A DNA stretch of 64,000 bases from an uncultured Bacteroidia bacterium (GTDB lineage: Bacteria; Bacteroidota; Bacteroidia; Bacteroidales; UBA932): NCBI GenBank assembly GCA_902801205.1, contig CADCHE010000001.1, positions 1 to 64,000 of the forward strand, read 5' to 3'. Below, piece by piece: positions 1 through 64,000 of this stretch (position 1 is its first letter; every line of letters begins with the position of its first letter). Both the position numbers and the translations under genes were made by a program. The notes under the pieces were generated by a model. It worked only from the letters and a program-made list of their open reading frames with translations, did not search any database and was not told where the DNA came from.

Positions 1-627
1 CTGAAGGACTGGACGCTGACGGCGCGGGTCTCGATGCCCTTGCTGCGCGGCCTGGAGATGTCGGGCGCCACGCGTTTCCGCTGCGACGATACCTTCGACC
101 TGGGCGGGAAGGATTTTGAACTCGAGATGAGCGGCGCCAGCCGCGCCTCGAACCTGCTGCTCCGGAACGTCCGTGAACTGGAAATCGAGATGGGCGGGGC
201 GACGTCGCTCTCGCTGCAGGGCGACTGCGCCGTAGCGGAAATCGACATGTCCGGCGCCTCCCGCGCCGCCTTCGAACTTGATGCCGGGAAGTTGATGCTC
301 GACTGCTCCGGCGCGTCGAAGCCCCGCCTGAAAGGCATGTATGACGAAGTGTCCGTCGAAGCCTCCGGCGCCTCGGAACCGACCCTGTCGGGCAGCGCGA
401 AAACGCTTTTCGCCGAGGTTTCCGGGGCTTCCAAGTTCCGGGCGCGTGAACTGCCCGTTCCCGAGGTGCGCCTCATCGCCTCCGGTGCCGCGAAATGCGA
501 AGTGGCGGCGCAGCGGAAACTTTCTGCGGAAGCCAGCGGCGGATCGGATGTCCGCTATCTCTCCAGCCCCGGCCTCGAAACCATCCTGAACATCGGCCGC
601 GGCGCCTCCCTGTCGGTCCTTCGCTGA
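1..627 (+). CDS. GIN-domain (DUF2807) protein, 5' truncated by window edge
   Basis: The frame is open from base 1, so the start lies outside the window and only the last ~208 codons are seen. The protein is built of repeating short beta-strand units around the motif SGAS/SGAA (more than eight times, spaced about 20-22 residues), for example EMSGASRAS, DCSGASKPR and EASGASEPT. This is the signature of the DUF2807 'head GIN' family, predicted right-handed beta-helix domains on surface or periplasmic proteins of Bacteroidetes, often described as putative adhesins. No catalytic residues are visible. The partner gene downstream is convergent. Family assignment is firm; the biological role is unknown. 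Confidence 0.85.
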   Translation: MKDWTLTARVSMPLLRGLEMSGATRFRCDDTFDLGGKDFELEMSGASRASNLLLRNVRELEIEMGGATSLSLQGDCAVAEIDMSGASRAAFELDAGKLMLDCSGASKPRLKGMYDEVSVEASGASEPTLSGSAKTLFAEVSGASKFRARELPVPEVRLIASGAAKCEVAAQRKLSAEASGGSDVRYLSSPGLETILNIGRGASLSVLR

Positions 628-645
628 CGGGATAGCCCGCCTGCG

Positions 646-680
646 AAAAAGAAAAGGGGATGGCCGCAACGGTCATCCCC
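646..680 (-). terminator. Rho-independent terminator of the double-DUF1080 gene
   Basis: On the minus strand a hairpin (656-680) with arms GGGGATGACC and GGCCATCCCC, one mismatched pair and a 5-nt loop is followed by TTTTCTTTTT. It lies about 20 bp beyond the stop of the minus-strand gene at 700-1998 and between two convergent genes. Confidence 0.8.
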
Positions 681-699
681 AACTGTTTCAGGTCCCTGC

Positions 700-1998
700 T
701 TACAGCGTCTTGATGTGGAGGTTGCGCCAGCGGACTTTGATGCCGCCGCCGTCGTGGATCTGCAGGGCGATGCGGCCGTTGCCCGCACCGATCTTCTCGT
801 CCTCGATATCCACCATCTGCTCGCCGTTCAGCCAGGTCTGGACGCGGTTGCCTTCGCACAGGATGCGCATCTGGTTCCATTCGCCCTCCTTGAGGATGTT
901 CTCCTTCTCGTCCGGGATCTGGATCAGCCAGCCACGGCCGTAGGACTCATAGATGCCGCCGGTGTCGCAGTTCTTCGGAGCCACTTCCACCTGCCAGCCG
1001 CGCACCGTCGTGCCCTGTACCGTGGAACGGATGAATACGCCGGAGTTGCCGTTGGCCTCCTGCTTGAATTCGAGGGAAAGGTCGAAGTTGTTGTAGTACT
1101 TCTCCGTACCGAAGTAGCCGTAGCCCTTGTCCGGGCCGCTCTCGCACACCAGGTATCCGTCTTCATCAACATACCAGAGCTCCGTGCCGTAGTTGATCCA
1201 GCCCGTGAGGTCCTTGCCGTTGAAGAGGTCTTCCTCGACGCTCTTGGTGGGGAGTTCTTTGATCTTCACGTTGCGGAACCAGGCAGGATAACCGTGGTCC
1301 TGCAGGCAGATGACACCGCGGCGGGCGAGGCCGTACTCGGGCGCGTCGGCCCATTTGCCGCTGTTCTTGCGGGCGAACCAGTCGGCCGTCCAGGCGTCGA
1401 ATTCCACTGTGACCTTGCCGTTGAGCAGGTAGGTGACGTGGCCGTTGTCGAAGATGATCTCGGACTGGTTCCACTCGCCGGCCGGCTTGAGGTCACGCGT
1501 CTCGAAATCAGGGACATACATCGCGTAGTCCACGCCGCAGCGCTGCCAGGGCTCGAGGACATAGCCGTCGTTCATTTCGGTGAAATTTTCGTCGTCGATC
1601 AGCTGGTACTCCGGTCCGGTGACATACGGGACTTTGAAATCCGGGCGCTCGACCACATGGTAGAGCATGCCGCTGTTGCCGCCCTTGCTGATCTTCCACT
1701 CCCATTTGAGGTCGAAGTTCTCGAAGGATTTGTCGGTGACGATGTAGCCGTTGGCGTCGTCACCCTTGCCGGTGGCGGCAATGGTACCGTTCTCCACCGT
1801 CCATGGGCCCGAGAGGGTGTCTCCGTTGTAGTCACGCCAACCGTCCAGCGTCTTGCCGTCGAAAAGCAGCTGCCAGCCCTCCGCCTTTTCGGCGGACGTC
1901 AGCGCGTTGTTTTTCGGACCGCAACTAACGATCGCCAGGCCCGCGACTGCCGCGGCGCCCAGCCAGAAAAGAGTCTTTTTCATCTTGGAATATGACAT
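700..1998 (-). CDS. Lipoprotein with two DUF1080 (3-keto-disaccharide hydrolase-type) domains
   Basis: 432 aa. The N-terminus has a signal peptide ending in the lipobox-like AIVSCG, so the product is probably an exported lipoprotein. Two DUF1080 (PF06439, concanavalin-like) domains follow: about residues 38-245 (LLFDGKTLDGW, NSGMLYHV, GEWNQSEI) and 255-432 (DLFNGKDLTGW, NSGVFIRS, GEWNQMRI). DUF1080 members of Bacteroidetes include 3-keto-glucoside hydrolases and lectin-like domains, so enzymatic activity is likely but not certain. A second Met (MKKTLFW, start 1983) gives a more usual signal peptide and may be the true start. The gene is divergent from the GH29 gene, with an 83-bp spacer. Confidence 0.85.
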   Translation of the reverse strand: MSYSKMKKTLFWLGAAAVAGLAIVSCGPKNNALTSAEKAEGWQLLFDGKTLDGWRDYNGDTLSGPWTVENGTIAATGKGDDANGYIVTDKSFENFDLKWEWKISKGGNSGMLYHVVERPDFKVPYVTGPEYQLIDDENFTEMNDGYVLEPWQRCGVDYAMYVPDFETRDLKPAGEWNQSEIIFDNGHVTYLLNGKVTVEFDAWTADWFARKNSGKWADAPEYGLARRGVICLQDHGYPAWFRNVKIKELPTKSVEEDLFNGKDLTGWINYGTELWYVDEDGYLVCESGPDKGYGYFGTEKYYNNFDLSLEFKQEANGNSGVFIRSTVQGTTVRGWQVEVAPKNCDTGGIYESYGRGWLIQIPDEKENILKEGEWNQMRILCEGNRVQTWLNGEQMVDIEDEKIGAGNGRIALQIHDGGGIKVRWRNLHIKTL

Positions 1999-2081
1999 TA
2001 ATCAATAGTTTTCGTTCCAAACGTGCAAGTTAGCGATTTTTCTCCGATATTTGTATCGGCAACCCCCTTATTTTCGATGCG

Positions 2082-3518
2082 ATGAAGATGCTGCGCCTCC
2101 TTTCCCTGCTGCTTCCGGCGTTGTCCGCCCTTTCTTGCGCACAGGGAACCCCCGCCCCGTACGGAGCCCTTCCCACCCCCGCCCAGGTCGCCTGGCAGCG
2201 GATGGAGATGAACATGTTCGTGCATTTCGGTCCCAATACTTTCTCGGGGAAGGAATGGGGCGACGGCACGGAACCCGAGGACATGTTCCACCCCACGGCG
2301 CTGGACTGCCGGCAATGGGCCCGGACTGCCCGCGATGCCGGATTCCGCGGCATCATCCTCACGGCGAAGCACCATGACGGCTTCTGCCTCTGGCCCAATC
2401 CGGAGAGCGCCCATACCGTGGCGCAGAGCCGCTGGCGTGACGGGCGGGGCGATGTCCTGCGTGAACTCTCCGATGCCTGTCGGGAGTATGGGCTGAAATT
2501 CGGCGTCTACATTTCGCCCTGGGACCGGAACGACCCCCGCTATGGCTCGCCGGCGTACAATGATGCTTTCGTGAAGACGCTTGAGAGCGTGCTGGACGGC
2601 CGCTACGGCCCCGTCTATGAGCAGTGGTTCGACGGCGCCTGCGGGGAAGGTCCGACGGGCCGCCGGCAGGTGTACGACTGGCCGCTGTTCAACGGCACCG
2701 TCGCCCGCCTGCAGCCCGACGCCGTCATCTTCAGCGATGCCGGGCCCGGCTGCCGCTGGGTCGGCAACGAGCGGGGTGTCGCCGGTGAGACCTCCTGGTC
2801 CACGCTCAACATCGAAGGTTTTTCGGCCGGTGCCGGCGCTCCGCCGATCGATACCCTGACTCGGGGTAACGTGGGCGGCGCCGCCTGGGTGCCTGCGGAG
2901 ACGGACGTCTCCATCCGTCCCGGCTGGTTCTGGCGCGCATCCGAGAACGACCGGGTGAAGTCACTGCAGCACCTGCTGAAGATCTATTACGAGAGCGTCG
3001 GCCGCAACTCCCTTCTGCTCCTGAACGTTCCTCCCGATACGTGCGGCCGCATCTTCGCGACGGATTCCCTCCGGCTGATGGAACTGCGCGCCGCGTTGGA
3101 CACCATCTTCGCCGAGGATCTCGCTGCCGGTGCCCGTGTGCATGCCACAGCGCGCCGTGGCCGCGCCTTCCGGCCGGCCCTCCTGCTGGACGGCGATCCG
3201 GACACCTACTGGGCGGCCCGGGAAGGGGATCCGGCGCCGGAAGTGACGCTGTCTTTCCCGTCGCCCGTCACCTTCAACCGCATCGTCCTGCAGGAATACA
3301 TCCCGCTCGGCCAGCGGATTGCGTCTTTCCGGGTGGAGGCGCAGGATGAAGCGGGGGAATGGAACGCCCTTGCCTCGGGCACTACCGTCGGCTGCAAGCG
3401 CATCTTGCTGACACCGCGCACCACCGCCCGGGCGCTCCGCCTGCGTATCGATGCCTCGCTGGCTACGCCCCTCCTTTCCGGCCTCTCCCTGTACGACGAC
3501 CGGATCTACGCAGAGTGA
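2082..3518 (+). CDS. GH29 alpha-L-fucosidase with C-terminal F5/8-type domain
   Basis: 478 aa lipoprotein-like precursor (lipobox region LSALSCAQ). The catalytic TIM barrel covers about residues 30-350, with GH29 hallmarks MFVHFGPNTF, TAKHHDGFCLW and YISPWDRN. The motif QWFDGACG places the probable nucleophile at Asp184. The C-terminal ~130 residues (LLDGDPDTYWAA, VTFNRIVLQEYI, ALRLRIDA) resemble an F5/8 type C carbohydrate-binding domain. Known GH29 enzymes remove terminal alpha-L-fucose, usually in the periplasm or at the cell surface. No SusC/D pair is adjacent. The protein is of normal length for a GH29 with one accessory domain. Confidence 0.92.
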   Translation: MKMLRLLSLLLPALSALSCAQGTPAPYGALPTPAQVAWQRMEMNMFVHFGPNTFSGKEWGDGTEPEDMFHPTALDCRQWARTARDAGFRGIILTAKHHDGFCLWPNPESAHTVAQSRWRDGRGDVLRELSDACREYGLKFGVYISPWDRNDPRYGSPAYNDAFVKTLESVLDGRYGPVYEQWFDGACGEGPTGRRQVYDWPLFNGTVARLQPDAVIFSDAGPGCRWVGNERGVAGETSWSTLNIEGFSAGAGAPPIDTLTRGNVGGAAWVPAETDVSIRPGWFWRASENDRVKSLQHLLKIYYESVGRNSLLLLNVPPDTCGRIFATDSLRLMELRAALDTIFAEDLAAGARVHATARRGRAFRPALLLDGDPDTYWAAREGDPAPEVTLSFPSPVTFNRIVLQEYIPLGQRIASFRVEAQDEAGEWNALASGTTVGCKRILLTPRTTARALRLRIDASLATPLLSGLSLYDDRIYAE

Positions 3519-3541
3519 TTGCGGCGCCTGACGGGCTTCCG

Positions 3542-4189
3542 TTATCGATTCTTTTTATGGATCAGCTTCTTCGTCGCCCGCCTTATCTGCCGGGCAGTTT
3601 TGGGGCTGTATTCAAAAGGTTGAAAACAAGGCAGGGAAATGCGGTTCAGCGTCTCTTTGCTGTAATCGAATATGATCCAGTAGGAACAGGAGGTGACACT
3701 CGTGGGAAGATACATAATCTCCAGCCATTTGTCGAGAGGGTAGGGGATATCGCTTTGTTCTATCTCCAGCTCCAGCTTTTTGGCGTGTCCGCTTATATGG
3801 AAAACTTTATAGAGATGGATATTGTCTCCTTCCAACCTGTACCAACAATCTTTCCATGACCACCCGCCGGGCGGGAACGGTTCAACGGACGTTACGCCGG
3901 GAATATACTTTCTGTCTCTCTTGAAAGGGGGTAAACTGTAGATTTCCGGTCCGGACATGATTCTCCGGCCGTTGACCTGTACCGTAAAGCACCGTTCTTC
4001 CTTTTCATAGTCGATAGGCATAGAAACGCGCGTTTCCCAGTGATGCAGCACTTCGACGGCTCTGAACCTGATCATGTAGTACCCTTCTATCGCCGCAATT
4101 CCTTTGTCAACGACAAGAGGTGGATCTTGGGCGTGACAATAACACAGAGAGACAATGCAAATGGCAAGAACCGTGATGTATTTTTTCAT
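3542..4189 (-). CDS. Secreted protein of unknown function
   Basis: 215 aa with an N-terminal signal peptide (MKKYITVLAICIVSLCYCHAQ). The mature part is rich in aromatic residues and beta-strand-like segments, and the C-terminus is strongly basic (RRATKKLIHKKNR). I do not recognise a family. It is the last gene of a three-gene minus-strand operon, 10 bp after the membrane protein. The operon is visibly less GC-rich than its neighbours, which suggests acquisition. Confidence 0.7.
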   Translation of the reverse strand: MKKYITVLAICIVSLCYCHAQDPPLVVDKGIAAIEGYYMIRFRAVEVLHHWETRVSMPIDYEKEERCFTVQVNGRRIMSGPEIYSLPPFKRDRKYIPGVTSVEPFPPGGWSWKDCWYRLEGDNIHLYKVFHISGHAKKLELEIEQSDIPYPLDKWLEIMYLPTSVTSCSYWIIFDYSKETLNRISLPCFQPFEYSPKTARQIRRATKKLIHKKNR

Positions 4190-4199
4190 AATGCATCCT

Positions 4200-4604
4200 T
4201 TATTTCTCCTTGCGGCTCTTATGGACGATGATGCCTCTCACGGCCGGGAAGAGGATTGTATTCTGATGAAACAGATATCCCAGAATGGCAAGGTTCAAAA
4301 ATGCCGGAATAAGAAGTACCCAATGGATGGTACGACCAAAGAAGAGGGCCATGACGATTGTTATGAACAACAGGTAACCGCAAACGGCAGTCAGTATGAT
4401 CAAGGCAAAGAAATAAAAGAATCTGTTATTGAATACCGCTGAAAGACAAATGAAAGTGGCGCATGCAATCATCGTTATTCCCAAATAAAGTGGCCCTTTG
4501 TCTCCAGTTTGGATGAATAACGACAAAACACTGCCTTCAACATAGAAAAACAGCAGCGAGACAATATACAGAATGATTCTCTTGTTTATTTTGCGTTCCA
4601 TCAA
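4200..4604 (-). CDS. Small four-helix membrane protein, unknown function
   Basis: 134 aa with about four predicted transmembrane segments (near residues 9-29, 38-58, 63-87 and 92-112) and basic ends (MMERKINKR, HKSRKEK). No family motif recognised. Its start overlaps the stop of the upstream TonB_C-like gene by 4 bp, so the two are translationally coupled. It may act in the membrane with that periplasmic protein, but this is inferred only from position. Confidence 0.65.
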   Translation of the reverse strand: MMERKINKRIILYIVSLLFFYVEGSVLSLFIQTGDKGPLYLGITMIACATFICLSAVFNNRFFYFFALIILTAVCGYLLFITIVMALFFGRTIHWVLLIPAFLNLAILGYLFHQNTILFPAVRGIIVHKSRKEK

Positions 4605-5674
4605 GGGTTGTCATTTAAATAGCGCGGGGCCAAGATGGATACTTCATCGACATTTCCATCATGGTCAATGGAGATCATGAGAGAGATTCGTGAATCTACT
4701 TTCCTTCCATGCAGTTCGCCGGCCTCCCATTCCGGCGAGTTCGGAAGGATTCTGTTCAACAAACGTCCCACTTCTTCGATGTCTTGTGGAGGATGGGTAC
4801 CGGATATTCTTGAATAGATAACCTTTCCCTCCTTGCTGACGACGAAACTGATTAAAACACGGCATTCTCTTATCGTCATCTGCGTTTGGGCCTCTCCCAT
4901 TTCTTTTTTGAGCCATTGATAAAACCCGTGGGCTCCGCCATCCTTGTATGTCGGCCTTTTGTCCAGGAAGACAAGAGGGATGGATGATTCGGGATCATAT
5001 CCGGATTCTTTCTTTGATTGCTCTGAGATACAATTTATTACGTGCTCATAGAAGGAAATATCATATAGAGAATCACGCACGGAGGGGCGGACGGAAAGGG
5101 ATGATTCAATCGCTTTGAAGAATCGTTCCTGAAACCTTCGTTTTTTTCTATATTGTTTTGAATCAATGGAATCAATGTCTTGGATGGGTCCAGAAATGTT
5201 TTCGGGAACGGCAAGCGTCTCGAAAGCCAGCGCAATGGCTTCTCCCGGCTCAAGGATGGAGTAGAAGATTTTCCTGCCATCTATCTGAATCCTGTTTCCC
5301 GGCGGCATCATGCCGTCCCAGAATGGATATGAAAAAAAATCAGAAACAAACAAAGGATCAGGGGCGAAACAATAGTCTGTTTTAAAGTGATAGGAAACAG
5401 ATAAATCAAGTGTTTTATATTGTATGAATGAATCTTCTCCCCATTCTTCCATTTGAAGGATGATGGGAGTCGTGCCGATGTTGCTCAATGTCCCATATAT
5501 CAGCACATCCGGTCCCCTGCTATATAACAATTTGTTCTCCCAGGATCGTTCCGTCCCGATATCTCCGAAACAGAAGCTGCGGAGGCTGTCGACTTTGAAC
5601 GATAGTTGTGCTTCAGCGGGAAAACACCATGCGGTAAAGATAAACAGAAGAACGAATCTAATCTTTTGAGCCAT
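4601..5674 (-). CDS. Secreted protein with TonB_C-like C-terminal domain
   Basis: 357 aa. A signal peptide (VLLFIFTAWCFPAEA) is followed by about 230 residues that I do not recognise. The C-terminal segment (about 265-345: VLISFVVSKEGKVIYSRISG, EEVGRLLNRILPNSPEWEAG) looks like the TonB C-terminal fold (PF03544), often found at the end of Bacteroidetes periplasmic proteins that are not classical TonB. There is no N-terminal transmembrane anchor or proline-rich linker, so it is not an energy-coupling TonB. First gene of an AT-richer three-gene operon. Confidence 0.7.
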   Translation of the reverse strand: MAQKIRFVLLFIFTAWCFPAEAQLSFKVDSLRSFCFGDIGTERSWENKLLYSRGPDVLIYGTLSNIGTTPIILQMEEWGEDSFIQYKTLDLSVSYHFKTDYCFAPDPLFVSDFFSYPFWDGMMPPGNRIQIDGRKIFYSILEPGEAIALAFETLAVPENISGPIQDIDSIDSKQYRKKRRFQERFFKAIESSLSVRPSVRDSLYDISFYEHVINCISEQSKKESGYDPESSIPLVFLDKRPTYKDGGAHGFYQWLKKEMGEAQTQMTIRECRVLISFVVSKEGKVIYSRISGTHPPQDIEEVGRLLNRILPNSPEWEAGELHGRKVDSRISLMISIDHDGNVDEVSILAPRYLNDNP

Positions 5675-5788
5675 TGTTTGCTTCGAAAAGTTGCTTTTTA
5701 GAATACCAGGGCGCGCCCGCGAAGAGGTTTCGCGTATTCTTCTCAGGCAAGTGCTCAGAGAAAGGAATCATCATAATAATCGTTTTTG

Positions 5789-5796
5789 CAAAGATA
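5789..5796 (-). promoter_or_regulatory. Possible -7 box for the TonB_C-like operon
   Basis: On the minus strand TATCTTTG matches the Bacteroidetes -7 consensus TAnnTTTG, about 115 bp upstream of the start at 5674. No convincing -33 TTTG is found at the right distance, so this is tentative. Confidence 0.35.
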
Positions 5797-6079
5797 AAAC
5801 AAAAAGGGTCAATTCCTATGGGGGCAGGGAAGACAATCGTTTCGTTGAAAGGACTTTCCCGCCTCCACTCCGGCAGAAGGCGGACGAGGCACCGGTCCGT
5901 CGATGCCGTGTCACGCCATCACGCAATAATGTGGCGTTATGCCCATCGTGCAATCATGCGGCGCCGTGCCCGTTGCGCCCCAAAAACCATGACTGATAAC
6001 TATTTGACAGCCAGTCTTTTCGGTATTTTCCTTCACTCGATTTCGGGGAAGGAGATATGCGATTCCTCTAACTGTCAAT

Positions 6080-6138
6080 ACGTTATCGGGCACCACGTTA
6101 TCGGGCATCCGACCGGTATGCGGGCATCCAGGGCATCC
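6080..6138. repeat. Cluster of short direct repeats next to palindrome copy 1
   Basis: ACGTTATCGGGCA occurs twice (6080-6092 and 6095-6107), followed by three copies of GGGCATCC (6103, 6122, 6131). The cluster directly abuts the large palindrome. The 700-bp stretch 5675-6382 has no convincing gene; apart from these repeats, the palindrome and the promoter boxes I see nothing else in it. Confidence 0.7.
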
Positions 6139-6139
6139 A

Positions 6140-6227
6140 GCCGCCCCGGTCCTCCTTGGAAAGCCCATTCGCCCGGATAGGGATGCACGCAGTGCAAGTT
6201 GGGCCTTCCAAGGAGGACCGGAGCGGC
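6140..6227 (+). repeat. Palindromic element copy 1 (long stem, conserved apical core)
   Basis: An inverted repeat with ~28-bp arms (6140-6167 and 6200-6227, two mismatches). It encloses a core reading ATTCGCCCGGATAGGGA, then the small hairpin TGCAC-GCA-GTGCA, then AGTT. The same core in the same strand orientation recurs at 38174, 42382 and 63539. Relative to copies 2 and 3 this copy has an extra T-A pair in the stem (GGTCCTCC opposite GGAGGACC), a compensated insertion. It lies in a gene-free region between divergently transcribed genes. Confidence 0.85.
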
Positions 6228-6336
6228 GGAACGGCGGTCGGAAGGTAGGAGCCTCCGGGGCGGGCGAGTACCCCTCCGGTTGACGGATGACGGCAGTCTT
6301 TCCGGAGGAAATGGCGCCAGACGGCGAAATGTTTCT

Positions 6337-6344
6337 TATCTTTG
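6337..6344 (+). promoter_or_regulatory. -7 box of the GH120 gene
   Basis: TATCTTTG matches the Bacteroidetes TAnnTTTG -7 element and lies 39 bp before the ATG at 6383, leaving a short leader. The -33 element is not obvious. Confidence 0.5.
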
Positions 6345-6382
6345 TTCAGACAGACAGTTGACATTCCGTAATCCTGAAAGAT

Positions 6383-8191
6383 ATGAAAAGAATCCTGACC
6401 CTCCTCCTGATTCTGCTTCCCTTCACCCAGGCCCCGGGCAGGGAATACCACGTCACCACCAGCGGCTCCGATGCCGCGGACGGAAGCCTGCAGTCGCCCT
6501 TCCGCACGATCTCCCGCGCCGCGCAACTGTCGCTTCCGGGTGACACTGTTACCGTGCACGGAGGAACCTACCGCGAATGGGTCGATCCGCTCTACGGGGG
6601 CACCGACGACGCGAATCGCATCCTCTACCGCGCCGCCGAAGGCGAAGTGGTGGAATTGAAGGGCTCGGAACCCGTCACGGACTGGAAGAAGGGAAAGGAC
6701 GGCGTCTGGACCGCCGTCCTTCCGAATTCCTTTTTCGGCGCCTACAACCCCTTTGCGGACCGGATCCACGGCGACTGGTTCGTGGATCTGGGCCGGGTGC
6801 ACCATACGGCGGAGGTCTACCTGGACGACGTGTCGCTCTACGAGGTGGAGCGGCGCGAGATCGTCGCCCGGACCGACACCCTCATCAAGAGCCGGCGCGA
6901 CCCCGAGGGGTCCTGCCTGATGTGGTATGCCGAAGTGGGCGCAACGGAGACGACCCTCTATGCCCGTTTCGGCACGGCCGACCCGCGCCGGAGCCGGGTG
7001 GAAGTGGCCGTCCGCCCCACCTGTTTTTATCCGACCCGGGAAGGTGTCAACTATTTGACCCTGCGCGGCTTCCATATCAGTCAGGCCGCCACGCAGTGGG
7101 GCGCCCCCACGGCGGAGCAGATCGGGATGGTTGCCGCCCACTGGAGCAAGGGCTGGATCATCGAGGACAACGTGATTACGAATTCCCGCTGCAGCGGAAT
7201 CACCCTGGGGAAGGAATACAGCACCGGACACAACCTGTGGGGCCAGCGCGGATTCGACGGAGCGACCGAATACAACGAGGTGATCTTCGCCGTCCTGCGC
7301 AAAGGATGGGACAAGCGGAACGTCGGTTCGCACATCGTCCGGAACAATGAAATCTCCTTCTGCGAACAGGCCGGGATCTGCGGGAGCATGGGCTGCGCCT
7401 TCAGCGAGGTCTGCGGGAACCATATCCACGACATCTGGGTGAAGAACCAGTTCGACGGACCGGAGATCGGCGGCATCAAGTTCCACGGTGCGGTGGACGC
7501 CTACATCCATGGCAACCGGATCCACCGGTGCCAGAAGGGCATCTGGCTCGACTGGATGGGGCAGGGCTCCCGCGTCTCCCGCAACCTCCTTTACGACAAC
7601 TTCTGGATGGACATCTATTACGAGGTGGACCACGGCCCGATGGTCTGCGACCACAACATCATGCTGTCGGATATGTCCCTCTGGGATATGTCCGAGGGCA
7701 TCGCCTATGTCCATAACCTGATGGCGGGCTACGTGGAGGCCGTCAGCCAGGGACGCTACACCCCTTACCAGCTGGACCACTCCACGCAGGTGAAAGGGCT
7801 CTACTTCATCACCTGCGGCGACGACCGGTTCTACAATAATCTGTTCTGCCGGGTCACCGGCGGCGCGCACCCCTACGGCCTGGACACCTATGCGGGCGCG
7901 ACGGTCTATGCGGAAGGCAACCTGACCTGCACCGACCCGGAAGTCCGCCTGGAAGAATCTCCGGACGGGAGCGTCTTCCTGACGTTCCTGCCGAAGGAAC
8001 CGGTGCCTTCCGGGAAGAAGGTGGACACCGGCGTGCTGGGACGCGTCCGGCTGAGCGGATACGCCTTCGAGCAGGCGGACGGGTCCCCCCTGCCGTTCCC
8101 GACGGATTTCCTGGGCCGCGACAGGAACCAGGACGCCCCCGTTCCCGGTCCGTTCGAGCAATCTTCCTTCACCCGCCTGAAGGTCTGGTGA
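6383..8191 (+). CDS. GH120 beta-xylosidase (right-handed beta-helix)
   Basis: 602 aa with a signal peptide, so probably periplasmic. The sequence follows the GH120 family (type enzyme: XylC of Thermoanaerobacterium) along its length: N-terminal YHVTTSGSDAADG, YREWVDPLYGG, LPNSFFGAYNP, GWIIEDNVITNSRCSG and the C-terminal LKVW. The helix is interrupted by a beta-sandwich insert near residues 90-210, as in the family. The probable nucleophile is Asp390 in GIWLDWMGQG and the probable acid/base is Glu414 in YYEVDHGP, matching the spacing of the known Asp-Glu pair. GH120 enzymes release xylose from xylo-oligosaccharides. It stands alone with its own promoter. Confidence 0.9.
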   Translation: MKRILTLLLILLPFTQAPGREYHVTTSGSDAADGSLQSPFRTISRAAQLSLPGDTVTVHGGTYREWVDPLYGGTDDANRILYRAAEGEVVELKGSEPVTDWKKGKDGVWTAVLPNSFFGAYNPFADRIHGDWFVDLGRVHHTAEVYLDDVSLYEVERREIVARTDTLIKSRRDPEGSCLMWYAEVGATETTLYARFGTADPRRSRVEVAVRPTCFYPTREGVNYLTLRGFHISQAATQWGAPTAEQIGMVAAHWSKGWIIEDNVITNSRCSGITLGKEYSTGHNLWGQRGFDGATEYNEVIFAVLRKGWDKRNVGSHIVRNNEISFCEQAGICGSMGCAFSEVCGNHIHDIWVKNQFDGPEIGGIKFHGAVDAYIHGNRIHRCQKGIWLDWMGQGSRVSRNLLYDNFWMDIYYEVDHGPMVCDHNIMLSDMSLWDMSEGIAYVHNLMAGYVEAVSQGRYTPYQLDHSTQVKGLYFITCGDDRFYNNLFCRVTGGAHPYGLDTYAGATVYAEGNLTCTDPEVRLEESPDGSVFLTFLPKEPVPSGKKVDTGVLGRVRLSGYAFEQADGSPLPFPTDFLGRDRNQDAPVPGPFEQSSFTRLKVW

Positions 8192-8213
8192 GTGCTTTCT
8201 TCCGGAAAAACGG

Positions 8214-8221
8214 TATCTTTG
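8214..8221 (+). promoter_or_regulatory. -7 box of the M24 aminopeptidase gene
   Basis: TATCTTTG (TAnnTTTG type) 16 bp before the ATG at 8238, in the 46-bp gap after the GH120 stop. It supports a separate transcript starting here and the choice of the 8238 start. Confidence 0.5.
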
Positions 8222-8237
8222 TAAAAACACCCTGCCT

Positions 8238-9650
8238 ATGTTTGAAAAGAATATCTATATCGAAAGACGTCGCGAACTGCTGCAGAAGATGGCAGAGAGC
8301 GCCCCTGCCGGACAGGCCGGCATCCTGCTGTTCGTCGGCAACACGGAAGCCGCCGCCCAGTACAAGGACAATGCGTACAAATTCCGTCAGGATTCCTCCT
8401 GGCTCTATTATTTTGGCCTGGACGAACCCCTGATGGCTGCCGTCCTGGACGTGGACGACGGAACGGAGACCCTCTTCGCGGACGACGTGGAGATCGGCGA
8501 CATCATCTGGATGGGCCCGCAGCCCTCCGTCGCCTCCAAAGGAGCGGCCGTCGGCATCGCTGCCACGGCGCCCTACGCCGCCCTGGACGCCGTCGTGAAG
8601 AAGGCCTGCGCCCAGGGCCGTCCCGTGCACTTCCTGCCGCCGAGCCGGTACTACAACACGATGAAGCTGGCCGACCTTGTGGGGATTCCCGCAGCGGAAG
8701 TTCCCGCCCGCGCCTCGCAGGCGCTGGTGAAGGCCGTCGTCTCGATGCGGCTGGTCAAGCGGCCCGAGGAGATTGCGCAGATCGACGACGCCTGCGCCCT
8801 CGGCTACGAGATGCACACCGTCGCCCGCCAGGCCGTCAGGCCCGGAATCGTGGAGCAGGAGATTGTCGGCAAGATGGAAGGCGTCACGCTTTCGAAGGGC
8901 TGGGGCGTCTCGTTCCCGACGATCCTCACCCAGCACGGCGAGACCCTGCACAACCACCTGCACGACAAGGTGATCGAGCCGGGCAAACTGATGGTGATCG
9001 ACGCCGGCGCCGAAAACAACATGCACTACGCTTCCGACTTCACGCGCACCCTGCCTACCGGCGGGCGATTCACTACGAAGCAGCGCGAAGTCTACCAGAT
9101 TGTCTGCGATTGTAACGAACTGGCATTCAGCCTCACGCGCCCCGGCATCACGTATCGTGAAGTGCATCTGGCCGTCGCCCGCAAGATGCTCGAAGGGCTG
9201 CAGGCCATCGGCCTGGTCAAGGGCGACCTCGACGAGATGACCGCCCTCGGCATCGCCGGCCTCTTCCAGCCGCACGGCCTGGGCCACAACATGGGTCTCG
9301 ACGTGCACGACATGGAGGACCTCGGCGAAAACCTGGTGGGTTACGACCCGGACCAGACCCGCTCCAAGCAGCTCGGACTGGGCAGCCTGCGGATGGCCCG
9401 CCGGCTCGTCCCCGGACATGTCATCACCGACGAACCGGGCATCTACTTCATCCCCGCCCTCATCGAGCAGTGGAAGCGCGAGGGAACGGGCAAGGGCTTC
9501 GTGAACTTCGACGCCCTGGCTTCTTACTACGACTTCGGCGGCATCCGCCTGGAAGACGACGTGCTCGTGACGCCCGAGGGCGCGCGGCGCCTGGGCCCGA
9601 ACCGGCTCCCGATCTTCCCGGACGATGTAGAATCTGCGATGTCCTGCTAG
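8238..9650 (+). CDS. pepP: Xaa-Pro aminopeptidase (M24B, aminopeptidase P family)
   Basis: 470 aa, no signal peptide, cytoplasmic. An N-terminal creatinase/aminopeptidase P domain (about 1-175) precedes the M24 pita-bread domain (about 180-455). The five metal ligands are visible: Asp in VIDAGAE, Asp in SDFTRT, His in HGLGHNMGLDVHD, Glu in TDEPGIYF and Glu in GGIRLEDDVLV. Enzymes of this family cleave the N-terminal residue before proline, using two Mn or similar ions. It ends one base before the DUF456 start and probably heads an operon with it and the DUF4091 gene. Confidence 0.93.
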   Translation: MFEKNIYIERRRELLQKMAESAPAGQAGILLFVGNTEAAAQYKDNAYKFRQDSSWLYYFGLDEPLMAAVLDVDDGTETLFADDVEIGDIIWMGPQPSVASKGAAVGIAATAPYAALDAVVKKACAQGRPVHFLPPSRYYNTMKLADLVGIPAAEVPARASQALVKAVVSMRLVKRPEEIAQIDDACALGYEMHTVARQAVRPGIVEQEIVGKMEGVTLSKGWGVSFPTILTQHGETLHNHLHDKVIEPGKLMVIDAGAENNMHYASDFTRTLPTGGRFTTKQREVYQIVCDCNELAFSLTRPGITYREVHLAVARKMLEGLQAIGLVKGDLDEMTALGIAGLFQPHGLGHNMGLDVHDMEDLGENLVGYDPDQTRSKQLGLGSLRMARRLVPGHVITDEPGIYFIPALIEQWKREGTGKGFVNFDALASYYDFGGIRLEDDVLVTPEGARRLGPNRLPIFPDDVESAMSC

Positions 9651-9651
9651 C

Positions 9652-10146
9652 ATGGAAACGGTCGCAATCATCCTCGCCATCGTTCTGGGCGTCGTCGGCA
9701 TCGTCGGGAGCATCGTCCCTGCCCTGCCCGGTCCGCCGCTCAGCTGGGTCGGACTGCTCGTCCTGTACATCTGGGGAAACGGTACCAACGGAGCGGGAGA
9801 GCCGATGTCCACGGCCCTGCTCCTGACCTGGCTCGTCATCACCGTCCTCGTGACGGTGGTCGACTACATCGTCCCCGCTTATTTTACCAAGCTCACGGGG
9901 GGCAGTAAGAAGGCCGGCGTCGGCGCGATGGTCGGCCTTTTCGTCGGCCTCATCTTCCCGCCGGTCGGCATCATCCTCGGCACCCTGCTGGGGGCCTTCC
10001 TGGCGGAGCTCCTCTTTGACGGCAAGACCGGCGTCGAGTCGGCCAAGTCGGCTTTCGGCGCCCTGCTGGGGTTTCTCTTCGGCACGGGCCTCAAGCTCAT
10101 CGTCAGCGCGCTGATGATGTATTATATTATTGTCTATATCGCATGA
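9652..10146 (+). CDS. DUF456 membrane protein
   Basis: 164 aa, mostly hydrophobic, with four to five transmembrane segments and glycine-rich turns (VALPGPPLSWVG-like start, GAMVGLFVGLIFPPVGIILG, GFLFGTGLKL). This is the pattern of the DUF456 family, whose function is unknown. It starts one base after the aminopeptidase stop and overlaps the next gene by 4 bp, so it is coupled to both neighbours. Confidence 0.85.
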   Translation: METVAIILAIVLGVVGIVGSIVPALPGPPLSWVGLLVLYIWGNGTNGAGEPMSTALLLTWLVITVLVTVVDYIVPAYFTKLTGGSKKAGVGAMVGLFVGLIFPPVGIILGTLLGAFLAELLFDGKTGVESAKSAFGALLGFLFGTGLKLIVSALMMYYIIVYIA

Positions 10147-12401
10147 AAATGAAGCATTTCCTCCTTCTTCCGGCCCTGCTGTTCGCCTTTTTCCCGCTCC
10201 TCGCGCAGCAAGTGGACCCATACCACACCGCTACCGGCGGCTTCGGCCACGCCCTCTCCGCCTCTTCCGACGCCACCCTCTGGTGGGCGGAAGGAACCTA
10301 TAAGATCATGCAGGACATGCCCGCTCCCGGCGGCAAGGCCGGCGCCGTGAGCGTCTACTCCGCACGGAACGAGTGGGAGTCCTTCCAAGTCGTCGTCCGC
10401 CCGGAGCGCGAACTCCGGCAGGTGGCGGTCAGCGTCTCCGATTTCCAGGCGAAGAAAGGCTCGCTGCCCGCGTCGGCCTTCACCGTCCGCAAAGTCGAGT
10501 ACGTGGAGGTGAAGCACCCCACGGACGCGTACGGGAAGGCGGGCCTGTGGCCTGATCCGCTGCCCCTGTACCGCACGCCGGAAACCCTTGCTTCCGGCCG
10601 TAACCATCCGTTCTGGATCACGGTGAAGGTGCCGAAGGATACGCCTGCAGGCACCTACAAGGGCACGGTGACGCTCGCTTCTTCCGACGGCTGGCGGGAA
10701 GAAGTGCCCGTGTCGCTGGAGGTCTGGGGATTCACCCTTCCGGACACCCCGACGATGCGTTCCGGCTTCGGGCTCAGCCGGTTGGGTGCCATCGCCAAAT
10801 ACAACAACCTGACGACCGACGCGCAGCGGAGCCAGCTCTTCGATTTGTACATGAAGACGTTCTCCGACCATCGGATCTCGCCGTACAACCCCTTCTCGAT
10901 GACCCCCATCCACGAAACCGTCACCGGTGTGCCGTGGAAGGGCGGCCTGTTCGACGCCGAACAGCCGCATTCCGGGAAGTATGCGCTGAAGGTGGTCGAC
11001 AACTCGTTCACGTCCTCCCCCGACGCCTCGCTTTACGAGCGGCTGGCGGTCACGGGCGGCAAGCCGTACACCCTTTCCGGCTGGACCCGCGCAGCGGCGG
11101 ATAACCAGGAGTTCACCATCGGCGTGGAGTGCTTCGACGCCGCCGGGGAACTGCTTCCTTTCGAGAACCGGTACGAGGCCTTCTCCTGTTCGCAGGAGTG
11201 GAAGGAATTCTCCTTCCCGCTGGGCGTGCTGCCCGGGGAGGTGACGACGTTGATGGTGCATCTGTACCCGTCCAAGCGGATGTCTTCCGGCAATGACAAG
11301 GGGACGGTCTGGTTCGACGACCTGACGCTGCGCTGCGGCGAGGCGCCCGAGAACCTGTTCGCTGCGGGCGGCTTCGAGGTCGACCCCGAAAAGATCGACA
11401 TTTCGCTGGATTTCTCCGACTTCATTCAGGCGGCGAAGAAGTATTTCGGGGAATACGGCTTCAACGGCTTCCGCCTTGGGCTCAAAGGCCTCGGCAGCGG
11501 TACGTTCTACAGCCGGACTCCCGGCGTCTTCGCCGGTTTCGTGCAGGGAACGGAGGAATACGGCCGCCTGATGCGCCGCTATCTGGGGCAGATGCAGGAC
11601 GGGCTCGAAGCGGCCGGCGTCCTGGGCAAGGAGTACATCTACTGGTTCGACGAACCGGGCGAGAACGACTACGAATTCGTGCGCGAGACCAACCGGATGA
11701 TCAAGGAGTACGCACCGAAACTGACGACCTTCCTGACGGAGCACCTGCCCGGGCACGACGTCTCCGACGTGACCGACATCTCCTGCTCGATCTGGAACGC
11801 CGTCGACCATGAGAAGGCCGAACGGATCCGCGCCCGCGGGAACGAATACTGGACCTACCTGTGCACGGGGCCCAAGTCTCCGTGGATCACCCTCTTCATC
11901 GACCATGACGCCATCAACATGCGGATGTGGTCGTGGGGCTCCTATGTCCATCACCTGAACGGGCTCCTGGTCTGGGAGACGGTTTACTGGAATTCTCCCG
12001 AGGCCTCGCCGGACGGCGTCCTCCAGAATCCCTGGGAAGAGGCGATGTCGTGGTCGACGGGGTACGGCCTGATCAAGGGCAAGCGGCAGCCCTGGGGGAA
12101 CGGCGACGGACGGCTCTTCTACCCGGAGAACCGCCACGTGGGCGTGGACACCACGCCGTATCTCGGCGAAGCCGTTCCTTCCTACCGCGTGGAACTGCTG
12201 CGCGACGGCATCGAGGACTACGAATACTTGAAGATGCTCGAGCGCCTGGCCGCGGAGAAGCCCCGCAAGGCCGCCGCAGCGCGCCGGCTGCTGCAGATTC
12301 CGTCGTCCATCTACACCGACGAACAGCACTACAACAAGGACCCGCAGGCAATCCTGCAGTATCGCCGGCGCCTGGCCGAAGCCATCCTGAAAATACAGTA
12401 A
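10143..12401 (+). CDS. DUF4091 / GH123-like secreted glycosidase
   Basis: 752 aa with a signal peptide. An N-terminal beta-sandwich (about 20-215, ARNEWESFQVVV, HPFWITVKVPKDTPAGTYKG) is followed by a TIM barrel split by a carbohydrate-binding-like insert (about 260-410, LYERLAVTGGKPYTLSGW). The barrel motif YWFDEPGEND (Asp503-Glu504) matches the Asp-Glu pair of GH123 enzymes, which use substrate-assisted catalysis on N-acetylgalactosamine. The C-terminal YRVELLRDGIEDYEYLKMLE is typical of DUF4091. Activity on a HexNAc-containing glycan is an inference. The 4-bp overlap with DUF456 makes it the last gene of a three-gene operon. Confidence 0.82.
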   Translation: MKMKHFLLLPALLFAFFPLLAQQVDPYHTATGGFGHALSASSDATLWWAEGTYKIMQDMPAPGGKAGAVSVYSARNEWESFQVVVRPERELRQVAVSVSDFQAKKGSLPASAFTVRKVEYVEVKHPTDAYGKAGLWPDPLPLYRTPETLASGRNHPFWITVKVPKDTPAGTYKGTVTLASSDGWREEVPVSLEVWGFTLPDTPTMRSGFGLSRLGAIAKYNNLTTDAQRSQLFDLYMKTFSDHRISPYNPFSMTPIHETVTGVPWKGGLFDAEQPHSGKYALKVVDNSFTSSPDASLYERLAVTGGKPYTLSGWTRAAADNQEFTIGVECFDAAGELLPFENRYEAFSCSQEWKEFSFPLGVLPGEVTTLMVHLYPSKRMSSGNDKGTVWFDDLTLRCGEAPENLFAAGGFEVDPEKIDISLDFSDFIQAAKKYFGEYGFNGFRLGLKGLGSGTFYSRTPGVFAGFVQGTEEYGRLMRRYLGQMQDGLEAAGVLGKEYIYWFDEPGENDYEFVRETNRMIKEYAPKLTTFLTEHLPGHDVSDVTDISCSIWNAVDHEKAERIRARGNEYWTYLCTGPKSPWITLFIDHDAINMRMWSWGSYVHHLNGLLVWETVYWNSPEASPDGVLQNPWEEAMSWSTGYGLIKGKRQPWGNGDGRLFYPENRHVGVDTTPYLGEAVPSYRVELLRDGIEDYEYLKMLERLAAEKPRKAAAARRLLQIPSSIYTDEQHYNKDPQAILQYRRRLAEAILKIQ

Positions 12402-12413
12402 CGGAAGATCCTG

Positions 12414-13649
12414 TCAATACACCAGGTCGCGGAAGTTCCGGACCCGGTGGAACGTGACGATGTTGCCGTCGTGGGCGTTGCGCGCCTGCTCGTCACCGGA
12501 ACGGCTGACGATGCACAGGTCGTCGCCGTTCACGATCATCGTGGCGTAATGCCGCGCGGAACGGTCCGTGGGCCCGACGGCTACCAGTCCGGCGAAAGTC
12601 CAGTGCAGCAGGTCCGGCGAATAGGACAGGGCCAGCCGCCGGCGGGCGTTCATCCGGCCGTCGATCTGCGAATGCAGCAGCCAGTACAGTTCCGACTTCG
12701 GATCGTACACGAGATGGAATTTCAGATTGGCGCCCGGAATGTGCACGAACAGCACGTCTCCGTTGTCCAGGTGACAGCGTCCGACGGCCAGGGAGCCGTC
12801 TTCCCTTTCATATCCCCGGAGCATGACGCCGATGTCCGGAAATCCCGCCGAGGCCCGCGAGAGCAGGACGACGGACTTGCCGGTCGCGTCGTAGAACGGA
12901 TGGGAGGGGTTGTAGATGCGGACGACGTTGGTCTCCAGGATGCCGGCCGCCTTGCCGCCGACGACGGGGATGCCGGAGGGGCGCGCGGCGTCCATGTCCG
13001 CATCCGGGTCGTACAGGTCGGAGAACTTCCAGTTCGACGCCTGCATCAGGTCGGCCTGTTCGTCCGCCCGCATCAGGACCGGCCCCACGCCGGGCCAGGG
13101 ATGCCCGTCCGCCACCCATTTCTCATAGACAAGGGTCACCTTCCCGTCGTAAACGTCCACCGCCGTGCAACTCTGGTGCCAGCGCGGTTCCGGGCAGAGG
13201 ACCGCCGGTTCGCTCCAGGTCTCGCCGTTGTCGTCGCTGCGCGTAATCAGCAGCCGTCCGGAATGGCCGATCATATAGAGGCGGTCTCCCGCCTTGAACA
13301 GGATCTCGTGCATCATCGGGATCCGGGTGGCCGTCTCCCGCCAGGTCCGGCCTTTGTCGTCGGAGAGGTATACGCGGATCTGGTTTCCTGCGGGGTAGTC
13401 CCCGAAGTCCGACCGCGGTCCGTCCAGGATCCCTGTCCCCGGTCCGCCGTAGTCGACGGCGACGACGAAGCGTCCGTCGAGGCCTTCGGCGATGGCGGGG
13501 GTGTACAGAAAGACGCTGTCGGGCGCCGGAGAGGATGCGATCACCTGTTCATCGGCGACCGGCCGGCCGGCGCCGGAGGGCCCGCCGCAGGAAACGGCCG
13601 CCAGGGCAAGGGCGAGCATCAGGAAAGGGAAGGAATGACGTTGGAACAT
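12414..13649 (-). CDS. BNR-repeat / sialidase-like lipoprotein
   Basis: 411 aa with a lipoprotein signal (LALAAVSCGG). The mature protein has beta-propeller repeats with two clear Asp-box motifs, SDDKGRTW (about residue 95) and SDDNGETW (about 141), plus a weaker one near YSPDLLHWTF. Such six-bladed folds occur in exo-alpha-sialidases (GH33) and many related proteins. The full catalytic arginine triad cannot be assigned with confidence, so a related glycosidase is equally possible. It is divergent from the ThuA-nucleoside hydrolase gene across a palindromic promoter. Confidence 0.72.
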   Translation of the reverse strand: MFQRHSFPFLMLALALAAVSCGGPSGAGRPVADEQVIASSPAPDSVFLYTPAIAEGLDGRFVVAVDYGGPGTGILDGPRSDFGDYPAGNQIRVYLSDDKGRTWRETATRIPMMHEILFKAGDRLYMIGHSGRLLITRSDDNGETWSEPAVLCPEPRWHQSCTAVDVYDGKVTLVYEKWVADGHPWPGVGPVLMRADEQADLMQASNWKFSDLYDPDADMDAARPSGIPVVGGKAAGILETNVVRIYNPSHPFYDATGKSVVLLSRASAGFPDIGVMLRGYEREDGSLAVGRCHLDNGDVLFVHIPGANLKFHLVYDPKSELYWLLHSQIDGRMNARRRLALSYSPDLLHWTFAGLVAVGPTDRSARHYATMIVNGDDLCIVSRSGDEQARNAHDGNIVTFHRVRNFRDLVY

Positions 13650-13680
13650 GAAACCTGTGGTTTAAAATCGGTTGTGCGGC

Positions 13681-13703
13681 AATATACAAATAATTTGTAT
13701 ATT
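13681..13703. promoter_or_regulatory. Perfect 23-bp palindrome over a divergent promoter
   Basis: Arms AATATACAAAT and ATTTGTATATT flank a single central A. The right arm overlaps the plus-strand -7 box TATATTTG (13698-13705), 33 bp before the ATG at 13739. On the minus strand TATATTG sits 30 bp before the start at 13649. The arrangement fits an operator for a dimeric regulator controlling both divergent genes. Confidence 0.6.
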
Positions 13704-13738
13704 TGAGAAGACTCCTTTCACACAACGCACTTGAAACC

Positions 13739-15559
13739 ATGAAGAAGACACTCCTCCTGTCCATCGCCGGCCTCTTCCTTGCCCTGGCCGTGCCGGTCCT
13801 TTCCGCCCGGACCCCGCGCCAACCCGTTCCGGGCGTGATCATCACCGGGCAGAACAACCACAACTGGCCGGTGAGTTCCGAGGCGCTGAAGCGGACCCTT
13901 GAGCAGTCCGGCCTGTTCCGGATGGACGTGGCCGTCTCGCCGCAGGCCGGCGCCGACATGTCCGGTTTCTCCGTGGACTTCCCGCGGTACCGTTTCGTGG
14001 TGCTGGACTATAACGGCGATCCCTGGCCCGCCGCGATGCAGGAGGCGTTCCTGCGGTTTGTCCGCAGGGGCGGCGGTGTCATCGTCTTCCATGCGGCGGA
14101 CAACGCGTTTCCCGAATGGGAGGCGTACAACCATATCATCGCCCTGGGCGGCTGGGGCGGCCGTGACGAGCGGTCCGGCCCTTATGTCTACTGGCAGGAC
14201 GGCGCCCTGGTACGGGATCCTGCGCCCGGCCCGGGCGGTTCGCACGGCGCCCGGCATGCCTACGTGATGAACGGGCGTAGCACGTCGCATCCGGTCGTGC
14301 GGGGCCTGCCTGTCCGCTGGAAGCATGCGGAGGATGAGCTGTACGACCGCCTGCGGGGGCCGGGTGACATCCGCGACCTCCTCTATACGGCCTTCTCCGC
14401 GAAAGAGAAAGGCGGCTCCGGACGGGAGGAGCCCCTGGTCTTCACGGTGAAGTATGGCCGGGGGCGCATCCTGCACATGGCGCCGGGGCATGCCGGGCCG
14501 ACGCTTGAGGACAATCCCGCCATGCAGTGTGCCGGTTTCCAGACGCTGCTGCTGCGGGCGGCGCAGTGGTGCGCGCGCGGCCGTGTCAGCCGGGATGTTC
14601 CGCCGGATTTCCCGACGGAAACGGTGGTCTCGCTGCGGCGTGACTACCGGGCGCTTCCCGCCCCGCGCGAAGTCATCTTCGATACGGACTGGTGGACTGA
14701 CGTCGACGACGCCTGCGCCATCCGGACGCTGCTGCGGGCCGAACGGGAAGGGAAGGTCCGTATCGCGGGCATCTGCCTGTCGGCGCTCCGGGAGACCAGC
14801 GTGGCGTCCCTGTCTTCCTTCCTTTCGTATGAAGGGCGCCAAGGCATGTTCCTGGGCGCCGACAAGGAAGCGGTGGACTATACCGGCACGCCGTCCTATC
14901 ACCAGCTGCTCATCGATGCCTGCCCGCAGCGTGAAGCGTCCACGCCTGACGACGTGGCCGACGCCGTGGACTTCTACCGGAAGATCCTCTCCCAGGCGCC
15001 CGGCCAGGTGGACATCATCACCGTCGGGTTCATGAATTCCCTTTCGCGGCTGCTGCAGAGCGGACCTGACGAATGGTCGCCGCTGTCCGGCGAGGAGCTG
15101 GTCCGCCGGAAGGTCCGGCACTTGTGGGCGATGGCGGGAAAGTATCCCGAGGGGAGCGAGTACAACTTCGCCAAGCAGGAACGGAGCCGCCGCGCCGGCG
15201 CCCTGGTCTGCGACCGGTGGCCGACGGAGATCACTTTCCTGGGGCATGAGATCGGCACGCAGGTCCGCGTGGGCAGCGGCCTTCCCGAAGAAGACCTGCT
15301 GCACCATGTCCTGGCGGCGCACGGAAGCGCTTCCGGCCGGTACGCCTGGGATCCGATGCTGACCTGGCTGGCCTGTCTGGGTAACGTGGAAGAGGCCGGG
15401 TTCGACGCAGTCTCCGGCCGAGTGAGCGTGGATCCCGAAACCGGCGTGAACCATTTCGATCCCGCCGTCGCCGGTGCGCCGCACCGGTATGTGCGCATGG
15501 CGCGCGACTCCGCCTGGTTCGCCGCCCGTTTCCGTTCCATCCTCGGAGAAAAACAATAA
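13739..15559 (+). CDS. ThuA-like domain fused to a nucleoside hydrolase
   Basis: 606 aa; the start MKKTLLLSIAG is chosen because it gives a clean signal peptide (12 codons downstream of an in-frame TTG). Residues ~35-285 look like a ThuA/trehalose-utilisation, class I glutamine amidotransferase-like domain (GGGVIVFHAADNAFPEWEAYN, TSHPVVRGLP, GRGRILHMAPGHA). Residues ~310-600 are an inosine-uridine nucleoside hydrolase-type domain with the calcium-binding motif FDTDWWTDVDDACA (Asp315, 317, 321, 323, 324). Such enzymes cleave N-glycosidic bonds, but secreted Bacteroidetes members have unproven substrates. The gene is followed after 6 bp by the GH43-GH32 gene. Confidence 0.85.
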   Translation: MKKTLLLSIAGLFLALAVPVLSARTPRQPVPGVIITGQNNHNWPVSSEALKRTLEQSGLFRMDVAVSPQAGADMSGFSVDFPRYRFVVLDYNGDPWPAAMQEAFLRFVRRGGGVIVFHAADNAFPEWEAYNHIIALGGWGGRDERSGPYVYWQDGALVRDPAPGPGGSHGARHAYVMNGRSTSHPVVRGLPVRWKHAEDELYDRLRGPGDIRDLLYTAFSAKEKGGSGREEPLVFTVKYGRGRILHMAPGHAGPTLEDNPAMQCAGFQTLLLRAAQWCARGRVSRDVPPDFPTETVVSLRRDYRALPAPREVIFDTDWWTDVDDACAIRTLLRAEREGKVRIAGICLSALRETSVASLSSFLSYEGRQGMFLGADKEAVDYTGTPSYHQLLIDACPQREASTPDDVADAVDFYRKILSQAPGQVDIITVGFMNSLSRLLQSGPDEWSPLSGEELVRRKVRHLWAMAGKYPEGSEYNFAKQERSRRAGALVCDRWPTEITFLGHEIGTQVRVGSGLPEEDLLHHVLAAHGSASGRYAWDPMLTWLACLGNVEEAGFDAVSGRVSVDPETGVNHFDPAVAGAPHRYVRMARDSAWFAARFRSILGEKQ

Positions 15560-15565
15560 GACTTC

Positions 15566-18500
15566 ATGAAAAGGTTTCTGATCCTGCTGGCCCTGGCGCT
15601 GCCGCTGGCCGCCTCCGCCCAGACCGTGCTGCTGCGCGGTGATTATCCCGACCCGACGGTCCTGCGGGACGGGGAAGACTACTACATGACGCATTCGGCG
15701 ATGGAATACCGGCCGGGCTTCCTGATCTGGCATTCGCGCAACCTGGTCGACTGGGAGCCCGTCTGCCGTGCCTGCGCGGACTGGAAAGGCTCCGCCTGGG
15801 CGCCCGACCTGCAGAAAGTGGAGGACACCTACTACCTCTATTTCCCTTCCGCGGGTACGAACTGGGTGATCACGGCCCGGGATATCCGCGGTCCCTGGAG
15901 CGAGCCGGTCGACCTGCACATCGGCGGCATCGACCCCGGCCTCGTCGTGACGCCGGAAGGGAAGCGCTTCCTCTTCACCAATGACGGGTGGTTGACCCCC
16001 CTTTCCGACGACGGCCTGTCGCGTGCCGGGGAGACAGTGCACGTCTACGACGGCTGGACGTTCCCCCAGGAATGGGAAGTGGAAGGCAAGTGCCTGGAGG
16101 CGCCCAAACTGTTCTGGAAAGACGGCTGGTACCACATGATTTCCGCGGAGGGCGGCACGGCGGGTCCGGCAACGAGCCACATGGTCATCGACGCCCGTTC
16201 CCGCGACTTGTTCGGTCCGTGGGAAAATTCGCCGTACAACCCCGTTGTCCATACCTGGTCCGCTGCGGAGATGTGGTGGAGCAAGGGCCACGGAACGGTG
16301 CTGGAAGGCCCCGGCGGGCAGTGGTGGGTCATTTATCATGCCTACCGGAAGGATGCCCAGTTCCTCGGGCGGCATACGCTGATGGAGCCGGTGGAGTGGA
16401 CGGCGGGCGGCTGGTGCCGGCTGGTGCTCGACCCCCCGCGGGTCCTGCAGCCCCTTCCGCGCGACCTTTCGGACGATTTTTCCGCCGATTCCCTGGGCTT
16501 GCTCTGGTCGGGCTGGAAGGAGGATGCCACCCGTTTCGCGCAGGTGAAAAAAGGCGTCCTGTCCTTGCCGGGGAAGGGCTCCTCGCCCCGGGACGGACGC
16601 CTGCTGACGATGCTGGCCGACGACCCGGGCTACGCCGTCGAGGCCGACATTACCGTCGGAAAGAAGGACAATGCAGCCGGGCTCGTGCTTTTCTACAGCG
16701 AGGCGGCTTTCGCCGGACTTTCCAGTGACGGGAAGACCTTCACCGTCTACCTGGACGGGACCCGGACGGAGGCGTATCCCAATCCCTTCGGCCGTGCCTT
16801 CTCCGTCCGGCTGGAACAGCGGGGCGCCTGGCTGGACATCCTCGTGAGCGGGGACGGACAGCGCTGGGAACCGCTTCGGCAGGGGATTCCGGTGCTTTCT
16901 TTCCAACACAACCATTATGGAGGGTTCTTCGCCCTGCGACCTTCGCTCTTCTCTGCCGGAAGCGGCACGGCGCAGTTCGGTGCTTTCCGTTACGAGCGGC
17001 TCTCCGAAGGCGGCCTGCCGGTACTGGACGCCCTTGCGCTCCCGGGCGCCGAGCTGGACGCTCCCTTCGCTCCGGATGCTGCGGGCTGCTGGGCGAGCGT
17101 CCCTTATGCGATGGACACGCTATCCCTCGTCCCGACCTTCGCCGACGGCCTGCATGTGGAGGTATACGCCAAGCCGACGGCTTCCGGAAAGGCCGTGACG
17201 GCCCCGCTCGTCGTCGGTCAGAACAACATCGGCATCGTCGTGCAGAATCCGCTGACCGGCCTGTCAAAAACGTATACGGTGTATGTCACGCGGCAGCCCG
17301 ATCCCTCGACGCTGTACCGCGAGCAGGCGCGTCCGAGGTTCCATTTTACGCCTTACATGATGCAGATGAATGACCCGAACGGGCTCGTCTACGATGCTGC
17401 CACGGGGCTGTACCACCTTTTCTTCCAGTGCAACCGGCCGTTCGACACGGGGGTCCCTTACCTTTCCGGTACCACATCCTGGGGACATGCCACGTCGACG
17501 GACCTGCTTCATTGGAAGGAGCTTCCACTCGCTCTCACGCCCGACCGGAACGGCATGGCCTGGTCGGGATCCGCCGCCGTCGACTATGACAATACCTCCG
17601 GCCTGTTCGATGCGGCGACCCCGCCCGCGTCCCGGATCGCCCTGTTCTATGCCAGCGTGGGGGCGGACGACACGTACGGCTTTGCCAAGGAAAGCCTGGC
17701 CTATACGCGCGACGGCGGCCGGACCTTCATGAAGTATGCGGGGAATCCGGTGGTCCGCAACCCCGGCGACAAGTACGGAAGCGGCCTGCGCGACCCGAAG
17801 GTTTTCCGGTATGAAGACCCTTCGATGCCCGGCGGGGGCATCTGGGTGATGGTGACGGTCGGAAACCTGAACTTCTTCACATCCAGGAACCTGCGGGATT
17901 GGAAGCACGTCGGTTCCCCGGTGGATGTCCACGGAAACCCCTTCGACTCCGAGTGTCCGGACCTGTACCCGCTGCCGGTTGACGGCGATCCTGCCCATGT
18001 GAAGTGGGTGTACACGGGCGGCGGCCTGTTCTATATCATCGGCCACCTGGAGCGCCGCGGCGAAGATGGCGTCATGTTCGTCGCAGAGACGGAAAAGACG
18101 GTTTCGCTGAACGGCATCGCTGACCAGATTCCGGGCCAGAAAGCGCCGGAAATATATGCTACACAGACCTTTGCGGCGGAAAAGAAAGGCCGGCGGGTCT
18201 CGATCAGCTGGCTGCGCGATCCGACGGTCCACTGGAAGGACAAGATATGGAATTCTGCCCAGTCCCTGCCGATGGAACAATCGCTCCGTACCGTGGGCGG
18301 GAAGGTCAAGTTGTTCTCCTACCCCGTGGAGGAGGTGGCGGGACTGCGCGGAGCGCCGATCCTGGACCTGCACGACGTGCAGGTCATTCCGGGCGGGGAG
18401 AACCTCCTGCGCGGCGTGCATGCCACCTGTTGCGACCTGGAGGCGGAACTCTCCTTGGGAACGGCCACGCAGTGCTCGTTCCGCGTCCGGACCGGCGAGG

Positions 18501-18805
18501 CGGGCGGCGGCCAGTATCTCGAAGTGCGTTACGACCGGACTGCCGGCAAGCTGTACGTGGACAAGATGCATTCCGGCGCCGGCCCTTACCTGGGGGTCTA
18601 TGAGCCGGAACTGACGCTGCTTCCCGGCGGACGGATCAAGGTCCGGATCCTGCTGGACCAGACTTGTTTCGACGTATATGGCAACGACGGTGAAGCGGCG
18701 GTCGCCGGGCTGGTTTTCTCCGAGTTCGAGAATGACGGGATGTCCTTCTCCGCCGACGGCACCGTCATAGTGAACCGCCTCACCGTCTGGCCGATGGATT
18801 TGTAA
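15566..18805 (+). CDS. Bimodular GH43-GH32 secreted glycosidase
   Basis: 1079 aa with a signal peptide. Module 1 (about 20-300) is a GH43 five-bladed propeller: general base Asp29 in DYPDPTV, pKa modulator in GGIDPGLV, acid Glu in CLEAPKLF. A concanavalin-like C-terminal domain follows (about 300-480). A short cadherin-like beta-sandwich (about 485-575, ending KTYTVYVTRQ) acts as linker. Module 2 (about 590-1079) is GH32: nucleophile Asp603 in MNDPNG, Asp743 in RDPKVF, acid/base Glu796 in ECPDLY, then the GH32 C-terminal sandwich. GH32 acts on fructans or sucrose and GH43 mostly on arabinose or xylose linkages. All catalytic residues of both modules are present. Spacing to neighbours suggests an operon of three. 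Confidence 0.9.
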   Translation: MKRFLILLALALPLAASAQTVLLRGDYPDPTVLRDGEDYYMTHSAMEYRPGFLIWHSRNLVDWEPVCRACADWKGSAWAPDLQKVEDTYYLYFPSAGTNWVITARDIRGPWSEPVDLHIGGIDPGLVVTPEGKRFLFTNDGWLTPLSDDGLSRAGETVHVYDGWTFPQEWEVEGKCLEAPKLFWKDGWYHMISAEGGTAGPATSHMVIDARSRDLFGPWENSPYNPVVHTWSAAEMWWSKGHGTVLEGPGGQWWVIYHAYRKDAQFLGRHTLMEPVEWTAGGWCRLVLDPPRVLQPLPRDLSDDFSADSLGLLWSGWKEDATRFAQVKKGVLSLPGKGSSPRDGRLLTMLADDPGYAVEADITVGKKDNAAGLVLFYSEAAFAGLSSDGKTFTVYLDGTRTEAYPNPFGRAFSVRLEQRGAWLDILVSGDGQRWEPLRQGIPVLSFQHNHYGGFFALRPSLFSAGSGTAQFGAFRYERLSEGGLPVLDALALPGAELDAPFAPDAAGCWASVPYAMDTLSLVPTFADGLHVEVYAKPTASGKAVTAPLVVGQNNIGIVVQNPLTGLSKTYTVYVTRQPDPSTLYREQARPRFHFTPYMMQMNDPNGLVYDAATGLYHLFFQCNRPFDTGVPYLSGTTSWGHATSTDLLHWKELPLALTPDRNGMAWSGSAAVDYDNTSGLFDAATPPASRIALFYASVGADDTYGFAKESLAYTRDGGRTFMKYAGNPVVRNPGDKYGSGLRDPKVFRYEDPSMPGGGIWVMVTVGNLNFFTSRNLRDWKHVGSPVDVHGNPFDSECPDLYPLPVDGDPAHVKWVYTGGGLFYIIGHLERRGEDGVMFVAETEKTVSLNGIADQIPGQKAPEIYATQTFAAEKKGRRVSISWLRDPTVHWKDKIWNSAQSLPMEQSLRTVGGKVKLFSYPVEEVAGLRGAPILDLHDVQVIPGGENLLRGVHATCCDLEAELSLGTATQCSFRVRTGEAGGGQYLEVRYDRTAGKLYVDKMHSGAGPYLGVYEPELTLLPGGRIKVRILLDQTCFDVYGNDGEAAVAGLVFSEFENDGMSFSADGTVIVNRLTVWPMDL

Positions 18806-18826
18806 TTATTTTATTTTAAAAAGGAT

Positions 18827-19372
18827 ATGAAAACGCTATATGATTTCTCCGCCCGCTCGAACAAAGGTGCGGAGGTGCATTTTTCGGATTACAAGGGAAA
18901 GGTCGTGCTGATTGTCAACACGGCATCCAAATGCGGCTTCACGCCGCAGTACGACGGCCTGGAGGCCCTTTGGCAGAAGTATCAGGACAAAGGATTGGTA
19001 ATCATCGGTTTCCCGTGCGACCAGTTCGGCCACCAGGAGCCCGGTTCCAATGAAGAGATCGCCGAATTCTGCCGCTTGAACCACGGTGTTACTTTCCCGC
19101 TGATGGAAAAGATCGAAGTGAACGGTGAAGGTGCCGCCCCCATCTACCGGTGGCTGACCGCCGAGAAGGCTTTCGGCGGATTCGGAGACGGCCCGATGGC
19201 CGCCATGATGGACAAGTTCCTGTCGGAAGCCGACCCCGACTATGCCTCCAAGCCGGGCATCAAGTAGAATTTCACGAAGTTCCTCATCGATCGCGCGGGC
19301 AACGTCGTCGCTCGTTTCGAGCCGACCTTCACCCCCGAGCAACTCGACGCCTGCATCGCCGAAGTCCTGTAG
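18827..19372 (+). pseudogene. Glutathione peroxidase-family gene with amber codon at the catalytic Trp
   Basis: The frame runs from ATG 18827 to TAG at 19265-19267 (146 aa) and continues in the same frame to TAG at 19370-19372. The first part is a typical thiol peroxidase of the GPx family (Cys36 in [34 protein letters not shown]). After the amber the reading resumes with NFTKFLIDRAGN, and in homologues the residue at the stop is the Trp of the WNFTKF motif, part of the Cys-Gln-Trp-Asn active site. So one TGG-to-TAG change removes the catalytic Trp and the last 34 residues. It may be a recent pseudogene, a sequencing error or a readthrough case. It follows the GH43-GH32 gene by 21 bp. Confidence 0.85.
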
Positions 19373-19378
19373 GCCCTC

Positions 19379-20272
19379 TCAGAGCAACCTGTCCGGGCAG
19401 TCGCCGAAGCCGTCGATGGTTATGTGGCCGTCTGGGTGGATCTCCACCGTGGCGAAGCAGTTGTGCGCCGGGAATGGGCCTTCGATCATTCCGCCGAAGG
19501 TGACGTAATGGATGCCGCCCCGCCGGCTGTAATGGCCCGGATGATGGTGGCCTTGGAAGATGGCCATCACCTGTGGATGACTTTCCAGCAGCGCGACGGC
19601 CCTGTCGGCGTTGCCGACGCAGAGTTTCGGCGAGATGTCTGAGAAGCGGTCCAGCATCTGGTGGAGGAAGACGACCGTCGGCATGCGCCGGTGCGCGTCC
19701 AGCTCCTCTGCCAGCCAGGAAAGTTGCGCCTCGGGAAGCCAGGCCGACGTCCAGTGGAAGTTGCCCCGGCAGTAGTCGGAGCCGTCCTCGTTGAAATTGG
19801 CGTCCAGGACGATGCACCGTACTCCGCGGGCGCTGAATGCATAGTGCGCCTGTCCCCGCGCCGCTTTCGGGTTGCAGGTATGCGAGAGGAACTCCTCTTT
19901 TGACAGGCAGTCCATGTCGTGGTTGCCGAGGACATGGTAAACCGGCCCGCGGAAGGTCTGCAGTACGGCTTCGATGTCGTCAAGGAAACGCAGGGACTCC
20001 TGCGGATCCTTGTCCGGTCGCATGTCTTTGAGATCTCCCAGTTCGATGATGAAGTCCAGGTCGGCGCGGCGGAACCGCTCCACGGCTGCGCGCATCTTGT
20101 CAAGCGAAGCCCGGTAGTACCGGCTGCCGCTTGCGTCACGTTCGGCGTAGTGGGCGTCGGTGACGACACCGAAACGCAGGCAGCCGCCCCGGAGCCGGCA
20201 GGCGGCGTCCGCAGGCCATACCGGCAGCAGGAGCAGCCCTCCCAGCGCTCCCAGGAAATCCCTTCTGTCCAT
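19379..20272 (-). CDS. Secreted calcineurin-like metallophosphoesterase
   Basis: 297 aa from MDRRDFLGALGG; an upstream in-frame extension is rejected because it is proline/arginine-rich and would bury the signal peptide. The start resembles a Tat-type leader (DRRDFLG). Metal-binding motifs are in canonical order: VVTDAHY, ELGDLKD, VLGNHD, VFLHQM and FQGHHHPGH. It belongs to the purple acid phosphatase/ADPRibase-Mn-like branch, which hydrolyses phosphomonoesters or diesters in the periplasm. The gene lies 8 bp downstream of a DUF1080 gene and converges on the peroxidase gene. Confidence 0.85.
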   Translation of the reverse strand: MDRRDFLGALGGLLLLPVWPADAACRLRGGCLRFGVVTDAHYAERDASGSRYYRASLDKMRAAVERFRRADLDFIIELGDLKDMRPDKDPQESLRFLDDIEAVLQTFRGPVYHVLGNHDMDCLSKEEFLSHTCNPKAARGQAHYAFSARGVRCIVLDANFNEDGSDYCRGNFHWTSAWLPEAQLSWLAEELDAHRRMPTVVFLHQMLDRFSDISPKLCVGNADRAVALLESHPQVMAIFQGHHHPGHYSRRGGIHYVTFGGMIEGPFPAHNCFATVEIHPDGHITIDGFGDCPDRLL

Positions 20273-20280
20273 CGGACGGG

Positions 20281-21072
20281 CTAGAGTTTGCGGACCCAGA
20301 TGTTGCGGAAGCTGATCGCTTTGCTCGGGTCGCCGTGCATCTGGAGCCGGATGGGGCCTTCTCCGTGCGGGCTGACCTTCGGGAATCCGATGTACTGGGT
20401 CGATCCCTGGATGATCGTATTGCACTGGACCACGACATTGTTGTGCAGGACGGTGACCCTCGGCGGGTAGAGGTAGGACCCGTCTTCCTTGAAGATGGGG
20501 GCGGTGTAGATGATGTCATAGACATTCCACTCGCCGGGTGCGCGCATCGCATTGACGGCCGGAGGCGTCTGCTTGTACACCGAAGCGACCATGCCGTTGA
20601 CATAGGTCTCGTTCTGGTAATTGTCCAGGATCTGCACTTCGTAGCGGTCCTGGATGATGACGCCGCTGTTGCCGCGCGCCTGGCTCTCGCCTTCGATGTC
20701 CTTCGGAACGCTCCATTCGAGATGCAGCTGGAAACTGCCGAAGTTCTCCTTCGTACGGATGTCGCCGGCCTTCTTGTTCACCGTCACGATGCCGTCATGG
20801 ACGATCCAGCGGGCCTCGCCGTGGCCGGGCTCTTCCCATTGGCTGAGGTCCTTGCCGTCGAACAGGACGATGGCGTCCGACGGAGCGGAATGGGTGAGGA
20901 TGTCGCCGGGCGTGACGATGCGCGGCTGCGGCGTCCAGTACTCGGACATGCCCGGACGCATCGGTTCCGGCTCGGGATATTCTTTCTCTTGAGCTTGTGC
21001 AGCGGGGAGCAGGCAGGCGGCGATGCCGGTGAGGACGGCCAGCGCCTTGATTTTCAGTGACAAGTGTTTCAT
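20281..21072 (-). CDS. Secreted DUF1080 (3-keto-disaccharide hydrolase-type) protein
   Basis: 263 aa with a signal peptide (AACLLPAAQAQ). One DUF1080 domain covers about residues 65-263: IVLFDGKDLSQW, GNSGVIIQDRYEVQILD, APGEWNVYDI, FRNIWVRKL. It resembles one domain of the protein at 700-1998 and of biochemically known 3-keto-glucoside hydrolases, but substrate cannot be read from sequence. It forms a two-gene unit with the metallophosphoesterase and is divergent from the MFS permease gene; a TATCTTTA -7-like box lies on the minus strand about 20 bp before its start. Confidence 0.85.
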   Translation of the reverse strand: MKHLSLKIKALAVLTGIAACLLPAAQAQEKEYPEPEPMRPGMSEYWTPQPRIVTPGDILTHSAPSDAIVLFDGKDLSQWEEPGHGEARWIVHDGIVTVNKKAGDIRTKENFGSFQLHLEWSVPKDIEGESQARGNSGVIIQDRYEVQILDNYQNETYVNGMVASVYKQTPPAVNAMRAPGEWNVYDIIYTAPIFKEDGSYLYPPRVTVLHNNVVVQCNTIIQGSTQYIGFPKVSPHGEGPIRLQMHGDPSKAISFRNIWVRKL

Positions 21073-21118
21073 ACGCGGTTGTTTTCCGTAAAGATACGAT
21101 TATTCCGGCAATAAAGAT

Positions 21119-21126
21119 TATCTTTG
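21119..21126 (+). promoter_or_regulatory. -7 box of the MFS permease gene
   Basis: TATCTTTG (TAnnTTTG) ends only one base before a first ATG (21128), so transcription would begin at or after that ATG. This favours the second in-frame ATG at 21152 as the real start. Confidence 0.5.
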
Positions 21127-21151
21127 CATGGAAACATCCAAAAACCGCATA

Positions 21152-22366
21152 ATGAAAAACATCTTCCGTAAAACCGGCATGCCTGAATCCTTGGGATGGG
21201 GCTATCTGGGCGTCCTCATCTTCATGATGGGCGACGGCATCGAACAGACCTGGCTGAGCCGGTACATCACTGACGCCGGCTTCAACGCTGCAGAACTCTT
21301 TTCCCTGTATGGGATCATGGTCGCCCTTTCCTCCTGGCTGTCCGGCGTGATCGCGGAAACGTGGGGCGTCAAGCGGACGATGCTCGCCGGCTTCATCCTC
21401 TATTGCCTCGGTGTGGCAGGCTTCGCCGGGATCGGCATGGCCAACATGAATTTCCCCGTCCTGCTGCTGACGTACGCCATCAAGGGCCTGGGCTATCCGC
21501 TCTTCGCCTACACCTTCATGGTCTGGATCACCTACCGGACGGAAAAATCTGTCCTGAGTTCGGCCCAGGGGTGGTTCTGGTTCGTCTTCACCGGCGGTCT
21601 CAACGTGCTGGGCGCTTATTACGGCGTCTTCGCCGTCCGGCACTTCGGGGTCCTGCCGACCCTCTGGAGCGCCCTGTTCTTTGCCGCCGTCGGCGCTGGG
21701 TTCGCCCTGTGGATCAACAAGTCAGCGGCCACGAACCTTTATGCCGGCGACGAAGAACCGACCGGCGGTATCCGCGGACTTATCCGTGGTCTCGGCATCA
21801 TGAAGCGCGAGCCGAAGGTCCTCCTCGGCGGCATCGTCCGGGTCATCAACACGACTTCACAGTTCGCGTTCGTCGTCTTCATGCCCCTTTACCTGACCCG
21901 GTACGGGATCACGGACGGACAGTGGGCTTCGATCTGGGGATCGATCTTCATCCTCAATATCCTCTTCAACCTGGTTTTCGGAATCGTCGGCGACAAGATC
22001 GGCTGGAACCGTACCGTCACTTGGTTCGGCGGCGTAGGCTGCGCCGTCACCGTCCTGCTGTTCTACTATTCCCCGCAGATCCTGAACCAGTACTGGTTCA
22101 TCTTCCTCTGCGGCGCCCTGTGGTGCATCATGCTGGCCGGCTACGTGCCCCTTTCCGCCCTTGTCCCCTCGCTGGTGGAGAAGGACAAGGGAGCAGCCGT
22201 TTCCGTGCTGAACCTCGGCGCCGGCCTGGCGGCTTTCGTCGGCCCGGCCCTCGTCCGGATCCTCGAAAAGCCGGTCGGCTACACGGGCATTGCCTGGGCG
22301 CTCGCCGGCCTGTATGTCGTCAGCGCGATCCTGACCCAGTTCATCCGCCCTTCCACCGACCGCTGA
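21152..22366 (+). CDS. MFS permease, RbtT/DalT/CsbX polyol type
   Basis: 404 aa with 12 predicted transmembrane helices. The opening WGYLGVLIFMMGDGIEQTWLS, the turn SGVIAETWGVKRTM and the segment IKGLGYPLFAYTFMVWITYRT closely follow the RbtT/DalT/CsbX family, proton-driven uptake systems for ribitol, D-arabinitol or related compounds. The start at MKNIFRKTGM is preferred over an ATG eight codons upstream because of the -7 box position. Its substrate here may be a polyol or sugar acid released by neighbouring enzymes, which is inference. It is the only obvious small-sugar importer in the window. Confidence 0.85.
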   Translation: MKNIFRKTGMPESLGWGYLGVLIFMMGDGIEQTWLSRYITDAGFNAAELFSLYGIMVALSSWLSGVIAETWGVKRTMLAGFILYCLGVAGFAGIGMANMNFPVLLLTYAIKGLGYPLFAYTFMVWITYRTEKSVLSSAQGWFWFVFTGGLNVLGAYYGVFAVRHFGVLPTLWSALFFAAVGAGFALWINKSAATNLYAGDEEPTGGIRGLIRGLGIMKREPKVLLGGIVRVINTTSQFAFVVFMPLYLTRYGITDGQWASIWGSIFILNILFNLVFGIVGDKIGWNRTVTWFGGVGCAVTVLLFYYSPQILNQYWFIFLCGALWCIMLAGYVPLSALVPSLVEKDKGAAVSVLNLGAGLAAFVGPALVRILEKPVGYTGIAWALAGLYVVSAILTQFIRPSTDR

Positions 22367-22385
22367 ACCGCAGTCGTCGTGGGAT

Positions 22386-22495
22386 GCGTGAAATAGAACT
22401 TCTTGACAATCATGAAGATGATCGATATGCCCCTGGCAGTTCTGCCGGGGGCATATCACGTTACTCATTGATACTTAAAGAGCTCCATTTCACGC
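22386..22495. repeat. 110-bp imperfect palindrome downstream of the MFS gene
   Basis: The ends are GCGTGAAAT (22386) and ATTTCACGC (22487), and the two halves stay recognisably complementary with mismatches to a strong central hairpin (22424-22457, arms GATATGCCCC and GGGGCATATC with an inner GGCAG/CTGCC). There is no T-tract, so it is not a standard terminator. It could be a small fold-back element or decayed MITE. Confidence 0.65.
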
Positions 22496-22506
22496 TACCC
22501 TGCATG

Positions 22507-22600
22507 GGAAGGAAGTAAGGGAAAGAAAGAAGGAGGGAGACGGGAGAGACGGTGGAGACGATGGAGACGGGAGAGACGGGAAGCAGGCGGGAGGAAGGAT
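22507..22600 (+). repeat. Purine-rich low-complexity tract
   Basis: Almost pure G/A sequence on the plus strand with repeated GGAGACGGGAGAGACGG blocks. No gene or structured RNA is supported. It forms the start of a 500-bp gene-free, repeat-rich stretch before tRNA-Met. Confidence 0.7.
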
Positions 22601-22609
22601 CATCCGACG

Positions 22610-22735
22610 CCGGTCCGGGACGGGCTTCGGACGGCGTAGCCGCCCGTGGCTCGTGAGCGGGAGGGGCCCGCGAGCGAAGCGAAGTGGGAAGGATAGCCCC
22701 GAAGGGGCGTACCGTCCGAAGCCCGCCCGGACCGG
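22610..22735. repeat. Large hairpin with 24-bp arms and structured core
   Basis: The arms at 22610-22634 and 22712-22735 are complementary over 24 bp with a single bulged base (CGGGCTTCGGACGG against CCGTCCGAAGCCCG, plus the outer CCGGTCCGGG/CCCGGACCGG). The 77-bp core can form further hairpins, including GCGGG/CCCGC and a 5-bp stem with GAA triloop (GCCCC-GAA-GGGGC) directly after GGATA. The architecture resembles the four-copy palindrome family but the sequence differs. Confidence 0.6.
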
Positions 22736-22821
22736 ACAGTGGAAACGGTCCGAACAGAGGAAGAGCCCGCCCGGCCGGACAGTGGAAACGGTCCGAACAG
22801 AGGAAGCCCGCCCGGCCGGAC
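22721..22821 (+). repeat. Direct repeat of about 42 bp, two and a half copies
   Basis: Units at 22721-22764 and 22765-22805 each read GCCCGCCCGG, CCGGACAGTGGAAACGG, TCCGAACAGAGGAA; a partial third unit begins at 22806. The first unit overlaps the right arm of the large hairpin, so the array probably grew from it. Confidence 0.75.
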
Positions 22822-22833
22822 GGCGTAGGTACG

Positions 22834-22863
22834 AAAAAAGCACCTGCAGGGAAGCAAGTGCTT
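22834..22863 (-). terminator. Terminator after tRNA-Met / str operon
   Basis: On the minus strand the arms AAGCAC and GTGCTT enclose a 14-nt loop, and the right arm runs into a stretch of six T. It is 15 bp beyond the tRNA 3' end and probably ends the transcript that carries the str operon and tRNA. Confidence 0.65.
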
Positions 22864-22878
22864 GAAACGGAACGTCGT

Positions 22879-22951
22879 GGTCCCAGCAGGGCATGATCCT
22901 GCGACCCACTGATTATGAGTCAGTTGCTCTAACCAACTGAGCTATGGGACC
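22879..22951 (-). tRNA. tRNA-Met (CAT), atypical T-loop
   Basis: 73 nt folding as a full cloverleaf: acceptor GGTCCCA/TGGGACC, D-arm GCTC/GAGC with loop AGTTGGTTA, anticodon stem ACTGA/TCAGT with loop CTCATAA (anticodon CAT), T-stem GCAGG/CCTGC. The D-loop and acceptor fit an elongator Met tRNA, although a tRNA-Ile with modified CAT is not formally excluded. The T-loop is ATCATGC instead of the usual TTCRANY. No CCA is encoded. It lies 61 bp downstream of rpsJ on the same strand. Confidence 0.92.
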
Positions 22952-22953
22952 TA

Positions 22954-22990
22954 TTTTTCCCCGGAACCGGAAGGCCGGTTTCGGGGAAAA
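22954..22990 (-). other. Inverted repeat between rpsJ and tRNA-Met
   Basis: Arms TTTTCCCCG and CGGGGAAAA with a further AACCGG/CCGGTT inner pairing and a short loop. No T-tract follows on the minus strand, so it looks more like a processing or stabilising hairpin than a terminator, consistent with co-transcription of the tRNA. Confidence 0.5.
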
Positions 22991-23012
22991 GTTACTTTTG
23001 TGCAGTATCGCC

Positions 23013-23318
23013 TCAGACCTTGATCTCGACCTCGACACCGGAGGGCAGTTCGAGCTTCATCAGCGCGTCGACTGTCTTCGCGTTCGAGTCGTCGATATCG
23101 AGGAGCCTGCAGTAGGCGTCCAGCTCAAACTGCTCGCGGGACTTCTTGTTGACGAAGGTCGAGCGGTTCACCGTGAAGATCTTCTTGTTGGTCGGAAGCG
23201 GAATGGGACCGTTTACCTTGGCACCCGTCGCCTTCACGGTATCCACGATCTTGGCTGCGGACTTGTCCACCAGCATGTGATCGAAGGACTTGAGTTTGAT
23301 TCTGATTTTTTGACTCAT
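23013..23318 (-). CDS. rpsJ: Small ribosomal subunit protein S10
   Basis: 101 aa, normal length. Starts [18 protein letters not shown] and contains the S10 features [17 protein letters not shown] and the loop KKSREQFE. It is part of the 30S head and, in other bacteria, a NusG partner in transcription-translation coupling. It is the fourth gene of the rpsL-rpsG-fusA-rpsJ unit, 36 bp after fusA. The usual downstream genes (rplC, rplD, rplW) are absent here. Confidence 0.98.
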
Positions 23319-23354
23319 ATCAAAATTCTGATTTACTTACTGTTACACTAAAAC

Positions 23355-25475
23355 TTAATCTTCATCGTCGGACAGCTGGCGGAATCCGCTCTTCTCCACG
23401 ATCTCCTTGGCCATGCCGGCAGGAACCTCGGCGTAATGGTCGAACGTCATCGTGCTCGTCGCACGGCCGGACGACAGGGTCCGCAGGACCGTGACGTAGC
23501 CGAACTGTTCGGCGAGCGGGACGAACGCCTTGACGATCCGGGCACCGTTGGCCGTGGAATCCATCGCCTGGATCTGTCCGCGGCGGCGGTTCAGGTCACC
23601 CACGATGTCACCCATGTAATCCTCGGGCGTAACGACCTCCAGCGACATGATGGGTTCGAGGAGGATCGGCTTCGCCTTCGGGCAGGCGTGGCGGAAGGCC
23701 ATGCGGGCGGCCATCTCGAAGGACAGCTGGTCGGAGTCGACCGGGTGGAACGATCCGTCCAGCACCGTCACCTTGAGGGACTGGACCTCATAGCCGGCGA
23801 GCACGCCGTTGGCCATGGCGGACTTGAAGCCCTTCTCGATGCTAGGAATGAATTCCTTCGGAATATTGCCTCCCTTGACCTGGTTGTCGAACTGGAGTCC
23901 GGAAACGCCCTCGTCGGCAGGTCCGATCTCGACGATGATGTCGGCGAACTTGCCCCGGCCGCCCGTCTGCTTCTTGAAGACCTCCCGGTGCTGAACGGTA
24001 CCGGTAACGGCCTCCTTGAAGTTGACTTGCGGAGCACCCTGGTTGATCTCGACGCCGAATTCACGGCGGAGACGGTCCACGATGATGTCCAGGTGAAGTT
24101 CACCCATACCGCTGATGACAGTCTGGCCGGTTTCAACGTCGGCCCTGACCGTGAAGGTCGGATCCTCTTCCGCCAGCTTCGCAAGGGCGACGCCAAGCTT
24201 GTCGAGATCCGCCTGGGTCTTCGGCTCCACCGCGATACCGATCACCGGATCCGGGAATTCCATCGACTCGAGGACGATCGGATGGTTCTCGTTGCAGACC
24301 GTGTCGCCGGTCCGCAGGTCCTTGAACCCGACGGCCGCGCAGATGTCGCCAGCCTCCACGAAATCGATGGGATTCTGGTGGTTGGAGTGCATCTGGTACA
24401 GCCGGGCGATCCTTTCCTTCTTGCCGGTGCGGACGTTGTAGACATAGGATCCCGCGTCCACGTGGCCGGAATACACGCGCAGGAAGGCGAGCCGTCCCAC
24501 GAAGGGGTCGGTCGCGATCTTGAATACGAGTGCGCAGAAGGGCTGGTCCGCGGAAGGGGCGATTTCCTCTTCCTTGCCCGTCCTGGGGACGGTGCCGTGG
24601 ACGGCGCCCTTGTCGAGCGGGGAGGGGAGATACCGCATGACAGCGTCAAGCAGGAACTGGACCCCCTTGTTCTTGAAAGAGGAGCCGCAGCACGCCGGGA
24701 CGATCTGCATCGAGATCGTGCCCTTGCGCAGGGCGGCGATGATCTCTTCCTCGGACAGGGAATCCGGGTCCTCGAAGTATTTCTCCATCAGGGATTCATC
24801 GCATTCGGCTGCCGCCTCCACGAGGTGATCCCTCCATTTCTCGACATCGCCGGCCATGTCGGCGGGAACGTCCTTGATTTCGAAGTTTTCAAGGTCTTCG
24901 GACGAATCGTAGTAGATCGCTTTGCGGGAAAGCAGGTCCACGATGCCCTTGAACTTGTCTTCGGAACCGATGGGCAGGCAGATGGGAACCGCCTTCGCGC
25001 CGAGCTTGGTGTGGATTTCCTCGACACAGGCGAGGAAGTCCGCGCCGACGCGGTCCATCTTGTTCACGTAGGCGATCTTCGGAACCCCGTACTTGTCCGC
25101 CTGGCGCCATACCGTCTCGGACTGAGGCTGCACGCGTCCGACGGCGCAGAAAGTGGCGATGGTTCCGTCCAGTACACGCAGGGAACGTTCCACCTCGACG
25201 GTGAAGTCAACATGGCCGGGCGTGTCGATCAGGTTGATCTGGTAAACCTGCCCGTTGTAGTGCCAGAACGCCGTAGTGGCGGCGGAAGTAATGGTAATAC
25301 CCCGTTCCTGTTCCTGCACCATCCAATCCATCGTTGCGGCTCCTTCATGCACCTCGCCGATCTTGTGGGTCTTGCCGGTGTAATAAAGGATGCGTTCGGA
25401 CGTGGTCGTCTTGCCGGCATCGATGTGGGCCATGATGCCGATGTTCCTCGTGTACTTGAGATCTCTTTTTGCCAT
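23355..25475 (-). CDS. fusA: Elongation factor G
   Basis: 706 aa, full length. GTPase motifs are intact: P-loop [19 protein letters not shown] (switch I), [12 protein letters not shown] and domain IV/V motifs ([21 protein letters not shown]). It drives ribosomal translocation and, with RRF, recycling. It sits between rpsG and rpsJ in the str operon (18 and 36 bp spacers). Nothing unusual in length or motifs. Confidence 0.99.
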
Positions 25476-25493
25476 CTAACGGTTAAAGTTAGT

Positions 25494-25970
25494 TTAGAAG
25501 CGGAAGTGGGCAAAGGCCTTGTTCGCTTCCGCCATCTTGTGCATGTCTTCCTTTCTCTTGAAAGCACCACCTTCGTTGTTGTAGGCGGCGACGATTTCTG
25601 CACAAAGTTTTTCTGCCATCGAGTGGCCGGAGCGCTTGCGGGCGAAGGAGATCATGTTCTTCATGGAGAGCGAGACTTTCCTTTCCGGACGCAACTCGGT
25701 AGGCACCTGGAAGTTCGCACCACCTACACGACGCGACTTAACCTCGATCTGAGGGGTCACGTTTTCGAGGGCTTTCCTCCAGATATCCAGGGGAGCCTTG
25801 TCAGAATCTTTCATCTTCTCGCCTACCATGTCAATGGCATCGTAAAAAATAGAATACGCGATACTCTTCTTCCCCTGCAACATCAGGTTGTTCACGAAGC
25901 GGGTCACCTCGACATCGTGGAACTTGGGATCAGGAAGTAGAATCCTCTTTTTAGGCTTCGATTTTCTCAT
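25494..25970 (-). CDS. rpsG: Small ribosomal subunit protein S7
   Basis: 158 aa, normal length. Opens [17 protein letters not shown] and contains [21 protein letters not shown] and [14 protein letters not shown], all characteristic of S7, the primary assembly protein of the 30S head. Located 30 bp downstream of rpsL. Confidence 0.98.
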
Positions 25971-26000
25971 TTGTGAAAAAAATTAAAGGTGAAACGACAA

Positions 26001-26384
26001 CTACTTAGAAGATTTCTTCGGCCGTTTGGCACCGTACAGAGAGCGGGACTGCGTCCTGCCTTCCACACCTGCCGTATCCAAAGCTCCTCTAAGGATGTGG
26101 TAGCGCACACCGGGAAGATCCTTCACACGGCCTCCGCGGACGAGCACGATGGAGTGCTCCTGGAGGTTGTGGCCTTCGCCCGGGATGTAGGCGTTGACCT
26201 CTTTAGAGTTGGTCAGGCGTACCCTGGCAACCTTTCTCATGGCCGAGTTCGGTTTCTTGGGAGTCGTCGTGTAAACACGAAGACATACGCCCCTCTTCTG
26301 AGGGCAAGCGTCCAGTGCGCGCGATTTGCTCTTGACGACAAGAGCCTCGCGTCCTTTGCGGACCAATTGCTGAATTGTAGGCAT
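26001..26384 (-). CDS. rpsL: Small ribosomal subunit protein S12
   Basis: 127 aa, normal length. [13 protein letters not shown] start, decoding-centre loops [17 protein letters not shown] and [24 protein letters not shown] are intact, so the usual streptomycin-sensitive lysines are present. First gene of the str operon, preceded by a near-consensus promoter and a 5' leader of about 45 nt. Confidence 0.98.
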
Positions 26385-26415
26385 AAATGATTGTAAATCT
26401 ATAATTTATGTTTTT

Positions 26416-26432
26416 CCCCAAAAATTTTGGGG
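26416..26432 (-). promoter_or_regulatory. Palindrome at the 5' end of the str-operon leader
   Basis: CCCCAAAAATTTTGGGG is a perfect palindrome apart from its centre, and lies only three bases beyond the -7 box. If transcription starts about 7 nt from the box, the hairpin sits at the very start of the mRNA and may stabilise it or be a control site. Confidence 0.5.
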
Positions 26433-26435
26433 CTG

Positions 26436-26466
26436 CAAATATAATCATTTCTCCAGAAAATACAAA
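26436..26466 (-). promoter_or_regulatory. Promoter of the str operon
   Basis: On the minus strand TTTG (26463-26466), a 19-nt spacer and TATATTTG (26436-26443) match the Bacteroidetes vegetative consensus at both elements. It lies 52 bp before the rpsL start, in the spacer divergent from the S9 peptidase gene. Confidence 0.85.
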
Positions 26467-26551
26467 GTCCCCTCTGCGGATAATCCAAAGAATCTGACTA
26501 TATTTATGCTCGGAATTGTCAAGGAATCAAATGTTTCTGAATCGTTTGCAT

Positions 26552-29044
26552 ATGAAAGTACGCTTCTTGGCGGCGCTTCTCGGAGCGGCCGCCATCCTGC
26601 CGTGTGCGGCACAGACCGCGCCCCTCGCCCCGTCGCCGGACCCGCATGTCCGGAAAGCCAACTACGCCCTGGCCGAGCGCTTCTCCGCGCCGAAGGTGGA
26701 CAAGATGGTCTATTCGACCCGTATCTCGCCCCGCTGGTTCGCCGGCGACGACCGGTTCTGGTACGAGTGGAAGACCTCCGAAGGAACGCGCTACTATGTC
26801 GTCGACCCGGTTTCCGGGAGCAAGAGCGAGCTGTTCGACCGGGAGAAGCTGGCCATGGAACTGACCGGCATCGTCCGCGACCCCTTCGATGCGCAGCACA
26901 TCCCCATCCGGAACCTGCGCCTGAAGGACGACAAAGTCTTCACTTTCGACATCACCAGCACGCAGGACAAGGTGGAGAAACCCGACACGACGGCCGGGAA
27001 GAAACCCGCGAAGCCGAAGGGGAAGGCGGAGAAGAAGGTCTTCCATTTCGAATATGACCTGGCCACCCGCACCCTCAAGGATGTGACGGAGGAGCGGGGC
27101 GACGACCCGCAGGAGAAGTATCCGCACTGGGCCGCTGTCTCACCCGACGGGTCCGTCGGCGTCTACCTGAAAAACCACGACCTCTGGTGGATGGATGCGG
27201 AGAACCTGCGGAAGGCCGTGAAGGATGCGAAGGATTCCACGCTGGTGGAGCACCGGATCACCACCGACGGCACCAAGGACTTCTCCTGGGGCGGCGGCAA
27301 CTACACCGGCGACACCGAGACGGATTCCACGAAGCGCGCCTATCCGCCCGTGACGTGGGCGCCGGACGGGAAGCACCTGGCGACCCTGCGGTGGGACATG
27401 TCCGAGATCAAGGAATACTGGGTCATCAATTCGCTGAGCCGGCCCCGGCCCACGCTGGAGACCTACCATTACCAGATGCCCGGCGAAAAGGGCCCGAAGG
27501 GGACGCTGTATGTCTTCGATTCCTCCGACTGGACGAAGAAGGCGTATGGCACCGCCGCTTTCAAGGACCAGGACATGGAGATCCTGTCCGCTCCGGTGAC
27601 GGCCCGGGAACGTGCGGGCGAGTACATCTCCCGCAAGTGGCTGGGCGACGCGGACGGCTTCTATCTCGTCCGCCAGAGCCGCGACCTCAAGCGGATGGAC
27701 CTCTGCCGCGTCGACCTGGGGGCCGATTCCGCCCGTACGGTGGTGCAGGAGCGGATGAACACCTACGTGGAGACCCGCCAGCCGAAGTTCCTGGGGAAGG
27801 GCCGGCAGTTCATCCACTGGTCCGAGCGGAACGGCTGGGCGAACCTTTACCTGTATGACGCGGACGGCACGCTGGTGCGCAACCTCACCGAAGGCGCCTT
27901 CCACGTGGAGGATGTCCTTGCGGTGAACGAGGAGGCCGGCTACGTGCTCTTCAGCGCCTGCGGCTTCGTTCCGGACGAGAATCCCTACCAGATGCATACG
28001 TTCAAGGTGAGCCTCCGCGGCGGCGCGCCGGTCAAGCTGGACATGGACGACATGGATGTCCTGTCGGCGGCCAGCGACGACGGGCGTTTCTTCGTCGCCA
28101 ACTATTCACGGGTTGACTGCAAGCCGGCCGTGGCCCTGTACGACGCGCGCGCCGGGAAGAAGGTCATGGACCTGGAGGAGGCGGATTTCAGCAGCCTGCT
28201 GGCGGCGGGGTACAAGTTCCCCGAGCGCTTCAAGGTAAAGGCGGCCGACGGCGTCACCGACCTCTACGGAGCGATGTACAAGCCTTTCGACTTCGACTCC
28301 ACGAAGGTGTATCCGATCTGCGACTATGTCTATCCCGGTCCCCAGGTGGAGGCCAACAACATCTCCTGGAGCAAGGGATTCACGCGGACGGACCGCCTGG
28401 CCCAGCTGGGGATCATCGTCATCACCGTAGGCAACCGCGGCGGGCACCCGAACCGCTCCAAGTGGTACCATAATTATGGATACGGCAACCTGCGCGACTA
28501 CGGGCTGGAAGACCAGAAATACGCCATCCAGCAGCTTGCGGCCCGGCATCCGTTCATCGACGCGGACCGCGTGGGCATCCACGGGCATTCGGGCGGCGGC
28601 TTCATGTCGACGGCTGCGATCCTCAAGTACCCGGACTTCTTCAAGGTGGCCGTCTCCTGCGCCGGCAACCACGACAACAGCATCTACAACCGCTGGTGGA
28701 GCGAGCAGCACCACGGCATCCTGGAGAAGGTCGACAAGGGGGACACGTCCTTTGTCTACCACATCGACACCAACCAGGAACTGGCCCGCAACCTGAAGGG
28801 ACACCTGATGCTCTTCCACGGCGACATCGACAACAACGTCCATCCGGCGAACACGATCCGGGTGGTCGACGCCCTCATCCGTGCGAACAAGCGCTTCGAC
28901 ATGATGCTGCTCCCTGGGCAGCGCCACGGCTTCGGCGACATGAACGAGTATTTCTTCTGGCGGATGGCGGACTATTACGCCGAATGGCTGCTGGGCGACT
29001 CGGAACGTGCGAAAGTGGACATCACGCAACTTAACAACGAGTGA
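26552..29044 (+). CDS. Secreted S9 family (prolyl oligopeptidase / DPP IV type) peptidase
   Basis: 830 aa from MKVRFLAALLG, chosen over an upstream in-frame Met because it gives a signal peptide directly. An N-terminal beta-propeller (DPPIV_N type, about 100-560) is followed by the alpha/beta-hydrolase peptidase domain. The catalytic triad is visible: Ser680 in GHSGGG, Asp758 in HGDIDNN, His792 in GQRHGFG. A lysine/proline-rich insert lies near residues 150-170. Family members cut after proline or alanine near peptide N-termini. It begins a three-gene plus-strand operon. Confidence 0.92.
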   Translation: MKVRFLAALLGAAAILPCAAQTAPLAPSPDPHVRKANYALAERFSAPKVDKMVYSTRISPRWFAGDDRFWYEWKTSEGTRYYVVDPVSGSKSELFDREKLAMELTGIVRDPFDAQHIPIRNLRLKDDKVFTFDITSTQDKVEKPDTTAGKKPAKPKGKAEKKVFHFEYDLATRTLKDVTEERGDDPQEKYPHWAAVSPDGSVGVYLKNHDLWWMDAENLRKAVKDAKDSTLVEHRITTDGTKDFSWGGGNYTGDTETDSTKRAYPPVTWAPDGKHLATLRWDMSEIKEYWVINSLSRPRPTLETYHYQMPGEKGPKGTLYVFDSSDWTKKAYGTAAFKDQDMEILSAPVTARERAGEYISRKWLGDADGFYLVRQSRDLKRMDLCRVDLGADSARTVVQERMNTYVETRQPKFLGKGRQFIHWSERNGWANLYLYDADGTLVRNLTEGAFHVEDVLAVNEEAGYVLFSACGFVPDENPYQMHTFKVSLRGGAPVKLDMDDMDVLSAASDDGRFFVANYSRVDCKPAVALYDARAGKKVMDLEEADFSSLLAAGYKFPERFKVKAADGVTDLYGAMYKPFDFDSTKVYPICDYVYPGPQVEANNISWSKGFTRTDRLAQLGIIVITVGNRGGHPNRSKWYHNYGYGNLRDYGLEDQKYAIQQLAARHPFIDADRVGIHGHSGGGFMSTAAILKYPDFFKVAVSCAGNHDNSIYNRWWSEQHHGILEKVDKGDTSFVYHIDTNQELARNLKGHLMLFHGDIDNNVHPANTIRVVDALIRANKRFDMMLLPGQRHGFGDMNEYFFWRMADYYAEWLLGDSERAKVDITQLNNE

Positions 29045-29046
29045 CG

Positions 29047-29640
29047 ATGGACTTGTCCAAGAAATCCTGGATCGTGACCCGCGTGGACGGGCAGATCGCC
29101 TCCGTTGCCGCGGACTGGCGCCATTTCGCGGAAATCGCCGCGAAGATCGCCTCTTTCCCGGCCGACCGGACCGGCGAAGTGACGGCTTCCCGCATCGCCG
29201 CGGAAGACCTGCCCGCCCTGTCGGCTTCCGTCCGCTGGGGGGACCTGTGCCTGCTGGGGACGGACTTCCAGCGGCGTGTCTGGCGGGAGCTCTACCTGCT
29301 GGCCCACCGGTCCGAGGACGATCCGGCGCTTCCCGACGGGGGTGTCCACCTGCTCAGTTACAGCCAGTTGGCCCAGCGTTGCGGGAACCTGCCCGGTGTG
29401 CGTGCGGTGGCCCATGCCGTCGCCGTGAACCCGGTCGCATACATCATTCCCTGCCACCTCATCGTGCCGAAGGAATCCATCGATAAGGTGCAGGCCATCC
29501 GGACGGATGCCCAGAAGACGATTTTCCAGGGCGAGGACCTGTACTTGCTGGACAGCATCGACGTGGGCGGATTCGCCTACGGCAAGAAGTGGAAACGCGC
29601 CCTCATCGGCCTGCAGCTGGAGGGCTGTAAAAACAGTTGA
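29047..29640 (+). CDS. Methylated-DNA-cysteine alkyltransferase-like protein
   Basis: 197 aa, cytoplasmic. The C-terminal half has the Ogt/AGT DNA-binding domain: TDFQRRVWREL, LLSYSQLAQRCG, VAHAVAVNP and the acceptor motif IIPCHLIVP with Cys136. In the family the residue after PCH is nearly always Arg; here it is Leu. These proteins repair O6-alkylguanine by transfer to the cysteine. ATG 29047 is preferred to a GTG two codons earlier. It starts 3 bp after the peptidase stop and is followed after 2 bp by a glycosyltransferase gene. Confidence 0.82.
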   Translation: MDLSKKSWIVTRVDGQIASVAADWRHFAEIAAKIASFPADRTGEVTASRIAAEDLPALSASVRWGDLCLLGTDFQRRVWRELYLLAHRSEDDPALPDGGVHLLSYSQLAQRCGNLPGVRAVAHAVAVNPVAYIIPCHLIVPKESIDKVQAIRTDAQKTIFQGEDLYLLDSIDVGGFAYGKKWKRALIGLQLEGCKNS

Positions 29641-29642
29641 CC

Positions 29643-30539
29643 ATGCCGGGGCCCGTGCACCGTTTTTTCTTCCGCCTGCTCGACCTGGTCTCCTACGCCC
29701 GGTACCGGTTCCTTCCTTCCGGCCCGTTCCGCCGCAAGGGTCTTCCTTCGCTTCCCTCCCGGCCCGACTTGCTGCTGGTCACGGTGGCCTTCAACCGGGC
29801 TGACATGATCGACCGGCAGCTCGAGATGGTGCGGCAGCAGGTCAAGGAGGAGAACTGCTGCCATCTGGTGGTGGACAACAGTCCCGACCCGCACAAGCGG
29901 AAAGCCATCCGGGAAGTCTGCCGCAGGCACGGCGCCGCCTATGCCGCCGTCCCGCCCGGGGTGTTTCCCTTCCTGGCCCGCCGTTTCACGCTGTGCAGCA
30001 TGTCGCACGCCTTCGCCTTGAACTGGGCGTATTACCGGATCATCCGGCGCGTGCGGCCGAAGTTCTTCGCTCTGCTGGACCACGATATCTTCCCCATCTC
30101 CCCCTGCCGGATGGCCGACCTGCCCGACTTCCTGGACATCTATGGGGTCCGTCGTACGCGGGGGAACGGCAGTTTGTGGTACCTGTGGCCGGGTTGGACG
30201 ATCTTCCGGTTTTCCGCCGTCGACCCCTTGCACCCCGATTTCTGCCCGACGTTCCAGGGGAAAGTCTACCTGGATACGGGCGGTGGGAACTACCGCCGGA
30301 TCTGCCGGCGGATCGATCCGTCGCGGGTCCGCTTCGCTCCGGATCGTTTCTTCCGGCTGAGCGACGACGAGTCCATTTCCCAAGAGGACCTCTATTACGG
30401 CTGGTGTGTCGAGGGGGTGGACCGCGCCTGGCTCCATCTGATCAACGGGTCGGACTACAAGGGCTTGGGCACGAAAGAAGAGATGCTCCAGTATTGCATG
30501 GAGCATCTGCCGATTTTCCGCGGGTTGCTGCGGAAGTGA
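29643..30539 (+). CDS. GT2-like glycosyltransferase family protein
   Basis: 298 aa, no signal peptide. A GT-A-type nucleotide-binding region begins LLLVTVAFNRADMID and VVDNSPDPHKR, and a DXD-type motif is seen as LLDHDIFP (about residue 140). Such enzymes transfer sugars from nucleotide donors, often onto lipids or surface polysaccharides. The rest of the sequence is rich in aromatic and basic residues and I cannot assign an acceptor. Last gene of the peptidase operon; it converges on the GH78 gene. Confidence 0.72.
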   Translation: MPGPVHRFFFRLLDLVSYARYRFLPSGPFRRKGLPSLPSRPDLLLVTVAFNRADMIDRQLEMVRQQVKEENCCHLVVDNSPDPHKRKAIREVCRRHGAAYAAVPPGVFPFLARRFTLCSMSHAFALNWAYYRIIRRVRPKFFALLDHDIFPISPCRMADLPDFLDIYGVRRTRGNGSLWYLWPGWTIFRFSAVDPLHPDFCPTFQGKVYLDTGGGNYRRICRRIDPSRVRFAPDRFFRLSDDESISQEDLYYGWCVEGVDRAWLHLINGSDYKGLGTKEEMLQYCMEHLPIFRGLLRK

Positions 30540-30542
30540 TCC

Positions 30543-32264
30543 TTATTTTTTCAGGACTTTGACCTTTCGGGGCGCCTTGACGGTCGTCTTCACGGAGCCG
30601 TCCGGACGCTTGACATGCTTGATCTCGACGGCACCGTACGGGGTCGGGAAGGTGCCTTCCGCCCACTGCAGGTCGCCCAGGTGCGGTGTGATCCTCAGGA
30701 CGCGGCAGCCCGGTTCCACGACTTCGACGCCGAGGATGTGCCGGCTCATCCAGGGGGTCGGCCCCGATGACCAACCGTGACAGAGGCTGTGGCGGTAGCT
30801 CGGGTAGCAGTAGGCGCCGAAATCGCCGTGCAGGTCGTCCTTCCCTTCCGGCGTCAGTTCGTCGATCCGGCCGGCGTTCTTCACCCAGTCCATGTTGAAG
30901 TCTTCCCAGAAGGTGGTGGCGCCGTGGTCCAGCATCGCGCCCCAGAAGGTGCGGATGATGTCGATCGCGTCCTGATACATGCCGGCGCGGGCGAGTGCCT
31001 CCAGCATGTAGTAGCCGTAGAAGGTGGAGAAGCCCTGGGCGCCGCCGACGGCGACGACCTCCCGGCAGGCCTGTTCGGCGGGCATCAGCCCCGCGATGGC
31101 CATCAGCGCCGCGGCCTGCTTGAGGTCGTTGTGCGGCTTGACGAGCCGGTGCAGCCGGGCGAGGATGTCCCGGCATTTCGCGGCGGAAGCGCTTTCCCCG
31201 AGTTCCTCGCAGAGTTTCCCCGCGTCGGTCAGCGCCCAGCAGAGCAGGGCGCGGTATCCGGCCTCACAGCCCGGCTGGTTGGGCGTGGAGGGCCAGTCCA
31301 GGAAGCGCCGGGGGGCGAGGTGCTCCTGCCCGTCAGCCTCGACCAGGGAGTCGATCCGGTCGATCAGCCCGACGATGTAGTCCCGGTTGTCCTGCAGGTA
31401 GGCCTTGTTCCCGCCGTGCATGTACCACTCGTACTGGATGATCAGGTACCACATCGAGTAGGAGCTCATCCCGTTGAACCAGTTCGGGAGCGGGTATTGC
31501 TTCCGGGCCAGGTCGATGCTCTCGGGCACGACTTCGTTGTCGCCGAACACGGCCATGATTGTGCTGACTTCCGGGTGCATGTCGCCGAGCCAGATGAGGC
31601 GGTCGCGTTTGATGCCGTCCCAGAGGTATTCCTGCATGTTGAGGTGTACCGTATAGGCGCCGGTCTGCCAGATCCGGTCGAGCCGCTCGTCGCTGCAGCG
31701 GAAGGAGCCGACGTACGGGATGTCGCGGTAGCGCAGGATGGCCGGGGCCTCCTGGATCGCGACGATGCCGTCCGGTTCCAGGACGTCGATCCGGACGAAG
31801 CGGAAGCCGGTGTTGCCGATCTCGATGGAGCCGTCGCGGGGGACTTTCATGACATAGTCCCGCATCGCGTGGTCGTTGGTCGAGTGGCCCATCAGCCAGG
31901 CGGTGTCGACCGGCTCGCTGCAGGTCTCCCCGACGGATTCGCCGAACCGGATGCGCACCAGGGAGGGGTAGCGATGCCCCCAGCGCAGGCAGAGCTTGAG
32001 CCCGCCGTGGAGCTCGCGTCCGTAGTCCAGGATGATGGAGGCCTTGTCGTCGCCCCTGTTCTGCATGCGGCAGTGCCGGCCGGAGGGAGAGGGAACCTGG
32101 CCGTTGCCTTCTTCCAGCAGGACTTCGCTGCCCTTGACGGCAGTTGCGCTGCTGGTCCAGACCACGCGCTGCGGATAGATGAAGGCGCGGTCCAGTTTGT
32201 CCTTGTGGAGTTTCTCCTGCGGTACGGCGAGGAGGGCGATCAGAAGGAGGAGAATGCTTTTCAT
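30543..32264 (-). CDS. GH78-family alpha-L-rhamnosidase
   Basis: 573 aa with a short signal peptide. An N-terminal beta-sandwich (about 30-190, IILDYGRELHGGLKL, GFRFVRIDVLEPDG) precedes an (alpha/alpha)6 barrel with the GH78 signature YLWDGIKRDRLIWLGDMHPE, where the acidic residues form the active site of this inverting family. The C-terminal beta-sandwich contains the typical WMSRHILGVEVVEPGCR and GDLQWAEGTFPTPYG. It is smaller than many GH78 enzymes because the additional N-terminal domains are missing. It lies 12 bp downstream of the ThiL-like gene. Confidence 0.88.
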   Translation of the reverse strand: MKSILLLLIALLAVPQEKLHKDKLDRAFIYPQRVVWTSSATAVKGSEVLLEEGNGQVPSPSGRHCRMQNRGDDKASIILDYGRELHGGLKLCLRWGHRYPSLVRIRFGESVGETCSEPVDTAWLMGHSTNDHAMRDYVMKVPRDGSIEIGNTGFRFVRIDVLEPDGIVAIQEAPAILRYRDIPYVGSFRCSDERLDRIWQTGAYTVHLNMQEYLWDGIKRDRLIWLGDMHPEVSTIMAVFGDNEVVPESIDLARKQYPLPNWFNGMSSYSMWYLIIQYEWYMHGGNKAYLQDNRDYIVGLIDRIDSLVEADGQEHLAPRRFLDWPSTPNQPGCEAGYRALLCWALTDAGKLCEELGESASAAKCRDILARLHRLVKPHNDLKQAAALMAIAGLMPAEQACREVVAVGGAQGFSTFYGYYMLEALARAGMYQDAIDIIRTFWGAMLDHGATTFWEDFNMDWVKNAGRIDELTPEGKDDLHGDFGAYCYPSYRHSLCHGWSSGPTPWMSRHILGVEVVEPGCRVLRITPHLGDLQWAEGTFPTPYGAVEIKHVKRPDGSVKTTVKAPRKVKVLKK

Positions 32265-32276
32265 GGGAGGGTGTGG

Positions 32277-33287
32277 TTATTCCGGGTCTTCCCAGCCTTG
32301 GGCGCGCAGGGGGAGTTCGACCCCTTCAGGCGTCACGAGGACGGCACCGACATCGCCCTGGGCCAGGTGGCCGATGATATCGAAGGATTGGAAATCGCGG
32401 CGGAACTTCTCCGCCTGGAGGATGGGGATTACGTAGAGGAGCCGGAAGTCGTCGCCACCGTTCATCGCCGCGGAAACGGGATCGATGTCCAGTTCCTTGC
32501 CCAGCGAGAAGGAATTCCCCTCGAAGGGGATCTTGTCGGCGTAAACCTTGGCGCCCAGGCCGGTGGCGCGCACGATGCGGCGGACAGCATCGGACAGTCC
32601 GTGGCTGACCAGTATGCCCGCGGAAGGGTAGACCTGCGCCTCTTCCAGGGCGGAGAGGGCGCCGGCAGGGACCTCCGGTTTGAGGTAGCTGCCCACCAGC
32701 ATCCGGTATTTCTCCAGGGCTTCACCGTTGTGCTTCCCCGTTTTCTCGAACTGCCGTTTCTCCCGTTCGAGCACCTGGAAGCCGAGGAAGGCGGCGCCCA
32801 GGCTGCCGGAGACGCAGAGCAGGTCTTTGCTGCGCGGCTTCATGACGCGGCCGCAGGTGAGGGCGGATTCCTCTCCGATGGCGTTTACGCTGATAACCAG
32901 CCCGTTCTGGGAAGGTACCAGGTCGAGCCCCAGCGAAGCAAACCCGAATTCCTTCGCCGCCGCGACAACTCCGCTCCACAGTTCCCGTACCTGCGGGAAG
33001 TCAAGCTTGGCCGACACGCCCAGCCGGACAGAGAGGCTCCGCGGGTGGGCCAGGGCGGCGAGCAGGCCCGCGGCTGTGGCGGCCGCGCATTTGTATCCCA
33101 GGTGTTTGAGGGGGAAATAGACGAGGTCGAAATCGGTGCCTTCCAGGAAGGTGCGGGCGCAGGTGCGCACCGTGGCGCCTTTTTCCGGGGTGAAGGCCGG
33201 GTCTTCCGCGCGGTCGAATCCGCTGCCGTCGAACAGGAGGTCGAGGGCCGCGATCTTCCCCAGGGTGCTGAATGATTCTTCTGCCAT
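32277..33287 (-). CDS. ThiL-like (AIR synthase fold) protein with degenerate metal site
   Basis: 336 aa, cytoplasmic. The fold and landmarks of thiamine-phosphate kinase are clear: FLEGTDFDLVYFPLKHLGYK, the SVRLGVSAKLDF strand and PVSAAMNGGDDFRLLYVIP. However, the motifs that bind Mg and ATP in ThiL are altered: the N-terminal GDDAA motif is absent, GGDTT is replaced by GLDLVPSQ, and the usual SDGLS reads SHGLS. It may have lost kinase activity or act on another substrate. Adjacent to the GH78 gene and divergent from an EEP-family gene. Confidence 0.72.
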   Translation of the reverse strand: MAEESFSTLGKIAALDLLFDGSGFDRAEDPAFTPEKGATVRTCARTFLEGTDFDLVYFPLKHLGYKCAAATAAGLLAALAHPRSLSVRLGVSAKLDFPQVRELWSGVVAAAKEFGFASLGLDLVPSQNGLVISVNAIGEESALTCGRVMKPRSKDLLCVSGSLGAAFLGFQVLEREKRQFEKTGKHNGEALEKYRMLVGSYLKPEVPAGALSALEEAQVYPSAGILVSHGLSDAVRRIVRATGLGAKVYADKIPFEGNSFSLGKELDIDPVSAAMNGGDDFRLLYVIPILQAEKFRRDFQSFDIIGHLAQGDVGAVLVTPEGVELPLRAQGWEDPE

Positions 33288-33327
33288 GGTAGATGCTTTA
33301 GTCCTTGCAAAAATAGCATAAATCCGC

Positions 33328-33335
33328 TAATTTTG
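33328..33335 (+). promoter_or_regulatory. -7 box of the EEP-family gene
   Basis: TAATTTTG fits TAnnTTTG. A CTTGC sequence 19 bp upstream may serve as the -33 element. The box is 27 bp before the start at 33363. Confidence 0.55.
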
Positions 33336-33362
33336 TAAGACAGACATTAAACGTCCCTTCAT

Positions 33363-34211
33363 ATGAAAAGATTTGCTTACCTGTTGCTGGCTGCCGTGTT
33401 GCTGCTGCCCGGCATTTCCCTGTCCGCGAAGAAGGGGAAGGCCGCCGACCTCAAAGTGATTTCGTACAACATCCGCCTGGGCAGTGCGGACGACGGCACC
33501 AATTCCTGGAAATACCGTTATCCGGCTTCTGCGATGATGATCATGGACCAGAAGCCCGACATCTTCGGCCTGCAGGAAGCGCTGCCAGCGCAGTTCGACT
33601 ACCTGAAGGAATTCTGCACCGGATACAAGGGCGTCGGCGTCGGCCGCGACGACGGCAAGCGGGCCGGTGAGATCATGGCCATCTTCTATAACAAAAAGAC
33701 GGTGAAACTCCTCAAATGGGGCACCTACTGGCTTTCCGACACGCCCGACGTGCCTTCCAAGGGGTGGGATGCAGCCTGCTTCCGCACGGCCACCTGGGCG
33801 CTGCTGAAAGACAAGGCCTCCGGCAAGAAGTTCTTCTACGTGAACACGCACCTCGACCATGTCGGCTGGGAAGCCCGCCGGAAAGGACTCGCCCTCATCG
33901 TCGAGCGGATCGCCGCGATGAATCCGAAGGGCCTGCCGATGGTGCTGACCGGCGACTTCAACATGCGGATCGACCGTCCCGAGTTCGACGACCTCAAACA
34001 GATCATGGAGAATTCCCGTGAGGTGGCGGCCCGGACCGATCATCACAACACGTACAACGGCTGGGGCAAGGCCTCCAAGGAGGAGATCATCGATTATATC
34101 TGGTTCAAGGGCTTCAGCGCCTGTACCGAGTACGAGACCATCACCAAGCCGTACATGGAGCGGACCTTCATCTCCGACCATTATCCGATCCGCGCCACGC
34201 TGATCTTCTGA
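33363..34211 (+). CDS. Secreted endonuclease/exonuclease/phosphatase-family protein
   Basis: 282 aa with a signal peptide (LLAAVLLLPGISLSA). EEP-fold motifs are present in order: VISYNIRLG, IFGLQEALP (Glu metal ligand), VNTHLDHVGWEARR (His), LTGDFNMRID (Asp-x-Asn) and the terminal SDHYPIRATL (Asp-His). Members hydrolyse phosphodiesters or phosphomonoesters; the exported Bacteroidetes members may act on sugar or inositol phosphates or on DNA. It is followed after 2 bp by the beta-lactamase-like gene, so the two are co-transcribed. Confidence 0.87.
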   Translation: MKRFAYLLLAAVLLLPGISLSAKKGKAADLKVISYNIRLGSADDGTNSWKYRYPASAMMIMDQKPDIFGLQEALPAQFDYLKEFCTGYKGVGVGRDDGKRAGEIMAIFYNKKTVKLLKWGTYWLSDTPDVPSKGWDAACFRTATWALLKDKASGKKFFYVNTHLDHVGWEARRKGLALIVERIAAMNPKGLPMVLTGDFNMRIDRPEFDDLKQIMENSREVAARTDHHNTYNGWGKASKEEIIDYIWFKGFSACTEYETITKPYMERTFISDHYPIRATLIF

Positions 34212-34213
34212 GT

Positions 34214-35437
34214 ATGAGAAAGTTCCTGTCGCTGGCAGCATTGCTGCTGTGCGTGAGCGGCCTGGCGCAGAGCGTCAAGGTCACCAATCCGAAGCGCTGC
34301 GGGATGGATCCCGACCGCCTTTCGCTGGTGGACGGCGTGATCGAGGGGGCCATCCGGGAAGGTGCCGTGCCCGGTGCCGTCCTGTCCGTCGTACGCGGCG
34401 ACCGGATCGTCTACCTCAAGGCTTACGGCAACAAGTCCGTCGTCCCGGATACGGTGAAGATGACGGTGGAAACGATGTTCGACCTGGCTTCGCTGAGCAA
34501 GTGCGTGGGCACGACGCTCTCTTTCATGCAGTTGATTGAAAACGGCCAGGTGCGGCTGACCGACAACGTCGACCGTTACATCCCCGGTTTCAAGCCGTGG
34601 ACCGATCCCCAGACGGGCGAGACGGTCGATATCACCGTCCGCGACCTGATGACGCATTCTTCCGGCATCGCCGCCTACTACGACGCGAACCGCATCGTGC
34701 AGCGTTTCGGCGCCAACCAGCCGGATTCGCTGATGCGGGTGATCGCCACCGAAGTGCGCCGGTATTTCCGCCCCGGAACCGGCTTCCTGTACAGCTGCCT
34801 GAACTTCATCACGCTGCAGCACATCCTCGAGAACGTGACGGGGCAGCGCCTGTGCGACTATGCCGCGGAGCATGTCTTTGCACCGCTGGGCCTGCAGCAC
34901 ACCTGCTATTTCCCGCTGCAGGACGACCTGCGCACCCCCGCCGAGCACGCTGACCTGCTTCCGCTGGTGGCGCCGACGGCCGTACAGGCGGACGGGACAC
35001 CCCTGCTGGGAGCCGTCCACGATCCGCTGGCCCGGTTGGCGAACGGAGGCAATTCCGGGAACGCCGGCGTCTTCTCCAATGCTGAAGACCTCTCTCGCAT
35101 CTGCATGGCCATCATGGACGGAGGCGGTAAGATTCTCTCGCCTGCCGCCGTGGAGCTGATGTGCACGATCCCGCCCGAGAACGATCCTGCGGTGGGCCGG
35201 GCGCTGGGCTGGGACAAGAAGAGCCCGCACAGCGGCCCCCGGGGCGACCTGTTCGACCCGGATACGACGCTGGAGCATACCGGTTACACGGGGACCTCGA
35301 TCGTCATCGACATGAAGACGAAGACGGCCGTCATCCTGCTGACGCACCGGGTTCACCCGGTCGACGAGGGCGGCGTCGGGCGGATGCGGGCCCAGGTGGC
35401 CAACATCGTCGCCTCTTCGTTGAAAGACTGGCGATAG
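34214..35437 (+). CDS. Secreted class C beta-lactamase-family serine hydrolase
   Basis: 407 aa with a signal peptide. PF00144 motifs: nucleophile Ser93 in SLSKCVG (SxxK), FLYSCLNF (YxN) and LEHTGYTGT (HTG in place of KTG). The family includes esterases, D-aminopeptidases and penicillin-binding-protein-like enzymes; sequence alone does not separate these from a true beta-lactamase. It lies between the EEP gene (2 bp) and the GH97 gene (13 bp), forming an operon of three. Confidence 0.88.
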   Translation: MRKFLSLAALLLCVSGLAQSVKVTNPKRCGMDPDRLSLVDGVIEGAIREGAVPGAVLSVVRGDRIVYLKAYGNKSVVPDTVKMTVETMFDLASLSKCVGTTLSFMQLIENGQVRLTDNVDRYIPGFKPWTDPQTGETVDITVRDLMTHSSGIAAYYDANRIVQRFGANQPDSLMRVIATEVRRYFRPGTGFLYSCLNFITLQHILENVTGQRLCDYAAEHVFAPLGLQHTCYFPLQDDLRTPAEHADLLPLVAPTAVQADGTPLLGAVHDPLARLANGGNSGNAGVFSNAEDLSRICMAIMDGGGKILSPAAVELMCTIPPENDPAVGRALGWDKKSPHSGPRGDLFDPDTTLEHTGYTGTSIVIDMKTKTAVILLTHRVHPVDEGGVGRMRAQVANIVASSLKDWR

Positions 35438-35450
35438 GCCCGGTCCGTTC

Positions 35451-37340
35451 ATGAAAGGGATCCGTCTTGAACTCCTGCTGCTCGGGATTTTCCTGGCCAT
35501 TTCGCCCTGCGGCGGGTCCGGGAACATGGCGTCCCGTTTCTCCAAAAGGATGGCGAGCCCTGCGGGTCATGTCCGTGCAGAAGTTTTTGCAAGGGACGGT
35601 AACCTGCTGTATTCCATTACGTTCCATAGGGAGGACGTGATCCTGCCTTCCGCCCTTGGCATCGTGGTCGATGGAGACACGGTCGGGTGTGATGCAAAGA
35701 TAAGATACCTGGGCAGGAGAACCATCCGGGAGACGTATCCCACCCGCGGTTTTCACGACAAGGCCGTCAACCGGTCCGTCCGGTATGAGTTCGCCCTGCA
35801 GCGAGGCCGACGGAGTGCGAGGCTGCAATTCCAGTTGTCGGAAGAGGGCGTTGCGTACCGGTATCTTTGGGACGAAGACCGGCCTGTCAGGATCGGGGGA
35901 GAACTGTCATCCTTCCGACCGCCCGAGGCGACCCCCGTATGGTTCTTTGAGCGGCCGAACAGTTGGAAGTTGAAATCTTATGCCGGGCTTTGGACGGAAA
36001 CGGTGTCCGACAGCCTCGGCAGCATCTCTCCGGAAGGGCCGGTGCAGGGTGCCCCGCTCGTGTTTGCGCTTCCTTCCGGGAAATACATGGCGCTGACGGA
36101 GGCGGCTTTGTATCACTACAGCGGCATGCGCTTCCGTGCGGATGCGGAAGGATCCCTCACGGCCGATTTTACGGAAGGCGCAAAAGGTTTCGAGGTCGCA
36201 GCCCAAGGACAAACCCCGTGGCGGGTGATCCTCCTGGCCTCGGACCTGGACGGTCTGGTATCTTCCGACCTGCTGTCGAATCTGAATCCTCCGCCGGACA
36301 TCGAGGGGGCCTGGACCGATGTGGGAGGAACGTGCGCCTGGAGCTGGTGGTCGGATACCTCTTCGCCCGAGGATCCGGAAAAGGAAAGAAAGGTGACGGA
36401 CCAGGCGGCGGCGCTGGGCTGCCGGTGGTCCCTGATCGATGAAGGCTGGGAGAAGTGGCCCCTCAAGTGGTCGCAGCTCAGGGAGATCTGCGCTCATGCC
36501 CGGGAGAACAAGGTGGGGGTTTTCGTGTGGAAGCACCAGGCGGAAATCTCCGATACGACCGCTGACTATTTGCCTTTGAGGACGTTCCTGGACAGCCTGG
36601 TCTCGTGCGGCGTCTCCGGCGTCAAGGTCGATTTCTTCAATGGTGAAACGAAGGCCCTTGTGGACCTGCAGGAAGCGATCCTCTCCGAAGCCGCGCGGCG
36701 TGGCCTGCTGTTCCTGTTCCACGGATGCCAGAAACCGACCGGAGAATTCCGAAGATATCCGAACGAAATCACCCGGGAGGCGATCCGGGGTTTGGAACTC
36801 AACAAGATGGGGCGCCCCCTTCCCGCTGCACACAATGTGGCGTTGGTGTTTACACGATGCATTCTCGGCAATGCTGATTATACCCCCATCGGATTCTCGA
36901 ATCCCGGGAACACGACCTGGGCCCACCAGCTGGCGACGGCGTACGCTTTCACCTCTCCGATGACCGTCATTGCGGAAAGTCCCGGTGCATTGCTGTCCAC
37001 CCCCGCTTACGCTCCCGCCCTTCCTTTCATCAGGGAAATGCCCACTTGCTGGGACGAGACGCGGGTCCTTCCCGGAAGCGACATCTCGAAGCGGGCCCTC
37101 CTGGCGCGGAGAAAGGGGAATACATGGTATGTCATCGCCCTGAACGGAGAGGAGCCGGCCGTCGTGGATGTCCGGCTGGATTTCCTTCCCGAAGGCCGTT
37201 GGCGCGGCTGCGGGCTGCTCGATTCGCCGGACCGGACCTTCGTCTCCTGCGAGGATGCCTTCCTTTCCGGCGGCACCCTGACCGTCAAACTGTCCGCAGG
37301 CGGCGGAGCGCTCTGGCGGCTGGACCGGGAAGCGCGGTGA
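35451..37340 (+). CDS. GH97 glycosidase, probably retaining (alpha-galactosidase-like)
   Basis: 629 aa with a signal peptide. A GH97 N-terminal beta-super-sandwich (about 40-270) is followed by the TIM barrel (GGTCAWSWWSDT, LIDEGWEKW, VFVWKHQAEI) and a C-terminal sandwich. Asp394 in VSGVKVDFFNGE occupies the position of the nucleophile of retaining GH97 alpha-galactosidases. Inverting SusB-type members lack this residue and use glutamates instead. I therefore infer a retaining alpha-galactosidase-type enzyme. Downstream there are about 1.1 kb without a clear gene. Confidence 0.88.
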   Translation: MKGIRLELLLLGIFLAISPCGGSGNMASRFSKRMASPAGHVRAEVFARDGNLLYSITFHREDVILPSALGIVVDGDTVGCDAKIRYLGRRTIRETYPTRGFHDKAVNRSVRYEFALQRGRRSARLQFQLSEEGVAYRYLWDEDRPVRIGGELSSFRPPEATPVWFFERPNSWKLKSYAGLWTETVSDSLGSISPEGPVQGAPLVFALPSGKYMALTEAALYHYSGMRFRADAEGSLTADFTEGAKGFEVAAQGQTPWRVILLASDLDGLVSSDLLSNLNPPPDIEGAWTDVGGTCAWSWWSDTSSPEDPEKERKVTDQAAALGCRWSLIDEGWEKWPLKWSQLREICAHARENKVGVFVWKHQAEISDTTADYLPLRTFLDSLVSCGVSGVKVDFFNGETKALVDLQEAILSEAARRGLLFLFHGCQKPTGEFRRYPNEITREAIRGLELNKMGRPLPAAHNVALVFTRCILGNADYTPIGFSNPGNTTWAHQLATAYAFTSPMTVIAESPGALLSTPAYAPALPFIREMPTCWDETRVLPGSDISKRALLARRKGNTWYVIALNGEEPAVVDVRLDFLPEGRWRGCGLLDSPDRTFVSCEDAFLSGGTLTVKLSAGGGALWRLDREAR

Positions 37341-37439
37341 TACGCCTGCCGGAGGGGGCCGGGGCGCTGCACTGATTAGCGGTCGCTTCCCGCCCGGGGG
37401 AGGTCGCTCCATGGAATCGGCCCTGGAAGGGGCTTCAGG

Positions 37440-37534
37440 TGTCGCGACCTCCCCGGGAAGGGGCGAAATAGGGCTGTATCAGCGAGGTCGCGACAAGTTT
37501 TCGGTCCCACAGGGCATTCCGGCTGTCGCGACCT
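37440..37534. repeat. Three copies of TGTCGCGACCT, one inverted
   Basis: The 11-mer occurs at 37440-37450 and 37524-37534 on the plus strand and inverted at 37485-37495. Related GGTCGC sequences occur just upstream. It could be a protein-binding site cluster or part of decayed repeat DNA. The surrounding stretch 37341-38468 carries no gene I can support. Confidence 0.6.
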
Positions 37535-37772
37535 GCTGCATGATGGAGAGGCAGGATCGCTCGCCATGCCGCGGGAGGTGCCGAATGCCATTGGACTTCG
37601 GTCCGGGAGCAGGTGAGAGGATGCTGCAATTCGGCAGCGAAATCCGTCGTGCCCTGAGAGGCGTTGATGCAGGATTGACTTCTCTCCCGATGCTTTTCTT
37701 GCCTCGGCGGCGAAACCGACATGCCTTGCGGGCGATTGTACGGCATGTCTTCTTTACTGCCAAATTGCAGAA

Positions 37773-37826
37773 TGCGGCGGGTTAGAACACGGCGGGTTAG
37801 AATGTGGCGGGCCGGAACGTGGCGGT
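37773..37826 (+). repeat. Tandem GGCGGGTTAGAA-type repeat
   Basis: About three and a half degenerate units of 15-16 bp (CGGCGGGTTAGAACA, CGGCGGGTTAGAATG, TGGCGGGCCGGAACG, TGGCGG). No coding signal; part of the repeat-rich spacer after GH97. Confidence 0.6.
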
Positions 37827-37987
37827 ACAAGATCCTGCCCGATACTTCCCGGGTGCGGACGGCGTTTGCTGTTTACCTTGGAACACGCCGCTCGCGACTT
37901 CGGTCCGGAAGAAATAGGGCGGTTTTTGCGCGCCCGTCTTCGCTTTTTTTGCACTCTGGTCCCCGTTATATTTGCGCGCCCGGCACC

Positions 37988-38016
37988 GCCGCCGCTCGAC
38001 TACCAAGAGCGGCGGC
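37988..38016. other. GC-rich hairpin
   Basis: Perfect 10-bp arms GCCGCCGCTC and GAGCGGCGGC around a 9-nt loop, 9 bp downstream of a TATATTTG box. No T-tract follows, so it is not a standard terminator; function unknown. Confidence 0.5.
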
Positions 38017-38173
38017 TACAACACGGCCGGCTGCGGGGGGCTCCGGGCAAGGGCCTTCCTCCCCGGCCGGTTGTTGCCGGAGATGCTTGCGTGCCTAGTA
38101 GTCTTGCTTGTGTGCCCAGTAGTTCTTCCAGTATTTTTTCATTTCACCGGATTGGAACCTGGCCTGCATCGGA

Positions 38174-38259
38174 GCCGCTCCGGCCTCCTTGGAAAGCCCA
38201 TTCGCCCGGATAGGGATGCGCGTAGCGCAAGTTGGGCTTTCCAAGGAGGCCGGAACGGC
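38174..38259 (+). repeat. Palindromic element copy 2
   Basis: Same organisation and strand as copy 1: ~28-bp arms with one mismatch around ATTCGCCCGGATAGGGA, hairpin TGCGC-GTA-GCGCA and AGTT. The small inner hairpin differs from copies 1 and 3 by a compensated pair change (A-T to G-C). Right of the palindrome it shares a further 30 bp with copy 3 (AAAAGAAGC, GGACACCGAAGGCGACGGC). Confidence 0.85.
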
Positions 38260-38297
38260 GGAAAAGAAGCCGGACACCGAAGGCGACGGCAAGTAGA

Positions 38298-38366
38298 CAG
38301 TCAGGCAAGCAGTCAGGCAAGCAGTCAGGCGAGCAGTCAGGCGAGCAGTCAGGCGAGCAAGCAAGC
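38298..38366 (+). repeat. 12-bp tandem repeat array within copy-2 flank
   Basis: About five units of GTCAGGCRAGCA followed by degenerate AGCAAGC units. In copy 3 the corresponding place is short, so the array looks like a local expansion between two shared flanking blocks. Confidence 0.75.
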
Positions 38367-38382
38367 TGGCGGGCAGGTAGCT

Positions 38383-38399
38383 AGGCAGGGCCTCACTTC
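38383..38399 (+). repeat. 17-mer shared with the 3' end of the GH92 gene
   Basis: AGGCAGGGCCTCACTTC is found here and at 42503-42519, where it includes the stop codon of the GH92 gene. It marks the outer end of the homology between the copy-2 and copy-3 regions. Confidence 0.7.
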
Positions 38400-38468
38400 A
38401 AACCCCGCAGCCCATGGAGATCTGGTCAATCTAATCCAAAAAAAAACGATTCTTTGTTTCAATCACTA

Positions 38469-38938
38469 TTACACCCCACCGTATTGAGTCTCTATTAGTT
38501 CCCATATCTCATGTTCACAGGAATACTCAAAATAATAACGCCCCCAGTCACTCAATCCTATGTTTATTCTCTTTTTATGAATGAGTTTTACGAATCTGTC
38601 AGTAATAGTAATAATAAGTTGATTACCCTTCAACTCATATGATACAAATAATGTTCTTTGCCCTTTCTGGAATGCTTTTTTACGTTCTTAGAATAATATG
38701 GCAATAAATCAACCGAAATATAAGTGGCATCAGAAATAGAATCATATGGATAGTCCGAGGGAAATCCGTCCTTGCAAATGAAAACACTATTTTTGCTTTT
38801 GTTATCACTCATTGCATACATTGTATTAATATATGTCTGTAAACAATGAGAGATCATTCCATCTAAAGATAAGCTACTCTGTCCAAATAGTTGATTTGAT
38901 AATGTAATATAGATAATAAGAATTAAATATTTTTTCAT
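38469..38938 (-). CDS. Secreted protein of unknown function, read through a possible -1 frameshift
   Basis: The zero frame starts at 38938 with a signal peptide (MKKYLILIIYITLSNQLFGQ) and stops after 102 codons. At 38675-38681 the minus strand reads A AAA AAG in phase with the codons, the classic -1 slippery heptamer. A -1 shift there continues KKAFQKGQRTLFVSYELKG and another ~55 residues to TAA at 38469, giving about 156 aa with a coherent composition. The alternative is a one-base indel in the A6 run. The gene is much more AT-rich than its surroundings. No family recognised. Confidence 0.6.
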
Positions 38939-38948
38939 ATTCTATCGT

Positions 38949-39360
38949 TTGGGGTTCACAAATCTTTTCATTAAGTACGTGTCGCTGGACACCAGGAACG
39001 CCGCAGTGAAATGCGTATCCTCCAGGAACCCTTCGATAACCAACGACTACAACCGGATGATCTCGACTCTCGATTCCTTGAAATGGAGCCTTTTCAGGGA
39101 GTTCAAGGCTACGGAACCGGCCGAGGGCTACACGAAGGAGCAGAACGACAGCCTGGACTTCATCCTCACCACGAAGATGAACGACACGATACTCGAACAG
39201 ATACACAGGATGGCCCCCCCTGCACACAGGCGACTTCATAGGCCTGAGCTGCATCTACAACCTGATGTCGATGGGCCTTGACAAGGAAGCCAAGTCGCTG
39301 TTCCAGACGATGGACGAGAGCATCCGCAACCGGGAGGAACTGTCAAGGCTCAATCTGTAG
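38949..39360 (+). pseudogene. Frameshifted gene fragment, unknown function
   Basis: A GC-normal fragment without a convincing start reads KYVSLDTRNAAVKC, SLKWSLFREFKATEP and on to ILEQIHRMAP; then a run of seven C (39214-39220) breaks the frame. With one C fewer the frame continues LHTGDFIGLSCIYNLMSMG to TAG at 39358. It looks like the 3' part of a larger gene whose 5' part has been lost, perhaps when the adjacent AT-rich gene arrived. A sequencing error in the C-run is possible. Confidence 0.55.
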
Positions 39361-39381
39361 CTTTCCCATCCTGACCGTCCG

Positions 39382-42240
39382 TCAATTACTGATTTTCAAA
39401 GGATTCCATTTGGTGTTCCACTGTCCCCAGGAGAATCCCTCCCCGATTCCGTAGGCATAGCCGATGTACTGTTGCCTGGACAGGTCGATGTGCCCACGGC
39501 CATCCCCGCTCAGTCCGACATTGTGGAGCCCGCTGCCGAGTTTCCCCGTCAGCCTCCTGTATTCATGGAACTTAAGGCCGTCCGAGGAGGCCCAGATCTG
39601 GAGGTAAGCCGAGGACGAGATGCAGTTCACGGCCTGGAGGGCTATGAATTTCTCCATCTGGGGGCAGTACTTGACGTCGCAATGGTCGGCCGCCGAAAGG
39701 TTGCTCGTATTGACCGCCGTCCCATGGAAGGTGAGATGGGCGGGCCAGAGAGGATCGTCGGCCGGGGCTGTCGCAACCCTGGTGCTGCCCTTGCCGTCGT
39801 TCCAGGTGTAGTACATGTACAAGGTGCCGTCCTTTTCGACCATGCTCGGCCCGCCGGCGCCCCACTGGGTCTTGTCCCCGTCGTAAGTCACGACCGGTTC
39901 GACTGGACCGCCTCCCCAGCCGCTGCCGTCCCATTTCTCCCATGGACCCCTGGGATCCCTGGAGCGGGACATGTACACATGGTTCTCCACCATGGCGGGG
40001 TTCTCCGTGGACGTGTAGCCGAGATAGTAGTAGTCCCCGAGCTTGATGACGCCGGGATCGCAGCACGAGAACTCGTCCCTCGCCCCCTTGGTGGGCTTGA
40101 GCACCATCTCCTCTTCAGACCACGTGTGCCCCCCGTCGGTGCTGTGCCAGTAGGCTACCTGGTCCCAGTACACGCCGTGAAGACCGGCCTCGGTGTCATA
40201 GTTTATGACTACATAGGGCGCCCCGGTGGTTTCTTCCCCGTCCTGGAAGGAGCGGATGTCCCTTCCTGGGATGGAGGCCTTCACGCCGGCGAACCAGACG
40301 CCCGCTTTCTCACTTCCCCGGCCAAGGGTGAGAAGGTAGCGGCCCGCAGGGAACGTTGAAGAATCTTCATTCCAGACCTCGCACCATGAATTGTCCTGCA
40401 TCTGGATGAAGCGCTTGCTGGCGATGGGAGGCCTGGAGACGGTCGTCGCGTAGGAAGAATCCCACTCGTACAAGGACATCGTCATGGATTCAGTCCCGTT
40501 GGTGTTCCATGTAGGGCAATATGCCTGGACGTCGTAGAAGGGCTTGTCCGTGGTGAAGGCGATCCCGACTTCGACCTTGGCGAGCTCCACGGGGAGGGTT
40601 CCTTCGTCCACGAACAGCTTCTCTCCCAGGTCGTCGACGAAAGTCGAGCCGCTGGCGGCGAACCACGCATCTAACGAGCCGTCATCGTTGATGATTATGG
40701 ACGGGCCGTAGCGGTAGGTCCCGGCCTTGTAGATGTCCCAGCCGGCTTCGGCGGTGAACTTGTACTCGTTCTTCACCTCGGGCTCCGGCTCCTGCTTCCC
40801 GTCGTCGGCAGGGGCCTCCTTGCCACAGGACAAGAGCAGCGCGAGGCATGAGATCACGGAAAAGAATCTCCGGATCAGGGGAAACAGCCTGTAGGGCATG
40901 TAACGGAACGGAGTGTCCACGCGGGCGGGAGACTTCACCACCGAGCGTTCATGGCTGAATGCGAGGAACGTGCGCTCGGAATGATAGGAACCCATGCCGG
41001 AATTGCCGACGCCGCCGAACGGGAGCCGCGGGTTGACCACATGCATTATCGTGTCATTGATGCACGCCCCGCCGGACGAGGTCTTCCCGATGAGGTCCCA
41101 GCCTGCCGCCGAACGGCCGAAATAGTAGAAGGCCAGCGGTTTTTCACGGGCCGTGACGAAGTCCGCCACCTCATTCCGGTCCTTGAAAGTGAGGATCGGG
41201 AATATGGGCCCGAAGATCTCCTCCTGCATCACCGGGGCGTCGGGAGACACCCCGTCAAGGAGGGTCGGTTCTATCCACAGCCTGTCCCTGTCGCTGCGCC
41301 CTCCGCAAACCACCTTGCCGTCCTTGAGATAACCGACGACGCGGTCGAAAGCCTTGGCGCGTACCATGTGGACATATTCCCCGGAATCCTCGGTTCCCTC
41401 CGGATAGAGTTCCGACACGCTCCTGCGGAACTCTTCGACGAACCGGTCCTTGATGTCCTCATGGAGGAAGAGGTAGTCGGGGGCTATGCAGGTCTGGCCG
41501 GAGTTGAGGCACTTCCCCCACGCGATCCTCCTGGCCGCCACCCCTATGTCGGCATCCCTGTCCACGATGCACGGGCTCTTGCCTCCCAGCTCGAGCACCA
41601 TCGGGGTCAGGTAGGGAGCCTGCGCAGCGGCGGCGACCTTCGCAAGGGACGGGCTCCCTGTCAGGAACACCATGTCGAACCTTATGGCGAAAAGAGCCGC
41701 GTTCACTTCGCGGTTGCCCTGGACCACCGCGACATGGTCTTCTTCGAAGGTGTCCTTGATGAAGGCTGCAAGGGTCGCCGACACGTTCGGGACGTACGGA
41801 GACGGCTTCAGCACTGCAGTACAGCCTGCCGCCACCGCCCCGACCAGGGGGCTCAGCAGAAGCTGGACGGGATAATTCCATGGGGCGACGATGAGGGTGC
41901 ATCCCATGGGCTCCCTGACTATGTGGCTGGTCGAAGGGAAGAGGGATAGAGGGGTCCGCCTGGAACGTTTCCGAGACCACCTGCCTACGTGTGAGATGGC
42001 ATCCTTCAACTCATTGAACACAAGGCCAATCTCAGTCATGAAGGCTTCTTCCCTGCACTTGTGCAAGTCCTTCCAGAGAGCTTCGTACAAGGGCTCCTCC
42101 CATTTTCGCAGGCCATCCCGGAAAGCGATGAGCCTTTCTTTGCGCCAGGGGATGCCGCGGGTGGTGCCAGTGGCATAGAAACGGCGCTGACTTTCAACTG
42201 TTTTCGCTATCTTTTCTGGGGATGTATTCTGAATTTCCAT
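39382..42240 (-). CDS. Class 3 aldehyde dehydrogenase fused in frame to a lipoprotein beta-propeller
   Basis: 952 aa. Residues 1-445 are a complete class 3 (fatty-type) aldehyde dehydrogenase: APWNYPVQL, Glu217 in LELGGK, nucleophile Cys251 in NSGQTC, EEIFGP and a normal C-terminus (PFRYMPYRLFPLIRR). Without a stop it runs into a lipoprotein signal (SVISCLALLLSCGKE, Cys472) and a ~480-residue exported domain with GH43/sialidase-like propeller motifs (DPGVIKLGDYYYLGYTS, WGAGGPSMVEKDG). Met448 could start the lipoprotein separately (39382-40899, 505 aa). A cytosolic enzyme joined to an export signal makes no biological sense as one product, so internal initiation or an accidental fusion is likely. 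Confidence 0.75.
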   Translation of the reverse strand: MEIQNTSPEKIAKTVESQRRFYATGTTRGIPWRKERLIAFRDGLRKWEEPLYEALWKDLHKCREEAFMTEIGLVFNELKDAISHVGRWSRKRSRRTPLSLFPSTSHIVREPMGCTLIVAPWNYPVQLLLSPLVGAVAAGCTAVLKPSPYVPNVSATLAAFIKDTFEEDHVAVVQGNREVNAALFAIRFDMVFLTGSPSLAKVAAAAQAPYLTPMVLELGGKSPCIVDRDADIGVAARRIAWGKCLNSGQTCIAPDYLFLHEDIKDRFVEEFRRSVSELYPEGTEDSGEYVHMVRAKAFDRVVGYLKDGKVVCGGRSDRDRLWIEPTLLDGVSPDAPVMQEEIFGPIFPILTFKDRNEVADFVTAREKPLAFYYFGRSAAGWDLIGKTSSGGACINDTIMHVVNPRLPFGGVGNSGMGSYHSERTFLAFSHERSVVKSPARVDTPFRYMPYRLFPLIRRFFSVISCLALLLSCGKEAPADDGKQEPEPEVKNEYKFTAEAGWDIYKAGTYRYGPSIIINDDGSLDAWFAASGSTFVDDLGEKLFVDEGTLPVELAKVEVGIAFTTDKPFYDVQAYCPTWNTNGTESMTMSLYEWDSSYATTVSRPPIASKRFIQMQDNSWCEVWNEDSSTFPAGRYLLTLGRGSEKAGVWFAGVKASIPGRDIRSFQDGEETTGAPYVVINYDTEAGLHGVYWDQVAYWHSTDGGHTWSEEEMVLKPTKGARDEFSCCDPGVIKLGDYYYLGYTSTENPAMVENHVYMSRSRDPRGPWEKWDGSGWGGGPVEPVVTYDGDKTQWGAGGPSMVEKDGTLYMYYTWNDGKGSTRVATAPADDPLWPAHLTFHGTAVNTSNLSAADHCDVKYCPQMEKFIALQAVNCISSSAYLQIWASSDGLKFHEYRRLTGKLGSGLHNVGLSGDGRGHIDLSRQQYIGYAYGIGEGFSWGQWNTKWNPLKISN

Positions 42241-42286
42241 GTGCCGATGATTTCTTATTACAGGGCGTTTCCGTGGCCCATAAACA

Positions 42287-42294
42287 CAAAATTA
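42287..42294 (-). promoter_or_regulatory. -7 box of the aldehyde dehydrogenase gene
   Basis: TAATTTTG on the minus strand (TAnnTTTG), 46 bp before the start at 42240. The -33 region has no clear TTTG. Confidence 0.5.
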
Positions 42295-42348
42295 CAAAAC
42301 AACCTTGGGTTTTTTACTAACTTGCACTCGATATTAAACGTAAGACTC

Positions 42349-42384
42349 ATGAAAAAGTTGTTTACATTGATTGCAATCGGAGCC
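42349..42384 (+). pseudogene. Start of a secreted-protein gene cut off by palindrome copy 3
   Basis: ATG at 42349 begins MKKLFTLIAIGA, a textbook signal-peptide start preceded by an AT-rich leader with TAACTTGC. After 12 codons the sequence passes into the palindromic element; the frame stays open to 42561 but reads only element and antisense GH92 sequence. It seems to be the relic of a gene interrupted or deleted at the element boundary. Confidence 0.5.
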
Positions 42385-42467
42385 GTCCCGGCCTCCTTGG
42401 AAAGCCCATTCGCCCGGATAGGGATGCACGCAGTGCAAGTTGGGCTTTCCAAGGAGGCCGGAACGGC
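42382..42467 (+). repeat. Palindromic element copy 3
   Basis: Arms of 28 bp with one mismatch surround ATTCGCCCGGATAGGGA, hairpin TGCAC-GCA-GTGCA and AGTT. Very similar to copy 2, including the right flank. It lies 45 bp beyond the stop of the GH92 gene and directly after a truncated signal-peptide coding start. Confidence 0.87.
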
Positions 42468-42512
42468 GGAAAAGAAGCGGGACACCGAAGGCGACGGCTG
42501 GCAGGCAGGGCC

Positions 42513-45500
42513 TCACTTCGTCAGGAACTCGAGGGTGCCGCCGGCCATGATGGCGTCGTAGGAGAGGAAAGGTTCCTGCAGCGTCTGCCCGTTCAGCCGG
42601 ACCTTCTTCACCTGCCAGCCGGTCTCCGTCTTCCGGTCGCACAGGACCGTGAACGTCCGGCCGTTCTCCAGGTGGAGGACAGCTTTCCGGTACAGCGGTG
42701 CACCCAGGGCGAACCGCCCCGAAGCCGGGTCGACCGGATGGAAGCCGAAACTGCTCAGGAGGAACCACGAAGACATCTGCCCGCAGTCCTCGTTGCCCGA
42801 ATAGCCCGCCGGCGTGTCGAGGTACTGCGTCCGCATCACCTCATGCGCATACTGCTGCACCTTCTCCGGGTGGTCGGTATAGGCATACAGGTAGATGTAG
42901 TTGTGCACCGGCTCGTTCCCGTGGGCATACTGGCCGATCCGGCCGGAAGACTGCATGCTGGCGACGACGGACGGGTCCGCCTTCCACTGGAACAGCGAGT
43001 CCAGCCGTGCTTCGAAGGCCTTCTTCCCGCCCATCAGGCCGATCAGGCCCTCCATGTCGTGCGGGACGAAGAAGCGGTACTGCCAGGCGTTCCCTTCCAT
43101 GTACGGGTCGCCGTTCGGGCCGTAGGCAAACGGGTCGAAAGGCTCCAACCAGGCGCCGGAAGCATCCTTCGCCCGGAAGAACAACGTCTTATCGTCGAAG
43201 AGGTTCCGGTAGTTCTGCGCCCGCTTGCGGAAGTAGGCGGCATCCTCCGTCCTGCCGAGCGCCTCGGCGAGGGCGGCCACGCAGGCGTCGTTGTAGGAAA
43301 TCTCCAGCGTGCTCGCCACGGAGAAGGCCTGCGTCTCGTACGGGATGTAGCCGAGGCGGTCGAGTTCGGCGAACGGCGAACTCTCGTGCTCCCGCAGCGA
43401 GGTGGCCTTCACGGCCTCGTACGCCTTCTCCCGGTCCACGCCGGGAAGCCCCTTCAGCGCGGCGTCCACCACCACGGGGATGGCGTGGTTGCCGATCATG
43501 CAGTAGATGTCCGTCCCCCAGTAGGAGATCATCGGCAGGTAGCCGTAGATGTCGCAGAACGTCAGCAGGCTGCGCACGAAGGCGCCGTTGCGCGTCGGCT
43601 GGAGGATCGAATAGAGCGGATGGGCGCTCCGGAACGTGTCCCAGAGCGAGTAGGTGGTGTAGTAGTCCGTCCCGTCGGGCATCTTCCGGACGGCATGGTC
43701 CGGACCGGTGAACTGCCCGTCGACGTCGGAGAAGGTGTTCGGCTGGATGAAGGCGTGGTACATCCGGGTGTAGAAGATGCGCTTCTGCGCCACGTCCCCT
43801 TCGATGTCCACTTTGGCGAGTTCCTGCTCCCAGGCGTCGTCAGCGGCATCCCGGACGGCATCGAAATCCCAGCCCGGGTTCTCTGCATCGAGGTTCGCAG
43901 CCGCGCCGGCGCTGCTGACGGTGGAGAGGCCGACCTTGACGACCAGCGGTTCCCCGTTCGCTTCGAACTGCAGGAACGCCTTCACTTTCTTTCCGTGGAC
44001 GACCTCCGCCTGGTGGTAGACATTCTTGGAACGCATCCACCAGGAGCCGGGAACGTATTCCCGCCACAGGTACCAGTCCTTGACCGGCCGCGAGAAGCGG
44101 ATGCAGAAATAGACCTTGCGCAGGCGCTCCCATCCCGTGCTGATCTTGTAACCGACGAGGGTACAGGGATCCGTGAACTTGATCTCGGCATCGAGCAGGG
44201 CCGTGTTCAGGCCCGGCTGCCAGTAGCTGTAGATGACACCGCCGTGGACAAGGTCCAGCAGCAGGTTGTTTTCCGTTCCTGCCGGGAAGGTGTAGCGGTG
44301 CATCCCGGTCCGGGTCGTCGCGGTCAGTTCCGCGCGGACACCGTAGTCGCCCAGCCGGACGCGGTAGTAGCCCGGAGCAGCCTCCTCCTCCGCATGGGAG
44401 AAGGCGGAACTCTGGTCGGGCGCTTCGAGCATCCCTTCAAGCGGGCGCCCGGTGGGCATCAGCAGGATGTCCTGCAGGTCGGCCGCGCCGGTGCCGCTCT
44501 GGTGCGTATGGCTGAAACCGAAGATCCGGTCGCGGCCGTATTCGTAACCTTCGTGGGTGACGGAGAAGTCCTCCACGTCGGGGCTGAGCTGGACCATCCC
44601 GAAGGGCACCGTCGCGCCCGGGAAGGTGTTGCCGGCCAGGCTGCCGCCGTCGACGGCGCCCGTCCCGACGAAAGGATTGACAAAGCGGGTCCGCCGCTCC
44701 GACGAAGCATTTCTTTCCAGGTCGAACCGGTAGAGGAACACGTCTCCGTTCTCGCCCGGGTAGGAGACGTAAACGCCTCCGTCCCAGCCGCATACGCCTT
44801 CCGGCTCGTAGGGGCATACCGTGTCGTCCGTCCGGAAATTCCACGTCCGCCCGGTGGCCGGCTCGTTGACGGTCAGGTACGTGGGCTCTCCGGCGAATCC
44901 GCACGGGAAGAACTGGAGTCCCTGATACGCGCAGACACCCTGGTGCACGACCGGGTTGTTCATCTGCCCCGAAGGTTCCTTCCCTTCCACCGTCAGGCGG
45001 ACGGTCTTCCGGTGCTTGGACGGGATGGGGAAATCCCACACCTTCCCGTTCCAGTGCATGCACAGCCTGCCGGTCTGTTCATCGACGAACCAGCCGGTCC
45101 CGCATTGGACGGGCACGGGCGTGTCCGTGAGGAAGATCCGCTGGACTTCCACGGCATGGTCCGTATACAGGTCGTACACGTAGCAGGACCCGTCGTAGGT
45201 ACAGTCGGAGACGTAAGCCATCGGGAACTGTGACTTTGCCGAATACTTCTCCGTACCGAAGGAGGCGTTGTTGCAGTGCGATTTGTTGCCCGGCAGGTAA
45301 TAGGAGGAAACGAACTGCTTCGTGTCCAGCTGGTAAACGAGGACCTGCCCGCCGTGATGGAAGATGAAGGCATACCCGTCGCGGACGAGGAGCCCTTGGA
45401 CATGGCCGTCGACCGTAACGTCCTCCGGCGTGATTTCCCGCAGGTTCTGGACGAGGGAATGCTGCAGTTTCAGCCCGTCAGCGCGGGCGCCCCATGACAG

Positions 45501-45542
45501 GATGAGGACAATCAGTGCGAGAATGAGACGTAGATGCTTCAT
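42513..45542 (-). CDS. GH92 alpha-mannosidase with a large N-terminal extension
   Basis: 1009 aa with a signal peptide. The GH92 region starts at VNPFVGTG (Val288) and shows family motifs TFPGATVPFGMVQLSPD, GFSHTHQSG, TTYSLWDTFRSAHP, AHGNEPVHN and SGNEDCGQMSSW; the last two contain the calcium-dependent active site acids. GH92 enzymes are inverting, Ca-dependent exo-alpha-mannosidases on N-glycans or mannans. The ~265 residues before the GH92 domain (GQVLVYQLDTKQF, GTGWFVDEQTGRLCMHW) look like beta-propeller blades and are not part of the usual family. Last gene of the large locus, 2 bp after the SGNH gene. Confidence 0.92.
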   Translation of the reverse strand: MKHLRLILALIVLILSWGARADGLKLQHSLVQNLREITPEDVTVDGHVQGLLVRDGYAFIFHHGGQVLVYQLDTKQFVSSYYLPGNKSHCNNASFGTEKYSAKSQFPMAYVSDCTYDGSCYVYDLYTDHAVEVQRIFLTDTPVPVQCGTGWFVDEQTGRLCMHWNGKVWDFPIPSKHRKTVRLTVEGKEPSGQMNNPVVHQGVCAYQGLQFFPCGFAGEPTYLTVNEPATGRTWNFRTDDTVCPYEPEGVCGWDGGVYVSYPGENGDVFLYRFDLERNASSERRTRFVNPFVGTGAVDGGSLAGNTFPGATVPFGMVQLSPDVEDFSVTHEGYEYGRDRIFGFSHTHQSGTGAADLQDILLMPTGRPLEGMLEAPDQSSAFSHAEEEAAPGYYRVRLGDYGVRAELTATTRTGMHRYTFPAGTENNLLLDLVHGGVIYSYWQPGLNTALLDAEIKFTDPCTLVGYKISTGWERLRKVYFCIRFSRPVKDWYLWREYVPGSWWMRSKNVYHQAEVVHGKKVKAFLQFEANGEPLVVKVGLSTVSSAGAAANLDAENPGWDFDAVRDAADDAWEQELAKVDIEGDVAQKRIFYTRMYHAFIQPNTFSDVDGQFTGPDHAVRKMPDGTDYYTTYSLWDTFRSAHPLYSILQPTRNGAFVRSLLTFCDIYGYLPMISYWGTDIYCMIGNHAIPVVVDAALKGLPGVDREKAYEAVKATSLREHESSPFAELDRLGYIPYETQAFSVASTLEISYNDACVAALAEALGRTEDAAYFRKRAQNYRNLFDDKTLFFRAKDASGAWLEPFDPFAYGPNGDPYMEGNAWQYRFFVPHDMEGLIGLMGGKKAFEARLDSLFQWKADPSVVASMQSSGRIGQYAHGNEPVHNYIYLYAYTDHPEKVQQYAHEVMRTQYLDTPAGYSGNEDCGQMSSWFLLSSFGFHPVDPASGRFALGAPLYRKAVLHLENGRTFTVLCDRKTETGWQVKKVRLNGQTLQEPFLSYDAIMAGGTLEFLTK

Positions 45543-45544
45543 GG

Positions 45545-47068
45545 TCAGTCGTTTCCAGTTGATTCAAATAATTCGGGAAGATCCTTGAGCGCCTGCTCGA
45601 ACATGGCCTTACTGCCTTTTTCGTTCGGATGGTGCCAGACCTGCCATCCGCCGTAGATCTCGGGCGGATAGTTTTCCCAGAACATCATGCTCTTGTCCAC
45701 TTCCTTGCCGTCGCCGGCCAGGGAGGTGGCCAGGTCGAACCGGGCGCCCTGCAGCTCCATGGCCCGGCGGACGCGGTCGATGACCTCGTTGACGGACACC
45801 TGCGTGCCGCTTTCGTTGCTGGGAATGTTGTTGAGGATCGGAATCGCGCCGCGGTTCCGGATGAACTGCATCAGTTCCCTGAGGTTCTGCTCCGTATTGC
45901 CGCCGTTCGTCCCGATGGTCACCATCACGTACTTGGCCTTGATGAACGGGAGTTCGTTGCGGATGTAGTTCTGCACCTCGTTGATGGTGTACCCGCCCCG
46001 GCCGCTGGAGATGGCGTTCCCGTCCAACTCCTTGATGATCAGCTGGGTCCACGCCTGCGGGAACAGGCTCGTCGGGTAGTAACCCTCCGGCTCGGTGATG
46101 GAGTCGCCGTAAATGAGCAGCCGCACGGCGCGCCTGGGCGCTTCCACCGTGACCCGCTTGACCGTCATGGCGCCCCTGTCGATGCCGAAGCAGAAGTAGT
46201 CGTGCCCGAGGCCCACGGAGAAGGAGCGGTCATTGACGACGCCCTGCCCGTAGCCGCCCCCGCCGTCGTTGACGGCGGAAACTTCCGCGCTGTCTTTCTT
46301 CTCTGCGTCGATGAGCCGTGCTGTGGCCTTCTGGTAATCATGGACGACCTCGACGTCGAAGTCCTTGTCTTCCAAGAGGAAAGGAACGTCCACGGACGTT
46401 TCCGGGGAGGTGAGGATGCTCAGTTTCTTGTTCCGGTAGTCTAGGCGGACCGTAATGTCCTTCTCGCTGGACTGGAACAGGCAGACCGCGTCCTTTTCCG
46501 CGCTGATCCGGTAGCGCACCCGCCTTTGGGCCAGGGCGTAGAAGCGGTTCAGCCGCACCATGCCCGCCGGGCTGCTGACGAGAAGCCCGGCATCGGTATA
46601 TTGGGCGATGCCGTTCAGGAGGAAGTCCGAGAAGATGTGCTTCCGGTCCGGCGTGGCGTTGAACAGGGTGGCCGGGCCTTCCAGGTCATCGTCCGGCTCC
46701 GTTCCGGAACCGCCTTCCTCGCTGGATTCCTTCTCCTTGACGACGACGGCGATCTGCGCCGAGGCCTGGCGGCAGGAGACGACAATTGTCGTCTCTCCGG
46801 GTCCGACGGCCTCGATCGTCCCGTCGGAGACGGTCGCCACGCGCGGGTCGCGGGACGTCCACGTCAGGGCGGGCAGGTCCGCCGAAGCGGGTTCCGCCTT
46901 GGCGCGGACCGTCACCTTGTCCCCGACGGTCAGGGAAAAGTAATCATGCTCAACTTTGACCGTGAGGGGCGTATCCTCCCCGCCGGGCTTTTCTTCGCCC
47001 TTTCCGCAGGAGACCGTGGCCGGCAGGGCGGCAAGGGCCAGGCAGCACAGGAGCAGCAGTTTTCGCAT
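45545..47068 (-). CDS. Lipoprotein with Ig-like domain and SGNH/GDSL hydrolase domain
   Basis: 507 aa from MRKLLLLCCLAL (lipobox ATVSCGK). A bacterial Ig-like (Big_2-type) domain covers about 30-120 (FSLTVGDKVTVRA, VATVSDGTIEAVGPGETTI). After a region of unknown fold, the C-terminal ~200 residues carry SGNH blocks: LLIYGDSITEPEG (Ser), SSGRGGYTI, TIGTNGGN and HHPNEKG (His). Such esterases typically remove acetyl groups from glycans. Its start overlaps the stop of the DUF4838 gene (TAATG), so it is translationally coupled within the locus. Confidence 0.86.
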   Translation of the reverse strand: MRKLLLLCCLALAALPATVSCGKGEEKPGGEDTPLTVKVEHDYFSLTVGDKVTVRAKAEPASADLPALTWTSRDPRVATVSDGTIEAVGPGETTIVVSCRQASAQIAVVVKEKESSEEGGSGTEPDDDLEGPATLFNATPDRKHIFSDFLLNGIAQYTDAGLLVSSPAGMVRLNRFYALAQRRVRYRISAEKDAVCLFQSSEKDITVRLDYRNKKLSILTSPETSVDVPFLLEDKDFDVEVVHDYQKATARLIDAEKKDSAEVSAVNDGGGGYGQGVVNDRSFSVGLGHDYFCFGIDRGAMTVKRVTVEAPRRAVRLLIYGDSITEPEGYYPTSLFPQAWTQLIIKELDGNAISSGRGGYTINEVQNYIRNELPFIKAKYVMVTIGTNGGNTEQNLRELMQFIRNRGAIPILNNIPSNESGTQVSVNEVIDRVRRAMELQGARFDLATSLAGDGKEVDKSMMFWENYPPEIYGGWQVWHHPNEKGSKAMFEQALKDLPELFESTGND

Positions 47069-48789
47069 TACGGCAGATTGTTTAAGAACGCGGCCGTCTC
47101 CTGACCTTCGCAGATCCGGATGCCGGGGTTGTCGGCGATGATGCGGAGGAATTCCTCCTTGACGCCGTTCGTCTTCGCTTCTTCGGGATGTCGCATTTCC
47201 TTCAGGTAGAGGATCTGGAGCCGTACCCGGTCGTACCGGCGGGCGAGTTCTTCGTCGTCCGCCACCTTCGCCTTCCCTTCTTCCAGGATGGCCCAAGCCT
47301 TGTCGATGAACGTTTCGTTGAACATCGGGTGGAAGGCGTTGTGCCCGGTAGGCATGAAGGTGTCATCCTTGATCAGGGTGCGGCAGAGGTCGAAGTAGGC
47401 CTGCACCTGCGGGGCGGCGGGGCCGTAGAAGTCCGTGATGAACTCGTGGACCAACGCATCGGTGTCCTGCTCCGGGTCCCAGAGCAGGCGGGTGAGCACC
47501 CAGGCCTTCATTTCGGAGAATTCTCCGCCGTCCGTCTGGTACTGGGCCTCTTCCTGGATGCCGATGGCGTGGTGGTCGCGGAAGGTCTTGATGTTGTCCG
47601 CAAGCACGCCGAAGTTCGGGTACGGGGCGAGGTATTGGTGGAAATTCACGACATAGTCCCAGATGTACAGGTTGCGGGCGAGCTGCGCCCATTCCTTCAG
47701 GTCGTCCATGAAGGCGCGGTTGTGCTCGGTGCCGGCTATCGGATGCGCGAAGTCGCATTCGATGTTGCACAGGCGGATGAGCACGTTGTCGCGCGGGACG
47801 ATGCCCTTGGGCGCATGGCGCGTATACCAGTAGGCGAAGGTGCCGATGTACTTGTCGGGCCACCGCTCGCGGACGGCGTCGGCGATCTGGTTCACGAACC
47901 ATACGTAGATGCCGCTGTGCTGTCCGCCGAAGTGGTCTTCGATCGCTTTGCAGCGGGGACATTCGCACCAGAGGGCGTTGTCGTTCTGGCTCATGTCGTA
48001 GACCCAGTAGTCCGGATGCTCCTCCATCACCTTCTTCATCTTTTCCGTGCAGATGCGCAGCACGTCCGGGTTCGACAGGCACAGCTGCCCCCACGTGCGT
48101 TTGCCGTCGCGCAGGCAGAAGTATTCCGGATGCTCCGCGAAGTATTCCGCGCCGGAAATGAAGAATTCGCTGGTGTGGATGCCCCAGTAGCCGGAGATGC
48201 CGCCGTACGCGTTCCGGACGGCGTCCTGTGTCGTGTTGTTCTTGTTGCGGGCCATCCAGACTTCGTCGCGCATCGCGTTGTGGTACTGGACGAAACGGAA
48301 CCGGATGGCCGGCGACTGGACGAAGTCGGCCTCCGGCAGGTCGAGGCGGCCGACTTTGGGAACCTTGGTGTATTCCGGAGTGTACCAGCGGATGCCGAGG
48401 TTCCGCTCCAGGAAGGTATAGACGGCGTACAGCGTTCCGCGGTCGCGCCCGCCGTACAGGTAGAGGTTGCCGTCCTTGACCTTGCAGCGGACAGTTTCGT
48501 CGTCGGCCGGGGGAACGTCTTCCCCGAAGGCTTCCTGCGTCAGGTTGTTGAATCCGACGGAGATGAAATTCCCTTTCGGACAGTGATTGACGATGGGCAG
48601 GGTGACGCCGGCGGCCTCCTGCAGATAGTGCTGGAGTTCCTTCGCGGCGGTCTGCTCCGAGGCGGAGGCTTGCGCGCCGACGGCGATGACATAGCGCGAC
48701 TTTCCGTTCCGCAGCAGCGTCTCGGAGGCGGCTGCTGCAAGGGAGACGGTCAGCAGGACCGCCGTCAGCAGGATGATCCGTGTTTTCAT
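47068..48789 (-). CDS. DUF4838 glycosidase-like protein
   Basis: 573 aa with a signal peptide. An N-terminal domain like those preceding GH20/GH67 barrels (about 25-140: ASEQTAAKELQHYLQEAAG, GGRDRGTLYAVYTFLE) leads into a DUF4838 TIM-barrel-type domain (WGQLCLSNPDVL, DMSQNDNALWCECPRCKAIE, IRLCNIECDFAHP). DUF4838 proteins are predicted glycoside hydrolases of unproven specificity and often occur in Bacteroidetes loci for host glycans. Located 13 bp after the GH20 gene. Confidence 0.84.
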   Translation of the reverse strand: MKTRIILLTAVLLTVSLAAAASETLLRNGKSRYVIAVGAQASASEQTAAKELQHYLQEAAGVTLPIVNHCPKGNFISVGFNNLTQEAFGEDVPPADDETVRCKVKDGNLYLYGGRDRGTLYAVYTFLERNLGIRWYTPEYTKVPKVGRLDLPEADFVQSPAIRFRFVQYHNAMRDEVWMARNKNNTTQDAVRNAYGGISGYWGIHTSEFFISGAEYFAEHPEYFCLRDGKRTWGQLCLSNPDVLRICTEKMKKVMEEHPDYWVYDMSQNDNALWCECPRCKAIEDHFGGQHSGIYVWFVNQIADAVRERWPDKYIGTFAYWYTRHAPKGIVPRDNVLIRLCNIECDFAHPIAGTEHNRAFMDDLKEWAQLARNLYIWDYVVNFHQYLAPYPNFGVLADNIKTFRDHHAIGIQEEAQYQTDGGEFSEMKAWVLTRLLWDPEQDTDALVHEFITDFYGPAAPQVQAYFDLCRTLIKDDTFMPTGHNAFHPMFNETFIDKAWAILEEGKAKVADDEELARRYDRVRLQILYLKEMRHPEEAKTNGVKEEFLRIIADNPGIRICEGQETAAFLNNLP

Positions 48790-48802
48790 GATTCGCGCAG
48801 GA

Positions 48803-50437
48803 TCAGTGGAACATGATGGTGTTGAAGCCGACGGTCAGGCCGGCGTCCAGCGGACGGTAGTCGACGCCCATGATGTCGAGGCGGCCGAGCTGGCCCTTGA
48901 GGCGGGTGACAAATCCCTCGAAATCATGGGCTTCCGTCGGAGTCCAGGCCTTCTCGGCCAGGGCGATGGCACGCGGGAAGACCATGGTCTGCATCCGCGA
49001 CTCCGTGGGGATGAACTCGCACCAGATGTTGGCCTGCATGCCCTTGATGAGCTTCCGCTCGTCCGGGGTGAGGGTGTCCGGGATGAGGTTGTCGCAGTAC
49101 AGGCGGCGCATGGTATCGTCGTCCTGGGCGTAATCGAAGTAGCAGTGGGTCGTCGGGCACATGATGATCTCGTTCCCGTTCACGGCCGCCTTCTTGAACG
49201 TCACCGGGTCGCTCCGCCACCAGTTCACGGTGGCGGTCGGGCTCACGCCGCCGTCCAGGATCTCGTCCCAGCCGACCATCTTCCGGCCGTGGGCGTTGAA
49301 GTACTTCTCCATGTCGCGGGTGAACCAGGCCTGCAGCTGGGCGACGTCGGCCAGTCCCTCCTTGCGGATCCGCTCCTGGCAGAGCTCGCAGCCCATCCAG
49401 CGCTCGCGGATCACCTCGTCGCCGCCGATTTCCACATACTCGTACGGGAACAGGTCGAACACCTCGTCGAAGACCTTCTTGCAGAAGTCCAGGACGCGGT
49501 CGTTCCCCAGGCAGAGCGGCTCATGCCCGTCGCCGTGGCAGGAAAGCCACGGGTAGCAGCGGATCTCGGCGAGGCTGTGTCCGGGGAAGTCCATCTCAGG
49601 GACGACATCGATGCCGCGCACGGCTGCATAGTGGACGATGTCGCGGATCTGCTCCTGGGTATAGAAGCCGCCGTAGACGATCTTCCCTTCTTCGTTGCGT
49701 TTCATGTATTTGGCGGGCACGCGCAGGGCCTCGTCGCCCGTCTCCTGGAACCGTTTCTCACAGACGGTGTCGATCCACTCTTCCGTGGGGTCGCGCCAGG
49801 CGCCGATGCTGGTCAGGAGCGGGAAGGCCTTGATCTCCACCCGCCAGGCATTGCTGTCGATCAGGTGCCAGTGGAACTTGGAGAACTTGTACAGGGCCAT
49901 GAGGTCGATGAGCCGCTTGGTTTCTTCCACGCTGTAGAAGTGGCGCACCGGATCGAGCATCAGCCCGCGCCATTCGAAGGCGGGCGCGTCTTCCACTTCC
50001 ACGACGGGCACTGTCCATGCCATGCCCGGAATGAATCTTCCGCTCTCGATCTGGGCGGGTAGCAGCTGCCGCAGCGTGGAGATGCCGTGGATGATCCCCT
50101 TGTAGCTTCCCGCTGTGATGACGACTTTCTTCTTGCTGACCTTCAGGGTGTAGCGTTCGTCCTTCGGATCGGCGCCGGCCGTCAGTTCGAGCCGGATGGC
50201 ACCGGCGCCTTCCTTCGTCCGGAAGAGGTAGCCGGTGGCCGGAGTCAGAAGCTCCACCAGGTAGTCCGCCGCGTCTTTCAGGGTGGCGTCGTTGTAACCG
50301 ATGGTCATTCCGCTTTTCAGCTGGAACGTGCCCTTCCCTTCGGTGACCTTCTCCGGCGCGGGGATGATGTTTACGGCCGCTTGCACGGAGAGAAGAGGAA
50401 GGATTGTGAGAATCAAGCAGATAAAGATTCGTTTCAT
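48803..50437 (-). CDS. GH20 beta-N-acetylhexosaminidase
   Basis: 544 aa with a signal peptide. N-terminal GH20b domain (about 20-145), then the GH20 barrel: FEWRGLMLDPVRHFYSVEE, FHWHLIDSNAWRVEI, VVPEMDFPGHS and the catalytic pair Asp340-Glu341 in EIGGDEVIRERW. GH20 enzymes remove terminal beta-linked GlcNAc or GalNAc by substrate-assisted catalysis. The length is typical. In this locus it would act with GH92 on N-glycan-like material. Confidence 0.94.
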   Translation of the reverse strand: MKRIFICLILTILPLLSVQAAVNIIPAPEKVTEGKGTFQLKSGMTIGYNDATLKDAADYLVELLTPATGYLFRTKEGAGAIRLELTAGADPKDERYTLKVSKKKVVITAGSYKGIIHGISTLRQLLPAQIESGRFIPGMAWTVPVVEVEDAPAFEWRGLMLDPVRHFYSVEETKRLIDLMALYKFSKFHWHLIDSNAWRVEIKAFPLLTSIGAWRDPTEEWIDTVCEKRFQETGDEALRVPAKYMKRNEEGKIVYGGFYTQEQIRDIVHYAAVRGIDVVPEMDFPGHSLAEIRCYPWLSCHGDGHEPLCLGNDRVLDFCKKVFDEVFDLFPYEYVEIGGDEVIRERWMGCELCQERIRKEGLADVAQLQAWFTRDMEKYFNAHGRKMVGWDEILDGGVSPTATVNWWRSDPVTFKKAAVNGNEIIMCPTTHCYFDYAQDDDTMRRLYCDNLIPDTLTPDERKLIKGMQANIWCEFIPTESRMQTMVFPRAIALAEKAWTPTEAHDFEGFVTRLKGQLGRLDIMGVDYRPLDAGLTVGFNTIMFH

Positions 50438-50459
50438 GATGAATGACAGATAGGGTTGA

Positions 50460-51719
50460 TCAATAGACAGATTCCTTGCCTTGCAGCATCCGCAGGCAGG
50501 TCATGACGGCCCCGCACGACTGGACGTAGTGTACGGCCTTGTGGTAGGTGTTGTCGCGGCTGCGGCATTCCTCCATCAGCCCGCCGGAAGCAAAGACATA
50601 CTGGATCATGTCACGGATGATGGGGTCGGCCGCTTCGTGGCCCTTGACTTTCAGGATGGCGCCGATGATGTGCGGGCTGCCGACGGTCCAGTAAGCGCCC
50701 CATTGGTAGATGCCCGTGGGGTAGACGCAATTCCCGCTCTCCCAGACCTGCTCGGGCTTGTAGTAGTATTTTTCCGGGACGTACTTGTAGAATCCGTGGG
50801 ACTGCAGTTCGTCGTTATACTGATAAAAGCTCTCGACGACCTTCTTCGCCGTCTTTCCGGTGATGAGGCCGCAGGAGACGGCGTAGCCGGCGGCCATTAC
50901 GTCGTACTGTCCGCTGCAAAGGCCGTCGGACGCTTTGAGGTACTCCCCGGTCCAGAAGGTCCGGACGAAGTTGTCCTTGACTCCCTTGGCGACCTCGTCG
51001 AAAGCCTTCGGACTCGCACCTACCGCCTTGCAGAGCCTGGAGGCGCGCACAGCCGCGTCATAGAAAAGCACGGAGCAGTAGGCCAGGTGACCGGTCATGT
51101 GGATGGAGTCGTGGAAGCCGAAACCCACCCGGTTGAAGTCTTCCGCGCACCAGGCCAGGCCGTCCCGCCGGTCGGTATTCACCACCAGTTTTTCAAGGTA
51201 GGGAAGCTCTTCCCTGACGAACGCCTTGTCGCCGGACAGGTCGTAGATCAGCGAGGCGATGAAGACCATGAATGCGTTGCCGTCCAGGGCAGGCCGGTCG
51301 GTCCCTTCCATCCAGGCGGGCGAGCCGTCCTCGTTGAGCAGGTCGGGCACCTGCCAGGCCGTCTTGCCCTCCGTGGCGATATGCGCCTTGTAGAAGTAAT
51401 AGACCTGCTTGATGTCCTCGACGGGAATCTGGCCCGTCAGGCATCCGTAGTAGTAATCGCGGGTATAGACGCCCAGGTACCATCCCCCGTCGGGGCGCAC
51501 ATATTTCATCCCCTGGAAGGGGCCATTTTCGGTCACCGTGGTCGTGGCCTCGTCGATGCAGATCTTCGACAGGGCTTCCATGTACTCCTGCGCGGCATCC
51601 AGGGAGGCGCGGTAGGCGTTCCAGGCGGCTTTCCGGTCCTGGCCTGCGGCCAGGGATGGAAGGATGGCGGCCACAACCGCAGCCGCCATCCCCAGAATAT
51701 ATGCGTGACGCATCTTCAT
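50460..51719 (-). CDS. Secreted (alpha/alpha)-barrel glycosidase-like protein, family not recognised
   Basis: 419 aa with a signal peptide. The mature protein is largely alpha-helical with acidic and aromatic motifs typical of (alpha/alpha)6 enzymes: GGWYLGVYTRDYYYG, SPAWMEGTDRPALDGNAF, GLAWCAEDFNRVGFGFHDS, YPTGIYQWGAYWTVGSPH. The pattern recalls trehalase-like GH37/GH63 folds but I cannot assign a family. Position inside the locus, between GH20 and the TIM-barrel lipoprotein, supports a glycan-cleaving role. Confidence 0.7.
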   Translation of the reverse strand: MKMRHAYILGMAAAVVAAILPSLAAGQDRKAAWNAYRASLDAAQEYMEALSKICIDEATTTVTENGPFQGMKYVRPDGGWYLGVYTRDYYYGCLTGQIPVEDIKQVYYFYKAHIATEGKTAWQVPDLLNEDGSPAWMEGTDRPALDGNAFMVFIASLIYDLSGDKAFVREELPYLEKLVVNTDRRDGLAWCAEDFNRVGFGFHDSIHMTGHLAYCSVLFYDAAVRASRLCKAVGASPKAFDEVAKGVKDNFVRTFWTGEYLKASDGLCSGQYDVMAAGYAVSCGLITGKTAKKVVESFYQYNDELQSHGFYKYVPEKYYYKPEQVWESGNCVYPTGIYQWGAYWTVGSPHIIGAILKVKGHEAADPIIRDMIQYVFASGGLMEECRSRDNTYHKAVHYVQSCGAVMTCLRMLQGKESVY

Positions 51720-51728
51720 GTCAATCCG

Positions 51729-52919
51729 TTATTTCCAGCGGAAGATCGCGCAGTCGCCTTCTTCCAGATGGAACGTCTGCGTCCCCTTGGCAGGAACCTT
51801 GACCGCCTTGCCGTCACGGCCGATGCGCTCGACCTTCCGGGCGAAGGCGATGTCGTAGTCGAAGCCCTCGTCGAGGCTCCGGTTGACGAGCATCAGGTAC
51901 CGGACACCGCCGTTCTCCAGCACGGAGACGACCGCACCCTTCCCGTGGGTGTCGAGCGTGATGAGCGGTTCGGGCAGGTCGGTCAGCGGGGTCACGCCCG
52001 GAGGGACCGTCTCGCCCGTGTGGCGGACCTGCAGTACCTTGGCACCCACGAAGATGCCTGCACGGGTCTGGAGTTCGGCGTTCATCGCCTTCACCATGTC
52101 ATAGACCGGCGTGCGGTTGCCGTCCAGGTCGATCGGGGCATCGTGGAAATCCCAGGTGCCGGGCACCGGATTCCAGTACGTGAAATACTGGAGTCCCTGC
52201 GCACCGTAGGCCAGGTCGGTGTAGAACTGCAGGCGCAGCGAGGCCATCGTCGGGATCGGGTACGGCTTGTGCGCCGTGGAGAGGGCGAAGGCCCAGAAAG
52301 GCAGGCCGGCGGCCGCGCTTTCCTGGGAGATGTCCTCCAGGTTCTCCCACCAGCGTTCGCGGATGCCGCTCTCCGTCACCGGATAGAAGTCGAAGGAGAC
52401 CAGCGGGAGCCGGACTTCCTCGATGAACTTGTGCACGTGCTCGCGGTAGGGCGACCCCAGGTATTCTTCCGGGGCGTAGTTCGGATTGAGGTTCAGGTAG
52501 ATGACGTGGTCCGGGTCGACGGCCTTGATCCGGTCGGCCCAGGCGGCGAGGTCGGGGAAGTCCTTGTTCACCGGTTCGTCACGCAGGAAGTACCCGAACA
52601 GGGCGGGATGGTCCATGACCTTCTTCACGGTGTTCTCGGGGTCGGTGAACAGTTCCTGGCAGGTGAACATGACCTTCACGCCCGCCTGCTGGGCGCAGTC
52701 CAGCGACTTGACGGCATCGTCGAACGAGCCGATGTGGGAGAAATTGATGTTGAAGCCCGCTTCCTTGAGCTCCTGGAAGCGTTCCACGGACAAATGCTCG
52801 GCGGGGATGCTGTACCACGCCAGGATCGGAAGGGTGGCTTCCGGGATGTCGGCCTTCCCGCCGCAGCCGGCCAGCAGGAGGCTGGCCAGCGCGGCGGCCA
52901 TGATGCGTAGTCCTTTCAT
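51729..52919 (-). CDS. TIM-barrel glycosidase-like lipoprotein
   Basis: 396 aa with a lipobox (LLLAGCGG). The core looks like a GH42/GH5-type barrel: LPILAWYSIPAEHL, FGYFLRDEPVNKDFP (possible acid at Asp-Glu), VIYLNLNPNY, FDFYPVTESG and GLQYFTYWNPVPG. A beta-sandwich ends the protein (LMLVNRSLDEGFDY, LEEGDCAIFRW). No exact family assigned. The truncated gene at 63625-64000 has the same C-terminal motifs, so two paralogues flank the locus. Confidence 0.72.
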   Translation of the reverse strand: MKGLRIMAAALASLLLAGCGGKADIPEATLPILAWYSIPAEHLSVERFQELKEAGFNINFSHIGSFDDAVKSLDCAQQAGVKVMFTCQELFTDPENTVKKVMDHPALFGYFLRDEPVNKDFPDLAAWADRIKAVDPDHVIYLNLNPNYAPEEYLGSPYREHVHKFIEEVRLPLVSFDFYPVTESGIRERWWENLEDISQESAAAGLPFWAFALSTAHKPYPIPTMASLRLQFYTDLAYGAQGLQYFTYWNPVPGTWDFHDAPIDLDGNRTPVYDMVKAMNAELQTRAGIFVGAKVLQVRHTGETVPPGVTPLTDLPEPLITLDTHGKGAVVSVLENGGVRYLMLVNRSLDEGFDYDIAFARKVERIGRDGKAVKVPAKGTQTFHLEEGDCAIFRWK

Positions 52920-52930
52920 ACGCCTTCTTC

Positions 52931-53536
52931 CTAGCGTTTTACCATCAGCGGGACGCTGGAGAAGCCTTCCGGCCGGTCATAGAGTTCGCAGTGGCAGTCG
53001 CCCAGGTGCTTGACCTTGAAACCGTTGGCCTTGTACTCCTCGTAGTTGAAGGCATTCAGTTCGTCGATGGCGATCTGGTGGAACTTGTCGAAGTCCGGCC
53101 ACCATTCCCAGCCGCTGCCGAAGTCGTTGTACAGGAAGGCGTCGGCGCACTGCTTGCCCAGTTCGGGGGTGACGTAGAAGGCGCCCATCGCAAGGACGTT
53201 CACGCCGTTGCCCGTGATGGCACGGAACGCGGCGGGAACCGACTCGACCACACCGGCGTGCACGCCGGGGCACTTGCTGGCGGCGATATGGATGCCCATA
53301 CCGGTGCCGCAGAAAATCAGCGCGCGCTCGAATTCCTTCTCGGTGATCATCGCGCCCACCCGCAGGCCGATGCGGTGGAACATCAGTTCCGTGTCGTCAG
53401 GGTCGGAGTCGGCCTTGACGCCGATGTCGGTGACGGTCCAGCCTTTCTTCTCGAGGTACTCTTTGATGGCTTCTTTCAGGGGATAGCCGGCAAAGTCGGC
53501 GGCCATCAGGATCTGTTTGTCTGCAACCTTTTTCAT
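52931..53536 (-). CDS. RpiB/LacA/LacB-type sugar-phosphate isomerase
   Basis: 201 aa, no signal peptide, cytoplasmic. The first ~145 residues follow RpiB: MAADFAGYPLKEAIKEYL and the active-site motif ALIFCGTGMGIHIAASK. The C-terminal 55 residues (WEWWPDFDKFHQIAIDEL, GDCHCELYDRPEG) are an extension not found in short RpiB. RpiB interconverts ribose-5-P and ribulose-5-P; LacAB acts on galactose-6-P. It is the only cytosolic metabolic enzyme of the locus and begins the part behind an internal promoter. Substrate uncertain. Confidence 0.85.
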   Translation of the reverse strand: MKKVADKQILMAADFAGYPLKEAIKEYLEKKGWTVTDIGVKADSDPDDTELMFHRIGLRVGAMITEKEFERALIFCGTGMGIHIAASKCPGVHAGVVESVPAAFRAITGNGVNVLAMGAFYVTPELGKQCADAFLYNDFGSGWEWWPDFDKFHQIAIDELNAFNYEEYKANGFKVKHLGDCHCELYDRPEGFSSVPLMVKR

Positions 53537-53624
53537 GGGATCAACAAGTTGATAAGTAAATAAATGGGAAGGCCCGTATGCTTCTTTCCTGTATGAAAAT
53601 AGCAGATACTCTTCCGGACCTTCC

Positions 53625-53656
53625 CAAATATACGGGTTCTTGACTTAATTCACAAA
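53625..53656 (-). promoter_or_regulatory. Internal promoter of the locus, before the isomerase gene
   Basis: On the minus strand TTTG (53653-53656, overlapping the end of the preceding gene), a 20-nt spacer and TATATTTG (53625-53632). An inverted repeat GGGAAGG/CCTTCCC (53566-53572 and 53619-53625) begins at the last base of the -7 box and could be an operator. It would allow hydrolase genes to be transcribed apart from susCD. Confidence 0.7.
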
Positions 53657-54937
53657 TTTGTTCCGCTCTTCCAGCGTGGTGAACGAGCCGCGCAGGGTGA
53701 TTTCCGCCAACACCCAGACGGTGTTGAACGTGTCGGCCTCCGGTTTCCCGTAGTTGCCGAACATTTCCTGCAGGACCATCCGGAAGTACCGGACCGGGAT
53801 TTCCGGATCGGGCACCTGGTCGTTCGCCACGAACTTGTAGACGTTGTGGTTGGCCCAGTAGTCGGCGTCTTCGGCGGTCACGGGGCCGGGCGAACCGTCA
53901 GGCTGGTAGCCGGAGGGCTTGGGAGCCTGGAATTCGCCGAGGAGGGTCCACCCGTCGAAACTGCCGTCCGTCGAAGGGTTCGTGGCGCCCCAGACCTGGA
54001 AATTGCGGAGGCCGCTTCCGTCATACGTTTCGTAGGGGAGGCGGTGCCAGATCTGCAATTCGGAGAGGGAGACGGTATAGCCCAGGTCGATGGTGAACCG
54101 GGTATTCCTGGGATATTGCCATTGCGGCGAAGCCCAGATGTCTCCGGCGGAGTTGTTCCACAGCGCATACAGGTCGAGACCCCATCCTCCGTACCGGGGC
54201 GTGTCGCCCGGAAGACCGCAATACTGCCAGGTCTGTTTGGGCAGGTCCAGGACTTCCTTTTCCAGTGCGTCGCTGTACTCGATCCATTCTCCGGGAATCT
54301 CGTCGACGCCCCTCGCCGGCTTGTAGATGCAGCGGATCTTGTAGGGGGCGCCGTTCTTGAAGTCCGGAATCTGGACGGACTTGGCCGCCGCGTCCACGGT
54401 GATCGTCTTCTCCTCCCCCGAGGTGGAGGTGTAGGTGATCTCGCAGTACTGGAGGTCGGCGACCGCCGGCGACAGGTTGATGATGGCGTGGGTCGTCGTC
54501 AGCATCGAAGCGGACGTAATCTCCTTCAGACTCTTGGATGTCAGGTATTTTTCACCGTAGGGCATGCCGGTTTGCTCCGTGGGCATGGACCGGTTCCCCT
54601 GGGCATCGTAGGTGTAGATGGAGAAGGTGTAGTTTTCCTCGGCGAGATCCTCCAGGACGACCCGGGCGGTATCCGTCACCGACGTCATGTCCACTTCGAG
54701 GGAGTCCTGACCGGCATTCCAGAACAGGCGGGCCTTCACTACGCTGGGATCGACCGTCTTGGGCCAGGAAATGCTCAGTTTGTTGAATCCGCTCTGGACA
54801 AGCAGCGTATCCACTTTCTGCGGGTACTTCAAGCCGCCCGGCACCACGAATTCCTTGTAAATGTCGTCCTGTTTCATGCAGGAGAAGAGACATGCGGCAA
54901 GGAAACCGGCCAGCAGGATATAGATTGTCTTTTTCAT
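53645..54937 (-). CDS. DUF4998 lipoprotein with C-terminal F5/8-type domain
   Basis: 430 aa from MKKTIYILLAGF (lipobox CLFSCMK); ten upstream in-frame residues are rejected because they precede the signal peptide. The N-terminal ~200 residues match DUF4998 with fibronectin-like repeats (RLFWNAGQDSLEVDM, YTFSIYTYDAQGN). The C-terminal half is discoidin-like (FTIDLGYTVSLSELQIWHRLPY, GWTLLGEF, RYFRMVLQEMF). Such proteins follow SusCD in Bacteroidetes loci and probably bind glycan at the cell surface. 13 bp after the previous gene. Confidence 0.82.
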   Translation of the reverse strand: MKKTIYILLAGFLAACLFSCMKQDDIYKEFVVPGGLKYPQKVDTLLVQSGFNKLSISWPKTVDPSVVKARLFWNAGQDSLEVDMTSVTDTARVVLEDLAEENYTFSIYTYDAQGNRSMPTEQTGMPYGEKYLTSKSLKEITSASMLTTTHAIINLSPAVADLQYCEITYTSTSGEEKTITVDAAAKSVQIPDFKNGAPYKIRCIYKPARGVDEIPGEWIEYSDALEKEVLDLPKQTWQYCGLPGDTPRYGGWGLDLYALWNNSAGDIWASPQWQYPRNTRFTIDLGYTVSLSELQIWHRLPYETYDGSGLRNFQVWGATNPSTDGSFDGWTLLGEFQAPKPSGYQPDGSPGPVTAEDADYWANHNVYKFVANDQVPDPEIPVRYFRMVLQEMFGNYGKPEADTFNTVWVLAEITLRGSFTTLEERNKFVN

Positions 54938-54950
54938 CGTGCAAAAACTA

Positions 54951-56285
54951 TTATTCGGGTTTGACATAGTATTGGTCTCTTTCCGCCGGGTCCGGAATCT
55001 GGCCGTACAGAATGAGCTCGCCGATGACGTAGACGGTCTTCATCTCGAAATCAGGGTCGGCGTTCAGGTAGGCCGCATACGTTTCGAAATCGTCCAGGAG
55101 CTTGATACGGATGAACCTTGCCGGCTTCATCGGCTCGCGGATCTCATCCGTTATGGTCTCCGGGAATTCGAATTCGTTGGTATTGGTCCAGTAATCGATG
55201 TCCTCCTGGGTGATGGTTCCGGGCAGTCCGTCTTCATCGTATCCGGAAGGCTTGAGGGGCTCGAAGTCTCCGAGCAGGTACCAGCTGTCGTCCCACAGGC
55301 CGTCGCCGTTGGGCGCCGTGCTGCCCCAGATCTGGAAGTGACGGACACCGGAGCCGCTGTACACCTCGTAGACGCGGTGGAACATCTGGGCGCGCGAGAA
55401 GACGGCCGTGTAGCCGAGGTCGATGGTGAGCCAGATGACCCGCGGTCCGGGCCTGGAGGCGAATACGCAGTTGTCCGCATGGTAGTTTCCGTCCCACATG
55501 TGGGCCGGGTCGTACCACGACCAGAGTCCTTCGTGCGGTTCATAGCTGTCGGTCGGGAGCATCAGGAGCTTCCACGGCGCAGTCGGGAGCTTGATCTCTT
55601 CCATCGGTTCCAGGCTGCGGTAGAGCGTGTCGGAGATGTTCCCCCAGCGGTCGCGCAGGTAGACGCCGAACAGCTTGGGCTTGGAATCGAGTCCGCGCCG
55701 GTTGAGGACGATGTTTTCGGCGGAGGTATGGAAGGTATAGAGGTCTTCCCACTCGATCTCCGAGGCGGGCCTTCCGTCGTCCGTCAGGAGCGTGTCCTGG
55801 ATGAGCACCACGGCCAGGGCTGCGTTGGAATCGTTGCCCTCCAGTTTGACCCTGACGCCGCCGAAGGTGGCCTCGAGGTCGACCGTCGCGCCCTGGACCG
55901 GAGGGGTTTCGGGTGTGAACGTTACCGGGGATCCGGTGGAGAGTTTGCCATTCTTGCCGACGGCATAGACCGTCGCCTTGCGTTCGGCCGTGTCTCCGAA
56001 GCCCTCGACGACGAGGGAGTCCACGAAGCGGGAGGCCATGCTTTCGCACGTCTCGCCGTTGCGTTCGAAGACCGCCTTCACCCCCAGGATGTTGTCGTCA
56101 TTGGGAATGGAGTAATGGATGATGGCGCCGCCGGGCTTGGTCGTCACGCTGGTAACCGTGGCGGCCTTGGGGGCCGGAGCGTTCTCGTCGATCTGGTCGA
56201 TCCGGCCGAGCTCCTCGCAGGATGCGAAGGCGAGGAGAAGGACGAGCCAGGCCGCTGAAACAAATGTTATCTTACGCATAGTCAT
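54951..56285 (-). CDS. DUF4959/DUF5126-type lipoprotein with F5/8-type domain
   Basis: 444 aa with lipobox AFASCEE. An N-terminal DUF4959-like Ig domain (IHYSIPNDDNILGVKAVFE) and a DUF5126-like segment (LFGVYLRDRWGNISDT) precede a discoidin-like C-terminal domain (WLTIDLGYTAVFSRAQMFHR, GVRHFQIWGS, ARFIRIKLLDDF). It has the same architecture as its downstream neighbour and is likely a surface glycan-binding partner of SusD. 12 bp after susD. Confidence 0.83.
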   Translation of the reverse strand: MTMRKITFVSAAWLVLLLAFASCEELGRIDQIDENAPAPKAATVTSVTTKPGGAIIHYSIPNDDNILGVKAVFERNGETCESMASRFVDSLVVEGFGDTAERKATVYAVGKNGKLSTGSPVTFTPETPPVQGATVDLEATFGGVRVKLEGNDSNAALAVVLIQDTLLTDDGRPASEIEWEDLYTFHTSAENIVLNRRGLDSKPKLFGVYLRDRWGNISDTLYRSLEPMEEIKLPTAPWKLLMLPTDSYEPHEGLWSWYDPAHMWDGNYHADNCVFASRPGPRVIWLTIDLGYTAVFSRAQMFHRVYEVYSGSGVRHFQIWGSTAPNGDGLWDDSWYLLGDFEPLKPSGYDEDGLPGTITQEDIDYWTNTNEFEFPETITDEIREPMKPARFIRIKLLDDFETYAAYLNADPDFEMKTVYVIGELILYGQIPDPAERDQYYVKPE

Positions 56286-56297
56286 TTCTTTTTATGG

Positions 56298-58223
56298 TTA
56301 CCAACCGATGTTCTGCACCAGGTTCGGATTGACGTCGATGTCGGATGTCGCAATCGGCCAGAAGTAATCCCGGACGCGGAAAGGAGGAACATCGTAGATC
56401 TCCGTCTTCTTGTAATAGGAAGCCCGGTTGTTGGACTTGGCATAGTTCCATCCGTAGATGCCCTTGGCATACTCCGCCGGTGCCGTCTTCCAACGCCGGA
56501 TGTCCCAGAAGCGCTGTCCTTCGAAGGCCAGTTCGTTGAGGCGCTCCTGGTGGATGATCTCCCGCATGCCGAGCTGGCTCTTGTAGTAGCCCGGAGCGTT
56601 GGAGTATTCGTCCCAGCTCTCCTGAACGGAAGGAATGCCGGCACGCTCGCGTATGAGGTTGAGGTACTTGAACAGTTCCTCGGAATTCGGTCCGGTCGGT
56701 CCTTCGGCCTCGTTGATGGCTTCCGCATACAGGAGGTACAGGTCCGCCAGGCGGAGGATGGGCCACTCATACATGTTGGTGGATGCCGACTGGGCCGAGG
56801 TGATGCGGAACTCCCAGCTGGTCAGCTTCTTGCAGTGGTAGCCGGAAACGGCCAGGAGGTTGCGCCCGCGGGAGACGTAGGGTATTTCGTCAAAGGAGAC
56901 GTTGTTCTTGTTCGGCCCGAACCAGAGGCTGCCGTCGAAACCGAGGTCGGCATAGAAGCGCGGCTCGCGGTCGAAGTTGAATTCGGCGGTGTAATAGCCG
57001 TCCTTCATCCACCAGTGCTCGTCCGCCGAGACTTGGCGGATGGCGGTGGGATTGACATTGCTGCGTTCCTTGTCGCTGGCAACCGGCAGGCCGTGCTTGG
57101 TGTAGAACTGGTCGGCGATCTTCATCGGGACATAGGTATAGCCGCCACGGGCGACGAAGTCCGGATACTGGTCGTAGGCGATGTTCACGAACGTGTAATT
57201 CTGACGGGTCGACCACCAGCCGACGCTTCCTCCCTGGGTGTTCATCCAGATGTCTTCGTCGTTCCAGTCGTCGGTGAGCAGTTCGCGCAGGTCCAGTTCC
57301 TTGAGGAGCGCGTCGTTGACGCGCAGCGAGCCTCTGTAATAGTACAGCTGCTTGCTGGCCTCGTGGCAGAGGTCGATGGCTTCCTTGCAGGCCTTGACCG
57401 CATCGGTCCAGCGCTGGGCGATCTGCGCGTCGGTCTTGTCGGGGAAGAGACGGACGCCCCGGTTGTCCACGAGGGTCTGCATGTCCTTGTTGCCGTTGAA
57501 GAGCGGGCTGGCGGCGTAGACGGCGATCTTGGCCTTCAGCGTCGCCGCGGCCGGGCGGGTGAGCCGGCCCCAGTCGTCACGGGAGCGCTCCCGCATCGGG
57601 AGGGCCTCCAACGCCTCGTCGATGAGATTCAGGCAGAAGTCGAAGCAGTCGTCGATCGGGTCGCGGTAGACCTTCACTTCTTCCACGTCGGCGCTCACGG
57701 GGAGGCTTTCATGGATCAGGACGACGGGACCGTACCGGCGGACCAGCAGGAACGTGTAGTAGGCCTTCAGCACCTTGGCTTCGGCGACCCACTGCTCCTT
57801 TTCCCAGCGCGGGATGTCGGGGACTTCGTCGATCCGCTCGATCAGCGTGTTGCAGTAGCGGAACGCTTGGTACGTGCTCCCCCAGGTGTTCGAAATGGGG
57901 GCGTTGGCGCTCTGCTGTCCGAAACCGATGCGCTGCATCTCGGGATGCCAGACGGTCCCTTCCCACATACTGCTCCAGAGTTCGTCGCCGCCGAGCATGG
58001 CGGGATCTGCGTCGAAGTTGCCGTCGGCGGGCAGGAAGGAGTAGCAGGAATAGAGCCATTTGATGGCGGTGGACCGCATGTTGAACGACATGTCCACGGT
58101 GGCGATGCCGTCATCCGGGACGATGTCGAGATACTTGTTGCAGGAGACTGCAGCCGCGGATGCGCCGGCGAGGACCAGCGTCCAGGCCACAAGCGTCATT
58201 ATCTTGTTTTTCAGTGTTTTCAT
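56298..58223 (-). CDS. SusD/RagB-family glycan-binding lipoprotein
   Basis: 641 aa from MKTLKNKIMTLVAW with lipobox AAAVSCNK followed by YLDIVPDDGI, the standard SusD start. TPR-like helices with WVAEAKVLKAYYTFLLVRRYGPVVL and the C-terminal LRLADLYLLYAEAINEAEG and LNELAFEGQRFWDIRRWK are diagnostic. SusD proteins cap the SusC transporter and deliver oligosaccharides. Start five codons upstream is possible. 14 bp after susC. Confidence 0.95.
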   Translation of the reverse strand: MKTLKNKIMTLVAWTLVLAGASAAAVSCNKYLDIVPDDGIATVDMSFNMRSTAIKWLYSCYSFLPADGNFDADPAMLGGDELWSSMWEGTVWHPEMQRIGFGQQSANAPISNTWGSTYQAFRYCNTLIERIDEVPDIPRWEKEQWVAEAKVLKAYYTFLLVRRYGPVVLIHESLPVSADVEEVKVYRDPIDDCFDFCLNLIDEALEALPMRERSRDDWGRLTRPAAATLKAKIAVYAASPLFNGNKDMQTLVDNRGVRLFPDKTDAQIAQRWTDAVKACKEAIDLCHEASKQLYYYRGSLRVNDALLKELDLRELLTDDWNDEDIWMNTQGGSVGWWSTRQNYTFVNIAYDQYPDFVARGGYTYVPMKIADQFYTKHGLPVASDKERSNVNPTAIRQVSADEHWWMKDGYYTAEFNFDREPRFYADLGFDGSLWFGPNKNNVSFDEIPYVSRGRNLLAVSGYHCKKLTSWEFRITSAQSASTNMYEWPILRLADLYLLYAEAINEAEGPTGPNSEELFKYLNLIRERAGIPSVQESWDEYSNAPGYYKSQLGMREIIHQERLNELAFEGQRFWDIRRWKTAPAEYAKGIYGWNYAKSNNRASYYKKTEIYDVPPFRVRDYFWPIATSDIDVNPNLVQNIGW

Positions 58224-58237
58224 TTCCGTGTCCTCCA

Positions 58238-61200
58238 TTACTTGAATGTGATATTGACACCCAGGTTTACGACCCGCTGGATGGGATAGCCCAGTCCGTT
58301 GCCGGCCATTTCTACGTCCCAGAGGCGGAACCGGCTCCAGGTGAAGAGGTTCGAGCCGCTCAGGTAGACGCGCAGGTTCTCGATGTGGGCCCGGTCGGTG
58401 AGCTTGTGCGGCAGGGTGTAGCCCAGTTCCACCTGCTTGAGACGCAGGAAGGAACCGTCACGCATGAACCAGGTGCTGGACTGCACGTTGTTGGCGTTGA
58501 CGTAGTTGGAGAGTCTCGGCCAGAGGGCGTAGAGGTCGCGGTTGTCTTCCGACCAGTGGCTGTCTGCGTAGACCTTCAGGAGCTGCGTCTGGCCCTGGAA
58601 CGGGCTCGTGGCGGACGCGTTGATCCAGAAGCTCTCGTTGGCCAGGCCCTGGAAGAAGACGGAGGCGTCGAGGCCCTTCCAACCGGCGGAGAAACCGAAG
58701 CCGTAGATGATTTCCGGCGAGGTCGGGTTGCCGATCGGCACCATGTCCTTCTGGTCGATCTTGCCGTCGCGGTTCACGTCGGTGTACTTGATGTCACCGC
58801 CGCCGTAGACGTTGCCGAAGTTCTGGGAAGGGGAGTTCGCGGCTTCCTCGTCATCGACGAAGAGGCGTTCGGCGATGTAGCCCCAGTTCTGGGACAGGGA
58901 GTAGCCGATGTGCGAGCGCCAGTGCTCCGCATAGTTGGGCTCCTCATAGACGTCGAACCGACTGGTGGACCAGGTGAAGTTGGCGCGGGCCGAGGTCCAG
59001 AAGTCGCGGTTCCAGACCTGCTGGTAGTCGGCCTGGATGTCGACGCCGTGCGCACGGGCTTCACCCACGTTGGCGCGGACGGCGGCCGTCAGACCCATGG
59101 TCGACGGAATGTAGGCGCGGTTCATCAGGATATTGGTACGGTGTTCCGTGAAGTATTCGGCGATGATGTTCAGCTTGTTGAACAGGCCGATCTCCGCGGC
59201 GTAGTTGTGCTTGTAGGAGGTCTCCCAAGTGATGTTGTCGTTGGCGTAGCGGCTCACGTTGATACCGGCACCGCCCTTGTTCGAGGTTTCGCCGAACGAG
59301 GCGCTGCGGCCGCCGGCGTTCATGTCCACGTTGGACAGGTAGAAGAAGCGGTCGGAAGCCGAGCCGATCTGGTCGTTACCCACGAGACCGTAGCTGTAAC
59401 GGAGCTTGAGGTTGCTGACCACCGGCTTGATGTTCTTCCAGAAGGGTTCGTTCGAAACCAGCCAGGCGACGCCGGCGGAAGGGAAGAAGCCCCAGCGGTG
59501 GTTCTTGGAGAAGCGCTCCGAGCCGTTGTAGCCGAAGTTGAACTCGGCGAAATACTTGCTGGCGTAGTTGTAAGTGAAACGGCCGGCCAGGCCCGCGTTT
59601 CGGCTCGGCAGGGAGAGCTGCAGGGAACCGGCGTTGGCGTTGAGGGCTTCCCGCGTGGTGAAGACGAGCAGTCCGCTGATGCCGTGCTTGCCGAATTCGC
59701 GGTTGTAGTTCAGGCGGCTCTCGGTGTAGAGGGTGCTCTGGACCGTCTTGCCGCTTTCGGAGTAGCCGAGGTATTCCGTTCCGCTGGTCTCGTTCAGCTC
59801 CTTGAGCGCGTATTCGCCCGTGAAGGAGTCATACTGGCTCATCGTGTAGTAGAACGGGTTGTAGGCACGGGAAACGCTGAATTCCGCCAGACGGGAGATG
59901 TTGAACATCGCGCTCAGGCTGAGGCCCTGGGTGATGAAGGAAAGGTCCTGGCTCACGTCGATGACGGAAAGCATCTGGGAGCGGTTGCGGTCCTTGTAGC
60001 CCCGCACCATCTGGGCGTAGGGGTTGGTGTACTCTCCTTCGTTGTAGTTACCGAAGAGGATGTGCTTCGTATAGAGGTGTTCCGGATCGGGTTCGTAGTA
60101 CGGCGGGAAGAGCACCGGGTTGGAGTGGACGACCATGCTGTACATCTCGTCACCCGAGTGGATCGGGCCCGTGTAGTCGTCGAAGTTGCCCGTCATGCGG
60201 ACGCCCATCTTGGTGGTCGGCGTGACGTTGATGTCGACGTTCGCACGGATGGTGTAGTTCCGGAAGTCGATGTTGTTGTTGAAGCTGTTTCGCTTGTCGA
60301 CCTTCAGGATACCGTTGTCCTTCGTGGCGGAACCGGACACATAGTACTGTGCCACCTTGCCGCCGCCGGATACGCTGACGTTGGCGCGCTGGCTGGACGC
60401 CCGCTTGGCGAACAGCATGTCGTACCAGTCGTTGGACGGATAGATGTACGGGTTGGCGCCGGGCTTGCCGGTGTTCTCGATCTTGTCCTGGCTGTAGAGG
60501 ATGTTCCCTTCCGGATTCCGGGTCAGGATGGCCTCGTTGGCGAGGCGCATAAAGGTGACCGGGTCGGCCAGCTCGACCTCGCGGGTCGGCTGGGAGAAGG
60601 AGTTCTCCAGACGGGCGAAGACCTTGGCGGAGCCTTCCGCACCGCGCTTGGTGGTGACGAGGATGACGCCGTTCGCACCGCGCGCGCCGTAGAGGGCCGT
60701 CGCCGTCGCGTCCTTCATGATGGAGAAGGAGGCGATGTCGTCCGGCTGCAGGCGGGCCAGGTCGGTGGTCGTCAGTTCGATATTGTCGATGAGGATGAGC
60801 GGGTGCGTGTTGGCACCGAAGGTGGTGATACCGCGGACGAAGAAGTCGGCGTTGTCCTGACCGGGCTCACCGGTACGCTGGTAGGCGATGATACCGGCCA
60901 TGTTGCCGGCCAGGGCGGTGGTCAGGTTGCTGGAAGGGATCTTCAGCTTGCCGGGGTCGATCGTCGTGATGGCACCAATGACGCTCTCTTTCTTCTGCGT
61001 ACCGAAGGCGACCACGGTGACCTCGTCCAGGGCGTTGGACTGCTGTTTCAGCGCGATGGTCAGGTTGTCCTGACCGGTGAAGGTGAACTCGAGATCGTCC
61101 ATGCCCAGGGAGCTGACGACGAGCACGGTGCCGACTTTGATGCCGTCGATGGTGAAGGCGCCGTTTTCATCGGTCATGACGCCGCGCTTGCTGCCTTTCA

Positions 61201-61636
61201 CCATGATGGCGGCACCCGGAAGCGGTTCGCCTTCCCGGTCCGTGACATAGCCGCTCAGGCGCGTGGGATTGCTCCGCGTCGCCTGCGGGGCGGCCCCGGC
61301 GGCGGCTTTCTTGGTGATGTAGACCTGGCGGCCGTCGATCTTGAAGGAGTTCTCCTGCCCTTCGAACAGTTTTCCCAGGACAGTGGTCAGATCCGCGTCC
61401 GTGAACTCGAGCGTCACTTTCCTGCTCTTGTCCACGTCCGCCGTGTTGTAGAAGAAGATGTAGGGGGTGGATGCCTCGATCATGGCGAGGACGTCACCGA
61501 CCGACTTTTCCTTTACGTTCAGGGTTACCAGGCTCTTCCCTTTTTCCTGCGCGCGGAGCGTCAGTCCCGTCGCCGGGAGCAGGCAGAGCGCCGCTGCAAG
61601 AAGCAGGAGGAGTCTACTGAGTCGTTTTGGAATCAT
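58238..61636 (-). CDS. SusC/RagA-family TonB-dependent transporter with STN domain
   Basis: 1132 aa. Signal peptide, then an STN domain (about 35-105: VTLNVKEKSVGDVLAMIE, VTLEFTDADLTTVLGKLFEG), a carboxypeptidase-regulatory-like domain (about 125-210: LSGYVTDREGEPLPGAAI), the plug (LAGNMAGIIAYQRTGEPGQD, ATALYGARGANGVILVTTKRG) and a 22-strand barrel ending NLGVNITFK. The STN domain contacts the FecR-type anti-sigma factor, which fits the neighbouring FecR and ECF genes. It imports large oligosaccharides across the outer membrane. Confidence 0.97.
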   Translation of the reverse strand: MIPKRLSRLLLLLAAALCLLPATGLTLRAQEKGKSLVTLNVKEKSVGDVLAMIEASTPYIFFYNTADVDKSRKVTLEFTDADLTTVLGKLFEGQENSFKIDGRQVYITKKAAAGAAPQATRSNPTRLSGYVTDREGEPLPGAAIMVKGSKRGVMTDENGAFTIDGIKVGTVLVVSSLGMDDLEFTFTGQDNLTIALKQQSNALDEVTVVAFGTQKKESVIGAITTIDPGKLKIPSSNLTTALAGNMAGIIAYQRTGEPGQDNADFFVRGITTFGANTHPLILIDNIELTTTDLARLQPDDIASFSIMKDATATALYGARGANGVILVTTKRGAEGSAKVFARLENSFSQPTREVELADPVTFMRLANEAILTRNPEGNILYSQDKIENTGKPGANPYIYPSNDWYDMLFAKRASSQRANVSVSGGGKVAQYYVSGSATKDNGILKVDKRNSFNNNIDFRNYTIRANVDINVTPTTKMGVRMTGNFDDYTGPIHSGDEMYSMVVHSNPVLFPPYYEPDPEHLYTKHILFGNYNEGEYTNPYAQMVRGYKDRNRSQMLSVIDVSQDLSFITQGLSLSAMFNISRLAEFSVSRAYNPFYYTMSQYDSFTGEYALKELNETSGTEYLGYSESGKTVQSTLYTESRLNYNREFGKHGISGLLVFTTREALNANAGSLQLSLPSRNAGLAGRFTYNYASKYFAEFNFGYNGSERFSKNHRWGFFPSAGVAWLVSNEPFWKNIKPVVSNLKLRYSYGLVGNDQIGSASDRFFYLSNVDMNAGGRSASFGETSNKGGAGINVSRYANDNITWETSYKHNYAAEIGLFNKLNIIAEYFTEHRTNILMNRAYIPSTMGLTAAVRANVGEARAHGVDIQADYQQVWNRDFWTSARANFTWSTSRFDVYEEPNYAEHWRSHIGYSLSQNWGYIAERLFVDDEEAANSPSQNFGNVYGGGDIKYTDVNRDGKIDQKDMVPIGNPTSPEIIYGFGFSAGWKGLDASVFFQGLANESFWINASATSPFQGQTQLLKVYADSHWSEDNRDLYALWPRLSNYVNANNVQSSTWFMRDGSFLRLKQVELGYTLPHKLTDRAHIENLRVYLSGSNLFTWSRFRLWDVEMAGNGLGYPIQRVVNLGVNITFK

Positions 61637-61679
61637 AGGAATAGGATTTAGTAGTTATTATAGATAGTGTTTAGAGATC

Positions 61680-62918
61680 TTATTTCTTCTTGTTCCCCCA
61701 TTGGATGACGTGCGCGCCGTCGCGGATGACGAAGTTGAAGGAAGCGATCTGCATCAGGCCGGTGAGGAGGGTCGACAAGTCGTCCCGCAGCTCCAGCGAC
61801 CCGTAACAGATGACCCCCGACTTGCTCTCCGGGAGCACCAGGCTCACGTTGTAGAAGCGCGCCAGCCGGACGAGGACGTTCTCGAGCGGTTCGTTCTCGA
61901 ACTTGTACACGCCCTGCGTCCACGAGGTGTACAGGTCGGTGTCGACCAGCAGGACGCTGGTGCCCTCCGGACGCTTCTCGAAGGCCTGGCTGGGGGTCAG
62001 GGCGACTTCGCTGCCTTCCAGGGAGACCGTGACGCCCCCCTTCACCAGGACGACTTGCGAATAATCATCCGTGGAATAGGAGGAGAGGTTGAACTGCGTG
62101 CCGGTGACGCGGACGTCGAAATCCTTCGAACGGACGACGAAGGGCCTTCCGTCGTGGGCGACGTCGGCGAAGATCTCGCCGTCCACCTCGATCATGCGCG
62201 TGTCGCCGGAGAACGTCTTCGGGTAGCGGACGGTCGTTCCGGCGTTGATTTTCAGGGTGGAACCGTCGGACAGGGTCAGCGAGGCCATCTTTCCGTAGGG
62301 GACGATGATCCGGTTGAGTTCGACCTCCGGCAGGGCCGGCATCTCGATCTGCGGGACGGTGTCCTTCTTCGTTTCGCGCACGTTGCCGTCCACTTTGAGC
62401 TGGCCTTGCGGGTTGTAATTGACATCCGGCTTGCTGCCTTCCAGTTCGATTTCCTGCCGGTCGGAAACGATGACGACATTGTCACTTTCCTGCGCCTGCG
62501 TTACCAGGACGAAGCCGGGGTCAACCCGGATTTCCTTCGGCGCCCGGTTCTCCTGCTGCGGGAGGAGCAGGAAGAGGGAAAGGGCCGCTGCGGCGGCCTC
62601 CAGGACGGTCCGCACGCTCTTCCAAAGGGCAATGTCTTTCCGGGAGGAGGCTTCGGCGGGGGCTGTGTCCGCTTCCGCGGCCGACGCCTCGATCCGGCGC
62701 CAGGTCGCTTCCAGGTCTTCGCGTCCGGCGGCGGGAGCGCTGTTCTTCCAGCCGGTCAGGGCGAGGACGGCATCGGTATAGGTGTAGATGTCCAGTGCCC
62801 CCGCGTCGATGAGGGCGTCCCAATAGCGCTTCGTCTCCGGTGTCGGGGAAAGGACGGAGCGGATGAACATCTCGTCTTTCAGGTAATCTTCAATCGAATA
62901 TTTCTTGTAGTCGTTCAT
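61680..62918 (-). CDS. FecR-family anti-sigma factor
   Basis: 412 aa. A cytosolic N-terminus, one transmembrane helix near residues 105-122 (VLEAAAAALSLFLLL), and a periplasmic FecR domain (VPYGKMASLTLSDGSTLKIN, GEIFADVAHDGRPFVVRSKDFDVRVTG-type region) with a C-terminal STN-like end (FENEPLENVLVRLARFYNVSL). It holds the ECF sigma until the loaded SusC signals. Between the sigma gene (18 bp) and susC (43 bp). Confidence 0.93.
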   Translation of the reverse strand: MNDYKKYSIEDYLKDEMFIRSVLSPTPETKRYWDALIDAGALDIYTYTDAVLALTGWKNSAPAAGREDLEATWRRIEASAAEADTAPAEASSRKDIALWKSVRTVLEAAAAALSLFLLLPQQENRAPKEIRVDPGFVLVTQAQESDNVVIVSDRQEIELEGSKPDVNYNPQGQLKVDGNVRETKKDTVPQIEMPALPEVELNRIIVPYGKMASLTLSDGSTLKINAGTTVRYPKTFSGDTRMIEVDGEIFADVAHDGRPFVVRSKDFDVRVTGTQFNLSSYSTDDYSQVVLVKGGVTVSLEGSEVALTPSQAFEKRPEGTSVLLVDTDLYTSWTQGVYKFENEPLENVLVRLARFYNVSLVLPESKSGVICYGSLELRDDLSTLLTGLMQIASFNFVIRDGAHVIQWGNKKK

Positions 62919-62936
62919 TTTCTTTCTCTTCTGCGG

Positions 62937-63458
62937 TCAGCGGCTTTTTTCGACGGTTTCGCTCAGGAAGATCCTGCGCAGCTTGCCAACGGCCCTTCCG
63001 AACAGGTTCTGGGCCGACTGGCGCTCGATGGAGAGGTGCTCGGAGATCTCCTGGAAACTCATCCGCTCGACGAAGCGCAGGAACAGGATCTCCCGCTGGC
63101 GGTCCGTCAGGCACGAAATCATTTCCCTGGCCAGGGATTCCTGCATCCGGAGTTGCTCTTCACCGATGATCTTTTCTTCGATGGTTCCGATCTCCGGGAC
63201 ATTCACCTGGGACAGGTCGATGCGCCCCGGCCTGCCCTTCTTCATCTTGTACAGTTTGTACCGGAGCGATGCGAACAGGTAGTTCCTGGGATTCTCCGCC
63301 TTGGAAAAAGCTTCCATGTTGCGGTGGATGTCCAGGAACACTTCGTGCAGGGCGTCCTCGACCAGGCCCTTGTCCGGACAGATTTGCAATCCGTACGAAT
63401 AGAGCCGGTCGGCATATTGTTGGTATATGCCTTTCAGGGAGTGGTCCACTTTTTCCAT
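62937..63458 (-). CDS. ECF RNA polymerase sigma factor
   Basis: 173 aa. Region 2 (YADRLYSYGLQICPDKGLVEDALHEVFLDI) and region 4 (CLTDRQREILFLRFVERMSFQEISEHL) are complete, as in the Bacteroidetes ECF family tied to FecR and SusC. It probably activates the locus below on sensing of its glycan. Its upstream region holds palindrome copy 4 at ~80 bp and a TATATTTC box. Confidence 0.95.
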   Translation of the reverse strand: MEKVDHSLKGIYQQYADRLYSYGLQICPDKGLVEDALHEVFLDIHRNMEAFSKAENPRNYLFASLRYKLYKMKKGRPGRIDLSQVNVPEIGTIEEKIIGEEQLRMQESLAREMISCLTDRQREILFLRFVERMSFQEISEHLSIERQSAQNLFGRAVGKLRRIFLSETVEKSR

Positions 63459-63538
63459 CTACTTATATTAGAGTCGGAAAACGTGGAAATATACTCATTT
63501 TTAGAAGATTTTTTTTTATTGGATGGAATATACGCACT

Positions 63539-63616
63539 GGCGGGCCTCCCCGGAACGGACATTCGCCCGGACAGGGATGCTCGAAGAGCAAGTTGGCCGT
63601 TCCGGGGAGGCCCGCC
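63539..63616 (+). repeat. Palindromic element copy 4 (diverged stem, same core)
   Basis: 20-bp perfect arms (GGCGGGCCTCCCCGGAACGG and its complement) have a sequence largely different from copies 1-3, yet enclose the same core: ATTCGCCCGGACAGGGA, hairpin TGCTC-GAA-GAGCA, AGTTGG. Stem change with kept pairing plus a conserved loop indicates selection on structure. It lies 8 bp after the stop of the gene at 63625 and upstream of the ECF sigma gene. Confidence 0.87.
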
Positions 63617-63624
63617 TGGAGACG

Positions 63625-64000
63625 CTACAGCCGGAAGATGGCGCAGTCCCCCTCGGCCAGGTGCAGCGAATGCTCCCCCTTCTTCAACCGTCCGAGGCTT
63701 CCGTCGCGGTTCACCGTGCAGACGGCCTTCCGGAAGCCGATCCGGTAGTCGAACGCCTCGGTCAGGCTGCGGTTGACAAGGACCAGGTAGCGGTCGGCCC
63801 CATTGCGCAGTTGCGAGACGAGCAGCCCGTAGCCGCCGGTGTCCAGTACGGAAATGCCTTCCGGGAGGGTCTCCAGGGGCTTTACGCCGGCCGGCAGGTA
63901 TTTCCCGGAATGCGACAGGAAGGGCGGCTCCGTCCCTTCGGGCCAGGGAATGCCGATGTGCGAGACATCCTCCACCGTGGCACCGACGAAGACGCCGGCC
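63625..64000 (-). CDS. TIM-barrel glycosidase-like protein, C-terminal part only
   Basis: Open to the window edge; the last ~124 codons are seen. AGVFVGATVEDV, LVLVNRSLTEAFDYRIGF and LAEGDCAIFRL match the C-terminal beta-sandwich of the lipoprotein at 51729-52919, so it is a paralogue. It would be transcribed towards the sigma gene, with palindrome copy 4 just after its stop. Confidence 0.75.
   Translation of the reverse strand, partial: AGVFVGATVEDVSHIGIPWPEGTEPPFLSHSGKYLPAGVKPLETLPEGISVLDTGGYGLLVSQLRNGADRYLVLVNRSLTEAFDYRIGFRKAVCTVNRDGSLGRLKKGEHSLHLAEGDCAIFRL

Follow-up and report, generated by a model that had tools for sequence, protein, structure and literature searches.

A window of 64,000 nucleotides, the whole stretch of DNA analysed here, which comes from the genome of an uncultured Bacteroidia bacterium, carries four copies of a palindromic element that is genuine and REP-like and probably acts at the level of DNA. 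That it is a small, non-autonomous REP-like DNA repeat which is read as a folded single strand is held with about even confidence. The observed basis for this reading comprises an outer stem and an inner hairpin supported by covariation, a frozen tip, changes in the arms that are almost purely of the Watson-Crick type, a presence at 14 loci of the home genome, and the finding, in a second species, of a copy whose arms and site are different. Three further steps are conjectural, namely that single-stranded DNA would be the active form, that a protein would read the tip, and that the element would have spread in the past by an HuH-like route.

The four copies lie on one strand at the limits given in the original prediction (Table 1). 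A core pattern of 20 nt, searched with up to three mismatches, matches four times in the window, always on the plus strand (shuffled sequences: mean 0.04, maximum 1), and an independent inverted-repeat scan returned the same limits for all four palindromes. The changes that had been described for the middle pair of the inner stem (A-T, G-C and T-A) and the compensated T/A insertion in the outer stem of copy 1 are likewise found in the window copies. Copy 4 does have a different outer stem that still pairs, but to call its pairing perfect is slightly too strong, as one A.G cell lies beside the core; copy 1 has one A.C cell. The apical core, predicted as a TGCnC/GnGCA stem with a GNA triloop, stands with an addition, which is a second, invariant mini-hairpin, CCC-GGAYA-GGG. 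The statement that all copies lie between genes holds for the neighbours supported by Pfam, but long ORFs without a Pfam match overlap copy 1 (6098-8230, minus strand) and copy 4 (61701-63776, plus strand), and an ORF of 171 aa spans copy 2.

Table 1. Palindromes and conserved tips of the four copies in the window.
Feature	Position	Strand	Method or result
Copy 1, entire palindrome, including paired T/A insertion in outer stem	6140..6227	+	core pattern and inverted-repeat scan
Copy 1, conserved tip: ATTCG, CCC-GGATA-GGG mini-hairpin (6172-6182), A, TGCAC-GCA-GTGCA hairpin (6184-6196), AGTTG	6167..6201	+	
Copy 2, entire palindrome	38174..38259	+	ssDNA fold -39.2 kcal/mol, z -8.2
Copy 2, conserved tip: GTA triloop; variable inner pair is G-C	38200..38234	+	
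Copy 3, entire palindrome; end 46 nt from 3' end of GH92 gene 42513-45542 (-)	42382..42467	+	
Copy 3, conserved tip: GCA triloop	42408..42442	+	
Copy 4, entire palindrome, arms largely different; end 9 nt from 3' end of minus-strand ORF at 63625	63539..63616	+	
Copy 4, conserved tip: GAA triloop; variable inner pair is T-A	63561..63595	+	

The home genome (G000; 2,466,125 bases in 22 contigs, 98.7% complete) contains the exact 17-nt core 15 times, and a 27-nt pattern for the tip, allowing up to three mismatches, matches 20 times at 14 loci, with no match of a reversed control pattern. Twelve of the 20 cores are intact palindromes of about 87 nt, and the inverted-repeat scan puts the length of the element at about 74-88 nt. 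Seven others, each without part of an arm, lie in three tandem clusters (one core on contig C6, four with a spacing of 55 nt on C13, two on C18), and the remaining one, C11:5597, has a recognisable tip and decayed arms. In the C13 cluster (L036:2465-2735), five tandem tips follow each other with a period of 55 nt, only the first of which has a left arm, an arrangement that looks like slippage at a hairpin. Outside the palindrome and its near flank, the copies mostly share no sequence. Each contig with several loci has a single orientation (four loci on C1 and two each on C2, C11 and C13), for which the coin-flip chance is 1/64, or 1/32 leaving out the decayed copy. GC skew around the copies has no clear link with their orientation. 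A scan of 269 kb, composed of the window and stretches around the copies (about 11% of the genome), returned 15 strong inverted repeats, 13 of which carry the core. An insertion of the core into ready-made palindromes was rejected for the scanned DNA, because no arms of this kind occur there without the core.

The 12 intact copies align over 87 columns without a gap and fold into a 22-bp outer stem, unpaired TTCG, the mini-hairpin CCC-GGAYA-GGG, a single A, the hairpin TGCNC-GNA-GNGCA and unpaired AGT; with the second apical mini-hairpin, the top therefore becomes a three-way junction. Among these copies, 97.2% of 360 cells are paired and 18 of the 30 pairs have changed on both sides. All five covariation measures lie beyond what any of 500 shuffles attains, and slid controls stay at or below 0.120, compared with a score of 0.393. 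When the copy of a second species, G1007, is added, 96.4% of 390 cells are paired, 19 of 30 pairs have changed on both sides and the score is 0.412, so that a fold kept while its stem is rewritten is well supported by both sets. The inner hairpin has covariation support at one pair, whereas the CCC-GGAYA-GGG mini-hairpin receives none, since its CCC/GGG pairs are invariant.

The contrast between tip and arms is large: six copies, hand-picked as dissimilar types, have on average 90% identity in the tip versus 56% in the arms, and in their 15 pairwise comparisons 131 stem positions have changed on both arms versus 14 on one. Of the 286 outer-stem cells in the set of 13 sequences that includes the G1007 copy, 226 contain the commonest pair and 43 a different Watson-Crick pair; three are G-T, four A-C and ten other mismatches. 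The triloop is GNA in 19 of the 20 cores (17 caught by a regular expression, three read from the listing of the tip pattern), with A in eight, C in six, G in four and T in one as the free base; the sole exception is GAC at C13:135641. Extraordinarily stable DNA mini-hairpins are described as following the rule of a GNA loop, with N free, on top of G-C pairs (PMC4686876), and the element has just such a C-GNA-G loop with a free N, although the rule concerns a structural DNA motif and the element is a repeat family. This exceptional stability is not reflected by the energy model used here, in which the GNA hairpin and its complement receive equal scores; nor do the energy models give a strand preference for copy 2, whose complement folds at -39.6 kcal/mol (z -9.9), next to -39.2 kcal/mol (z -8.2 versus shuffles) for the marked strand.

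Pure Watson-Crick swaps and few half-changed pairs are also what mutation alone could leave behind, if template switching copied one arm onto the other and selection on the stem were not needed; such homogenisation of the arms of inverted repeats has been reported (PMC8604942). As the full explanation this is very improbable, since it leaves the frozen unpaired tip and the GNA rule unexplained, and the one-armed copies on C6, C13 and C18 as well as the decayed C11:5597 have not been restored.

Covariation is normally taken as proof of a structured RNA, and a 3'-UTR stabiliser, a small RNA (the alternative named in the original prediction) or an unusual terminator would be the classic reading of it. 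The position of the copies also lends itself to this, since at 9 of the 13 non-decayed loci the 3' end of the right-hand gene faces the element, as assigned by reading ORFs and Pfam matches, with several ORFs lacking a Pfam match; copy 1 and the C10 locus are not so oriented, and copy 2 and C2:85k are ambiguous. The right-hand genes backed by Pfam include GH92, DnaE, AspRS, acyl-CoA dehydrogenase, AMP-binding, sulfatase and GFO/IDH/MocA genes and, on C18, an ABC transporter gene; the gene context of the copies is mixed rather than fixed, and in G1007 the element is flanked on both sides by the starts of genes. A separate T-tailed hairpin stands between the left-hand gene and the element at C10 and C11. 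A structured RNA is nevertheless quite improbable, because only three G-T cells in 286 (with four A-C cells, which correspond to wobble pairs of the opposite strand) stand against 43 Watson-Crick swaps. No T-run occurs within 10 nt of either end of the palindrome in any of the 12 intact copies, on either strand, and a terminator scan of 63300-63800 returned nothing; the intrinsic terminator was rejected for want of a T-run directly after the stem. A TAnnTTTG box within 200 nt upstream is found in one of 17 copies and absent in 16, which, with the near-absence of wobble, the missing T-runs and the mixed contexts, disfavours a small RNA.

The earlier remark that no named family fits holds against Rfam 15, which on the window matches one tRNA and nothing over the element; over the element at six loci, at E <= 1, it gave two matches to animal or plant miRNA families, both scoring well under the threshold (29.8 of 70 and 24.9 of 100 bits). 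It holds as well against a text search of the literature for five stretches of the tip, which found no occurrence, and the parts of the literature covered by subject searches contain no description of this element. Taken together, the near-pure Watson-Crick changes, the GNA rule, the single orientation per contig and the lack of a fixed gene context probably favour a folded DNA over an RNA gene. If so, the element would be a compact case for telling covariation at the level of DNA from covariation at the level of RNA, and could lead on to an enzyme for which the shape of the tip matters and the arms do not.

If the repeat is read as folded DNA, the marked strand, when it becomes single-stranded, for example during replication, would fold into the long stem, the three-way junction and the GNA mini-hairpin, and would present the invariant unpaired bases ATTCG, GGAYA, A and AGTTG. 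A protein acting on this folded strand would read the unpaired bases and the triloop and would need the stem merely as a stem; it is proposed that such blindness to the sequence of the stem is why the arms drift together around a tip that stays fixed. The past spread may have been driven by an HuH (Y1-type) enzyme or a similar one that works on single strands, either supplied in trans or lost since then, and correction of the arms by template switching may contribute to their perfect pairing. A stricter version, which is somewhat unlikely, is a shape-addressed repeat, distinct from REP/TnpAREP and attC/IntI, in which an enzyme of single-stranded DNA would read the three-way-junction tip with its GNA mini-hairpin and be blind to the arms; each copy could therefore have arms of its own, with template switching holding the two in register.

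Canonical REPs are described as short hairpins of about 20-40 nt (PMC3733652), and TnpAREP proteins are reported to bind folded single-stranded DNA in a strand-specific way, via loops or irregularities of the stem together with GTAG (PMC8266576). The element resembles canonical REPs in being dispersed, multi-copy, palindromic and mostly extragenic (20 cores, 14 loci), which agrees with the REP/MITE-like repeat of the original prediction, as does the copy with other arms at another site in another species. It differs from them in its greater length of about 74-88 nt, in having no Y1 gene flanked by copies, and in the foot of the hairpin, where a search of both strands, reaching from 8 nt outside to 4 nt inside, found GT[AG]G in none of the 12 intact copies. 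REPs of subclass 2.6 in Bacteroidetes are described briefly as having "atypical secondary structures", termed weak, without the GT[AG]G foot and with copies elsewhere in the genome (PMC6006769). Compared by this description, the element is also an intergenic, multi-copy, strand-marked palindrome without GT[AG]G, but it has a very strong fold of about 87 nt, arms that vary within one genome, a three-way-junction tip and no adjacent Y1 gene. Judged from that short description, the subclass 2.6 structures are the nearest published thing to the element.

Integron attC sites are recognised as a folded single strand, with the information in unpaired bases and with arms that are free in sequence but paired (described in part in PMC8266576). 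The element would be like them in all of these respects. It differs from them in that its conserved part is the tip and not the ends, and in that there is no array of gene cassettes. An attC site was rejected as an explanation, with RYYYAAC before the core in none and GTTRRRY after the core in five of the 12 intact copies. MITEs and palindromic intergenic repeats such as ERIC are short, non-coding, dispersed and non-autonomous. The element shares these properties, but has no conserved terminal repeats, its arms being private to each copy. That it is a MITE of a DDE transposon or recombinase, whose terminal inverted repeats would be the arms and whose remnant or binding site would be the tip, fits a short palindromic non-coding repeat at many loci, yet is unlikely because the centre and not the ends is most conserved, and inspection of their flanks by eye revealed no target-site duplication at the copies.

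A Y1 transposase, proposed in the original prediction as a possible mobiliser, was sought, and no link to the copies was found. The home genome has one Y1-like gene, of 308 aa, on contig C8, which holds no copy of the element, and none beside any copy, the completeness of 98.7% leaving room for a missed gene. This gene (C8, about 100251-101177; L040:907-1833, minus strand) is divergent and Y1/RAYT-like, with NHTH and YVFNNP motifs and GC-rich low-complexity flanks; it scores 19.8-21.1 bits with Pfam PF01797 (cut-off 23) and 21.2 bits with NCBIfam REP_Tyr_transpos (cut-off 80). Downstream of it lie two copies of a different, 105-nt repeat, the ends of which are partly complementary and the fold of which is weak (z -1.4). 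At E <= 0.01, PF01797 has a match in 13 of 21 genomes, including the home genome (below threshold) and the carrier G327, and none in the carrier G1007. Around 15 Y1 loci of the genus, 11 inverted repeats (three of them copies of one repeat) occur in 47 kb, versus five in 130 kb of other loci. One of them, at L144, lies 23 nt before its Y1 gene and has a stem that carries two hairpins at its apex. Candidate REP-type repeats of other species of the genus are the long palindromes, or short hairpins in repeated form, close to their Y1 genes (L144:1817-1899, L142:1978-2076 and L150). These structures offer an analogy to the reported "atypical" REP structures and not a link.

The element has few carriers among the genomes searched, which are three species with 20 cores in the home genome and one in each of the other two. 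With a covariance model, R1, one of 199 genomes of the family (E <= 1e-4) and one of 393 of the order (E <= 1e-3) had matches, the home genome both times; this search is lossy, as it returned 16 matches in the home genome in the family run (including copy 2 matched on its opposite strand) and 11 in the order run. The tip pattern with up to two mismatches matched in 17 of 400 genomes of the genus, with genuine-looking matches only in the home genome and G327, and a looser pattern with up to three mismatches matched in 105 of 398 genomes of the family (completeness >=80%), with genuine-looking matches only in the home genome, G327 and G1007; in both surveys genuineness was judged by reading the listed letters, and the reversed control also matched in a number of genomes. 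The phages and plasmids searched with copy 2 had no match, and neither had the viral contigs searched with exact patterns.

This distribution bears on a host-maintained, immobile DNA site, in which a host protein of replication, segregation or nucleoid structure would bind the extruded hairpin. A tip that is frozen despite strongly diverged arms and the single orientation within each multi-locus contig would suit such a site; it is still rather unlikely in view of the small number of carrier species, of which one has 20 cores and the others a single core apiece, and of the tandem, one-armed and decayed (C11:5597) copies. The REP-like DNA repeat is the reading preferred here.

The G1007 copy (L131:3099-3185, 75.4 bits), whose arms differ from those of the home copies, immediately precedes a unit of two genes; the home genome has a copy after the second gene of this unit and none before the first. 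The G327 copy lies within a block that is identical to the home contig C5 from position 201 to 1000 and almost identical as far as 1100, with one gap of 49 bases near the start; inside the AspRS gene the identity drops to 73-93% per 100 bases. Such identity indicates that the block was recently shared between the two species, most simply by recombination. The block (L066:1-1100 and L100, the latter on G327:C33) is about 0.9-1.1 kb long, ends inside the AspRS gene, carries the element and joins two species that otherwise differ. No relative of the window at 61700-64000 was found among 40 genomes, and G327 shares only small pieces of 36900-43500, so that no empty site or insertion border could be aligned.

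Other repeats occur close to the copies. The non-coding stretch of about 2 kb before copy 2, 169 bp of which match G327 at 87%, contains three GGTCGCGACA motifs in alternating orientation at 37440-37533 (0.35 expected), and this motif is also present inside a repeat of about 440 bp common to contigs C6 and C18. Just after copy 2, at 38298-38359, the 12-bp unit CAGTCAGGCGAG is repeated in tandem in 5.2 copies.
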